Positions 1-64,000 of a stretch of 64,000 nt of DNA are shown in pieces (positions within the stretch are counted from its first letter, which is position 1; the number at the start of each line of letters is the position of its first letter). The notes under the pieces are model-generated. The model did no database searches, was not told the origin of the DNA, and worked only from the letters and a program-made list of their open reading frames with translations. The stretch spans positions 248,001 through 312,000 of the forward strand of contig BCKL01000020.1 in the NCBI GenBank assembly GCA_001600635.1. Reading direction: 5' to 3'. The stretch is from Leucosporidium creatinivorum (lineage: Eukaryota; Basidiomycota; Microbotryomycetes; Leucosporidiales; Leucosporidiaceae). Both the position numbers and the translations under genes were made by a program.

Positions 1-3000
1 CTCACCGCCGAACTAGAGCGCGGCCGCACAGAATGGTCCACCTACCGCCGCGAGAAGCACGAGGAGCTCGTTCGCGTGCAATCCCAGCTCGAGAACGCCG
101 AGATCGAGTCGCGCAACAACAAGACGTCGTTGGACTCGCTCAAGACCGCCCATGAGCAGCTGAAGAGCCGGCATGATGAGACGTTGGCTCAACTGGCCAA
201 GACGCGCGAGGAGCGGGAGGCCAATGAGGGCAACTTTGCGGCGGAGATGGGGTCGATGAAGAGGTTGGTTGAGATGATGGAGAAGAGGGAGGAGGAGAGG
301 AAGAGGAGGGTCGAGGAGGTTGAGAGGGGATTGGAGGAGGAGAGGGCGCAGGCGGCCGAGAGGGAGGAGCAGTTCAAGGAGGAGTTGCAGGCTGAGCGGG
401 AGAGGTGTGACAACCTCGAGGTTCGATATGGAGAGATGAGGGAGGCGCTGGAGCGCGGCACATCCAGGTTCGCCCCCTCCGACGACGCTCAAGGATCCCC
501 TTCCCCCGCTGGATCGTCCTTCGCCCTCTCCCCCTCGGCTCAGCTCGCGGTCCGCGGCCAGAAGAATGGAAGGAGCTACGCCGAGGTGTATGGCGAGTAT
601 GTCAGGATGGAAGAGGAGCTCATCAGCGAGCGTGCCGAGTCCAAGCGCCTCTCGGACTGCCTCGCTCAGATTCTCGGCGACATTGAGGAGAGGGTGAGTG
701 GTCCCTCATCTTTGTCCACGGGCTCTCGCTGATTCGCCAACCTCATGCAACAGGCCCCACTACTCAAGGAGCAGCGCGTCGAGTACGAGCGCCTCTCCGT
801 TGAAGCCACCTCCCTCGCTTCCCAACTTGCCCAAGCCATCTCCGACCGCGACCTTTCCTCCCGCCAAACCGAAGCCCACCGCCTCGACATCGACCGCCTC
901 GAGCGCGACAACACGATCCTCGGCCACCAACTGCGCGATCTCGGCCGTCAAGTTCGCACCCTCTCCCGCTCGATCGCTGCCACCCAAGGCGCCGTCAACG
1001 ATGGCTCGCCCGACGACTACGACGAAGAGGAAGCGGCTATCCTCGCTCGCGCCGAGGCGGATTCGACAACCGACGCCGTCGTCTCAGCCCACCTCGTCAC
1101 CTTCTCCAGCATCAACGAGCTGCAGCTGCAGAACCAGAAGCTGTTGAGGATTACTCGGGAGATGGGAGCGCAGATGGAGAGGGGTGAGGAGGAGTATGCG
1201 GCGAGGAGGAGGGATGTCGAGAATAGGGCGGTGGAGGAGGCCCATGAGTTGATCCTCAAGCTGAAGGAGGAGGTCGAGGGACAGAGGGAGCGCATGGGAG
1301 CGTTTGAGAGGGAGAGGGATATGTTCAGGAGGATGCTGGCGCAGCGTGGAGAGGGTGGAGGAGCGCTCGCCATCACTAGCGGAGGAGGAGCGGCCAAGGG
1401 CACCTCTTCGGACGCCATGGACGTCGACACCCCCAGGCTACTCGCAGACGTTCAGTCCAACTTTGACGCCTACAAGAACGAGATCGCCATCGACTCGCAG
1501 AGGCTGAGGGAGGACCTCAAGGACGCTCAACACGCCGCCAATGCCGCGAGGACCGAGTTGGCCAAGTCCAAGGCTCAGGCCGAGTACACCGCTGGTGAGT
1601 GTTCTTCAGTCGTTGGATCTTCCCGACGTCGCTGACGTGGTTCCTCTGCGCATCGCAGAGCGCTTCCGCCTCCTCACCGAGAACTTCGAGCTCCAGTCCA
1701 ACGAGATGGCGCAGATGTCGAAGCGCGCTCTCCAGCTTCAGCAGAGCGCTTCTAAGCAGGAGATGTCGGTACACAAGGTACGTCTCAGTGGCTTCTCGCT
1801 CAGTGTAGCTAGCTCGAAGCTGACCGTTAAAACTCTCCCCTCTGCTCAGATGTCGGAGGATCTCATGGAGCTCCGAGGCCAGACCGACCAGCTTCGTCAC
1901 GAGAACACCAACCTCCGCTCCGAGCGCGAGGTCGGCAAGGTGCGCTACACGCTCTTCCCCTTCCTCCTCGCTCCGCTCGGTCGCTGACCTGTTCCCGAGC
2001 AGTCCGTCGAGAAGCGCTTGATCGAGGAGAACACGGCCCTTAGCAAGGAGCGCGCCCATCTCGCCGACTTGATGAGGAACTTGCAGACGATGCAGAATGA
2101 GTTGGAGAGGTCGGGCAGCGATAGTAGGAGGAGGCTGGAAGAGCAGGTTACGAGGTTGGAGGGACAGAGGTGAGTGCTCGCTTTCGGCTTCGTGGAGAGC
2201 GGTAGCTGATCCGGAGTCGTATCGCAGTGTCGAGCTCAAGGACAAGCTCAACCAGGAGACCGATGCTTCTCGTCAACTCGCTCTGAGGAAGGAGCTGGAC
2301 GCCAAGGCTTACCAGGATCGTCTCGACAAACTCGTTCGCCCTCCTCCCTCTGCCCTCCCTCGCTTTTATGCTGACCTTCTCCTACAACAGACCGCCGAGC
2401 ACGCCACCACTCGCGAGTCCCTCATCGGCGCCACCACGTCCAAGGAGCACCTCGAGCAGCGCGTAGCCGATCTCGTCATCCAGATCACTGCTAAGGAGGA
2501 GAAGCTCGCCATTTACGAGGGACGAGGAGACCGCAATGGCGGTGCGGAGGACCCGAGCCGAACGGTCGAGGAGCAGTTGGAGGTCACTGTCGCCGATTTG
2601 AGGTGCGTTCGGCGATGAAAGAACGCGAGGAATCGAGCTGACCTCCCTGCTTCTTCGAATTACAGGGCCGAACTCCGTTCCGTCAAGGCCGAGCTCGAGC
2701 GCGCCAACGTCAACGTGCAGCAGTTCAAGGACATCGCCGAGGCTGAGGGAGGAGCTCTCGCCGAGCTTACGACCACTTACGACGCCTACAAGACTTCGAC
2801 TGATGCCTCTCTCGCCGAGAAGGAGGTGCGTCGCACTTCCTTCATCTTTCGAGGCGCCCTCGCTAACTTCGCCTGTTTGACAGAGCGAGATCACCTCCCT
2901 CCGCGAGCGTCTTCACTCCCTCACCTCCGACATCACCACCACCAACACGCAAAACTCGGACCTCCACCGCCAGATCGAGGCCGAGCGCGTCGCCTTCGAG

Positions 3001-6000
3001 AAGGAGCGCAAGACCCTCGAGGACTCGATGGCCTCGCTCCGTTCCGCCGACCAAACCGCTCGGGAGTCCCAACTCTCCGCCCAGGACGACCTTCGCCGCC
3101 AGGCTCAATTGGCCAAGGAGGCGCACGAGAAGTATGAGAGGGAACTTGTGGCGCATGCGGAGGATGTCAAGCGGTTGAGCGAGGTGAAGAGCGAGTTGGA
3201 GACCGTTAGGGCTAGCGTTGGGGAGCATCAGACGGCGGCGGAGGTCGCGAAGGCCAACCTCGTTAGTACGGAGCAGAGTTTGGGACGGCAGAAGGCTGCG
3301 TTGGAGCAAGAGTTGACGGATGTCAGGAAGCGGTGAGTTTTGAGCCGCCTTTCGCTCGTTCTCACGCCGAGCTGACCTCGATCTTCACAGCTGCGACGAC
3401 CTCACCTCCCAGAACGCTCTCCTCCACGAGCATCTCGAGACCTTCTCCTCGCAAGCCGCCCACCTCCAAGCACGTCAAGCCGTTGGCGATGCCTCGACCG
3501 GCGAGGGAGTTTCCACCGCCGACCAGGACAGCATCGACGCCATCACCGCCAGCCACAACAGCTCAGTCGAGCAGCTTCGCGGTGTCATCCGTCACCTGAG
3601 GAGCGACAAGGAGGTCGTGGACTACCAGCTTCAGCTCGCCAAGACCGAGGCGACGAGGCTCAAGACTCAGCTCGACTACGCTACTCGTGGACTCGAGGAG
3701 GCCCGTCAGAGCCTGACCGAGGTGCGCTCCCCTTTCGACGCTCTCGTTTCCCTGGCTGACTCTCCATTCGTATTGCAGGAGCGTCAAAAGAGCGGCGACA
3801 CTACCGCCTCCTCCGCCCAGCACGCCGAGCTTCTCGAGCGCATCAACACCGCCAAGCTCCTCCGCGAGAGCAACCAAACCCTTCGCGACGAGAATGAGAC
3901 GACGCAGCGCAAGCTCGCCCAAGTGGAGGGCCGCCTTCGTCAAGCTCTCGCGGAGCTCGACCCCCTCAAGGAGCAGGTTCAGACGCTTCAAGCCGAGGTC
4001 GAGGCCAAGGAGCACAACATCAAGCTGTTGGAGGAGGACAACGAGAGGTGGAAGAACCGCAACCAGACGATTCTGGCCAAGTACGAGAGGATCGACCCCG
4101 AGGAGTTGCAGGTGCTCAAGAACGAGGTCGAGGCGATCAAGGCCGAGAGGGATGCTCTGGTGGTGGAGAAGGATGCGCTGCAGGTCAAGGTCGAGGAGCA
4201 GACCAAGCTGGTGCGCCCACCTCTCTCTCTCCTCCTTCTCGCTTTGGCTGACTCTCGACTTTCGCTGCAGGCCGACTCGATGCGCGAGAACTGGACCAAC
4301 GGGCAGAACCGCTTTAAGGCCCTCCAGACGCAGGCTCGTGCCACCCGCGACGAGAAGGTCGTCCTCACCAACGAGCTCGCCGAGCTTCGCGCCCAGATGG
4401 AGGCCGGCCCTACTTCAAACGTGAGCTTGTCTTCCCCTTCCGTCTCCTCCTCGAGGGTAGCGCTGATCCTTTGCCTCTCTGCTAGATCAACCCTGAGGCT
4501 CAGCAAGCTCAGATCGCTGCCCTCGAGGCCGAGAAGACTGCCCTCGAAACCCGCATCAAGGAAGTGGAGGAGTCCTTCGAAGCTCGCCTGAAGGAGGCCA
4601 CCGCCACTCTCGAGACCCGCATCAAGGAGCAAGAGGAGCAGCGCACCCAGCTTCTCGAGACCGCCAAGCAGACGGAGGAGCGGTTAACTGCCGAGCGCGA
4701 CGAGAGGGAGAAGGCGAGGCTCGTGAGTATCGCTCTTGACTTCCCCGGCTGTCTTCGCACTGACTATCTGCTCTGCTGCAGATCCTCGCTGGACGCGAGA
4801 AGCCTATCTTCGAGGACAACAAGCGCATGCGCGCCGACCTCAAGGTCCTCCGTCCCCAGCTCGACCAACTCAACACTCAGATCGCCGAGCTCACTCAGCT
4901 CAAAGAAAAATTCGAGTCCGACAACGCAGAGGCCATCGAGAAGGTCGTACAAGCTCGCGTCGCCGCCATCGAGACGGCGCCCACCCCATCGGATTCTGCC
5001 ATCGAGGAAACCGTCAAGGCCAGGGTCTCCGCCGCCGAAGCCACCTTCACTGCCGAGCGCGAGGCCGCCATCGCCACCGCTGTAGCAAGCGCGACCGCCA
5101 CCCTCGAAGCCGACCTCGCCAAGGTTCGCGCCGAACTCGCCACCGCCGGCTCTACCCCCGCCGACTCGTCAGCAAACAACACCGAGGAGCTCGACAAGGT
5201 CAAGGCCGAGTTCGAGGCATCCAAGAAGGCGATGGAGGCCGAGTTCGAGAAAGTCAAGACTCAACTCGGCGAGGACGCCAAGCTGCGCGAGAAGGAGATC
5301 ATCGACCGCCTCACCGCCGAGATCAAGCAGGCCAACGACGCCGCCGCTCAAGCCGTCTCCTCTTCGGGCTCAGCACCGGCACCTCCCGTCGACGTCGATG
5401 CTCTCGTCCACGCCAAGCTCGACGCCCTCGAAGGACAACGAGCAGCCGCTCAGAAGAAGGCCATCGACGAGGCCGTCGCCAAAACCGTCAAGGAGCAGGA
5501 GGCCCTCGCCGCTCAGAAGCTCGTCGAGGCCAAGGCCAGCTTGGAAAATGAAGCCAAGATGCGCACTTCCCTCCTCACCAACAAGGTCAAAGGACTCGAG
5601 GCCAAGCTCAAGGCCGCCAAAACCGCAGAAGGAGCTACGCCTGCCGCCACGACCGCAGGAGGAGCCACGCCTGGCGCCCTTCCCACCAAGCCTGCACCGG
5701 CTACCGCTTCACCACCAGCCGCCGGAGCAGCCGCCAACGGCCGAGGGGGACGAGGCGCTGCCAGGGGCGGACCCGCTGGGCGAGGAGCGAAGGGAGGAGG
5801 AGCAGCCGGCCGAGGAGGAGGGAACGCCGGCGCAACTCCTGCTACCGCTACCCCTCCCGCCGCTGCAGGAGGACTCGCCGCTCGTGTTGGACAGACGTCG
5901 GCTGCCGCACCAGCTACCACCACTCCCGCCACCGCCGCGCCACCATCACTCTCGCTGCGAGGAGCCGCTGGAGCATCGCCAGCCGCTCGTCAACCAGGAG

Positions 6001-6122
6001 GCGTTCTCGGAGGGTTGCTGTCGTCGGCGCTGGGAGGCAACGCTCCCAAGCGTGCGAGGGAGGATGAGGGAGGTGCTGCAGGCGACGCGGCGAAGAGGGC
6101 GAAGGGAGGACCGGCTCCCTAG
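1..6122 (+). CDS. MLP1: Nucleoprotein TPR/Mlp1-like nuclear basket protein (5' partial)
   Basis: The frame is open from base 1, so the 5' end lies outside the window. About 13 short introns (for example 694-753, 1595-1658, 3332-3390, 4722-4781) join exons into roughly 1,750 residues, almost all charged heptad-like coiled coil. In the middle the segment RWKNRNQTILAKYERIDPEE (near 4050-4100) matches the conserved W-K-x-R-x-x-x-I-L-x-K-Y-x-R-I-D-P signature of TPR/Mlp proteins. The last ~170 residues switch to Ala/Pro/Thr-rich and RGG-like sequence (GGRGGRGAARGG), ending in a basic KRAR...KRAK patch that could be nuclear targeting. Known role of the family: filament of the nuclear pore basket, mRNA surveillance and spindle-checkpoint anchoring. 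The stop is TAG at 6120-6122. The next gene converges on it 282 bp away. Family assignment is from motif recognition; Mlp1 versus another long nuclear coiled coil was not tested by search. Confidence 0.85.
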
Positions 6123-6404
6123 GGTGGAGCGGGAGGTTCAGCTTGAGCTTGAGGGTTCGCTGTAGTATGGAATAGCTTTTGTACCTAGCAAAATAGTTTT
6201 GTGTTCGCTTCTCGTCACTCACTGAGCCGCTGCTGCATCACGACCAAAGAAAAGGCGACGTTGCGAAAGTGCGAAGTATCGGCGCCAGCGCGCAAGGGAC
6301 ATGCGAAAAGGGAAAAGGGAACAGCTAACAGTGTGAGAATCGTGGTCATAAGGGGTCGTGTCATATACGGCTACGCGTAAGATCTATCAGGCTCGGAAGA
6401 TCTA

Positions 6405-9400
6405 CTAGTTCAGCAGCTTCTTCATCGCTCGGCGGAACTTCCCTCCCTTCTTCTTCTTTTCCCCTTCTTCCTCCGGCTCGGCTGCACTGATCCCGCTCAG
6501 ACTCTCCACCGACACCGAGGGAGTTGAGGCCCTGGAGCTCGCGCCGGAGAAGAGGAAGGAGAGCACCGAGCGAGAGCGGTTGTGACCTCGCGACGAGCTC
6601 GCCCAAGTCGAGGCGCGAGAGTGAGAGCGAGGTGGGTTATCGGTGGGAGGTTCGAAGTTGACGGGTTGCATGTAGGGGGAGTTGTCGCAATCTCGAGTCG
6701 ATTGAGTGTTGTCGGAGATGATGCGGGATTGACGCGCGACGTGAGGAGTTGCTTGGACGAATCTGGGAGGGTCGAGGATGGTCAGCGTCGGCGTTCCAGA
6801 GCTCGAGAGCTCGGTCGGGACCTACTGCTGATAAAGACTGTCGGTCGAAGGCTGAGGCGTAGTCCTGTGCGAATGCTTGGCGGGCGAGCTCTTGCGAGGC
6901 GAAAGCTTGCTCGGCTTTCGTGCGCGAGTAGGGGTGGTGATGGTGACGGTGGGCTCGTCCACATCGCCGTCGTCCTCCGACTCGTCAGACTCGGGGACCC
7001 AGGTAGGGAGCTGGCGACCCTTCTCGACGATGCGAGAGGTGGGAGGAGGGCTGAGAGGACGCTCCGAGCACGGAGTTTCCGCCCTCGAGTGCTCGGACTC
7101 GGAGTCGAAGTCGTCTCCGCTTTCGGTGAGGTAGATGGGAGGGACGTTGCGGATGTTGGTGGGGATTCGGCGATGGCCACGCTTGTAGCCCGTGTCGGTG
7201 CTCGAGGTGGCGGAGGCGAAGCTCGAGACTGAAGAGAAGGTGGTCAGCGTACGTTTCAATGTCAGGAGAAGCTTCAAAACTCACCACTGTTGTTCACGAT
7301 GCGAGGAGGAGTGGACTTGATCTTTGGCGGCGAGCGCTGACCGACGAAAGAAGGTGCGAGAGAAGGACGAATCCTCGGCGAAGGCCTTTCCGAGTGTGAG
7401 GTCGAGGCGCCGGGTCGACGACTGACCGAGACGGCACGGAAAGCACGAGGAGAGAAAGCTTCCTTCGACAGACGCTTCTGACGGTTCGCCTCGGCGAGCT
7501 CTTGAGCCACCTGAGCCGTAAACTCTTGCACCTCGGCGCGCGAGAGGATCGAAGTCTGCGTATCGTCGTCCTCGGCCTGTCTCGGCTGGACTGAGCGACG
7601 CGGGAGAGGAGGCTGTGAGGCCTTGCGAGCGTCGATGATGTGTTGAATGTGCTTGGAGAAGGATTCGAGGCGAGCCCTGCGTAGTAACAGCCTCGCAGTC
7701 AGCGTCGGAGGTTCTGAGGAGGCCCTGCAACGTCAATGGAACAGAGGGCTCACTTCTCATCCTCGACATTGTCTGTCGACTTGGATCCTGCAGATTCGAT
7801 GGGCATGGTGACGGCGTCTGCGGGTGTGGACGTGAGCTTCGGCTTTCACACTCTCGCTCGCTGAAGGCGATGCTCACCTCGATCCGAGTCGGTTCCAGGC
7901 AAGTCGACCAGGGTGAAGGCGGAAGTAATCGTAGAAGCGCGGCGACGACCGACTTGAGCCAGCGAGCCCTTGAGACTGAAGAACGAGGACGGGGCTCGGC
8001 GAAGGCTCAACTTGCGCAACTCTGTGGGTACGGGACTCGATCAGCTTGAGTAGCCGCTTGCAAGCGCGAGTGACCTACTGGAGGTGAGAGATCCGGAAGA
8101 AGGCTTGTTGCTGACTGTGAGCGGCGATGTGCGTCCGTAAGAGCCCGCAGCGGCGACGTCCCAACGTTCCGAAGACGGGAAAGCTGCAAATGGAGATCAT
8201 TAGCTAGGATCAACGAAGGACGAGGGTCAATCAACTTACTCGACTCTACAACTCCTTCTGCTCCCTCCAACGAGACGCATACCAGCCCGTCGAAAGCCGT
8301 TCTTGTCGGGGAGGGGGCGAACGTCGCCGAGAGCGGGGTTGAGGGCGAAGAGCGAGAGCCAGAATCTGCGAGCCGGCAGTCGGTCAGCGATCAGTCAGCC
8401 GCTATAAGAAAAACGAGAGCCTACCCATCACCGACGAGACACGGCTCTGAGCTGCCGAGCTTCCTTTCGACGAAGCTAGCACCTCGCGCTCATCCTCCGA
8501 ATCCACTGTAGCCCTCGAACCGAGAACCTCCGTCTTCTGCAGAATCGGCACCGGAGGTGGCGTCTCCTTCTTTTCGATTGCAATCCTCCTGAGCGAGGCC
8601 TTGTTGCGAAGCGAGGACTTGGGCGTAACGACGGGGGGCGATGGCCTGAGCTTGGAAGTAGAGACGGCGCGGGCAGGGGTGCCGAAGGATTGCGAGCGTT
8701 GATGCTGAGACCCGACGCTCTTGGTGAGCTGTAGGGGACTGGAGATGTCGGCCTTGCGGATGGGAATCCTCGAAGCGGGAGGAGGGCTCTTCGCCGAGAA
8801 CACCGTCTCCTTGACCGCCTTTCCGCTCGGCGTGCTGGGAGCCGTGCCGTTACGCTCTCCGAGCACGAGCGGGCGAGGGGAGAAGGCTTTGTTGCTGGCG
8901 GAGGATGCGGCGGTGTCTGCGAGGGCGAAAAGCGTTAGCAACCTACTCGACAGTCGAACGCCGACAAGAACTGACGAGAAGGGCTGGGGGTTTCGGGATC
9001 TTGATAGATCTGAATCATCGAGTCGCGACGATCTCCGTGCTTGACGATTCGGCGTTGAGGCGTGGGGACCTTCTTGCCGCTGCTCATGGAAGTGCCGACA
9101 GCCGAAGGAGCGCGCTTCGGCGTCGAGGCGATCGTGTGGGCGTGGGAAGCGTCGGAGAGGGCTGTTGAGGTGGTGGTGTCAGACATCGTACTCGAAAACT
9201 ATTAGCAGCTCCACAACTCACAAGGCCTCGGCGAGGCGAGCGGTTCGAAGAAGCGATGACGAAGGGCCTTGCCGCAGATCGAAAGACGACGGTCTACATT
9301 CGGCTCCACCATCCAGTGGATGAGCGACTCGAACTCTGTCGAAGCTCCGAGTCAACAGGTGAAGGAGACAGCCTCGAACGCCGAAAGCTCACCTTTCGAG

Positions 9401-10806
9401 ATGCTGAACTCCCCGCAGAAGTCGCCCGTGGTGGTTCGGTGGTCTGTGGCGCGAGAAGCTGTCAGCTCACTTGCTCTCGGGCGTGAAGAAGTGAGCGAAG
9501 CTTACAGTAGATCTCGAGAGCGTCTCGCGTTAAGAATTCCTCAGCATCCGTCTTCTCGAACGGCGTTCGACCAACGACGATCTCGTACATCGTCACTCCC
9601 AAGGCCCAGATGTCAGAGAAACGCTCGTCGTGCAAGGCGCCTCGCGCTCGGAGTGGATCGAGGTACTCGGGCGTGCCCCAGCCTATGTAGGTGTATACGA
9701 TCAGTGCGAGGCTCGGGGGAAAGGGTAGGTGAACAAACTGAGTGAGGAGAGGAAGCGGTCGGTCGCCGAGAGGGCTATGGAGGTGTATACGATCAGCGCG
9801 AGGCTCGGGGGAAAGGATAGGGGAACAAAACGCACTGTAGTGCTGAGCAAAGCCAAAGTCAATGAGGATGGGCGAATCCTCCTCCGAAAGCAGAATGTTG
9901 GCCGGTTTGATGTCGTTGTGCGAGTAGCCTCAAGGAGGGAACATGAGCCTAGGTTCTCGTAGCCGGTAACATCTGTAGCAACTCACCGTGAGCGTGAAGG
10001 TAGTCGACGGCCGAGATAAGCTGTCGGAAGTAGCCCGACGCCTTCTCTTCGGGCAGCGCGACGGGAATGCAGCGAGGGTGGTGAGCCATTGTGATGAGGG
10101 CGTAGGAAGGAGTGATGATGAAGGTGTGGAAGGCGATGATGTTGGGGTGAGGCACGTCGCGAAGCCCACGGATGCACCTGCGAGGGAAGAGGATCAGCGG
10201 GCGTTGAATCGCCGAATGGCGTCGCCGAGGGCAGAGGATGGCTCATGAGCTGAGAGGATACATACTTGAACTCCTGCCACAGAGACCGAACTCGAGCGCT
10301 GGAAGTGGGGTTCTTTGAACGGTGAACGAGCTTTATCGACACGGTTGTCCCGCTTGGCGAAGGTCCTTGCTTGCTCTTGCAGCGCCAAACGCTTCCTTCT
10401 CGACCGAGGCGACGGTCAGCAAGCTCGCTCAGGGCTTTCTGACGGCGCAGGACTCACCCCAGTTGCCGAAACCAATCTCCGAGATGAACCTGGAGAGCCA
10501 GACAGTCGGTCAACGCGTCTCATGGCCGGCGAGAAAGGAAAGCCGAACTGACTGGTAGCGTTCAGCGAGGACGGCGTCGGAAAGGCTGCAGTGCGAAAGT
10601 CAGCTAGGTGTACCTCTCGAGACCAGAAGCCCTATTCACCTGAAGATGTCGGTCTTGGACTTGTCAGTCAACGCGTTGACCCGTCGCTTCCCCGGCGAGC
10701 GCTTCGGCGATGGGGCATGCGCGGCGACAGCATCGAATTGGACTCCAGTCTTGCTGTCCACGAACGTCTGGGCGAGCATGGGCATAATGGCGCCTGTGGT
10801 GGTCAT
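6405..10806 (-). CDS. Serine/threonine protein kinase with long disordered C-terminal tail
   Basis: Start is ATG at 10806, preceded in frame by TGA. The N-terminal kinase domain shows a glycine loop ISEIGFGNWGSVW, VSIK lysine, catalytic loop HNDIKPANILL (HND instead of HRD), DFG, WGTPEYLDP as activation segment end, and DIWALGV. It is interrupted by many short introns. An ATG at 9186 looks like a new gene start but lies in a 60-nt intron (GTGAGT...CAACAG) whose removal restores one frame with the kinase, so kinase and tail are one protein. The tail (about 9160 to 6405) is Ser/Pro/Arg-rich with many SP and RS motifs and ends in basic KFRRAMKKLLN, a possible membrane or nuclear targeting patch. 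The last intron is 63 nt with branch GCTGAC. The subfamily is not recognised; a fungal CAMK-like signalling kinase is likely. The HND catalytic loop keeps the essential Asp, so activity is expected. Confidence 0.8.
9689..9838 (-). repeat. Tandemly duplicated 3' half of a kinase-gene intron
   Basis: Within an intron of the kinase gene a ~50-bp unit at 9689-9738 recurs at 9781-9830 with about four differences. Read on the minus strand, each unit carries a pyrimidine tract, a branch-like CGCTGAT or CACTGAT and a terminal CATAG. The intron therefore offers two complete acceptor sites about 92 nt apart. Use of the distal acceptor (ending near 9690) joins HY to SWGTPEYLDP and keeps the kinase domain. 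Use of the proximal one adds residues and soon meets a stop. Confidence 0.8.
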
Positions 10807-11507
10807 TCAACGCGTGCAAACAACGCGGCGCTGAGGCGATGTGTGATGAGAGCGGCGGAGGACGGAGGCGGCGGAGCGAGCAGGATAGGTGCTAGTGTAG
10901 ATCAACGAAAGGGGCAGTGGAGGGTGATGCGCTACAAGAGTACTCTGAAGTGAGGCCGATGGCTGTTGAAGGAGAAAAGCTGTCGTGCTGTGTCGGCCGA
11001 GGGGAAGAGGGCGAGAGGAAGGGGAGAGCCGAGCGTTGAATCCTTACACCGAAGCACTGCTGCTCCGAAGCGCTGTAGATAGTCGTAGATGTAGAATGAG
11101 AAGGAGTCGGAGGAGGAGGAGAGCAAACACTGGACGCACGGTCCTGCTGAGGAGGTGCGCGAACAAAGCACCTTCGGGCAATGATTAGGGGTCACCCCAC
11201 CCACTCAGCTTGTACCACAGCAGCGCAAATGCCTTGAGCTGACGAACTCACACGAATCACCGAGCCGAGGAAAAGAGACGAGGAGGATGAGGAAGAGAAG
11301 CGAAAAGACGTTCAACTTCGGCGGGCGATCGTGAGGCTCCGAGAGCGAGCAGCTCGTCGTGAGCTCCGGCCAAGTCGAGCCCTACAAGCTTGAAAAGAGC
11401 TGTACATTTCTTGCGACTGCGTTGTAAGCCCAGAAGCGCCCGCGTGAGTTCTTCCTCTCTCGGCTCGGCGATCCGTTTCGGCGCTCGAAATAAGAGCATA
11501 CCATTAC
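10807..11507. other. Intergenic interval, no supported gene
   Basis: This holds the 5' flank of the kinase gene and the 3' flank of the F-box gene. A minus-strand open stretch at 11257-11400 could be an extra terminal exon of the F-box gene if an intron starting GTTTGAG near 11514 were used, but the plain stop at 11508 is simpler. I see no other feature. Confidence 0.5.
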
Positions 11508-12912
11508 TCAAACCTCCTCCGGTGAGAACCACCAAAACGGCCCACAAGGTCCATCTCCCTCTTCTCCATCATGACCCGGCGCATGCGTCCAAATCCCTAC
11601 AACTCCCATCCTTGACCTCTCCTCGCCGATCTGCACGCCCTCCAGCCTCCACTGCTCACGCCCATTATAGTGTACCCTGTACTGCCATCGAATCGCGTCG
11701 TCCGGTGTACGCTCGACGAAGCCTGTGATGCTGAGGGAAGGGTAGTCGGGAGTAGGAGCGACGTCGCGAGATTTGAGAGTGCCGGTGAAGGTGAGGCGAG
11801 GGTAGGCCGTCGAAGGAGTGGGAGAAGGGCAGGAAGGGTCGAGGGTGAGGACGATACTCTGGCACTCGCCTACTCCTTGTCGACGAAGTTGCGAGGCGGG
11901 GATGGGAACGTTGCCAGGTCGGTTGATCACTGCGAGCGAGCGAGGTCAGCGTTGCGAGCAAGGGAGGAAACCACAGAGGAAGTCGACTCACACTCGAAGC
12001 TCGTCCAATCGCAAAATACGTAGGTCCCAATGGTGTTGTTCTGCACGCCCGCCCAATCTCGAGAATCCTCGATCCACCTCGTGCTTCCCCTCGCCGAGTC
12101 CGCCCAAGCTTTCACTCCCGGCAACACGACCTTCTCCCCATCATTCGTTTCTCCCCAATCCTCCGACTGCTGAGCATCCCTCACATTATCCACCATAACC
12201 GTCCGAATCTTCTCGGCGAGCGTCCAATCGACTCGTCCGCTGCCGTCGTGGAGGTACGGGCCGTAGTTGGAAGCGGCGGTGTAGTGCGATTTGGTGTAGA
12301 CTGAGCGGATGGCGCGGTTGACTGCTGGCGGTCGGAAGGTGTCCCAGACATGACCGTAGCGCATACGGAATTCGGCGACGGCTTGAGTCGCCGAGCTGTC
12401 ATCCTGAGCTGCATTGGTAGCGGCGGCGAGATACTGCGCCGTGAAGGAGGAGTCGGCAGGGAAAAGTCCGAGGAGGAAATCCGTGTTGAGCGAGGTGGGA
12501 GAGGCGGCGGAGCGGGCGAGGCTGACGAAGATGGGGACGAGAGAATCGTAGGCGGAGACGATTCGAGTGAGTTGACCGTCTCGGGCCAGACGGATCAATC
12601 CACGGGCTCGGATACGACTTTCGAGAGTTTCCTTGTAGTTGTATGAGGCTTGCTCGGCGAAAGGAGGAGGGTCGAAATGTCGGAGGAAAGTCGTCTTCCA
12701 GAGGTGAGGGTTGGGGTGGCAGTAGTCGTAGGTGGTGTTCGAGGCGAGGGAGAAGTTGGCGAGATCGACTGGATCGTCGACTTGGGTAAGGATGGAAAAG
12801 AGTAGCTGCGAAGCTGAGCGAAGTCAGCTATCGCCGAGAAAGGCTGTATGCTCGCCAGGGAGCGTACCTCGGGAGGGATCATGCGTAGTAAAGCCGAAGT
12901 GCCGTCCTCCAT
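11508..12912 (-). CDS. F-box protein, uncharacterised
   Basis: The start chosen is ATG at 12912, which places an F-box-like segment at the very N-terminus: IPPELLFSILTQVDDPVDLA, followed by ASNTTYDYCHPNPHLWKTTF. A 61-nt intron at about 12808-12868 (branch AGCTGAC, with CTCGGCG just upstream) joins PPE to LLFS. The remainder has the look of a conserved globular domain (RYGHVWDTFRPPAVNRAIRS, WTLAEKIRTVMVDNVRDAQQ, TYVFCDWTSFE). A second intron near 11930-11990 leads to the last exon, which ends ...GPFWWFSPEEV. F-box proteins recruit substrates to SCF ubiquitin ligases through Skp1; the substrate is unknown. An upstream open stretch (13177-12968) was not joined because no good donor keeps frame. 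The stop could move to 11257 if a further intron is real. Confidence 0.65.
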
Positions 12913-13580
12913 TCCTGCGATGAAAGTTTCGAGACCTGCAGGACAAGCGAATCCTCAGCGAAGGTGCTCAGGCCGTCGTGGGTTGCGGTCTCTCGAAGAC
13001 GGGCGAGAGATGAGCGGGAAGAAAAGTAGTGATTGGAATGATCCTCTCCTGCACGCCTGCACCCCAGCCTCCCTCCCCCTCGCCACCAAGCTCCTCCATC
13101 GTCTCCGAAGCTTGGTCATCTGGTCGCCGTCGAACGACTCTGCGCCTTGCTAAAAGGTCGAACAGCCTCGGGACCACATCGGGGGAGTGCTATGTGGTCT
13201 GAAATCACACTGCTGCTCACCAGAACCTGTAGGAGAGAGTCCGAGCTGAGAGCGAAGGCCGAGGCGAGTATGTTCGGTCGTAGAGGGGCGTATCAAGGCG
13301 AGGGAAGGGGCTGCAGAGGTCCTGAGAGCAGCTGTAGGGACTCAGTACGTTGGTTTATCGTCCGTGTCGTGTCGAAGCAGATAGCAGCGAAGTGGCGGAG
13401 CGCAAGAAATGAACCTCGCCGAACGAAGTCAGCCTTGTCTCCGACCAATTTGCTCGCTTCTGATCGACTGCAGGAATTCTCGTCCACCGAAGCTCTATAT
13501 CAAGCAGCCCCAGCAGCCTTTCGCCTCTTCCTCTCCGCTCCTCCCCCTCGCCATCTCTTCGAAACCGCTCAGCAGCTGCT

Positions 13581-15068
13581 ATGGCTCCCTCGCTCGCTCG
13601 TCCTATCACGCTGAGCAGTCGAATCGTGCCCAAGACGATGGAGGATCTGCTCGAGAGCATGGACAAGGCCGCTACACCTCAGTGGTTTTACGAGCTCGAG
13701 CAGGCCTACCAGCTAATGCCTCCCGAGGAATGGCCGCGCCTGCTGAAGGAGTATGAGACCTTGTGCGAGCAGGAGAGCAAGCTGCGTGGTAGTGGAGGTA
13801 AATGGAGGCCGACTCGTGCTCGCGCGATGGACGCTTGGGGAGGGCTGATGCGTAAGCTCGAGGATGTCTGGACGTGAAAGGAAACGACCGTGGTCGCTTA
13901 CGCCGGCTGTGTCTGGTTTGCAGATGTGTTCGCTCTGCGCAACAAGTACTTCGAACATCAGCGAGGGCTCACGTCGAACGCCGGAGCTTGAGCCAGGGAG
14001 GTCGAGCGAAGAGCGTTCGGCGCTCTCCCTCGGCTGCTCTCGCCTCTGTCGCGAGTCGAGTTGGCGTTCTACGAAGGTTTGTCTGGGCTTGAATCAAACC
14101 GACAGATCTTCACGCTGACTTTGAGCTTAACCAACAGCTCACGGCATCACCTTCGACCGAGCATCTTCACCCTCCGCCTCGACCGCCGAAACCCTCCGCT
14201 CGTCCGCACCGGTCACACAACCGCCACCACCCTCCACCGCCCTCACACTCGATTCCCCCCATCTGCTACCAGACCCCTCGCTTCGACCGAGCTTCTCCCT
14301 ACCAGCATCCCTCCAAACCCGACTCCTCCCACCGAGCTTGAGCGATCTCCTTCTGTCCCTCGACGAAGCCTCGACATCGCCATGGAGTCACGAGCTCGAA
14401 CGGATCTACCAACTCGTGCCCCAGAGCAACTGGACACAGCTTGAGGCGGATTATGAGAAGCTCGTTCAGCGGCTCTTCGCTGCTCGGAGCGAGGGAAGGA
14501 GCGATTGGATAGAGCTGCAGGAGGAACTTCTCGCTGCGAGGAAGCACATCATGCGTACGTTCCAGCTCTGTCTCCGTCTTGATCAGTGGCCATGGACTAA
14601 CTCCCTTTGACCTTCGCAGTCGTCCATTCGTTGCGAGATCGACATCGCCGAGAAGCCCAGCTCAGCTGTACCGGCACATCGAGCAACGAGGAGAACATGG
14701 CTCTTTCATCTACTGTGCCACTCCTCTCGGCGCTCCTCTCGCCGGAGGAGCGGAGCTTCTTCGCCGGTAGGCTTGAAGGCTGCTTCCTCTCTCGCGTATA
14801 TGTCATCCGAACGAGCCTTCGCTGATGTCGCTACTGAACAGAACATGGCATAAAGCTGCGTAAGCCTCACTCGGAGCTCCCGCCTCCTTCACCTCCGTCT
14901 ACTTCTTCGCCAACCCGAACCTCCGATGGGCTCGGCGCTGGCTCGCCTCATAATTCGCCGCCACCGCTCAGCTTGCCGGACGACTGCTCCTCACTCACAC
15001 TAGCACCTGACAGCCCGAATCACATCCCAGAATCTCACGATGAGACGGCTCTCATTCAGTTCGACTAG
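13581..15068 (+). CDS. Unrecognised gene made of an internal tandem duplication, with one in-frame TGA
   Basis: Five exons (13581-13851, 13924-14076, 14138-14554, 14620-14766, 14842-15068) total 1,215 nt, exactly 405 codons, ending in TAG. The protein has two homologous units. Unit 1 runs LLESMDKAATPQWFYELEQA ... HVFALRNKYFEHQ ... LPRLLSPLSRVELAFYE ... HGI. Unit 2 runs LLLSLDEASTSPWSHELERI ... VHSLRDRHRREAQ ... VPLLSALLSPEERSFFA ... HGI. The introns sit at the same two positions and phases in both units, so an exon-intron block was duplicated. In unit 1 a TGA at 13989-13991 (codon 113) interrupts the frame, although homology to unit 2 continues on both sides of it. It may be a recent nonsense change, a base error, or programmed readthrough. 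Exons are acidic and helical, with Ser/Pro-rich linkers. No known family was recognised. Confidence 0.65.
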
Positions 15069-15345
15069 GCGGGACAGCTCAGTGGAAGGATCGGCGAAAG
15101 GCTTAGAGGGCAAGCCTTCTTCACCGTGGGGTGCAGAGCAGTTCCAAAAGCCTGCAAGTACCTGTCAGCCCCTTACGTCTCTTGTACTGGCGCCCGACGC
15201 CTCGTGGACCAGTCGCGAAGAGCTACGAGCGAAAAAGAGGCCATCGGCCCTAGCGTTTCAAGCTATTGAAAGTAGGTCTTCGTGCGGCTCTATTCTGAAA
15301 GCTCCTTTCCTTCCCTCCTATTCACTTCGCCGTAAAGCGAGCTTG

Positions 15346-16096
15346 TTACTCCTTCCCTCCGGGAATCATCGCTCTCGGTAGGAGTCGAGGCGCCGCCCAA
15401 CCCACCGCCGCCATTGACCACCCCTGCTTGCGAAGCTTGCGCAAGCTGAAGGCGAGCATCGAGAGACCCCCGACACTGGAAATTACCGCCGCAGCCACTA
15501 CCGCCCCCACCGGCGCTCCAGCGTAGGCCATGAGGGTGAAGATGCCCGAGGTCCTGCCGAGGAGCCTGCGAGCAGACCTGCAGAGTTGTACGCGTTGAGT
15601 GTGTAGTGTTAACGACGACGAGAGACGACGAACTTGTAGGAAGCCTGCTGGGCGTCTGTCATGGCCGACTCGTCCAAAATGACAGCCTCACCTGCGAAGG
15701 CCGAGGAGAGTCAGCTTCGTTCCGAGCTGTGACGGATTCCAGCTCACCCCAAACGCTCAAAGCCACCGCCTGCACCAATCCAACGATGACACCTCCAACC
15801 AGCCCATCCTTGACGTCCTCCCCGATCTTGTCGCCTCCCGCGTTCCAAAGCTTGTAGGCCGAGAAGGCGAGTGAGGTCGTGATGGAAGCCACGTAGATGA
15901 CGGTTAGGAGGCCATCAAAGACTATACCTCATCAGGAGTTAGCCGTGCGTCCAGACGTGCTTGAGACGGAAAGCTCACGCGGATCGACAAGTCCGAGAAC
16001 CGATGGTGAGTCTGTTGAAGGAGCTGGAGGAAGGGATTGAGCGAGGTTGGGGCCGACTGCACTCGGCGTAGGACTCGTTTGTGAGGGAGTTTGCAT
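15346..16096 (-). CDS. Small predicted multi-pass membrane protein, unknown function
   Basis: The start is put at ATG 16096 (MQTPSQTSPTPS...). Three introns (near 15980-15930, 15747-15690 and 15637-15584, each with a good donor and a CTAAC/CTGAC-type branch) give about 190 residues. Hydrophobic segments are LLTVIYVASITTSLAFSAY, a Gly-rich GLVGGVIVGLVQAVALSVW, FTLMAYAGAPVGAVVAAAV and GGLSMLAFSL, so three to four membrane spans are likely, followed by a basic KLRKQGW stretch. There is no signal peptide; the N-terminus is Ser/Pro/Thr-rich. The gene lies downstream of VPS45 on the same strand with about 280 bp between them. Family not recognised. Splicing is consistent but the start codon is not certain. 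Confidence 0.6.
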
Positions 16097-16374
16097 GTTG
16101 AGCGGTTTGTAGAAGACGAAGAGGCTCTGAGCCGTTGAATCTCGGGGGACCTCGACCTCCGAGCAACGTAGGACAGCGTGGAGGCGCGATAAATGTACCG
16201 ATATCTGGACCTGTATCACAGAGAGCTGGAAAGTCGACGAAACCTGTCCCCGACCCTCTCGAACGAAAGGTGCGCTCGATTCAATACTAGATAGCCAGCT
16301 CCGAGCAGAAGGCTTCGGTGAGCCTCCCTCGCCGAACGAGGTCTGCAAGCGCAAACTGAGACTACCATTCCACA

Positions 16375-19300
16375 CTACTGCAACCTAACTCCATCAACAC
16401 CTCTCCTCGCCCTCCCCCAAAGATCCCTCAGCCCATCCTTTACAGCATCCACTCCCTCCTCCAACGCTCCTCCCGCTCCTCCGCCAACTTGAAGGGAGAC
16501 AGGGCCGATGTTGAGGTTCAGGCCTTGCTGCTGCTGTTGTTGAGCGTGATTGGTGGGCGCTGTGGCGGACGTAGATTGAGATGAGGAAAGAGGGGCCGAG
16601 TGCGGCGCTGGAGGTGGGGCCGAGGAGAAGGAGGGGGAGAAGGAGAAGGCGGCGTCGCGGGTCATTTGAAGGAAGCTGAGGTGGAGAAGATGGGTGAGGA
16701 TGATGTCGGGGGAAACGAAGGACCAGCGAGGGACGAGCAGAACCAGGGGGAAACGCGAAGGAACGACAGGACAGTCAGCGTTCGGCGCTTCGGCGCATCG
16801 GGCTCGGCCGACGAGAGCGCAGACTCACGATTTGGAGTTATGCACGCAAGTTCCACCGAGCAGGATCCTCGTTCCAGCTCCCACAGGACCATTGGGGCCA
16901 ATGCTGCCTGAAAGACCACCGCCAGCAGCGAACTGAGCGTTGAGAGCAGCGACCGTCTTGGCTTCCTCATAGGTTGTGCCGCCGACGATGAAGATGATGA
17001 CGTCTTGTGGTGCTCTGGGGAGAGTTGCGAGGTCGAAGAAGAAGTCGGAGCCGGCAAGGAAGGGAGAGAAGGAGCGAGACAGCGTCAGCCATCGTCTTCC
17101 TCTTCGCTCGGCGACTTCCCTCTTTGAAGACGAAGAACCCAGAACTCACCGCTGAATCCCTCCTTGCCCTACCCCTCCGCCAACTCCCTGCCCTTGCCCA
17201 TCCAGGAAAGGGTAGCTCGACTCCTTCAGCCTCCCTCGCAGGAGCAGGTCGATCGTCTCGGCGAGATGAGGTGTATGTTGCGTGTAGACGTTCTCGACTC
17301 CCTGGTGAGCGGTGATGATGGCGATGGCGACAGAGGGCGAGTGCAAGGGAATTAGGAAGTCGAAAGGAGAAAGGTCAGCTGTCGACGAAGGTTGGTCGCC
17401 TCGCTGTGCGAGACGGTGGAAACCATGTGGAAGATAAGGCGAGAGGAGAGGACGTTAGTGCGCACCTTCAATCCCTTCAAGGCGCTCTTGCCTCGGCTGA
17501 AGAAGTTCTCGTTGGCGAAGAGGTCGTCTTGCCTTTGGTCGGCGCCGGCAAAGTTGAGCATGGTCTGGACCATCTGTTGCGCGGAAGGAAAATCAAGAAA
17601 TCGTCAGCTCGGCCCAACTGCTAGGGTAGAGCTCTCGGCCGCGAAGCTCGAGCTCGGCGGGCAAAGAAGGCTGCTCACCTCAGCATCCGGTACGTTCTGC
17701 TGTCGTAGTAGATCGACCACGCCTGCGATGTTGTTCTGCGGTGACTTCTGATATCGCAGAGCGTAGAGGATGGCGAGACGAAGCTTGGCTTCGGGGAGGA
17801 TGTCCGGGGAGGCGATGAGAGATTGGACGTTCTGTGTGAGATTGTAGAAGCGTCAGCTTCACCTCGAGGAGAGGACGGAAGAGCAGCGCAACTGACCCGC
17901 AGATCTGGCGCATGACTCTCGTTACTCGCCAAACTCTGCTCGAGCTCCGAGACTTGCAGCAGATGCCTTGCGTTGACGAGTCGAGAAAGCTCGCCGACGA
18001 GAGCGACGTGCTTGGAGACGTTGCCGCCGAGCTTGCGGAACTCGGGGTACTCCTCGATGAATCTGGGCGAGGGCAGCGCAGAATGGGATCAGCTACGGCG
18101 CGGTAGGGATGCGAGTAAGCAGCTCACCGCTTCATATCGGAGACAGTCTCGATCTTGCTCGCGTTCGAGCTAGCGGATCGATTCGAATAGTCCGAGACGT
18201 AGGCGGAGAGATGAGCGCCGAGATCGCCAAAGTTGTCGTAGAGGTTGGAAGCGAAGAAAGGGTCTTGGTCGGGGGAGAGGACAATCTCCTGTGGAGCGCG
18301 CAGAGAGTCAGCGGTGTTCTCAAAGCCTTCAGCGTAGTGACGCCACGCACCTTGAGCTCCTCCCGCACATCAGGCGCGCTCTGCAAGCTGACCCTACCGT
18401 TCTGAATCCCGAGCAGCTCGTGCACCATTGCCTGATAAGTCCACTGACTGAGTAGCGGTGTGACGGGATCGTTCCTCCTGTCCAAAATGAGCAACAGCGG
18501 TGCCGTCGCCGCTTTCCTGAACTCCCAAAGCTCGGTCTGGTTGTTCATCTGGTAGAGGACCTCTTGGCCGAGCTTCTTGGCCATGGGCGACATGCGCTCG
18601 TAGCGGATTATTGGCCGTTTCTTGAGTGACAAGAGCAGGGCGGTGAGGCCTTCGATGTGTCGTGAGAGTGCGAGGGAGGAGGGGGAGAAGGAATTGGGAG
18701 TATCGCCGTATAGGGCGACGGCGCGTTGAGTCGGTGAAGGGTGCAGTGGTGTTGGCAGGAGGGAGAGGGAGAAGTGGGAAGAAGTGAGGGGCGAGTAGTC
18801 GGCGAAGTACTCCTGCAGACGGAGACGGCGAAGCGGGTCAGTCGGCGAAGGCGAGCAAGACGAGCGCCGAGCAGGCGAGCCTCACCTGCACCTCCCGTAC
18901 GAGCTCATGCTCATCTGCTTCCGCTAGCCGTTCAATCTGCGACTTCTTGAGCACGTTGGTGAAGTCTGCACTCTCTCAGATGGTCAGCTCGGCTCGTCCC
19001 TGCTCGTTCGACGCGCGCTCGAGACTTACACAGCCAGTAGCCTCCATATCGACCCTCTCTCAGCTCCCTCTCACACGCCTCGATACTCTCCTCGGTCGGC
19101 CTCAACAAGCAAATGCACTTGAGGTGCGGTAGCCTCTCAATTCCCTTGGAGCTGCTGGGCGGATACGCTGCGCCGTTCGAGGGTCCAGCGTTGAGCGCCG
19201 AAGCAGGGAGGGAGCGTGATGGATTGTCGATGCGGTCGGTGAGGTACACTTCATGCGAGAGGAGGGTGGATTGAGTCGAAGCGAGCGAGAGGATCGGCGT

Positions 19301-19446
19301 CTGTTGTTCAAGGCGTCAGCGTGGCTCGTGGTGAGAGCTGCAGGATAGCAGCGTACCGTCTCAGCATCTAGCAGCAGCACTTTGATGCCTGGCGTGTTGG
19401 TGACGATCTTGTCAATGTAGCCTTGAATCGCTTTCAGGCAGTCCAT
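16375..19446 (-). CDS. VPS45: Vps45, Sec1/Munc18-family vesicle fusion protein
   Basis: The start at ATG 19446 gives [20 protein letters not shown] and [10 protein letters not shown], the typical Vps45 opening. About ten short introns follow. Diagnostic Sec1-family stretches include [61 protein letters not shown], and near the end [20 protein letters not shown] and [15 protein letters not shown]. The C-terminus carries an additional low-complexity Ser/Pro and Gln-rich tail ([10 protein letters not shown]) and a helical [12 protein letters not shown] end, longer than the yeast protein. The known role is to bind the syntaxin Tlg2/Pep12-type SNAREs and drive Golgi-endosome fusion. The stop is TAG at 16375-16377. 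Identification is firm; exon edges in the middle were not all checked. Confidence 0.93.
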
Positions 19447-20045
19447 CCTCGACGGTGGGGCCTTGGCCTCTAATGTGAAGGCGAGGAGGCTGGTAGAGGG
19501 GTGAAGAGGGGCGTGTGAGGCGATTAAATTCTACTGTAGCTACTTGGACGGCTCAGGCGGCGAAGACAGCGAGTCGAGGAGATGCGGCAGAGGGCAAGGA
19601 GCTGAGCGTGGCGCCTTTCGCAAGCAGCGGTCCTCGCCGTACGTCGTCGTTGGGGTGCGAGGAGCAAGAAGTCATGAGCTGAGCTCTATTACACATCATC
19701 TTAGCAGTGCGGACTCTCGACGGGCTCTCCAATGCGCCTCACCCAGCGCCGAAGCCTTGTAACGCTCGAGACGAAACGAATGATGTGCAGGAAACTACGA
19801 AGCCAAACACCCAACACCGCCGAGACTGAATCCAGTGCTCTCCAAGCTCACTTCCGTTTCGTCTGCGTAAGGTTGGTCCCCCGTGAGGTGAGCAGAGCGA
19901 GGTCAGCGCCGAATCGCCGAGCATCGCTTCGCTTGACTAATACCCACCAGTCGTAACCGCTCCGTAAGAGTTTAAACAAATAAGGTGTGTAAGCGGCTGT
20001 CCGAAGGCTATGAGGAATGGCTATGAGGAATGGGAGTGACCTTAC
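19447..20045. other. Upstream of VPS45 and 3' flank of F-box copy A1
   Basis: No gene is supported. From about 19860 the sequence resembles the 3' flanks of the other A copies, including the minus-strand motif reading TCGGCGATTCGGCGCTGAC that also occurs after A2 (about 31753) and A4 (about 63790). A short direct repeat is present (AGGCTATGAGGAATGGCTATGAGGAATGG area, 20007-20035, given here only as its repeated TATGAGGAATGG core). Confidence 0.5.
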
Positions 20046-21155
20046 CAGTGGCATACTGCTCCTCGCCGCGAGGGTCGATGCCTCGGGCTCGACACGCCGC
20101 CGCCCAGTCTTCCCACGGGCAGTTGACATCGCCGCGTCCGTACACCCACATGACCATCCTCCATCGCTTCAGCTTCGCCAGCTTGGGCTCGTCGAAGAGG
20201 CGTACCAGCTCGGCGGGCATGCGAGTGGCTTCGTCATGCCCGAGCAGCGAATCGATGTGGAGGAGGACGACGGGCTTTGGGAGGAGCGCTACGATTTGTT
20301 GGATCTCGAGTGGGGTTGGGCGTAGGAGGTATAGGGAGGTGACCGAGGTGCAGGCTTGAACGAAGGCGTCGAGGGAAGAACGGCACTGGCGCCGAAAGTA
20401 GGGGTGGTCCACCGAGGGCAGCATGATCTTGAGGTGGGTGAGTTGGGGTGCTACAGGGAGAAGGATCTGCACCAGCGCGCTCGCGAGGGCGTCCACTGAA
20501 CAGTCCAGCTCGAGACGAGTGAGGTGAGGCTCAGGGACGACCGCGGGCGCCGGGGAAGGGGAGGAGGAAGGGTGGCAGCGCCGTGACGCCAGAGTGGATG
20601 AGGAGAGCCTTCAACATCATTGTAGAAGCTGGGGTTCGGTTCTTTGGCCCCTCGAGAGGCACCCTGAGCTCCAGTCGACGAAGGCCTGCAGCCAGAGCGA
20701 GTCAGCCGGATCGGCTGAACGGAATGCTGCCAGCTGGCCAGCGGCGAGGCTCAGGACTCACCTCGGAGGAGTTGATAGTGGGAAGTCTGGAGCCTCAGCT
20801 CGCCTGAGAACACTTTGAGTACTTGCAGAGGGACGTGGAACCGCTGGAGTACAGCAAGCTGCTGCGCGCCATCTCGTCCGTCAAAGACGATCAAGCTCTG
20901 CGGCGGCGTCGGGGCCGACCCTCGGCGCTTGGAGACGGCTTGGAGATATCTTTTCCATGTGCTGCTGTTGCTCGCAGCCTCGAAAGTGGCGCCCAGGACA
21001 TATTGCGCCGGAGCGCGCCAATCTCGGGCGACGAGCGCTGCTCCCGCGAGCGTGCGTCGTGTTTTGGCTTCCTGATCAGGCCAGTGATCATCGCCGGGGA
21101 CCATCTCGAGGATAGAAGTGAGCAGCTCGGGCGTCAGATCTTGTATGATCGCCAT
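20046..21155 (-). pseudogene. F-box/LRR-like family A, copy A1 (frameshifted)
   Basis: Exon 1 (21155-20762) begins MAIIQDLTPELLTSILEMV, an F-box-like N-terminus, and runs to HYQLLRG. Exon 2 (20685-20046) contains LRR-like sequence and the conserved C-terminal block KLKRWRMVMWVYGRGDV ... WAAACRARGIDPRGEEQYAT. The exons total 1,034 nt against 1,027 in intact copy A4. Near 20550, after LPPFLLPFP, a net 7-nt gain shifts the frame and brings an early TGA. Downstream sequence is still family-like in the correct frame. It is paired head-to-head with B1 and mirrors A4/B2 in the other arm of the inverted duplication. The frameshift could in principle be an assembly error, but the length arithmetic supports it. 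Confidence 0.75.
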
Positions 21156-21760
21156 TTTGGCGACGGGGCTGAGCTCGGCGTTTGGTCGCAGGGCAGGGGA
21201 GGGGTGAGATGTAGCTGTGAGGTTGGGGAAAAATCAGCTCTCAGATCTTCCTCTCGCGATTTGGTGCTATGCGGGCTCATCCGACCTCGAAATCCTTGCC
21301 AACAGCACCCTCGAGCCTCCCTCTCTCGCCCTCGGCTTGCGCTCTTGTCCTGCCACCTGCGAGCAAACCGAAAGCTCTCTTCACCATCAAAGAGCATGAG
21401 AGACTCACCTTCAGCAGCAATCAACGACTCCGAGCAGCAGCTTTCGAGCGTCTTTCCCGAGCACAGCAAGCGTCGCTCTTGTCCTCGGGCTTCGACCGAC
21501 GGGCGATCCAGCAGCGGCGAGCGAAGGGGCGAGGTGCGCAGAGGGGTAAGAGCGAGCTGTAGTACTTTCCTAGCTGAGCGAGCTGTCGAAGCGGGCGAGC
21601 CGAGCGATACGAGCAAGTGATGGCGGGAGAGCAAGGAGCAAACGGACGTTTGAGCAGCTCGGGGTTCGAGAGCGAAGAGGGGTGTTGGATTGAAGTGAGG
21701 CTCTGAGAGCTGTAAAGATGCAGCAAAGTTGATTGAGCATCATTCTTCGCTTCTGCACCT
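21156..21760 (-). promoter_or_regulatory. Leader of A1 with a 194-nt 5'-UTR intron
   Basis: Upstream of the A1 ATG the minus strand has a well-formed intron, 21408-21215 (GTGAGT ... AGCTGAT ... CCTCACAG), three times the usual intron length here. Leader and intron are shared with A2, A3 and A4 (intron lengths 194, 195, 186 and 194 nt). By eye A1 and A4 match at roughly 85-90% across it, better than their LRR coding parts. The remaining ~210 bp to B1 is a divergent promoter. Confidence 0.65.
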
Positions 21761-21970
21761 CGGTAGCCCTACGCCGAAGCCCCCCTCGACCGAGCTTGCC
21801 CTTCGCCGATTCGCTGCTCCGGCGCTCTCTTTCTCTCCCGCTTCTCGCTCGTTTCGCCGCTTCGTGTCTCGACTCGTCGCTTCAGGTGAGTATTGGGGTA
21901 CAGTCCATATCTGAAGCATGATGCTCACCCCACTTCTGCGCCCCTACAGCTCTCTCGTCTCGCTTTCGAC

Positions 21971-23509
21971 ATGTCGCCCACCTCTGCTCGCCTCGTGGAG
22001 TCGCAGGAGGGAGGATCGCTCGTCGCTGCTGGTACTGCTGGAGGGGAGGAAGCTGTTGCTACTGCACTGCGCAACGCGAACGACAACTGCAAGGTGAGCT
22101 CTCTGCCTCTTTACTCCGCCGCAGAAGGAGCAAGCGCTGACCAGCGTCCGAGCGGCTCGTGCGTCTGTTTTGCTGCAGGGTGAGGTCTTGTTCTTGCTCT
22201 CCAGATTTAGTACAGCTATATGGGAGCAGAACTGTATGATTGAGAGGCTCTGAAAGACTCCAAAGCTGACTTGAGCCCATCTCCTTCAGCCGCCAACCTC
22301 CCCGCCGACGTCCTCCTCCTCATCTTCGAGTGGTCAGCCCTCCTCGACGTGAAACGTATTTACTTCGTCTACGATTGGGATCGCTCCGACACTGTCACCG
22401 TCAAAGCGGCCTGCACCGTCTGCAGAGGATGGTCCTTCTCCGCCCGGCGAGTCCTCCACTCGTCCATCCTCCTCACCTCTCTTAAACAAGCTCGTGCCTA
22501 CCTTCACACCTCCCGGATCTCTCCTTCCCTCACTTCTCGCACCGTCGCCATGATTCTCGACTCCAACCTGCCCATTCCACGCAATCCGGATCATTCGGCG
22601 CACGAGAGGGAGAAGGAGATCGCAAGGGCATTTATGGAAGCTCTCGCTGCAGCACCCAATCTACAAAAGCTCGGCGTCGGGTCGCTGGATGAATCGGCGC
22701 ATGATGATCTAGTGGAGCTGATTGGAGGCCGTCCCCTCCGAGCTCTCGCCTACGTCCCGCCCAACTCTCAAACTCGGAGTCGCAACCAACGCTCGCTAGA
22801 ACACGCGGTGATCAAGGTGGACGACTTGCCCTTCTTCCTTCCATCATCCTCTCTGCGCTCCCTCGCGCTGCGCAACACCTGGGACGAGAAGAAGGACTGG
22901 AACCTGCCCTTTCCTCCTGCGCCAGCTGTGCTGGCCTCAACGCCGAGCCATGTTACGACCCTCATCCTCAGTTGCAACAACGTTCCTGTCCTCCTAGCAA
23001 TCGTCACCGCCTGTGGCCCATCTCTCATCCGCGTCCAAATCTACGTGGAGCGCGACATCCCGCCTGCGGAAGCCATCGCCGCCTGGAGCACGACGACCGA
23101 CACCCTCATTGCCTGGGAGCACACGAGCCACACGGAGCAAGTGGGGCCAGGCGAGACGCCCTGGATCCATCGCGTTTTACCTCGCTTCAAGAAGCTCGAA
23201 CGTCTGTCGGTTACGCTCCGCGACGTCGGTTCCGAAATCGCCAGCCTGGCTCCACCCTCGCTCCGCGCCATACAGCTTGTCCTGTACGAGTCGTCCCTTG
23301 CAGAGCTTCTCGAGGAGTGGTTGGAGGCTTCTCCCTCCTGGTCGCCAGATCTCCACCTCGACATCAATCTCATTGGAATCAGCGACAAGGATTTGGAGCA
23401 GCTGGGGGACAGCTACGAGGTTATGGCAGAGCTCGAGGCCAGAGGTCTTCGAGTGGACACAGACGACTACTCTTGGGGAGTTGACGCGCTGTTCTTCGGG
23501 TGGGAATGA
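21971..23509 (+). CDS. F-box-like protein, family B, copy B1
   Basis: Three exons (21971-22093, 22179-22209, 22290-23509) give 1,374 nt and 457 residues. The 31-nt middle exon encodes GEVLFLLSRF and is required to keep frame. Introns are 85 and 80 nt with GCTGAC branch sites. After a short acidic N-terminus (MSPTSARLVESQEGG) comes an F-box-like stretch LPADVLLLIFEWSALLDVKR ... AACTVCRGWSFSARRVLHSS, then LRR-like leucine-periodic sequence (SHVTTLILSCNNVPVLLAIV, KKLERLSVTLRDVGSEIASL). It ends DDYSWGVDALFFGWE. A 68-nt intron lies in the 3' UTR at 23513-23580. An SCF substrate-receptor role is inferred from the F-box alone. The twin is B2 at 60213-61748. Confidence 0.8.
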
Positions 23510-23915
23510 GAGGTGAGTTTGACCAGCGCGAGGAACTGAGCGATCGCCGAGCTGCTGCTGAGGCCAACGCCTTCTCGCAGAACTGAGCCAAATAGCAGAC
23601 GGAGGAGCTGATGTGCTTAAGGCTTTGAGATACTGGAATTCATTTTTCGTGCTTGTCAATGTCGAGGAGGGCGACTCGCCCGAGGCTCGGCGCTCGTAGC
23701 TGCTCGCTCGCGTCGCGCTGTCGAAGCCGAGAGCCGCGAAGCCGGTCGAGAGAGCGTCACGAATACTGATAGACCGTCGTTACCCCATCTTGACTCTACG
23801 CGGCCTACAGAACAAGCGAATCCTGCGACTCGACCCCTCGACGTTGCTCTGCTCGGCGAGGAAGAAACGGGTCAGCTGCTGTCGAGGACGAAGCCGATGA
23901 GACTACTCACCCATC

Positions 23916-25100
<1,185 letters not shown>

Positions 25101-25137
25101 CTAGTCCGAGGCGCTTCTATCGTCCTACAGCTCTAGA

Positions 25138-27913
25138 ATGGCGACTACAACTCGGCCATCGCTCTCTCCTCGGACTACCACCTCTGCTTCCTCTGCTTCC
25201 ACCTCGAATCGCAACCCTCTCAACCTCAAAGTCTCCCGTTTGCTCTCTGCCAACCTACAGGATGGAGCTACCAGAGCAGCCCTCGATACTCTCGGTCAAT
25301 TTGAAGCAGACGACCCTGCTACAGCCTCAAATGCCAGCTCGAACAAGGAGGGCATTGGACGAGCGCTGAGGAGGGGCGGTCTGAGGAAAGAGGTGGACAA
25401 GCGGATGGCGCAGGGGTCCAGGCAGTTCTTGGATGCTTTCTCTGATGTCAACGATGTACGTCTTATTGTCCTGCAGCTTCTCGGCAGCTCCTCTGCCGAC
25501 TCCAGGAGCTGACACGCCTCCCCACCTCCTTCTCTCGAGCAGAAGCTGGCCAACCTGCAATCGCACCTCGATGCGATGCATGTCTGCTGCAACGAGGTAC
25601 AAGAACAGCTGGATCAAGCAAACACGGGCACCCGCTACCTCCTCGAACACGCTCAAGGCCTGCGTTCCCAGCGGTTTGTCTTGTCGTGCTTGCTATGCTC
25701 TCTCTTCACTACTGACACCCTCCGAACACCCACAGCGCTTCAACAACGACTCAACAAACCCTTCTACACCTCTTTCTCACCCGCTTCACCCTCTCGGACG
25801 CCGAGCTCCGAGCCTTGACGAGTAGGGATGTGCCCGTAGGGCGGGAGCTATTTGATGCGATGGACAAGACGGAAAGGATCAGGATGGATTGTCGAGCTCT
25901 GTTGAGTGGCGAGGCTGGGGAAGGGACGCAGGCTGGGTGAGTTCTCGCTCTCCTCTCTCGGCTCTGGCTGCTCGGGGCTGACTTTCTCGACCGCAACTAC
26001 GCCACGAACACGCGAACCAGACTCGACATCATGCTTTACACCTCGCAACACCTCGACGCAGGGTACCAGAAGATCTTCAAGTGGTGCTCGTTCGAGTCGA
26101 GGGGGTTCAATAAGGAGGTGATGGAAGTCTCGGCGACAATGAGGGAGGCGATGAGGAGGTTGAAGGGTCGCAAGGATTTGCTAGAGTGAGTTATTGCTGT
26201 TGTTCTCGACTCTAGAGGCGGTCGAGATGCACATACCGTCCCCTCGGCGCTTGCTGACCCTCCCTCCCTCTTACAGCGACATCCTCACCCTCCTCGGCAC
26301 GACCCGTTCCACCTCTCTCCTCAACACCTTCCTCGACGCTCTAACCCGCGGCGGGCCCACCGGTCTCCCCCGCCCAATAGAGCTACACGCACACGACCCC
26401 ATCCGCTACATCGGCGACATGCTAGCGTGGATTCATCAGACCATGGCGGGTGAGAGGGAGTGGTTGGAGAGTCTGTTTGGTGTCAAGGAGGATGGGAGGT
26501 GGGTTGGCAGTGTGAGGAAGTGGCCGGCTGCGGGGGTGGAGGGGGAGAGGAGGGAGGGAGAGAAGGCGAAGGATGGGCATGGCGAGGAGGATGAGAAGAG
26601 GTTGAGGGGGCTGTTGGATCGGGACATGGAGGGGTGCGGGCGGCCTTTGAAGGTGCGTTGAGCTTCCCTCCCTATCGCATTCTCATCGAAAGCTCGGCGC
26701 TGACTTCCCTCCGCCAAACCTCGCAGATCCGCGTTCTCCAAACGGTCAAATCACAAGAAGGCCCCATCATGTCCTACCGCATCGCCACTCTCATTCACTT
26801 CTACCGCATCACGATGGAGCGGACGATTGGCGAGGAGGCGGGCATGAGCAAGGTGCTCGCCGAGTGAGTCGAGTTCGGGCTCTGAGCTTCAGGCGAGGGA
26901 CGAGATGGGCGCGATAGCTAACGACCTGACGAACGCAGGATCACTGAAAGCGCCTACGAAGCCTTCTTTGAGACGCTTAAAGCTCAAGGTCGTTCACTTC
27001 TACGCTTCATCCAGGTTCGCCTCCTCCCATATCTGCCGATCGTTCATCTCACTGATCTTCCTCTCGCCCAACAGCCCCCATCAGCAGCCCTCACCGCCCC
27101 TACTCCACTCCGCGACGCCCTCTCCACCCTGCGCGAACTCATGGCCGTCTACACCTCCTCCCTCCTCCTCGACGACTCCCTCTCCGCCTCTCCCTCTCCC
27201 TCCCAATCCTCCCTCGAGTTTGCTCCGGTCCTTTCTGCCGCCCTCGATCCGGCATTGGAGATGTGCAATAAGATGAGGGAGATGAGGCCGGCCGAGTGGG
27301 ATCAGGCCGTGTTTGGGGTCAATTGTTGGGAGGCTTGTCTTGGGGCGTTGGAGGGCTTTGGGTTTACGGCGGAGAGGTGTAAGGAGTTGGAGGAGGGGGA
27401 GAGTAGGGATGTCGAGACGCTGACCGGGGAGCATGTGAGTTTCGAGCTCGGGCGGGGATGGGCGAGTGGGACAGGACAGCAGCTGACCTGGCCTCATGAC
27501 AGTTCACCCATTTGCTCAAGGATAGCGGACTCGAGCCCATACTTACCGCCCTGCACTCGAAGGATGCCGAGGTACGTTCGCTCTCCCTCTCCCCTTCATC
27601 CTCCCGCTGAACCTCGCCTTCCCAGACCCCGCTCTCCCACCTCCCCGCTTCCTCTCCCGCAGCCCTCCTCACAGCCATCACCGCCTTCTCCACCTTCCTC
27701 TCCTCGACCGATCCGCTGTCCTCCCCTCGCCTCTCGTTGCTGCCGCCCCGTTTCGCCGCTTCGATCCACCGTGCGGCCCTGGATCGGGTCTCGAGGGCGT
27801 ATGCTGAAGTGTGGGACGCGGTCATGGATGAGGCTAATAGGTATGAGGCTCGGCGGACGGTGCTGAAGAGGAGTAGGGAGGAGGTGGAGGTGCTGCTCGG
27901 TCTGGGGGACTGA
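25138..27913 (+). CDS. COG6: Conserved oligomeric Golgi complex subunit 6
   Basis: The N-terminal region NPLNLKVSRLLSANLQDGAT ... AALDTLGQF and LRKEVDKRMAQGSRQFLDAF, then LDAMHVCCNEVQEQLDQANT and TRYLLEHAQGLRSQR, is the standard COG6 N-terminal domain. About nine introns follow. Later conserved stretches are LDIMLYTSQHLDAGYQKIFK (split by an intron), NKEVMEVSATMREAMRRL, RYIGDMLAWIHQTMAGEREW and ILIESSALTSLRQ-like spliced segments. The C-terminus is EARRTVLKRSREEVEVLLGL. The role known for the family: a lobe-B subunit of the COG tether for retrograde intra-Golgi vesicles. Start ATG is 25138, stop TGA 27911-27913. Identification is confident; several internal exon borders are not resolved here. 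Confidence 0.92.
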
Positions 27914-28424
27914 GGACCGGTGTTGCGTAGTACATGAGGATGCACTATCAGACGCGATATCACACTGACTATTCCCGAGCGTTTGTGAGGGTTGGCGAAC
28001 CTCCTGAAGCGAGCAATCGACCGGCGAAGCAGCTGCTCGGCGAAGAAGGCAGAGGCTCGGAGTTGCTTGCGAACGGCCGATCTTGAAAAGCCGAGACTTC
28101 GAAGGAAGCTCTCTGATATAGTGAATAACGCGCTCTGTTGTTCTGCAGGTCGCTAGACGACTTTTCCTGGAGTGGAAATTCTCGCGCGCCGCCGTTCAAA
28201 AGCCCTGAGCCGCAAGTCAACTCTTGCCCTCCACGTCTACCGCCCTCACCCGTCAACGTCCGTATGTCACTGCACCATGATCCCATGAAGTTTGGCAGTA
28301 CCCCCCTGCCATTCCAGCCGTTTGCGCGACCCCGATTGCTGCCGCCGTCGCTAACTTCTCTTCCTTCTCTCTCCTCGCTCTCTCCTTCGTTCTACGGCGC
28401 TTCTTGACGTCTTACAGAGCAGCC
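27914..28424. other. Intergenic, COG6 3' flank and RPS14 promoter
   Basis: About 510 bp with no supported gene. A pyrimidine-rich stretch (about 28345-28400) lies just before the RPS14 ATG, as expected for a fungal ribosomal-protein promoter or leader. Confidence 0.5.
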
Positions 28425-29536
28425 ATGGCCCCCAAATCTAAAGTCGCCGCTGAGCCTAAGGTCGTACGTCCGACGAACTACAGAATCGCGCCGTAGCGCC
28501 GCCGCCAGCGCAGAGTTTTCGCTAACGCCGGCTGTACCGCCCAACAGCAAACCTCCCTTGGCCCCAACATCAAGGAGGGAGAGCTCGTCTTCGGAGTTGC
28601 TCACATCTTCGCTTCGTGAGTTTTGAACGTCTGTAGCGATTAGGGGGAGGGTCCGAACTGACGGAACGGCTCTCGCGCCATGTCGACAGGTTCAACGACA
28701 CCTTCGTTCACGTTACCGATCTTTCCGGAAAGGAGACCATCGCCCGTGTTACCGGTGAGGCGCTGTTCTGCTACAGGATCGAGGGAGGCCGCATCGACGG
28801 AAGGCGGAATCACGGAAACGGCCACAGCACTGCGAGGACGGGTGCTGGAGCAACGCGGATGGTACCAGGCGATTGCTGGGCATCTGATGAGGTGATTCGC
28901 CGGGTCGGAAGATCGCTGGGAGGTGCAGGAAGCTCGGGAGACGGAATCGGGGCAGACGCGTTCGGAGGGGGGGATGCTGCCCGTTTTCGGGATCTGCACT
29001 TCACCAGACGGCGCTATAGGGATGCAGAGGCGTCTGCTTTCCCTTTCGCCGCTTCCCGCCCCTTGCACACCCATTCAGCCGCCATTTCAGCCTTCGCCGA
29101 GCAGGTCCGAACTCAACCACTAACTTCCATCTCTCACATCCTCCAGGTGGAATGAAGGTTAAGGCCGATCGTGACGAGTCCTCGCCCTACGCTGCCATGC
29201 TCGCCGCCCAGGACGTCGCCGTCCGCTGCCGCGAGATCGGAATCACCGCCCTCCACATCAAGATCCGCGCCACTGGTGGAGTCGGCACGAAGACCCCTGG
29301 ACCCGGTGCCCAGTCGGCTCTCCGTGCCCTCGCCCGTGCCGGCATGAGGATCGGTCGCATGTGCGTTGGCCTACATATCGGCGGGGCCTTGGCGAGGACT
29401 CATCGCCGAGCCTCGGTTTGGCCCGTTCCGAGGCCCCCTGACTGACTTCCATCTTCTCTGATACAGTGAGGACGTCACCCCCGTCCCCACCGATTCCACT
29501 CGCCGAAAGGGTGGACGTCGTGGACGTCGTCTCTAA
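28425..29536 (+). CDS. RPS14: 40S ribosomal protein S14 (uS11)
   Basis: Five exons (28425-28463, 28548-28615, 28690-28754, 29147-29360, 29467-29536) total 456 nt and 151 residues, exactly the expected size. Recognisable sequence: [80 protein letters not shown] and the basic C-terminus [11 protein letters not shown]. It is a component of the small-subunit platform near the mRNA exit site. Intron 3 (28755-29146) is 392 nt, several times longer than the others. I looked there for a C/D snoRNA and found one TGATGA but no suitable D box. Confidence 0.97.
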
Positions 29537-29749
29537 GCGAGCAACGTCCCGAGCGACTCAGCTGCTTCGGCAATCGTTTTCTTCTCCCTGCTGCACCCAA
29601 AAAAGGCTCCTTCCTTTTTCAACCCCTTGTCGACGGTGCAGAGGCGGATTTATACTTTTGCTACAGAACCCCCTTCGTCCTTTCCTTACATGTTCTGGCT
29701 GGACGATTAGTTCGGCGATTGTGTGTAGGGCGTTTCCCGTTGATGCAAG

Positions 29750-30518
29750 TTGACGCAGAAGCGTGGTTGTTGGGGATCATCGTATCGTTGCGCTCGCGAA
29801 GGCCAGAGCTGTCTTCAAGAACAGATTGCCGAAGAGTCCGCTTGGGAAAGAGCGAAGAGGCTGCTCGGCGAAGGCTCGGCCGACAATTCGAAGCGTATCG
29901 CGCTGCGGAGAGTCAAGGCAGCACCTGAACAGATAAGGCTGAGTGAATCTGTCTCTCTTCAGCGCTGCCCCTCTCACGCTACAGCAGACCTCCTCTCTCG
30001 CCTTGCTCTCGAGCCAGAACGTCCGTCCCGCTCCTTGCTCTCCCGCCATCACCTGCTCGTCTCGCTCGCGTCGCCCTCTTTGACAGCTCGCTCAGCTGCT
30101 AGGGAAAGGACTGCAGCTCACTCGTAAACCTCTGCACACCTCGCCCCTTCGCTCGCCGCTGCTGGATCGCCCGTCGTTGGAAGCTCGAGGACAAGGGAAC
30201 CGCTGAGCTAGGACGAAACGCTCGGAAGCTGCTGCTCGGAGTCGACGGTCGCTGCCGAAGGTGAGTACTACTGCTCTATGAGAGAGCGTGAGATGCTCTG
30301 TGTGTGCTCGGAGATGGGTGCAAGGGCGAGACTGGTCGACGAGCTTGACGAGGAGGGGCGAGTCGAGCTGAGAGGGAAGCGTCGAGGGGCTGGAGGGACC
30401 TGAAGAGCTACAGAGTTCAACAAAAAGCTGAGCTGACGCATCTCGATCCCCCCAGCTACAACCCTCCCCATCGCCTCCCATTCGACCCAACGCCGAGCTC
30501 CAGCCCTTCGCCGCCGAG
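29750..30518 (+). promoter_or_regulatory. Leader of A2 with a 195-nt 5'-UTR intron
   Basis: Sequence from about 29990 matches the leaders of A1, A3 and A4, including the block around CTGCTGGATCGCCCGTC (30162 on) and an intron at 30261-30455 (GTGAGT ... GAGCTGACG ... CCCCAG). No ATG-initiated open frame of note precedes the A2 start at 30519. The interval 29537-29990 shows nothing else. Confidence 0.6.
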
Positions 30519-31692
30519 ATGGCCGTTATCCAAGACCTGCCTCCCGAACTTCTTCACCGCATTCTGGAGCTCGTTGCAGAGGGACACGGACAAGCGGAAA
30601 CGCTCCGTACGGCAAGGACAACTCTTGCTCGAGCCGCCCTCGTTGCTCGAGACTGGTGCGCTCCTTCGCAGGCGCAGCTGGCGAGGCTTCGCACGGTTGC
30701 AGGCGCTAGGAGCTCCCTCCGAAAGTACGCAGACGACCTTCGAGCGTCAGCTAGCGCCGGCCTTAGACGCTTGAAGCGCATAGACATTCCGCTGGACGGC
30801 TCCGAGGCTCAAGCGCACGTTACCCTTCTTTCGGACCACGGCGTCCAGCTCGACGAATTAGCCCTGAAAAGCAACTTCTCTCGCATCGGACCATCTCATG
30901 AGCGTCTTTTACTTGGTGTGTGGCTCAAAAAGCATACTCATGGACGTCTCACTGACGCACTCTCCCGCAGGCATACGGCGCTTGGAGCTCGGATGGTGCC
31001 CAAATCGGCCTGTCCGCGCTCAGACCAACGTTTTCCGCATGAGCTGCCCCATGGCTCTCGAGGCCCTCCGCATCGAGGCATTCGCACAAGAGTTTCCAGC
31101 CCGCCTTCTTCCCCTGTCCAACACCGCGCCCTCCCTTCGTCAGCTGGAGCTCGGTGATGTCAATTTTCTCTCATCGCGACTCCAATCGCCGCTTCAAGAC
31201 ATTGCGGCCCAGCTCCGCCACCTGTCGGTGTACTTCCATGAGCCACGTCCTAGGGAACCCAGCTCCTCCGAGTGCTTCTCGCTCGACCCCTTCCTCTCCG
31301 CGTGCACCTCTCTCATTTCCCTCAGCCTCCAAAACGTTGGCTTGACTGAGCTCAATCATCTCACCCTTCTACTCGCCGCCCAGCCTGTTGTCTTGAACGT
31401 CCGCGTCAGCGTGGAGGAGCCACCCTCCCCGAGCCTCGCCGAAGAGCTCATTAAGCTTCTAGACCAGCCCTCGATGGCCTCGCTACGTCGTTAGAGATTG
31501 TCGTGGAGCGCATCGCGAGAGTCGGGGTTTGGCCTTTCGCTCGAAGGAGACGCCAAAGAGGAATGGGAAGCAGCCTGTCGAGCTCGAGGGATTGAGCCTC
31601 GCGGCGACGAGCGCTACTTCACCGGTGACACCTCTCCTCCGTCTACTGTGCAGTCACAGCTCGCTAACAAGTATCGTTGATCTGCAGACTGA
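30519..31692 (+). pseudogene. F-box/LRR-like family A, copy A2 (nonsense change)
   Basis: Exons 30519-30915, 30971-31624 and 31688-31692 total 1,056 nt (352 codons). The F-box-like start is MAVIQDLPPELLHRILELVA with VARDWCAPSQ. Leucine-periodic sequence follows (LRQLELGDVNFLSSRLQSPL, LDPFLSACTSLISLSL). At 31492-31494 a TAG stands where the other copies have Trp (A3 LKRWRLYEA, A4 LKRWRMVMW, here LRR-stop-RLSW). Reading frame and family homology continue after it to WEAACRARGIEPRGDERYFT and the usual tiny last exon (AC plus TGA). The truncated product would lack only about the last 27 codons counting the stop, so partial function cannot be excluded. Confidence 0.75.
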
Positions 31693-32034
31693 TCTCGGAG
31701 CTGCTCAAGACGGATGCATGTGCGCTCAGAACGAGAAAGGCGGGGCTCGGCGATTCGGCGCTGACCTCGTTAGCTTCGCAGGACCGTCGAAGAGCTCGCG
31801 AGGACATGCAAGATGTGTAGCTTGACGATATGCTGTAATTCAACACGCTTGACCCGCTCTACAACTCGCCCACCTTTGTCGAGATGCGAGCCAATTCGAT
31901 TCTTATGCTGCTTGCGCTTGCATCGCTATACGTAAAAGGGATGAGAGAGATAGATCAAGAGAGAGAGAGAGAAAGAACTAGAAGGGGTATAAACTACTGA
32001 AGAACCGAGACGCCAAGTCCAACTGCTCAACGAA
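31693..32034. other. Intergenic with GA microsatellite
   Basis: 3' flank of A2 with the family tail motif (TCGGCGATTCGGCGCTGAC, about 31753-31771), then a GA-rich simple repeat at 31943-31974. No gene is supported. Confidence 0.6.
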
Positions 32035-33404
32035 CTAAACCACAACACATTTCCTCCCCTTCCTCCCTCTCCTCTCCTCGGCCCTCTGCGCTCTCGGCAA
32101 GCTACTCCCCGCCTTGATCATCTGCCGACAGATATCCTCGAAGCACTCGTGGATGTTGATCTCTTTTCGAGCTGAGGTCTCGTAGTAGGGTACGCCGCCC
32201 CATGCTCGCGAGAGGCCGACGGCTACTTCTCGGGGCACTTGGCGCTCGGTGACGAGGTCGCATTTGTTGCCGACGAGGACGAGGGGGACGCGCTGTGGGA
32301 GTCGAGGAAGATTGGGGAAAGGAGCGGGTTTGAGCGAGGTTGCGAGTTGGACGAGGGCGGGGGCGAGGAGGCGAGGAGAAGAAGGGCGAGAATCAATGTC
32401 AGCGAGCGAGCAGAGTCAGTGACAGAGAGAAGCATACCCGACCAGCCTGGGTCTCCTTGACGCGATTGATCTGTTCCCGGATCTGGCGAGGAGGCGAGGG
32501 GTTAGCTTCGGTGCGAAGCATCGCCGAGCACGAATAACCCACATTCTGCAGCTCGCTAACGCTCTCCATCGAACACAAGCTAAAGACGAGGATGAAACCA
32601 TCTCCGCTTTTCATGTACATCGAGTGGAGGGCCATGAACTGTGAGCCAGTAAAGCAGGGTCAGCGCCGAGCAAGCGCCGAGAAGGGACATTGACGGACCT
32701 GTTCCGTCCCGGCCGTGTCCATCACTTCCAGTGTACATGTTACTGAGTCGACGGTGACGGTTTTGCGGTACGAGTCTTCGATTGTTGGATCTGGGAGCGC
32801 CGAAAAGGGGAGTTCAGCGACTGGGAGGGTCAAACAGAGCGAAATGTGGCTCACCGTACTTCTCGACTGTGAGGAGTACGTTTGTTAGCATCTTGAGAAT
32901 GCAGACAGACTTTCACAGACTCACCGAACAGCTGATGCACCCAGCGGACGGTGATGGCCGACTTGCCGACTCCTCCTCCGCCCCTGCGAATGACAGTAGA
33001 GGTCAATGATGGTCTGAGGTGGAAGTTATAGAGCTACTCACATGATGACGATCTTGTATTCGCGCCTGTAGGTCAGTAGAAACCGTCAGCGAGCTGAGGC
33101 GCTATCGGCGGGGTTGTTCGCGCCGGGCTTCGAGCGTCTTGAGGTAGCAGCAGCGGCAGCAGAGTTCACCTGCAATCACACCACACACCGCGCCGACAGC
33201 ACTCCGCTACCAGCACGGCTATGGGAAGCACCCTGATGCCCCTGCCCCGTAGTGCGTCGACGTCCCATCTCCGCTGAGCTGCTGTAGCTTGTGCGAGCCC
33301 TCTGGGGAGCTGAAGCGCAGCGCGGGTTATTGCAGAGCAGCTCTTCTCCCAGCCTGCGCTACAGCGAACCCTTCCCGCGCCTTGATCGCCTCAACTCACA
33401 ACAT
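32035..33404 (-). CDS. RSR1: Rap/Rsr1-type small GTPase
   Basis: The first coding exon is only ATGTT (33404-33400). Removing the ~330-nt intron to a CTACAG acceptor gives [10 protein letters not shown] followed by the P-loop [19 protein letters not shown]. Effector region [13 protein letters not shown]3 motif DTAGTEQF, G4 NKCD, G5 ETSA and a C-terminal CVVV CaaX box preceded by basic residues are all present. Thr in DTAGTEQF (where Ras has Gln) and [14 protein letters not shown] point to the Rap/Rsr1 branch. The known role in yeasts is bud-site selection and polarity at the plasma membrane, cycling with Bud5/Bud2-type regulators. About six introns. Divergent from the ZNF830-like gene (200 bp). 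Ras proper is less likely because of the Thr. Confidence 0.88.
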
Positions 33405-33604
33405 GGTCGCTGTCGACGAGCTCCGACAAGCCTAGCAGGGCGATGAAGCAAGCAGTAGGGCGCGATTCCTCCTCTCGCTGTAGTCCAATCGAATCGCCAA
33501 GTCGAAGTGTGAAAGTAGTACAAGGCCAACCCTCTTCAGCTCATTTCCCGCTCGACCCTCTCTCCCTCCGCTCGTTCACTTCCATCTCGCTCCGACTCGC
33601 CAAA

Positions 33605-34490
33605 ATGAGCTCTCTCAAGCAGCTTATGAAAGCCAAGAAGGCGGAAGCACGCCTCAATCACCCCCAAGCGCATTACAATGAGCGGGGACAGCTCTCCTGC
33701 GTGACTTGCGGAGTGGGAATCAAGCAGGCCAGCTTGTTCGCTCCTCATCTCGTTTCAAAAGTGAGTGGGAGCAGCTGTAGCTTGCTAGAGTGCTAGCTGA
33801 CCTGTGAGGATGTACAGGGTCATCGCGTCAATGTCCAGAAGCAAGCCGCAGCGGAGGCGAGCTCGAGCAATGGCGGCAAGAGGAAGCGCGAGGGCGATGA
33901 TGGAGCAGGGAGCAAGCGCGCCAGGGAGGATGAAGAGGTGGATGAGCCAGCAGCAGCAGCAGACCCCAACGCCCTCCCCGCCGACTTCTTCGCCGACCCA
34001 GCTCAAGCTCCCGCCCCTGCCCCCGCCGTCGAGGAGGAGGAATCAGAGCCAGCTGTACCAGATCAAAGCGAGCAGGACGATCCCGAATGGGCCGCCTTCG
34101 AAGCCTCCCTCGCTGGCGGTCCCTCCGGTCCACCACCAACAATCTCGACCGCCTCGGCAACCATCTTCTCTGCTCCCGTCCAATACGAATTCGGAGCTCC
34201 CAAGGTCGCTGAGGAGGGCGAGGCAGAGGCAGAAGAGGAGGAAGAAGAGCAGGAAGAGACGGAGGAGGAGAAGGCAGCGAGGGTGGATCGCGAGGAGAGG
34301 GAGGAGATTATGAGTCGGATTGAGGAAGAGGAGAGGGAACAGATGGAGGCGGATGAGAAGGTCGCTGTGGGTTCAAGCTTTTACACTGTACTGTCTTTCA
34401 GGCGCCTGTTGACCTTTCTTTGAGTTGCAGGCCCTCAAGAGGCGATTGGAAGCCGTCCGAGCTGCTCGGCAGAAGAAGAAGAAGGCCTAA
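33605..34490 (+). CDS. ZNF830-like zinc-finger nuclear protein
   Basis: Three exons (introns at about 33762-33818 and 34365-34430). The N-terminal LKQLMKAKKAEARLNHPQAH and a U1/matrin-type finger CVTCGVGIKQASLFAPHLVS followed by KGHR (C-x2-C ... H-x5-H) are typical of ZNF830 (Omcg1/CCDC16). A basic KRKREGD segment, a central DPEWAAFEASL, an acidic EEEEEEQEETEEE run, then IMSRIEEEEREQMEADEKV and a basic coiled-coil end ALKRRLEAVRAARQKKKKA match the family layout. Known homologues associate with spliceosomal complexes and genome stability. The stop is TAA at 34488-34490. Confidence 0.82.
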
Positions 34491-34728
34491 AGGACCGGTC
34501 GAAGGGTAGGGAGCTGTTCTCACGTGTTGTACATCGATGCAAGCTAAGCATCAGACCGGACTCGTTGCTCTTTCGTTGGCTCGCGAATGGCTTTTCGGCT
34601 CTCAGCTCTCCTCAGCTCGTCGCTCAACAGGCTGCTGGGAAACGATGAGGGGTATGAATGCAGCTGCAACGAATGGGGTGGACACGAAATGCGAAAGAGA
34701 GGAATGGCTACAGAGGGTGGATACATGT

Positions 34729-37072
34729 CTAGAAGAGGCAGTTGGTGGAGCACTGCGAGCGAGGGGAGTGCGAAAGTCAGCGCCGAGTCTCGCTCGAACT
34801 CGCGACAGAGGTGGACATACGATCGGAGGCTGGCCGCCCTCTCCCCAGTGCTGGTTATAGATGTCGACCTGTACCCAGGTGACACAGAAGCCGGCGGGGT
34901 AGCTGTGGTCAAACGAAGAGGCGGGTCAACTTCGGCGCCAAGACGAGGAAGGAGGGAGCGAAACAGCAACTCACGCAGCAGCAGCAAGCGAAAAGGGGTA
35001 GTTACTCTTCCCAATATAAGCTCCACTGGGCTGGTTGTTGAGGCTCTCGAAGTGAACGCCGAAGCCTGCGAGGAGTGATGAGAGAGGGTCAGCGCCGACT
35101 TCATTCGAGCGCGAAGGAGCGGGTGGACGTACCCTGAGGAGTCCAGTCGCTTCCGGGCTTGCGGTACGTCTCGCCGAGGGTGTACTGCGAGCAGGGAATG
35201 GCTTGATAGTTGCTGTAGGGGGAGGAGGTGTCAGCAATCGATTCAGCCGAGCATCTTCTTCGCCGAACCGTCCACCGGCGAGAGGGGCGAAATGAGCACT
35301 TACACATGACCTCCATCCACGTAAGTAGTTCCCAGAGGAAGGGTAACACCCGCCGCGGTGACAGAGTAAGGCGTGCATCCGTCCGATCCACTTCCGTTGA
35401 GAAGGCAGATCGCCGAACTCGTCGCGGTCGAACTTGCTGCGCTGCTAGTGGTCGTCTTGGACGCCGAAGTCGAGCTTGAGGAAGTGGTGGTACTCGTGCT
35501 CGTCTTGCTAGTGGTGGTGGAGGACGAGCTGCTAGAGCTGCTAGAGCTCGAGGAGACGGTCGCCGGAAGGCATTGCGAGTAGTAGATCGAGCTGGCCTGG
35601 CAGGTGTAGCCTGAGGTGCACTGTGTACAAGACGCGGGTCAGCTTCTACTCCTCAAAAATTGGCGAAGAGCGCAAGACGAACGCAAGTAGCTCCCAGCCA
35701 CACGAGTCCTCCGCACTGGCCGTAAGCGGCGACCGAGCCCGAGCAGGCGGGGACAGCGACGGCGGGAACGGAGGTAGTTACGGCTGGCGCGGCCTGCGTT
35801 GTTGTAGCGACCGATGTAGTACTGGTGACCATCTTGCTCGACGAGCTCGAGCTCGAGGATGAGGTGGTCGAGGTTCCGGCGAGGCATTGGTAGTCTGCAA
35901 AGGAGAGGCAAGTCAGCTCCTTCCCTCACCGATCCAGCGCCCAACGCCTTACAGTAATCGTTGCCGTAGGTACACATGTACCCGGTACCGCAGCAAGTAG
36001 AGCCGGTCCAGCCGATTCCGCCGCACTGACCCCAAGCCGAGACAGAGCCCGAGCAAGTCGGCGCGGCTGCTGCTGACGTCGTTGTTGTAGTTGAGGAAGC
36101 TTTGCTGGTTGTCGTTGTGGTAGGAGCGACTGTTGTAGTAGGAGCAACTGTCGTAGTAGGGGCGACGGTCGTCGAACTCGAAGACTTCGACGTGGTCGAG
36201 CTCTGGGTCGACGATGATGAGGAGGAGGAGGAAGAGGTCCAGGCGACGTTGATGGTAGCTCCCTGGATGCACTGCGAGTAGAACGCCGAGGCGGCAACGC
36301 AAGCTGAGCCAGCGGGGCCTGTCCAAGGGAGAGAGAAGGGTCAGCTCGAGTTCGGCGCAGATTTCGAGCCTGAAACTCACAGCAGGTTGCTCCGGTCCAG
36401 CCGGATCCTCCACATTGTCCACTGAAAGCGTTCGAGCAGGTCGTGGTGGCAGGCCGGCACTGGGAGTCTGAGAACGCCAGCCATCTTAGCGTCAGCTTCC
36501 CATTCCCATCGCCAACGATCTAGCGCCGAGAAGAGCCTTACAGTAGTCATCCGAGTAGGTGCAGGTGTACCCAGTCACGCAGCACGTATCTCCCGTGAAT
36601 CCAATACCACCGCACTGAGCATAAGCAGCTCCAGTGTTCTGACAAGTCGCCGCCAAAGGGACGTTGGAAGCGGTCGCTCGCTTCGCACCTCGGTGCTCCC
36701 ATCGCTTGGCTGCTTCACGAGGGTTATGCACCTGCCGAGAGCGAAGGTGGTTGTGGTCGTTTACTGTTAACGATGATGAAGACTTAGTGTGGCTGGTCGA
36801 GACGACGCGGATCGTAACAGCTCACGAGAGGTCTTGGGCGCTCGGCGTGCGAAGTGAGCATGTCGACCTGCAGCATCGATGGGCGATGCCTTGAGAGTAG
36901 GAGTGCGCTTGACTTTGACGAGTGCTTCAAACGGGACGAAAGGGCGGTAGTCGTCCTCTGCGGTGCCGCGATGGAGGGAGGAGGAGGAGGCGAACGAGTC
37001 GAAAGCGAGGGTCGACTGGGCCAAGAGAAGGGACGAGGCGAGGGTTAAAAGAGTGATAGTGTAGGCGCCCAT
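34729..37072 (-). CDS. Secreted protein with four CBM1 cellulose-binding modules
   Basis: The N-terminus MGAYTITLLTLASSLLLAQS then TLAFDS is a classic signal peptide. Four CBM1-type modules follow: GQCGG/AQCGG cores in AAYAQCGGIGFTGDTCC, FSGQCGGSGWTGATCC, SAWGQCGGIGWTGSTCC and AAYGQCGGLVWLGATCC. They are separated by Ser/Thr-rich linkers (APTTTVAPTTT repeats; SSSSSSSSS runs) likely to be O-glycosylated. The C-terminal ~110 residues form a different Cys-containing domain (IPCSQYTLGETYRKPGSDW, GFGVHFESLNNQPSGAYIG, AGFCVTWVQVDIYNQHWGEG) ending CSTNCLF. No catalytic domain is recognised; this terminal domain may be the functional part. About nine introns. The last one (34737-34803 region, branch GGCGCTGAC) sets the stop at 34729. 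The role is inferred as cell-wall or plant-polysaccharide binding. Confidence 0.82.
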
Positions 37073-38142
37073 GGCAGCCTGGTTATGCAGCGATACAGCA
37101 AACGAAACGACGAGGATATGGCAGAAGGCAGAGTTCTGCAGGGGTGGCTGCTCGCCTCTGCGACGAGGCTTGTCTCTGCCCCGAGAAGGTGAGCTGAGCA
37201 TCGGCCAGGGCGTTTCGAGCTACAGGCCATGGGCCGGGCTAGCTGCGTGTGGAGGGATCTGCAGCGTGAAAGCTTGGAGGCACCTCAGAAGCTGTAGGAA
37301 GTCCCAGCCGCCTTGAGAACTCCGAGCAAGTCCAGCCTTCACAGGCGTGCCTATCGCCGAGCTGAATCCGGCCTTGGAAGGAGGATCAGATGTCTCTGCA
37401 CTCGTCGCCTCAGGCGACTGTAGGCTATCTTCTTCTCCTCTGCAGTAGCCGTAGCTTGCCTCGCAGCGCGTATGTCTCGAGAACCGAAGGCGGTGGCCCG
37501 CTGCGAAAGGGTCTCGCCGAGCCTCCACCGAGACGTAAAGCTTCCTCTCTGTTGCGCGGGTCGAGGAGAATCGCCGAGGGTGCATCCTTGGCTCACACTT
37601 GGTAGCTATCCATCGCAGGAAGCTCCCTGCTTGCCACCTGAGCACGAGCTACTCGTCGAAATCCGAAAGTGGCGAGACGAAGGGGAGGCTGGCCTGCTTG
37701 GCCGGAGGAGGCCAAATTGTGCTGCTGCTTTGCGGAGAGCGTAGCTGTATCGTAGTAGACTAGCCTGGAGGCCCCGATGGTACCCCCAACTTCCGCCTGG
37801 CCGTCCGCCTGGCCGGAAAGAGCGTGCAGGCGATGGGCCACTTTCGATGAGGGGTGCGCTTCGGTCTGCAGCTGGTCCGTCGTGTGCGAGATAGGAGCTT
37901 AAGAAAGTTACAGCTTTATCCGAGCAGCCGAGCTGTAGTTGATCAGATCTGACGAGGTGTAGTCGAAAGCCAACCCTCTCCAGCGTGAGCATCTCTCTCC
38001 CTTCCCCAAATCGCTCCTTTACTTCGTCTCAACTCGCCTCCGACTGCACGTTAGCTACAGGACTACAGCTCCTTCAGCTGCCCTCGTGGCCCCTTCTTCC
38101 CCCCTCTTCTGATCCGGCGGGCTCTGCTCAGCACGAGAGCAA
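37073..38142. other. Divergent intergenic region, nothing recognised
   Basis: About 1.07 kb between the secreted CBM1 gene and MED19. Only short shadow frames exist. A small direct repeat CCGCCTGGCC / CCGCCTGGCC lies at about 37794-37815. It is the longest stretch without a gene that is not part of a duplication. Confidence 0.5.
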
Positions 38143-39028
38143 ATGGACAGCTCCACCTCAGCAGCTCAGCACGCGCCTGAAGCCGGACCGAGTCGGCTGA
38201 CCGAGTACTTGATACCGCTAGGCAGTACGCTGCTCTCCCCCTGCTCTGTAGCGCACTATTAGTGGTGCTCACACACAGCTCTCCTCCCTGCCACACCGCC
38301 AAGCAGACACCCGCCCTTCGCCTCTCTCCGGCTCGCAGGACCTCATCTCCCTCTTCGGTCTCTCACCCGTGTACGACACCTTTCTACGACCCTACCTCCC
38401 GGAGTCGGTGACCGGAGCAGCAGGGGAAGGAGAGGATGTCAAGGGCAAAGGGAAGGAGAAGGCAGAGACGCCGAAGAGCATTGGGATTACGTTGGGCGGA
38501 GTGAGGATTGGAGAGGTGGATAAACAGCCCAAGAAGGTCAAGATGGAGAAGCAGTATACTCACTTGATTCAGGACATGCCAGGTGCGTCTGGCTTGCTGC
38601 TTCCTCGCGCGCCGCTGAAGCTAACCCAGCGATAATGTGATGTACAGGACGCAACACCATCAAGAAAGATCACTACATCCGAGATCTAGTCCTCAACCCC
38701 GATGTCCAACCGCCGCATATTGTTCCGTTCGACGAGCAGACGTTGAGGGAGGCCTTCACGCTCAAGCCGGGCCAGATTCCGGGCTTTGATGCGCTGATAT
38801 GGGAGAGCAACACTGAGGTGCCGAAGAAGAAGGTACGTCTCCTCTCATCCCCTCTGAGCGACCCCAAGCCGAGTCGGCCGAGCGGAGCTGACCCCCTTCG
38901 CGACCGAGCAGAAGAAGCGGAAACACGACCACGGCAGCGGTGGTGGGGACGGGACGTCGACAGTAGGAGACGACGAGCATAAGAGGAAGAAGAAGCGGAA
39001 AGGAGGAGGAGGGGATGGCTCGCCATAG
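38143..39028 (+). CDS. MED19: Mediator subunit 19 (Rox3 family)
   Basis: The core is SPVYDTFLRPYLPES ... MEKQYTHLIQDMPGRNTIKK, DHYIRDLVLNPDVQPPHIVP, LREAFTLKPGQIPGFDALIW and a Lys-rich tail KKKKKKRKHD ... HKRKKKKRK, the usual MED19 layout (conserved LIxDLPG-type centre, later LRxGPLP-like segment, basic C-terminus). The first exon is proposed at ATG 38143 (MDSSTSAAQHAPEAGPSRLT) joined across an intron starting GTAGCG near 38250 to DLISLFGLSPVYD. That donor is weak, so the N-terminus is tentative. Introns at 38582-38648 and 38832-38911 are clear. It functions in the Mediator head/middle region with RNA polymerase II. Its 3' end lies 33 bp from that of LAS1, convergently. Confidence 0.85.
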
Positions 39029-39061
39029 CTCGGCGCCGAACCGAGTAGGCTCGGTCATACT

Positions 39062-40924
39062 TCATTTTACACCTGCAACCGAGACAAATCCAGATTCCCT
39101 ACTTTCCCACCCGGGAGCGCGCCAATGGGACAAGGCTTCCAATTCTGAGCGAGCTTCCAGCCCATCTCGAGGGGCTGCGAGGGGGCGAGGGAAGGAGTCG
39201 GCTTTCGGCTCGATCTGGTCGAGGTGCCCTGCTGTAAGACGAGTCAGCGGCGCGCCCGCAGAGATGGAGAGATGGCGAGGAGAGCGCACCTGCATCCGAG
39301 CCTCCAAATCCAGCATCCTTTGCTCCATCTCGGCGAGCTTGTCGGTCGCATCGTCGTCCGTGATGCTTGCGGACTGCAATTAGAAGGAAGTCGGCCTGGA
39401 AGCGCTCACTCAGGTGACAAGACGACTCACCATTCCCGAGTCGGCGTTACGGAGGACGTTGATGAGCGGCTTGACGGTCGCAGCGAGCTGGTCGTCTGCT
39501 CGGGTGAGGGAGTCGAGGAGGGCGAGGGTGCTAAAATGAGCGAGGAGAGTCAGCTGGGTCGTCAGTGGCTGAGGAGGGCAGACTCACTTGGTACTAGAAG
39601 CAATCAGACAAGCCTTGACGACCGTCTCCGTCATCTGAGGATCCTCCGAAGCTTGCAGGAAGTGAGCGACCCAAGCCGAGAGGGTGAGAGCGTAGCTTCG
39701 GTCGATCACGCCTGTTGGTCCCGCGCCGGGTTCTGTAGTCGATACAATAAGCTTCGGCACACCTAAAGGGGAAGAGACAGCTCACCTGGATCGCTGTTGA
39801 CGCTCAGCACCTCGACCATTCGGCCGACGAGAACCTCGATGAAGCCCTCGTAAGCCTCGTCCATGCGCTCGATGATGGGCGTCCAGATTGACCTGAGCTC
39901 AGTAGGCAGCTCCGGCGCACGAGCTGATGCCCGCTTTCTGTCAACGCCGGTCGGTCAGCAAGCGCTCCACATTCAGCCTCGCCGAGCAATCCAACTCACT
40001 TCTTCGCAGTCGGCACCATCGCTCCCACCTCCAAAAACGCCTCCACCAACCCCTCCGTCGCTCTCTCCCTCCCCCTTCCCAAACTCTCCGCCTCCAACAT
40101 CCACCCCTCAATGCCTCTGTAGCACTTGAGCAACTCGGGCTTGAGTTTGTTCGTCTTGCTCGCGTCGCGAAGGGAGATCTTGGCGAGGGATTTGTAGGAC
40201 GTCAGGTGGGGGCGGAGGGAGGTGAGAGGGAGGAGAGGGACGGAGGAGGTCGAGGAGAGGGAGGGGATCCAGTAGTGAGCGTAGAGCCAGTCTAGGGCCT
40301 GCGCGCCGAAAGGAGGGGGTCAGTTGCGCCGAGAGGGAGGATGGGTGAGGGAGAGCGTACTTGACGAGCAGCGTCGCGTAGGACGGAGATACCGGGGAGG
40401 TCCTCGTGCGTTGCTGCGTGGCGGAGTTCGACGAACCAGAGAGGTAGGCCGAGCTGAGCGGCAAGGGAAGCCATGGAGCGAGCAAAGTAGGTCGTTTGCA
40501 GCGGGTCGACGAGCGAGTTGACGAAGCTGTAGGTTGGTATCATAGTCAGTGAAGATCTAGCGAAGCAAACAGCTGTAACTCACCGGATCAAAGCCATCGA
40601 GTAGCTCAAGCGGAGCTCCTGCTGCGAAGGGCGAAACGACGAGCCGACGACCTCTGTATCGCGCATGAGGAGCTCGAGGAGACTAGCCGTAGACTCTACA
40701 GCATGCGGACAGCTCCCTCGCGCCATCCAGACTTTGATCTGAGGAAGTACAAGCTCGTCAGCCCGGCTGAAAGAAGTCAACAGGACGAGAGAACGGGGGC
40801 TCACTCGGTCGATGCCATAGCGCTGAGCTGCTTGGTCTCCGTCGGATGCGAAGAGACAGCTGTAGACCATTTGGTACTCCTCCGAGGTAGCCCAAGCTAC
40901 TCGCCGAGGTGGGAGAAGGACCAT
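39062..40924 (-). CDS. LAS1: Las1, pre-rRNA ITS2 endonuclease subunit
   Basis: The start MVLLPPRRVAWATSEEYQMV and DRIKVWMARGSCPHAVESTA, then LLELLMRD, is the Las1 N-terminal domain. The HEPN nuclease motif RHAATH sits in LWFVELRHAATHEDLPGISV, followed by LRDAARQALDWLYAHYW. The known role: with Grc3 kinase it cleaves ITS2 at C2 during 60S maturation. The rest is more variable, with a coiled coil near the end (DDDATDKLAEMEQRMLDLEA) and a short tail ending GFVSVAGVK. About six introns. Divergent from DBP2 (307 bp between starts), another ribosome-biogenesis-linked gene. Confidence 0.92.
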
Positions 40925-41231
40925 TTCGGCGGCGAGTTGAGGGAGAAGCTGAGCAGGTGCAGATGGGCTGGGAAAGCTCGGCGATAGCGCGGGTCGGTGA
41001 GTGAGCTGTAGGCCGATATGTAGCGAGTTGCTGAGCCCAAGTTGAAGTCAAAGTGAGACCCAGTCCGGAGCAGGCCCGTGCGAGTCTTCAGCGTCGAAAA
41101 TGCGGACTTTGAGCCAAATCGCTGCTCTCCTTCAACCCCCTTCTCTCCCTCTTCCCCTCTCAAAGAACTCGCTTCTTTCAGAGTTTCCGACCCTTCTCCC
41201 CCTTCTCACCAACCTACAAAACACTCTCACT

Positions 41232-44631
<3,400 letters not shown>

Positions 44632-45307
44632 ACTACATCCCCGAATGCTCGGCGGACGTTTTCTGAGCGTTCCGACCGATTTTGGAGAAGTTGTAGCCCT
44701 TTGCTTGCGCTTGTTCTCTGCCCCGTTCTTTGCTTCATACCTCTACTAGATTGTAACATCAAATCGTGCTGTTCCATGCGACTTAGTAGACGAGAGAAGG
44801 CTGAAGGCGAGGGAAAGGAAAGTTTAACGCTGAGAGAGCTTCGGGATGGGGCTGTAGGGCTAGTAGAGCCTATCTGAAGGTCTCAGGTCTCCAAGCTATC
44901 CTTGCTACAGCATCGCGCCACCGAGCGTGCTCTCGGTGCATAACGCGCAGGAGGAGAGCAGCTCGGCGAAGGCTGATCCTCGGCGCTCGGCAGCTAACAA
45001 GCTCGCGCACGTCTCCGGATCCTGGGGCGACGTCAACTGACGCTCTGCAACTCTGCTTATTGCAGTTTACTACGTTTCCTACCCTATTCGAGCGTAAGGA
45101 GGACGACCAGGCGACGTAAGGGGTCAACGCCGAGAAGATGTGGAGAGACGGAGTTGTAGGCTCTGGAGCTCGTCCAAACCCCCGATTTACTTCGCCTATT
45201 ACGCTGCACCTATCAACGTGCTCTGCAGCAAAGGCCTGTGCGCCCTTCCAACTTGGTCTTCGCGCTCGGAGCTCTCGCTTTGCCTTCAACCTCTCGCTTC
45301 AACCACG

Positions 45308-47784
45308 ATGAACACGCTGAAACGACTCAGCTGGAACAGCTCTACAGACCCAGCGCATCCCAATCTCCTACCACCTGGAGCTCGCTCACCTGGCTATGCG
45401 CACACGCCCTCTCCACAACATTCGCCCGTCGCCTCGCCCAGCTCTCCAGGCTACCCCTTCCCAGCCATCCCAGCAGCTGCAGCAAAGCCTCAAGTAGAGC
45501 GTCAGACCCTCCATCGCTCCCTCTCCGCCGTCTCGTCACTCCTCGTAACTCTGGACGCCTTTCGCGAGGTCGCTCAGGCGCAGGCGAAGGCGCTCAAGAA
45601 TGTAGCAAAGGCGGAGCGGGAACTGGCTTTGTATTTCGGAGACAAGGTGGAGCCTGGTGCACGCAACGATGTCATCGGTGAGCTATCGTCCTGCAGCGAC
45701 TCTCGGCTTGCGGAGCTGATCTCCTCCTCTCGTGTCCGTCGGTGACAGCTTCAGCCCTGCAGACGAGTTCGGCCATGTTCGAGACGCTAGCAGAGGTTGA
45801 CTTGAAGCACGCCAAGGTCGTCAAGAAGGAGTACGAAGCATTGAACGAGCTGGCTGGCAAGTGGTTCACAAGGACCTCGGTGCGCCTGGTCGAGCTGTAG
45901 CGGTCCTCCGAGCTTGAAAACTGACAACCTCTCACGATCATGCAGAAAGAAGAGAAAGCTTTCGAGGAATCTCTGGCTCAGCTCGACTACAAGGTGCAGA
46001 AGGCGACCGCCAGCTACGAAAAGACTCGGCCTAGAGCGCCGAAGCCAACGGTGGTCGACGCTCAGAACGCTGCCGCATCCCACGACCGCTACATTCAATC
46101 CCTATCTGTCCTCTCCAACTCGATCTCCAACCTCAAGGTCAGCTACGCCGAGTCGTCAGGCGAGAAGCGGGACCGCGTCGCTAAGGAGGTCGGCCGAGCG
46201 CTTTGTGGTCTGGCCGAGGCAGGCTGGAGGAACCGAGTCGAGGGAACGAAGAAGGGTGGAGAGAAGGCGGGTAGTGTGGTCGAGGCAGGAGTATTCTGCG
46301 AGAGTGGCATGTCGTTGGGACCAGGTCAGACGGAGGAGGTCGACTTTCGCAGGTCCGAGTCGCAGAACCCTCCTACCCCACCCCTCCCGCAACAGCAACA
46401 GCAGCTCCACCCCCCAGAGCGACCTCCAGCGACCCTTCGTGGACCTCGCCCGCAACCTAGCTCGGAGCAGGACCTACCCACCTCCCCACCTTCCCTCGAC
46501 TCGACTCTCTTCGCCCAGTCGCCCGACCTCCCCAGTAACACCTACACCGTGCAGCTGGCTGCTCTCCAATCGCCACCCGGACTCCAACGCTCTCCAGCTT
46601 CCACCTCCAACCGATCTCTCGAAGCCCCGCCTGCCCAGCTTCAGCCACACTCGTCCTTGAGTCGACCGCCGAGCGTCGCTCGCCTCGGCTCCAGCGACTC
46701 GTTCGCTTCTCATCGAGGTCCCATACAGCAAGCCCAGTACGACTATCCCGCCTCGCAGGCTCAATCGCCCCTCGACATGGCCGGCGGTGCGGAGATGGTT
46801 GCTTCTCATTCGAGCACGACCATGTACTCGCTCTCGTCTGCCTCCTCCTCCGACGCCAACTCTCGCAACATTGTCCCTCCTCGCGGCTTCGTGATGGAGG
46901 AAGAACCGCTCAGCCCTTCCTCGCGCACGATGGTCGACCACGGCTCGACGGGAGCCGAGATGAGCTCGAGAGCCCAAGAGCGCGAGGAGCATGAGCTGCA
47001 GAGGCCCACGCCGAGATATGGTCCTTCGCCGGTCGCTTCGCCACAAAAGGAGGATCGACAACCGCTGGAGAGGTCGGACACGACGGCCAGCGAGCGGAAC
47101 TTTGTCGCGCGGATGAGGGAGAAGTACGCCGAGGAGAAGGAGAGGAAGCAGGAGGAAGAGGAGAGGATCAGGGAGCAGGAAAGAGTGGGTTCTCTCTACT
47201 TCTCAACTTCGGCGACAATGCTGACCCTCATCTTACTACAGACCGTCTCCCCCACTCTCGCTCGCTCATCGTCTCGAGTCTCCAATCTCGCCAAACGATA
47301 CAGCTCGCCTCCCACTTCCGCCATCGACACCTACAACACCTTCCCGAGCTCACCTCGTCCTCTCCCAACCCATCGCCACTCCAACTCGATGCAGCCGCTG
47401 GTCGGTCGCAGTTACGAAGCTAACTCGCCCTATAACGAGTTCGGCGCGCCTTCTCCCTGGTCCTCTCAGCCTCGCTCCTCGTCCTCAGCCTACGGCTCCC
47501 CACCTTCCACAACCGACACTTCCCGACCCCTCCCTATCCCTCAACCTCGCTCCTACACTCGCCAGCCCCTTCCCTCGAGCGGAACCGGTCTTGACGACTC
47601 GGCCGAGCCTCATTCGTCCATCTGCGCTTGCGAGGCGTGCACGCAGGTCAAATACGGCAGCGCGAGGGGAGGGGGAAGGAGAGATACGAGCAAGGAGGAG
47701 GAAGGGCGTTTGCAGAAGGAGTTCAGAGGGGTCGGTCAGGCAAGGAGGATCTCGCTGCCCGCCGTGTTCGGAGGCAAGAAGTGA
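45308..47784 (+). CDS. BAR/IMD-like coiled-coil protein with Ser/Pro-rich tail
   Basis: The N-terminal ~55 residues are Ser/Pro-rich (NTLKRLSWNSSTDPAHPN). A helical domain follows: LVTLDAFREVAQAQAKALKN, AERELALYFGDKVEPGARND, ALQTSSAMFETLAEVDLKHA, VVKKEYEALNELAGKWF, then FEESLAQLDYKVQKATASYE. It resembles fungal IMD/I-BAR-like membrane-bending proteins (Ivy1-like is a candidate). The long remainder is disordered and Pro/Ser/Gln-rich, with a short coiled coil ERNFVARMREKYAEEKERKQ. It ends in a Cys-containing HSSICACEACTQVKYG motif and basic residues. Introns at about 45679-45748, 45880-45944 and 47176-47242. The lipid-binding role is inference; the coiled-coil domain is clear. Confidence 0.7.
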
Positions 47785-48323
47785 GGCGAGGTGTGTTTGC
47801 TATCATTAGTTATAATCTTGAGATTTGCTTTGTGTAACGGGCTTTGCTGTTGTCGCTGATCGTTCGCGTGTGTCCCCGTCAAAGCCGAGCCGTTCGCGCC
47901 GAACGAGAGATCTCCGACATCCTCTGCATGCTGCCCATCCTCTGCATCAGCCGAGCCACACGCTGCTGTAAACTTGAGTTCAGATTCTCACAGATCTCAG
48001 TGAGCGGACAAAAGCAGCCGCCGGCGACTCCTTCCCTTCCTTCGCACTCGGCCTCTCGTAGCAGAGATCGGGTACAGAAGCAGACTCCATCACAAAGCAG
48101 TATCATCTCGAGTTGTGTACAAAGCTAGCGCCGTTACCGCACAGCACTTCGTCCTCTTTCTGCTCTGCGTAAGCGAAGAGAAGTTAGCGCCGGATCGCCG
48201 AGCGATGCCTCTCTCGTCCTGAACCCACCGGTATCTGTCTTGAGCAGCTCCGATATTGACCTACGGAATAGCGATGCGTGTTAGCGATCTTTGACTGCCA
48301 AATAGAGGAAGGAGAGCACTGAC
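47785..48323. other. Intergenic and 3' tail of copy A3
   Basis: 47785-48120 shows no supported gene. Minus-strand 48323-48184 continues A3 homology: an intron from 48323 to a CGTAG acceptor, then an exon-like stretch that does not stop at once as in the other copies, and a further intron-like GTGGGT ... GGCGCTAAC ... CGCAG. Confidence 0.45.
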
Positions 48324-49454
48324 CCGTGAACAAGCGCTCGTCGCCGGGAGGCTCGATTCCTCGGGCTCGGCAGGCTTCCTTCCACTCTTCCCACCAGCGC
48401 ACAGTCTTAAAAGCGCCTACAGAGTAGATATCCGCTTCGTACAATCTCCAGCGCTTCAGCATCGACAACCGAGGACAGGCGAGGAGGGCGGTGAGGTCGG
48501 CGATGACCCTGATCACCTCCGCCTCGTCCGGCGAGCGACGGCTTAGACCAACCTTCATGAGTACCAGTGGAGCCGAGAGTAATCCTACCAGGAATAGGAC
48601 ATCGGACGAGGTGACGCCGCACAGGTCGAGGGTGGTGAGAGACGTGCAGGCAGGGAGGAAGCGCTCGAAGGAGAAGGTGCTGCCGTTGGAGTCGTTTTGA
48701 CGAAGAGAGGGCAACGTTTCGAATCGTTCGAATTCGAGCTTGAGGTATCTTAACTGAGAGGCTACCTCCCTCAACGGGGCCTCGAGCCCTTCACCCAGAG
48801 CATGCCACAGAGTGAGCTCAAGGCGGGTGAGGCGAGGGGCCACGGCGGAAAGGGGAATAAGGAAGGAGGGGAGCTGGGTGAACGCGGAGCCGTTGATGAT
48901 AAGCTGGAGGTTCTCCAGAGATAGAACCCGAGGTGGACTGGAAGGTGTCTGGACCTCCGTCCCCAGCCTCAAGGCTCGGAGCCCTATGGTGCAGGAGAGG
49001 GTCAGCTTGATCTCGGTTTAGATAAGTAGGAGGGTACTCACCTTGCAAGAGGGCCAATGAACCTCACTCAAATCCATCAACTGCTTCTCAAAGACGTATA
49101 GTTCTTGCAGATCGACCTCATGGCGAGCCAGAAGAGCGAGCTGTTCCGCCGAACTCCCGCCCCCTTCGACATGCCAGCCGCCGAGGTCCAACCGCTTCAT
49201 GCGCCGCAAGCGGATCCCGTTTGGCATCATAAGCGCCCTGAGATACCTCCTCCATGTCGCATCTCCGTAAGATTCGAAGCGCGACGAAGGAGCGCCTGCG
49301 ATGGAGCTCGCCAGCTCTGAGCGACGAGGGCGGTGCGGGAGAGATAGGTCCTCAGCTCCTGTCGACAAGTGATGGGATCGACGTGGGCGTCTTCTGTGCC
49401 GAGGTCCAGGATGCGAATCAAGAGCTCGGGCGGTAGATCTTGGCTGACGGCCAT
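48324..49454 (-). pseudogene. F-box/LRR-like family A, copy A3 (frameshifted)
   Basis: Exon 1 (49454-49042) begins MAVSQDLPPELLIRILDLGT and keeps frame through LVAQSWRAPSQALLRRA. Family homology then continues in another frame (ATWRRYLRALMMPN). Exon 2 (48983-48324) carries leucine-rich sequence (APRLTRLELTLWHALGEGLE, LPACTSLTTLDLCGVT) and the conserved end LKRWRLYEADIYSVGAFKT ... EACRARGIEPPGDERLFT. The two exons sum to 1,073 nt, which is 2 modulo 3, whereas A2 and A4 give 1 modulo 3, confirming a net one-base-type shift near 49270. It lies 3' to 3' with the BAR-like gene. It is the most diverged copy. Confidence 0.72.
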
Positions 49455-50203
49455 TTCGGCGGAGGCTTTGAGCTCGGCGTTCGCTCGAAGGGGAGGCGAT
49501 GGGAGGGGTGTAGCTGTGGTACAGGCAAAGGGCCATTCCTAAGCTTCTGCTATCGAACTCTGTATCGCTGCAGACGCGAGATCCTTCCCAGCAGCACGCT
49601 TGAGCCATCCTTCTCTCGCTCTGAGCTTGCGCTCTCCTCACTTCTCCTCCGAGCAGCTCGGAAGCGTCTCACAGTCACCGAGCAGACTAGTACGCTCACC
49701 TCCAGCAGCAATCGTCGACTCTGAGCAGCACCTTCCGAACGTCTCGTCTCAGCACAGCGAGCGTCTCGCTTCTCCTCGAGCTTCCAAAGGCGGGCGATCC
49801 AGCAGCAGCGAGCGAAGAGGCGAGGTGAGCAGAGGTTTACGAGCGAGCTGTAGTCCTCTCCTAGCTGAGCGAGCTGTCGAAGAGGGCGAAACGAGCGTGA
49901 CGAGCAAGCGATGGCGGGAGAGCAAGGAGCAGACGGACTGAGCGGCTCGGGGTTCGAGAGCGGAGAGGGGTGTTTGGAAAGTGAGACTGCGAAGGCTCCA
50001 GCGTTGGAAGAGAGGTGGCTTGAGCTCTGCACTGCTCTTCTGTACCCTGCAGCCTCAGCCCGTCCCTTTACCGACCGAGCTCCTTTCACCGAATCTTGAC
50101 CGAGCTCGCACTTCGACTCTATCAGAGCGCCGCAGAGCTTGAGAATAAGCCCAATGGTATATGCAGTATAATACAACCCCTCCGGCGCCCGACGGCACCT
50201 CAT
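49455..50203 (-). promoter_or_regulatory. Leader of A3 with a 186-nt 5'-UTR intron
   Basis: The minus strand shows the family leader from about 50000, the block around CTGCTGGATCGCCCGCC and an intron 49699-49514 (GTGAGC ... ACCACAG). Homology to the other leaders extends to about 49990, beyond which nothing is recognised up to the end of the next gene at 50204. Confidence 0.6.
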
Positions 50204-52201
50204 CTACTCCCTCAGGCCCAGCTTCCGCTTGAACTCGGCGACCGACCAGACCTCCTTGCCCGGCCTCCTCTGCCCGTAGTCCGTCATGCAGACCAGGTCG
50301 TCCGCATACTTCAACAGCTTTCGATCCTCCTCACTCAGATCCTTCAGCCACGGCTCCTCGTCATCCTTCTCCCTCTCCACGAGGTCCTCCTCGGCGCTAT
50401 CCCACTCCTCGCTACCGCTGTCGGTATCGCTATCGCTTCCGGTCGAGTCCGTCTCCTCATCGCTATCTGGCATTGACTTCCCTCCCTTCGTCTTGAACCA
50501 CTCTGCATCCAACCTTGCTCCCACCTCCTCCGCATACTTCTCAATATTGCCCGACCTCGAGGGGCGGGCCAACCGGACCTTCTTCAACGTCTTGCTCCAC
50601 CCTCGCAGCACGCTCAACGCCGGCTCGTCCTCCAGCTTATCCATAAGTTGCCCGAGCAGGATGTCCTCGATCGGACAGTTGCGGAAGGCTTGCAGGATGG
50701 AGTGGTCCGAATCGAGGGAGTTGTAGTCGAGGCGCTTGAGATGGGGGAGGTGGAAGGGGTTGTAGTAGGTAGGTGGTGCGGGCTTGCGCGAGCGGAAGAG
50801 GTTGATGCCGCCGAACGGATCGAAGGAGGTAGGGGTGACGGCGATGAGGGCGAGGTCGATGAGGGTGTCGGCGAATTGGGGGAGCATGGCGGCGAGCGAG
50901 TGGGCGTCGAAGGAGGAGGAGAGGAAGAGGCCTGCTGGGCTGGCGACTTGGAGGAACTTGACTGGGACGCGGCTCCAGTCGGCCGAGGCGAGGCGGTGGG
51001 TCGAGCATGGGCTCAGCTTGAAGACGAGGTGCTCGAGCTTGGTCATGCGGGTGAGCGACTTGATGAGCTCGGGAGGGTCGACGTCCATCTCGTTGAGCGC
51101 CTCGGGGCAGTCGATCTCGAGATGGTCCAGCTCGACGAAGGGGAGGAGGAAGTTGCCGAGCTTGCGGTAGTCGGCCTTGCCCTCGACAGAGTAGATGAGG
51201 TCCTTGAGTTTGGGCGCCCTGTCCCGAATCGCCTTCATCAGCGACGCCTGACCGGCTCCCTGGTCGTGCTCGAAGCGAAGGTTGATGGCCTCAAGCTTCG
51301 ACGCCTTCGTTACGACGGCAGCGTAGAGGAATTGTCGAGCCGACCGGCACTTCTGTTGGGGGGTCTTCTCGAGGAAGTAGGCGACGTTCTCCTGGACGTT
51401 GCAGAGCTCGGCAGCCGCCCTCCAGAGCCGAGGGTTCGAGCCTTCGTACGGGGTTGTGAGGTCGGTAGCGAGGTGAGTGATGTGCTTGCCGTGTCGAGGG
51501 ACGATGGTGCGGATGAACTCGAGGATGTCTGCATTACGACGGTTGGAGAGGTCGACGACCTGCGCCAGAGGAAGCGGTCAGTCTCGTGCTCGGCGCGCGC
51601 AAAAGGACCGTCTCTACTCACCCTCCACCTCCACTGCGCCGTGAGCCTGTACATCTCCAAGTTCACTCCCGCCAACGGTGCCAGCTCGACGCTATTGTCC
51701 TGCACGAACGTCTCCGTGTCCTGTCCAACGAACTCGAGGTGGACCCAAAGGTCGATAATGCGGAGCTTGATCTCGACGGGCAGCTTGCTGAAAGTCATGG
51801 GAGCCTTCTTCTTTTTCTTCTTTGGCTTCTTCTTGCTGGAGGAAGCTTCGTCGACGGCAGGAGGAGCGGCGACGGCGGGAGTGGGAGCGGACGGAGGAGG
51901 AGGAGCGGGGAGGTCATCATCGTCGTCGATAGGCCTGTAGAGTGTGAGTGGGGGTCAGAAGGCGTCCTCTCAAGCATTGGCTGCTTCGCTACAGCTCGCT
52001 GTTCGACGCCGGCGGCCCAAGGCGAGCAGCTCAAGAAGGCGATGCTCTCCCAACACCTCCTGCACCTCGCCAGTCCCTCCTAGGGCAGCTCCTAGGCCTC
52101 GGCAGCTTATTAAGCTTCCCTCCATTACTCCCGCCGTCGACAGCAGCGGCAAGGACGACTTACTCGATGTCCAGCGAAGCGAGTTGGCTGCTGAGACTCA
52201 T
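50204..52201 (-). CDS. F-box-type protein with leucine-rich C-terminal part
   Basis: The first exon encodes MSLSSQLASLDI and ends at GTAAGT near 52163. The intron of about 225 nt joins it to acidic EPIDDDDDLPAPP, a Pro/Ala linker and a Lys-rich run KKKPKKKKKKAP. Then comes the F-box-like KLPVEIKLRIIDLWVHLEFV. A second intron near 51560-51610 leads to a long leucine-periodic part (HITHLATDLTTPYEGSNPRL, FVELDHLEIDCPEALNEMDV, MTKLEHLVFKLSPCSTHRLA, PHLKRLDYNSLDSDHSILQA). The C-terminus is acidic (SDSDTDSGSEEWDSAEEDLV) and ends VWSVAEFKRKLGLRE. An SCF adaptor role is inferred from architecture. Unlike families A and B it is single-copy here. Confidence 0.7.
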
Positions 52202-52454
52202 CGTAGCGTGCGAGAGTGCTCAGTCGAGTGTATAGCAGCAGCAGACCAGATTCTAGCTGTCCTTGGAGTAAATGCGAGTCGAGATGAGAGACGAGATGAA
52301 GTGCAGAGAGAGCTGAACTGGATTTGGGCCGGACTTGGTCGAGCAGGAAAGGGGCAGAAGAGGTGAAGCTGAGAGAGTCTACTTGAGCCCTGGAGTGCGA
52401 ATCAGTGTTATTGACGGTTTGCGAGCTCATTCGTTGGCGTCCCAAGCCCTCAAA

Positions 52455-53672
52455 GGAGCGGCGCCGAGGATCAGCCTTCGCCGAGCTCTTCTCGTCCTGC
52501 AACTCGTCAAGGGCGAGCACGCTCGGTGGTGTGATGCTGTAGCAAGGATAGCTCGGAGACACTTGATACCAACACTCAGGCGCCATCAGCCATTCAGCCC
52601 CATTCCGGAGCTCTCTCGGCGCTGGCCTTTCCCTCTCCCTCGCCTTCGGCCGTCTCTCGTCCGCGCGGTCGCATGGAACAGCACGATTTGATGTTACAAT
52701 CTAGTAGAGGTATGAAGCAAAAAACGAGGAAGAGAACAAGCGCAAGCAAAGGGCTACAACTTCCCCAAAATCGGTCGGAACGCTCAGAACACGTCCGCCG
52801 AGCAGCTGGGACGGTATCTGCCGTAGCTTCAGTATCTCCCCCCGCCCCTAGAATATTCGCCCCTACCCCCACGTCCTCCTCCGTATCCCCTTCCTCCTCC
52901 CCCGCCTCGACCGCCGAAAGCAGTGAGCTCTTGCAGTTGAGGAGGGACGACCTGCTTGGCGTCCGAGAGGATCTTGACGAGGTCACGGGCGAGCTCTGTT
53001 GGTTGTGAGTTGGTGGAGAGGTAGGAGAGTAGGAGAGGAAGAGGTCAGCGACAAAGCCGAGATCTAGGGGAGTAGTAGGAAGACTCACTCGACTGGTCGG
53101 GAGAGAAGTACGAGTAGGCGGTTCCCTTGGCGCCGGCGCGGCCCGTGCGGCCGATGCGATGAATGTAGTCTTTGGGAGAAATTTGTGGATTGTGTGGTCG
53201 AGGAGTGGTAGGCGAGGTGGAGGGAGGAAGGGAAGGGAAGGGAGAGCGGATGGGGAAAGGTCAGCTCCAGCTCGAGTGGGGTCAAGATGATGTAGAATAG
53301 ACTCACCCTCGATTCCGTTAGGCTAAAGATGCGAGAGAAGGCGGGGTAGAGGAGATGAGGTGGTAGGAGGAGGGAGAACGAGACAAGTCAGCTCGACTGC
53401 TCGGCGAAGGGCAGCGACGCGCCGCTCGAAGAAGAGGAAGGCTCGGGCGAGACCAAGAACTCACCATATCGTAGTTGATGACGTATCCGATATCCTTGAC
53501 ATCTGAGTACGCGGGAAAAAGCGAACGAGAAGGAGAGAGGGTCAGTCAAGCCGAAGGCAAGCTATCTCGGATGCGGTGGGTCGAGTCGTCCAATGGGTAG
53601 TCGAGGGAGTCGGTAGACGATGGTCGAAGAGGGCGGAGCTCTGTCTGACTTGCGAATCGAGACAGTGCCGTG
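52455..53672 (-). repeat. DBP2 3'-end inverted duplication, copied arm
   Basis: Reverse complement of 43795-44985. It includes the last ~160 nt of the DBP2 long intron, the final exons with their introns and the 3' flank. The left end lies next to the 5' flank of the 50204-52201 gene, the right end close to the 3' end of U2AF. Divergence is concentrated at the Gly-rich C-terminal codons and towards the two ends. Confidence 0.88.
52829..53502 (-). pseudogene. Partial DBP2 copy (C-terminal exons only)
   Basis: Minus-strand exons encode [38 protein letters not shown] and YFSPDQS as in DBP2, then [20 protein letters not shown] and an RGG tail ending GGGRY with a TGA at 52829-52831. There is no upstream helicase core, start codon or promoter of DBP2 type, so it cannot make the enzyme. 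Yet splice sites and frame are intact, and the RGG tail differs from the parent ([12 protein letters not shown] versus GSRGGYGRY). This suggests a recent copy or repeated gene conversion with the parent. It could act as an antisense or recombination partner, but nothing here shows that. Confidence 0.8.
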
Positions 53673-53880
53673 CGTGGAAGCTGAACACGGGAGTGGAGTG
53701 AGGCGGGAGCAAGGCGAATGGGGCTGAGTTTCGTGATGCTCGCTTAGCTCTCAGCGCCGGTCAGAGAGAAACAGAATAAACGTATCGTTGATTTCCTTTT
53801 GGATTTGGGGAGACTAAACAATCGGTCCTCCCGCTTCTCGGCGCACTGCTGGCCGATCCTCCCATCGTCGGCGATGTCGA

Positions 53881-56391
<2,511 letters not shown>

Positions 56392-56561
56392 TTTAGTAGG
56401 AGCTCTGTAGCCTGGTAGGTCGACCGAGAGATGAGCGTAAGAGGGAGACCTTCCACTTGGCCGTCAAGTCGTTTTCCGCCGCTAAGCTTGGTTGAGCTTG
56501 AACTTGAACCAACAACTCGCTCGGCTCTACTTGGCTTCAGCTTCCGACTGACAGAGGCACG

Positions 56562-59500
56562 ATGGCACGCTTTGGTTTAAGCGATACAGAATCAGATTCA
56601 GAGCACTCGCAGGCGTCAGAATCAGCTACAACTTCCCCTCCTCCTCCTCCTCCCTCTCGTCGAACCAACAAACGCTCGTCGCGCTCAGCCTCGTACGCTT
56701 CAACAGCTGCACAGTCGGGCTCAGAAGATGATGAACAGGGTACAGAAGATGGTACACAAGAAGACGACGAGGACGCTCCTCCTCGCGCTTCCTTGGCCTA
56801 CTCGGATGGCTCCCACCATTCAGACGACGACGACGAGCAAGACGACTTCATCGACAACTCGCTCTCACCGCCTCCTCGCCAACGAAGGAGATCTACCAGG
56901 GATCCCTCGCAGTCCTACTCGCTTTCTGTAGTCGACCGCTCCTCCTCGCCCGAGCTCCAACAGCAACGACCAACGCGTCAACAGCCTCAACCCTGGGCTT
57001 CAAAGCTCAAGTTGGAGCCCAAGAGGGTCGCAGTCATGCAGGCTTCATTCTTTCAACAATCCGACTCGGCGCCGGTAGATCTGCAGCAGCAGCGCAAGGA
57101 GCCGAGCAGGAGCGTTGGAGCTGCTCTCCCTGCCGTCGCTTCTCCCTTCGTCGTGAGTTGCGATTCCTCGGGACTTCGCTCTTGCATCGCATCAGCTAAC
57201 CGATCTTCCATCCGGTACAGACCCGCGCCCCTGCTCCCGCCCCAGCGCCCTCCCTCCCCGCCCCTCCCATCGACCCGACCCCCTTCCGCCCCTACCGCAC
57301 CTACTCTCGCGTCCCTCTGACCGAATCCATCACCAACAACAAGGAAGGGAACCTCGTCGATCTGGGATTGGCGCTCGGCCGGAGCTTCCGAGTGGGATGG
57401 GGACCAAAGGGCGAGATGGTCATGCTCAAACAGGGGGGCGCGGGAGGGCTGTATGGAGCGGATGGCAAGGGTGGGAGCGCAGAGTTGAGTGTGAAGAAGT
57501 TTAAGATGCTTTCCGTGCGTTGCCTCTTCTTCTTCTCTTCTCTTCTCCTACCTCATCCTCTTCGGCTCGCTGACCTGTCGACTCGGCCCGGCCCTCACAG
57601 GACCCGCAAACCCCTCCTCACCTGCGCCTCCTAACCCTCCAACTCTCCCACACACTAATCACTCCCGGCTCCACCTCCACCTCAATCCCCAGTGCCCTTC
57701 CCTCCCCTCACCTCCGATTCCACCATCTCTCCTCCACGCTCCCCTCGACCCTCCGCTCCCCCGAAGCCGACCTCTGGCGCCTCGGTCAAGCCCTCTTTGA
57801 CGAGATTCCCGATCTCGAGATCCCACCCACTTTGACCGCGGATGAGGCAAAGTATGTCGAGATGATGAGAAGGAGGGGCAAGTTGGAGGGGTGGTTGGAG
57901 GATGTCGTGCGGGGGGAGGTGGAGGAGGAGTTGAGGAATTTGGGCTCGGCGAGTTCGGCGGCGAGGAGGGTGTTTACCCTTCTTTCGGGGCATCAGATTG
58001 AACGCGCGTGCGAGGCGGCGGTGGAGGCGGGGGATTTGAGGCTCGCTACTCTGGTCGCGCAGGCAGGAGGCGACGACGAGTTCCGCGAGGACTTGTATCT
58101 CCAACTCGCCAAGTGGAGGGAGTATAAAGTCGACAGTCATATCGAGCCGGCGTACAGGAGGGTGTACGAGCTTTTGTGCGGGAATGTTGGAGTGAGCGAG
58201 GGCAGAGGGAAGGGGGATAAGGTCGATGGATGCGAGGAGATAAATGTTGCTGAGGGGTTGGGGTGGAAGAGGGCATTGGGATTGCACCTCTGGTACGGCA
58301 CCTTCCAATCACCAGTAGCTACCGCCGTAGAGCGCTACGACGCCGCCCCGACCGTCGCTCCTCCTACGCCTTCCTACCTTCTCTCCCCTCCTCCCTCCTC
58401 CTCCTCCTCAAGCACCACCACCTGGGCTCCCTCCTCAACCGACGCCCCTCTGGACCCATTGTACCACCTCCTCAAACTCTCCGTCTCCCCCACTCACTCG
58501 CTCGAAGCAGCCCTCCTCCCCCGCAACTTTGGCTCCTCACCACTCGACACTCGCCTCCCTTGGCACCTCTACATCATCCTCTCCCGCGTCCTTCGGAGGA
58601 GGGATTTCGAGGATCGGGTGGAGATTGATCAGGAGGAGATGCGGGAGGAGGAGGAGGAGGAGGCCGAGGGGAATAGTGTTAGAGCGGATTTGTTGACGGT
58701 GGGGTATGCGGATCAGTTGGAGAGACTGGGGATGTGGGAGTGGAGCGCTTTTGTGCTGTTGCATTTGGAAATGGTGGAAGGGTGCGTTTTGATCTCCCTC
58801 GCGCTTCGTTCTCGGCGCCGAGCTGATGTTCTCCCTCCCTTCTTCGCCCTGTTCCCTCACTCGCCCATCTCCCCGTCGCATTTACTCCTTAAACACAAAT
58901 TCGCCGCCCTCGCGTTTTCAAACCGTCACAGCCGCGCCGCTGCCATCCGCGCGCTCCTCACTCGCAACGCCACGGGCATCAACGACGAGACGTTCGCTTT
59001 CCTCACCGAGACGCTCAAGATTCCTCAGACATGGCTGTATGCCGCTCAGGTGCGTTTTCCGTCTTGCCTCTCTCCCTTGTCGAGCTCGGTCGCGTACTTA
59101 CATTTCTCCCTTCCGCCTCTCTCTCCTTGTCTTCCCTCCTCTTCAATCGCTAACCTCGACAATCGACCTCATATCGCCTCACTCATCGCTCACATACACC
59201 CCATCGAACAGGCCACCGCCGAGCGCTACAACCTCGACCTCTTCTCCGAGTACCGCCTCTGCCTCGCCGCCGAGCAGTGGAGCCGAGCGCACGAGATCGT
59301 AGTCATCCACCTCGCGCCTGAGGCTGTCATTCGTGGAGATCTGGGGCTGGTGAGGAGGTTGTTGGAGTGTATCGATGAGCGGGCTGTTGAGGGATGGGGT
59401 GAAGGGGGACAGGTGAGTTGGCCTCTCTTTTGGGCGCCGCGCCGAGCAGGCGGGACGAATGCTGATAAGGGGATGGGTGGACGAACAGGTCTTCCTCGAC

Positions 59501-59929
59501 TACATCACCTGCCTCGACTCGCAACTCTCTCGCCAACGTTCTCTCGCCACCAATGGCGGCTCGAACCCCACTCCTGCCGACCGAGGTCAACTCCTCGCTG
59601 TCATCGAAGCGGTGCAGCATTTCGCCTCTCGTCACGATCTCAAGACCAACGCTGAGAGGAAAAAGCTCAAGGTCGCGGTGGCGGAGATGCAGAGTCGGTT
59701 GATGGTTGTTAGCAGGGGGGTGGAGGAGGTACGTTGCTCGCTTTCCTCTCCTGCTTTCGCCGTCGCCCTCCATCTCGAGGTTCATGCTGACCTCGACTCT
59801 CCGTCACAATTACAGTACCTCGCTCGCATCCAGCCCTCCACCCTTCAAGAAGCAGATCGACTCGTTTGGGTCCAGGGAGCCAACTCGAACTTCTTGGCTA
59901 ACTCGCTCAAGGCGGCTTGTGCGGCGTAG
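56562..59929 (+). CDS. Nup96-type nucleoporin (Nup145C homologue) as a separate gene
   Basis: The protein starts MARFGLSDTESDSEHSQASE, which resembles the N-terminus that Nup96 normally acquires after autocleavage of a Nup98-Nup96 precursor (mammalian SKYGLQDSDEEE). An acidic/Ser-rich region follows, then LTESITNNKEGNLVDLGLAL and GRSFRVGWGPKGEM, the conserved start of the Nup96 fold, then a long alpha-helical part (HQIERACEAAVEAGDLRLAT, LATLVAQAGGDDEFREDLYL, AERYNLDLFSEYRLCLAAEQ). It ends ...NSLKAACAA with TAG at 59927-59929. About seven introns. It is a Y-complex subunit (with Sec13). Upstream lies U2AF, only 170 bp away and divergent, so no Nup98 part can be attached here. Confidence 0.85.
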
Positions 59930-60212
59930 AGGTAAGGATCGGGGTGCACGTAATAGAAGGAGGGGTTTGTGATTGACTCAGCAGAGCAGACTGATCGTGA
60001 GACCGAGCGAAGATCGAGTGAGCAAATGGGCGCCGACCTTCGCATCAAATCGCCCATTTCGAGCCCGACTAAGCTGAGTCCCAGTATCTAGAGCTCTACA
60101 GCACCTCGCTTCCTCGCCCGCTATTTGCCTCCGTTCTGCGAGGGGAAGAAGACGTCAGCTCCAGCGCACGCTCGGCGATCGCTCACTTCCTCGCGCTGGT
60201 CAAACTCACCTC

Positions 60213-61748
60213 TCATTCCCACCCGAAGAACAGCGCGTCAACTCCCCAGGAGTAGTCGTCTGTTTCCACTCGAAGACCTCTGGCCTCGAGCTCTGCCATC
60301 ACCTCATAGCTGTCCTCCACCTCCGAGTCCTTGTCGCTGATTCCAACGAGATTGATGTCGAGGTTGACATCTGGCGACCAGGAGGGACAGTCCTCCAGCC
60401 ACTCTTCCAGAAGCTCTGACAGCGATAACTCGCACAGGTCGAGCTGTATGGCGCAGAGCGAAGGCGGAGCGAGGCTGACGATTTCGGAACCGACGTCGCG
60501 GAGCGTAACCGACAGACGTTCGAGCTTCTTAAAGCGAGGTAGAAGGCGATGAATCCAGGGCGTCTCCCCGGGCCCCACTAGCTCCGTAATGCTGTTGTGC
60601 TCCCACGCTACGAGAGTGTCGGTCGTCGTGCTCCAGGCGGCGATGGCTTCCTCGGGCGGGATGTCGCGCTCCACGTAGATTTGGGCGCGGATGAGAGATG
60701 GGCCACAGGCGGTGACGATTGCTAGGAGGACAGGAAAGTTGTTGCAACTGAGGATGAGGGTCGTAACATGGCTCGGCGTTGAGGCCAGCACAGCTGGCGC
60801 AGGAGGAAAGGGCAGGTTCCAGTCCTTCTGCTCGTCCCAGGTGTTGCGCAGCGCGAGGGAGCGCAGAGAGGATGATGGAAGGAAGAAGGGCAAGTCGTCC
60901 ACCTTGATCACCGCGTGTTCCAGCGAGCGTTGATTGCGACTCCGAGTTCGAGAGTTGGGCGGGCCATAGGCGAGAGCTCGGAGGGGACGACCTCCAATCA
61001 GCTCCACTAGATCACCATGCGCCGATTCATCCAGCGACCCGACGCCGAGCTTTTGTAGATTGGGTGCTGCAGCGAGAGCTTCCATGAGCGCCCTTGCGAT
61101 CTCCTTCTCCCTCTCGTGCGCCGAATGATCCGGATTGCGTGGAATGGGCAGGTTGGAGGCGAGAATCATGGCGATGGTGCGAGAAGTGAGGGAAGGAGAG
61201 ATCCGGGAGGTGTGAAGGTAGGCACGAGCTTGTTTGAGAGAGGTGAGGAGGATGGACGAGTGAAGGACTCGCTGGCCGGCGAAGGTCCATGACTGGCAGA
61301 CGAGGCAGGCCGACCTGACGGTGAAGGTGTCGGTGCGATCCCAGTCGTAGTTGAAGTGAGTACGCTTCATGTCGAGGAGGGCTGACCATTCGAAGATAAG
61401 GAGGAGCACGTCGGCGGGGAGGTTGGCGGCTGAAGGAGATGGGCTCAAGTCAGCTTTGGAGTCTTTCAGAGCCTCTCAATCATACAGCTCTGCTCCCATA
61501 TAGCTGTACTAAATCTGGAGAGCAAGAACAAGACCTCNCCCTGCAGCAAAACAGACGCACGAGCCGCTCGGACGCTGGTCAGCGCTTGCTCCTTCTGCGG
61601 CTGAGTAAAGAGGCAGAGAGCTCACCTTGCAGTTGTCGTTCGCGTTGCGCAGTGCAGTAGCAACAGCTTCCTCTCCTTCAGCAGTACCAGCAGCGACGAG
61701 CGATCCTTCCTCCTCCGAGTCCTCGAGGCGAGAAGAGCTGAGTGACAT
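60213..61748 (-). CDS. F-box-like protein, family B, copy B2
   Basis: Exons 61748-61626, 61540-61510 and 61429-60213 (1,371 nt, 456 residues) match B1 exon for exon, including the 31-nt middle exon. An ambiguous base N at 61538 falls in the third position of a GGN codon, so the residue is Gly whatever the base. The F-box-like part LPADVLLLIFEWSALLDMKR ... ACLVCQSWTFAGQRVLHSSI is clearly diverged from B1. From about residue 95 to 290 (for example SSLRSLALRNTWDE, PNLQKLGVGSLDESAH) the two are almost identical, and they diverge again towards the C-terminus. It ends DDYSWGVDALFFGWE. A one-codon length difference (KDSEVEDSYEV versus KDLEQLGDSYEV) accounts for the size difference. It is head-to-head with A4. 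Confidence 0.8.
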
Positions 61749-61749
61749 G

Positions 61750-62564
61750 TCGAAAGCGAGACGAGGGAGCTGTAGGGGAGCAGCAGGTATGTCAGCCATG
61801 TGCTTCAGCTGTAGCCTGTTTAAATGCTCACCTGGAGCGACGAGTCGAGACACGAAGCAGCGAAGCGAGTGAGAAGTGGGAGGGAAAGGGAGGGAGAGCG
61901 GCGAATCGGCGAAGAGCAAGCTCGGTCGAGGGGGGCTTCGGCGTAGGGCTACCCAGGTGCAGAAGCGAAGACTGGTGCTCAATCGACTCTACTACATTCC
62001 TAAAGCGCCCACAGCCTCGAATTCCTCCCGACACCCCTCTGCCCTCTCGAACCCCGAGCTGCTCAAACGTCCGTCTCCTCCTTGCTCTCCCGCCATCACT
62101 CACGTCGTCGGGGCCGACTCGCCCTCTTCGACAGCTCACTCAGCTAGCATAGGACTACAGCTCACTCGTACACCTCCATCACCTTCGCCCTCTCGCTCGC
62201 CGCTGCTGGATCGCCTGTCGGTCGAAGCTCGAGGACAAGAGCGACGCTTGCTGTGCTCGGAAAAGACGCTCGAAAGCTGTTGCTCGGAGTCGTTGATTGC
62301 TGCTGAAGGTGGGTCTCTCGTGCTCTTTGATGGTGAAGAGGAGTTTCGGTTTGCTCGCAGGTGGCAGGACAAGAGCGCAAGCGGAGGGCGAGAGAGTGAG
62401 GCTCGAGGGTGCTGTTGGCAAGAATCTCAAGGTCGGAGGACCCCGTATAGCTACATAAATCGAGAGGAAGATCTGAGAGCTGATTTCCGCCCACCCTCAC
62501 AGCTACATCTCATCCCTCCCCTGCCCTTCGACCGAACGCCGAGCTCAGCCCCTTCGCCGCCGAG
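61750..62564 (+). promoter_or_regulatory. Divergent promoter and A4 leader with a 194-nt 5'-UTR intron
   Basis: The leader intron 62309-62502 (GTGGGT ... AGCTGATTTCC ... CCTCACAG) is the same length as in A1. The reading frame upstream of the A4 ATG stays open through the spliced leader (…ESLIAAEATSHPSPALRPNA) but has no ATG, so I treat it as untranslated. The stretch near 61990-62100 is shared with the other three leaders. Confidence 0.65.
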
Positions 62565-63725
62565 ATGGCCATCATCCAGGACCTCCCGCCCGAGCTTCTG
62601 ATCCGCATCCTCGAAATGGTTGCAGACGACGATCACTGGCCTGATCAGCAGGCCAAAACCAGACGCACGCTTGCGGGAGCGGCGCTCGTCGCCCGAGACT
62701 GGCGCGCCCCAGCTCAGCACGCTCTCGAGTGTACATACCAGGCCATTACTGGCGGGAGACGATGGGAGGAATACCTTAAAGCGCTCTCCGAACCTCGGGG
62801 GGCTCCTCTGGCAGCACCGGCTCGCTTGCTCGTCGTCGGCTGTCACGAATCAGATGTGGGCGCCGAGCTCGCCCTCCTCCAACGCCGCCATGTTCGCCTG
62901 CAGTGGCTCAAAGTGTTCGACTGGGGACTACACCTCACATCTGAGCATTATCCGCTCCTTCGAGGTGCGTGCCAGCTCCGTTCGGGCTCTCAGAGAGATC
63001 TCCTAATCTTTACTGCCATCCACCGCCCAGAACTCCGACGATTGGACCTCTCCAGGCCGATCAATGTATACCACGACTTTCAGCCGTCGGCACCAATGAT
63101 GCTGGAAGCCCTGTACATCCACTCTTGCCTGGAAGCACTCCCTCCTTTCCTCCTCCCCTTTCCCGCTGTCGTCCCTCGCCTCACCCGCCTCGAGCTGGAT
63201 TGCTCGGAGGACTGCTTCGGCCGCGAGATGATAACCACCCTCCGGCCGGTAGCGCCGCAGCTCACGCACCTCGAGATCGCGCTCCCCGCGCTGGACGACC
63301 CCAACTTTCGGCGCGAGTGCCGTGCTCCTCTCGACTCCTTTATCCGCGCCTGCACTTCGGTCACCTCCCTCTACCTCCTACGCCTAACCCCACTCGAAAT
63401 CCAACAAGTCGTGTCGCTCCTCCCACAGCCTCTCATCCTCCTCCACATCTACCTCCTGCTCGGGCACGACGGAGCCCCTCGCATGCCCGCCGAGCTGGTA
63501 CGCCTCTTCGCCGAGCCCAAGCTGGCGAAGCTGAAGCGATGGAGAATGGTCATGTGGGTGTACGGACGCGGCAATGTTAAGTGCCCGTGGAAGGACTGGG
63601 AGGCGGCGTGTCGAGCCCGAGGCATCGATCCTCGCGGCGAGGAGCATTATGCCACCGGTGAGTGCTCTCCTTCCCCTATCTGGCAGTCAGAGATCGTTGA
63701 CACGCATTGTTGTTCCGCAGACTAA
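62565..63725 (+). CDS. F-box/LRR-like protein, family A, copy A4 (intact)
   Basis: Exons 62565-62964, 63031-63657 and 63721-63725 give 1,032 nt and 343 residues. The last exon is five bases (AC plus TAA), so the protein ends HYATD. Both introns (66 and 63 nt) are multiples of three without stops, so unspliced RNA would also be open. The N-terminal F-box-like MAIIQDLPPELLIRILEMVA ... ALVARDWRAPAQ is followed by leucine-periodic segments (RHVRLQWLKVFDWGLHL, LRRLDLSRPI, PRLTRLELDCSED, APQLTHLEIALPALDDPNF, SVTSLYLLRLTPLEIQQVV). The C-terminal block KLKRWRMVMWVYGRGNVKCP, WEAACRARGIDPRGEEHYAT is shared by all copies and is a useful family signature. The substrate is unknown. It is the only member without a disabling change. 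Confidence 0.8.
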   Translation: MAIIQDLPPELLIRILEMVADDDHWPDQQAKTRRTLAGAALVARDWRAPAQHALECTYQAITGGRRWEEYLKALSEPRGAPLAAPARLLVVGCHESDVGAELALLQRRHVRLQWLKVFDWGLHLTSEHYPLLRGACQLRSGSQRDLLIFTAIHRPELRRLDLSRPINVYHDFQPSAPMMLEALYIHSCLEALPPFLLPFPAVVPRLTRLELDCSEDCFGREMITTLRPVAPQLTHLEIALPALDDPNFRRECRAPLDSFIRACTSVTSLYLLRLTPLEIQQVVSLLPQPLILLHIYLLLGHDGAPRMPAELVRLFAEPKLAKLKRWRMVMWVYGRGNVKCPWKDWEAACRARGIDPRGEEHYATGECSPSPIWQSEIVDTHCCSAD

Positions 63726-64000
63726 GCTTGGAGCTGCTCAAGGCGGACACCGGTGAGGTTTCAACGAACGAGAGGGAGCTCGGCAATTCGGCGCTGACCT
63801 CTCTTCGCTTTTGGGGGCCGGAAAGAGGACGGAGTGCTGTGCGGTAGCGGCGCTAGCTTTGAAGACAACTCGAGATGACACTGCTGTGCGATGGAGCTTG
63901 CTGTTGTACCCTATCTCTTCTGCGAGTGGCGAAAAGCCAAAGGAAAGCAGGGAGCCAAGCACCCGTGAGATTCGACTCGCTGCTTCTTCGGCCCACAGGA
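63726..64000. other. 3' flank of A4
   Basis: Contains the family tail motif (TTCGGCGCTGACCTC, about 63788) and sequence similar to the tails after A2 and A3 (GGAAAGAGGACGGAGTGCTG). No gene is supported to the window end. Confidence 0.5.

Follow-up and report, generated by a model that had tools for sequence, protein, structure and literature searches.

Inverted couples of F-box-like and LRR-like genes in Leucosporidium creatinivorum are probably old paralogues partly re-homogenised by gene conversion

Young inverted gene duplicates have been described in C. elegans (Katju et al., 2009, PMC2728529), primate interspersed core duplicons such as the GOLGA repeats at 15q25 have been linked with inversions (PMC6436712), plants have lineage-specific F-box expansions (PMC3719486, PMC3030570), and a table for basidiomycetes gives PF00646 counts of 7, 18 and 12 in three Microbotryomycetes and 43 in its Agaricomycetes column (PMC4469406), all as stated in the available parts of these sources. 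In this article, I will discuss an inverted pair of gene couples in a window of 64,000 nucleotides (positions 248,001 to 312,000 of contig BCKL01000020.1, here C20) of the fungus L. creatinivorum. Unlike the young duplicates in the available account of C. elegans, similar inverted copies on C20 lie 2.6-86 kb apart with genes between them, the genome is fungal and the unit is a divergent couple of two genes, A and B.

Extent and gene content of the arms

The two arms, 19897-23650 and 60061-63803, align in inverted orientation with 3093 of 3710 aligned bases in agreement (83.4%), and self-BLAST of the window returns them in two parts, 21004-23642 against 62716-60075 (inverted, 89.2% over 2653 bp) and 20033-20622 against 63670-63094 (inverted, 80.8% over 590 bp); a separate repeat search of the window recovers the same two arms at a spacing of about 36-43 kb. 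The original prediction of an inverted duplication of a divergent pair thus holds for the inverted match some 36 kb apart, but not as one preserved duplication, for synonymous divergence (dS) between the arms runs from 0.02 to about 1.6 by segment (values above 1 being unreliable). Nor did self-comparison return the continuous match that had been expected, since 20623-21003 is absent from the BLAST alignments and 20623-21155, mostly A exon 1, is 60.0% identical. The outer limits first proposed, 19860 and 63860, are not homologous, a short block common to both arms lying just inside 19897/63803; the 3' flank of A4 matches that of A3, a family member between the arms (63587-63930 against 48051-48394, 79%), and A1 is without such a flank beyond 63670. 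A segmental duplication is usually taken to have 90% identity or more across 1 kb or more, and the arms fall below this both overall and over their best 2653 bp, while containing an ungapped 1499-nt part at 92% and tracts of about 200-600 bp at 97-99%. Among the matches listed, the full A-B unit occurs at high identity in only these two places, which is a lower bound.

A1, the F-box-like gene of arm 1 (20033-21672, minus strand), has a leader exon at about 21409-21672, a 5'-UTR intron at 21215-21408 and an ATG at 21155, with coding exon 1 running to 20763 and exon 2 to about 20044. Because the reading frame is broken in exon 2, A1 is probably a pseudogene, and by-eye inspection found no fitting GT-AG intron that would allow splicing round the break. 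Divergent from it lies the LRR-like gene B1 (21746-23642, plus strand), with, as predicted from splice sites in the sequence, a leader at about 21746-21885, a 5'-UTR intron at 21886-21949, a CDS at 21971-22093 and 22289-23509, and a 3'-UTR intron at 23513-23580 (GT at 23513, AG ending at 23580). In arm 2, the inverted paralogue B2 (60075-61970, minus strand) starts at ATG 61748 and has its CDS at 61748-61626 and 61430-60213, and A4, the inverted paralogue of A1 (62045-63803, plus strand), has a leader at about 62045-62308, its ATG at 62565 and a CDS with one intron to about 63659. A4, B1 and B2 have open reading frames. As had been claimed, each arm has recognisable counterparts of the introns, of the two leaders with the divergent region between the genes, and of the B 3'-UTR intron; the arms are nevertheless not preserved as stated, the frame of A1 being broken and identity uneven, at 60-99% by segment, with two gene B tracts at 97-99% and other tracts of the B side at 70-96%.

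Patchwork divergence and gene conversion

The most similar tracts are the B1 CDS intron (22094-22288, plus strand), with 192/195 positions identical to arm 2 when an N is scored as a difference and 193/195 without counting it, and a coding tract at 22473-23078 (plus strand), with 588/606 identical positions and dS of 0.02-0.08 in three parts next to neighbours at 0.24-0.48. Synonymous differences number about 8 in 160 sites in 22472-23078 as against 28 in 111 in 22340-22472 plus 23078-23410 (Fisher p=2e-6) and 65 in 99 in A exon 1 (Fisher p=8e-27), and the near-identical B CDS intron stands against a B 5'-UTR intron with 46/66 identical positions (Fisher p=9e-11), the segment boundaries of these Fisher tests having been picked after the alignment had been seen. 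In a boundary-free test over 21004-23642, the longest exact run between the arms is 92 nt, where 2000 shuffles averaged 56 (p=0.011), and no shuffle attained the 80 nt of the third-longest run.

Arm 1, arm 2 and a third A-B couple (C20:382541-386005) are about equidistant in the leaders, the gap between them, and the first exon and 5'-UTR intron of B (70/69/68% across the three couples for the intron), whereas within 22473-23078 identity is 97% from arm to arm and 56-57% for the third couple. The A-side 5'-UTR intron, at 89% between the arms and 67% to the third couple, misfits this pattern, and the equidistance of the leaders could also result from constraint. Adjacent segments are thus discordant both in neutral divergence and in their relationships (with boundaries post hoc except in the exact-run test), as gene conversion would leave them, and the arms, each a divergent A-B couple, are probably inverted paralogues that are old and have been partly re-homogenised by conversion.

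A single fairly recent inverted segmental duplication, with selective constraint as the sole source of the differences between segments, would account for the fact that the arms align as a single inverted block and agree in gene order and in exon structure, and constraint on the leaders and B exons is quite possible. I nevertheless regard it as unlikely: divergence at synonymous sites and in introns changes at least several-fold from one segment to the next, the B CDS intron is more alike between the arms than the exons on both sides of it, and the equal distance of the third couple in the leaders does not extend to the B body. Repeat-induced point mutation (RIP) was also considered and rejected, since transitions (282) and transversions (274) between the arms are about equal and there is therefore no RIP-like excess of transitions.

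The base at 61538, the sole N in the window, sits in the B2 CDS intron within the most similar tract, and it had raised the suspicion of an assembly duplicate. It is the one feature in favour of an artefact in which the assembler duplicated one arm or built it as a chimera, an explanation that is extremely improbable given that 556 substitutions (over 20033-23642) and 77 gap columns separate the arms and that the flanks outside them have no match to each other in the window self-BLAST; with those 556 base differences, arm 2 cannot have been copied from arm 1 in assembly. The N also shows that reads were ambiguous within this most similar tract and as such counts against conversion; the B1 CDS intron is likely a converted tract, to whose likeness read assignment has perhaps contributed a part. 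The folding of this intron is not unusual (z -0.04).

On the conversion reading, the couple would first have been copied in inverted orientation, as suggested by those coding segments that are less similar, A exon 1 excepted (dS 0.24-0.48), after which parts of gene B would have been overwritten arm-to-arm, as the patchwork suggests; A exon 1 may have stayed unconverted or been replaced from a more distant paralogue, and the frame of A1, as observed, was broken. The order and direction of these events are inferred, because the comparison comprised one assembly and no relatives. An inverted duplication that looks young can thus be old and kept patchily similar, and therefore claims of age or inversion drawn from a single dot-plot would mislead.

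The intervening block and the orientation of copies

The block between the arms had been described as stable housekeeping genes, which is wrong in part, because it also carries two family members and an inverted helicase fragment. A2 (30018-31781, plus strand) has one in-frame TAG in its second half, within its match, and no B gene was detected beside it, while A3 (48030-49988, minus strand) has one TAA in its match and a frame that ends 75 residues after its ATG. The fragment (52461-53672, minus strand) is a truncated, inverted 1.2-kb copy of the 3' end of a DEAD-box helicase gene (source at 43788-44986, plus strand), 90% identical overall and 99% over 562 bp.

Inversion of the 36-kb block by crossing over between the arms is possible but unsupported, and at such divergence it would probably be rare. 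That the arms recombine in living cells, so that the block is present in both orientations, I consider quite unlikely: the arms are inverted with 2.6 kb at 89%, and in wild-type budding yeast inverted Alu repeats separated by 30 kb still raised rearrangements over their spontaneous level (PMC10164571), but exact matches between the arms do not exceed 92 nt, a second configuration is absent among the matches listed (one assembly), and the available text of the same study scored gross rearrangements instead of simple inversions and reports that recombination of duplex DNA falls exponentially with divergence. Single-stranded DNA, according to that text, tolerates divergence up to 25% in budding-yeast inverted-repeat recombination (PMC10164571).

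In 303,992 of the 587,149 bases of C20, self-matches of at least 300 bp and at least 87% are 8 inverted and 0 direct, and the ratio becomes 9 to 4 at 200 bp or more (p=0.27), 9 to 6 at 100 bp or more (p=0.61) and 17 to 11 at 300 bp or more and 80% or more (p=0.35), so the inverted excess depends on the length cut-off; these cut-offs were set after the match list was seen, and pairs within a family are non-independent. A check on C24 covered six pieces (29.3 kb of 467,960) picked for family members. Collapse of direct repeats in assembly could produce the same picture of orientation. It is very unlikely, on present evidence, that conversion between interspersed inverted copies diversifies an F-box/LRR-like receptor repertoire in a cassette-like manner, preserving a constant 5' leader, with long inverted copies persisting because deletion removes long direct neighbours, whereas inverted ones can exchange sequence and keep the spacer. 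If the inverted excess held genome-wide in a long-read assembly, the origin and persistence of interspersed fungal duplicates would become directly testable.

The gene family, its leader and known systems

The A family comprises 126 tblastn pieces that merge into 77 loci, a number that depends on the merging rule applied, with 26 on C20, where family gene units lie on both strands among ordinary genes along about 355 kb. The F-box label of the original prediction is plausible for A, given weak PF12937 matches below the cut-off, and weaker for B, where a Pfam scan of B1 and B2 found no F-box match. A4 matches PF12937 over residues 4-51 with 18.4 bits (curated cut-off 24.3), and the six other A first-exon proteins scanned, out of 19 in the family list, all match below the cut-off (best 22.0, weakest 14.0 bits); no A or B protein scanned reached the curated F-box cut-off (PF12937/PF00646), and B1 matches LRR_14 below threshold (13.4 bits against 40). 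The predicted models are of low confidence, with a mean pLDDT of 63.8 for A4 (about 42-48 over most of its first 100 residues) and 53.4 for the second model, and among the best Foldseek matches LRR proteins of other kinds prevail (NLR, cytoplasmic-lattice chains), F-box/LRR chains also appearing there with low TM-scores; an A profile searched against the PDB gave no match up to E=1. On these weak F-box matches and low-confidence LRR-like models, A and B would probably serve an SCF-type ubiquitin ligase as substrate receptors.

An ATG-free 5' leader exon is common to 16 family members and is conserved above the coding sequence, its mean identity being biased upwards because 8 of the 24 extracted upstream regions had no long match to the A1 leader and were dropped. 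A coding role was rejected, given frame-changing length differences between copies (by eye) and the absence of ATG, as were a conserved RNA fold (RNAalifold -8.7 against -12.9 +/- 2.9 in 60 column shuffles, z +1.4) and a known structured RNA (Rfam, 0 matches at gathering level in the whole window and 0 up to E=1 in 20900-22350). From their splice signals and lack of ATG, the predicted leader exons are probably 5'-untranslated, scanned by ribosomes and under constraint, and such a leader on otherwise diverged genes hints at common family control.

None of the titles listed for fungal F-box expansion describes the A family, and Pfam-based F-box counts could miss it, because the members scanned score below the cut-offs; the family could in this way escape standard domain counts. 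The primate core duplicons, as presented in the available part of PMC6436712, resemble this family in their dispersed copies within one chromosome region, whereas the fungal units are shorter and much more diverged, and no inversion is seen in the one assembly. The plant lineage-specific F-box expansions (PMC3719486, PMC3030570, again in their available parts) share with it many diverged F-box-like members, here in a fungal genome.

The inverted arms and their genes

The window is positions 248001-312000 of contig C20 in a 27.7-Mb genome of 63 contigs; a match to the fungal cellulose-binding domain, a G+C content of 59.6% and short introns suggest a fungus, probably a basidiomycete. Self-BLAST of the window bears out the inverted match between the arms, with 21004-23642 aligning to 62716-60075 (89.2% over 2653 bp) and 20033-20622 to 63670-63094 (80.8% over 590 bp); it also matches the 3' flank of A4 to A3, an A-family gene lying between the arms, where A1 has no match. 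In a global alignment of arm 1 (19897-23650) with the reverse complement of arm 2 (60061-63803), 3093 of 3710 aligned columns are identical and 77 are gap columns. From a common intergenic region in arm 1, A1 runs leftward and B1 rightward, A4 and B2 of arm 2 being the mirror image; by splice signals, A and B each have a 5'-UTR intron, and B has two further introns, one in the CDS and one in the 3'-UTR. The frames of A4, B1 and B2 are open, and A1 exon 2 carries a frame-breaking insertion (spliced translation of 182 residues versus 343 aligned in A4). The original description of a preserved duplication holds for the inverted arms and mirrored genes, but not for the frame of A1 or for sequence identity, which is a patchwork of 60-99%.

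Sub-cut-off PF12937 matches were found in A4 and in all six other A first-exon proteins scanned, from a list of 19, while the Pfam scan gave no F-box match in B1 or B2. AlphaFold modelled A4 and B1 exon 2 with low confidence (mean pLDDT 63.8 and 53.4), and in Foldseek searches of the PDB none of the 671 A4 matches with E<=10 attained E<=0.001, compared with 19 of 663 for B1, where the 19 include F-box/LRR chains (D3 and SKP2, for example); the top rows are mainly NLR and other LRR chains. From these matches, models and rows, A is likely to be F-box/LRR-like and B plausibly so; the F-box label once given to both genes suits A better than B, which lacks an F-box match.

Patchwork identity and a third couple

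Passing from A to B, identity between the arms is 82% in the A 3' part, 60% at 20623-21155, 88.5% in the UTR with the A 5'-UTR intron, 88% in the A leader (the exon upstream of that intron), 73% in the inter-leader gap, 91% in the B leader, 70% in the B 5'-UTR intron, 93% in B exon 1, 99% in the B CDS intron, 94, 81, 97, 87 and 96% in successive segments of B exon 2, and 79% in the B 3'-UTR. At synonymous sites the divergence within B exon 2 is 0.02-0.08 for the three parts of 22472-23078, 0.24 for 22340-22472, 0.48 and 0.28 for the two parts of 23078-23410, and 0.28 and 0.16 for the exon's two ends. B exon 1 diverges by 0.07, the A 3' part by 0.32 and A exon 1 by about 1.6. Contrasts between picked segments, whose boundaries were set after viewing the alignment, give p from 2e-6 to 8e-27, and a boundary-free run-length test agrees: the longest exact runs within 21004-23642 are 92, 90, 80, 71 and 70 nt, and in 2000 shuffles a longest run of at least 92 arose at a frequency of 0.011 and a third-longest run of 80 never.

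A third A-B couple lies on the same contig (C20:382541-386005). Its distance from each arm roughly equals that between the arms across the leaders, gap, B exon 1 and B 5'-UTR intron; identity between the arms is 97% at 22473-23078, where the third couple reaches 56-57%, and 89% in the A-side 5'-UTR intron, where it reaches 67%. Since these distances differ by segment, separate segments of the arms seem to have separate histories, and what survives of the original interpretation is an inverted paralogous gene couple, not one history common to all segments. I consider it probable, from sequence comparison, that the divergent couple was copied in inverted orientation long ago, that gene conversion between the arms later overwrote parts of B, and that A exon 1 was either skipped by conversion or replaced. 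The A gene of the third couple (C20:384880) has a stop at codon 5 and matches an A gene at C20:332607, inverted, at 91% over 1867 bp.

The block between the arms

The arms had been said to flank a stable housekeeping block of 36 kb that they could invert. Seven of 10 ORFs scanned there do match Pfam (thymidylate synthase, COG6, a Ras-family GTPase, a CBM1 protein matching the fungal cellulose-binding domain, a DEAD-box helicase, an RRM protein and Nup96), but the block also contains A2, A3 and, 7.5 kb from the helicase gene 3' end (43788-44986), an inverted truncated 1.2-kb copy of it (52461-53672), the two being 99% identical over 562 bp, introns included; it is therefore not simply stable housekeeping sequence. 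This helicase pair is a better recombination candidate than the arms. The arms could in principle recombine, as spaced, diverged inverted repeats can interact in yeast, strongly so in single-stranded DNA (PMC10164571). Nothing here shows that they have: no second configuration occurs among the matches listed in the genome search, and exact matches between the arms are all below 100 nt. Short direct repeats occur at 9683-9829 (55 bp, 93%) and at 41490-41632 (59 bp, 85%), the latter in the glycine-rich frame starting the helicase region.

The family, its orientation and its leader

Genome-wide tblastn with A4 gave at least 126 pieces (118 of 145 candidates scored), or at least 77 loci by a merging rule of my own on which that count depends (C20 26, C24 26, C6 10, C28 6, C17 4, others 5), and B1 gave 21, including the three C20 couples and weaker ones elsewhere. 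The C20 A genes, 14 on the plus and 12 on the minus strand, often form same-strand neighbouring pairs in the left half of the contig. Two inverted A genes at C20:331073-338861 retain sequence resembling the B-side leader, although no convincing B gene turned up at that place in the tblastn search with B1.

Self-comparison of C20, covering 303,992 of 587,149 bases, returned 17 inverted versus 11 direct matches of >=300 bp at >=80%, 10 versus 1 at >=85% and 8 versus 0 at >=87% (binomial p=0.008 for 8/8, or 0.016 for 7/7 if one is not independent); at >=87% the bias is lost at shorter lengths (9:4 at >=200 bp, 9:6 at >=100 bp). The two most similar long pairs in the compared part are both inverted: C20:114683-116229 with 118786-120320 (98.6% over 1547 bp, 2.6 kb apart), each copy holding a frame that I take to be RPL3-like, and C20:137673-140125 with 172381-174836 (97.4% over 2459 bp, 32 kb apart), which begins within two A-family genes, at their 3' ends, and extends into a presumably DHHC-type frame. 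With cut-offs of >=87% and >=300 bp, six C24 pieces gave three inverted rows, two from one event, and no direct row. When one piece was searched against the genome, two direct rows (370 bp at 97%, and one at 84%) and inverted rows at 85-86% were added, and a search with another found no further row of >=300 bp at >=85% beyond itself. An inverted-orientation bias of long similar copies is thus suggestive at best. A second family cluster holds an inverted pair of its own (C24:246306-248597 and C24:258045-260349, 89.6% over 2333 bp).

Among 24 C20 A genes with extracted upstream regions, the 16 with a long match have in common a leader exon and a 5'-UTR intron, which in A1 measure 264 and 194 nt; their mean identities over 120 pairs are 75% and 57%. 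In 91 pairs of 14 copies, 1053 of 2396 exon 1 fourfold sites (44%) are alike and leader identity is the higher in 89, the leader conservation being biased upwards since copies were picked by leader match. The 16 leader exons contain no ATG, although their composition predicts about 40 and the five other orders of these letters each occur 15-36 times; as the copies are related, the trials are not independent. The intron lacks a GT donor in two of the 16 (A91, A332) and an AG acceptor in one (A205). I read this exon as a predicted scanned 5' leader; alternatively, part of its conservation may be homogenisation by conversion. Against the C20 leader the six C24 pieces give one match of 40 bp and one of 70 bp but none that is long, and blocks outside the protein matches are common to many C24 and C6 copies.

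That the family resembles a cassette system, its receptor repertoire diversified by conversion between interspersed inverted copies under a constant leader, strikes me as very improbable; the loss of the bias at shorter lengths slightly lowers the probability of this reading and of the conversion account. The arms are known in kind, and two leads stand out: a possible bias of long similar copies towards inverted orientation, and the conservation of the leader.
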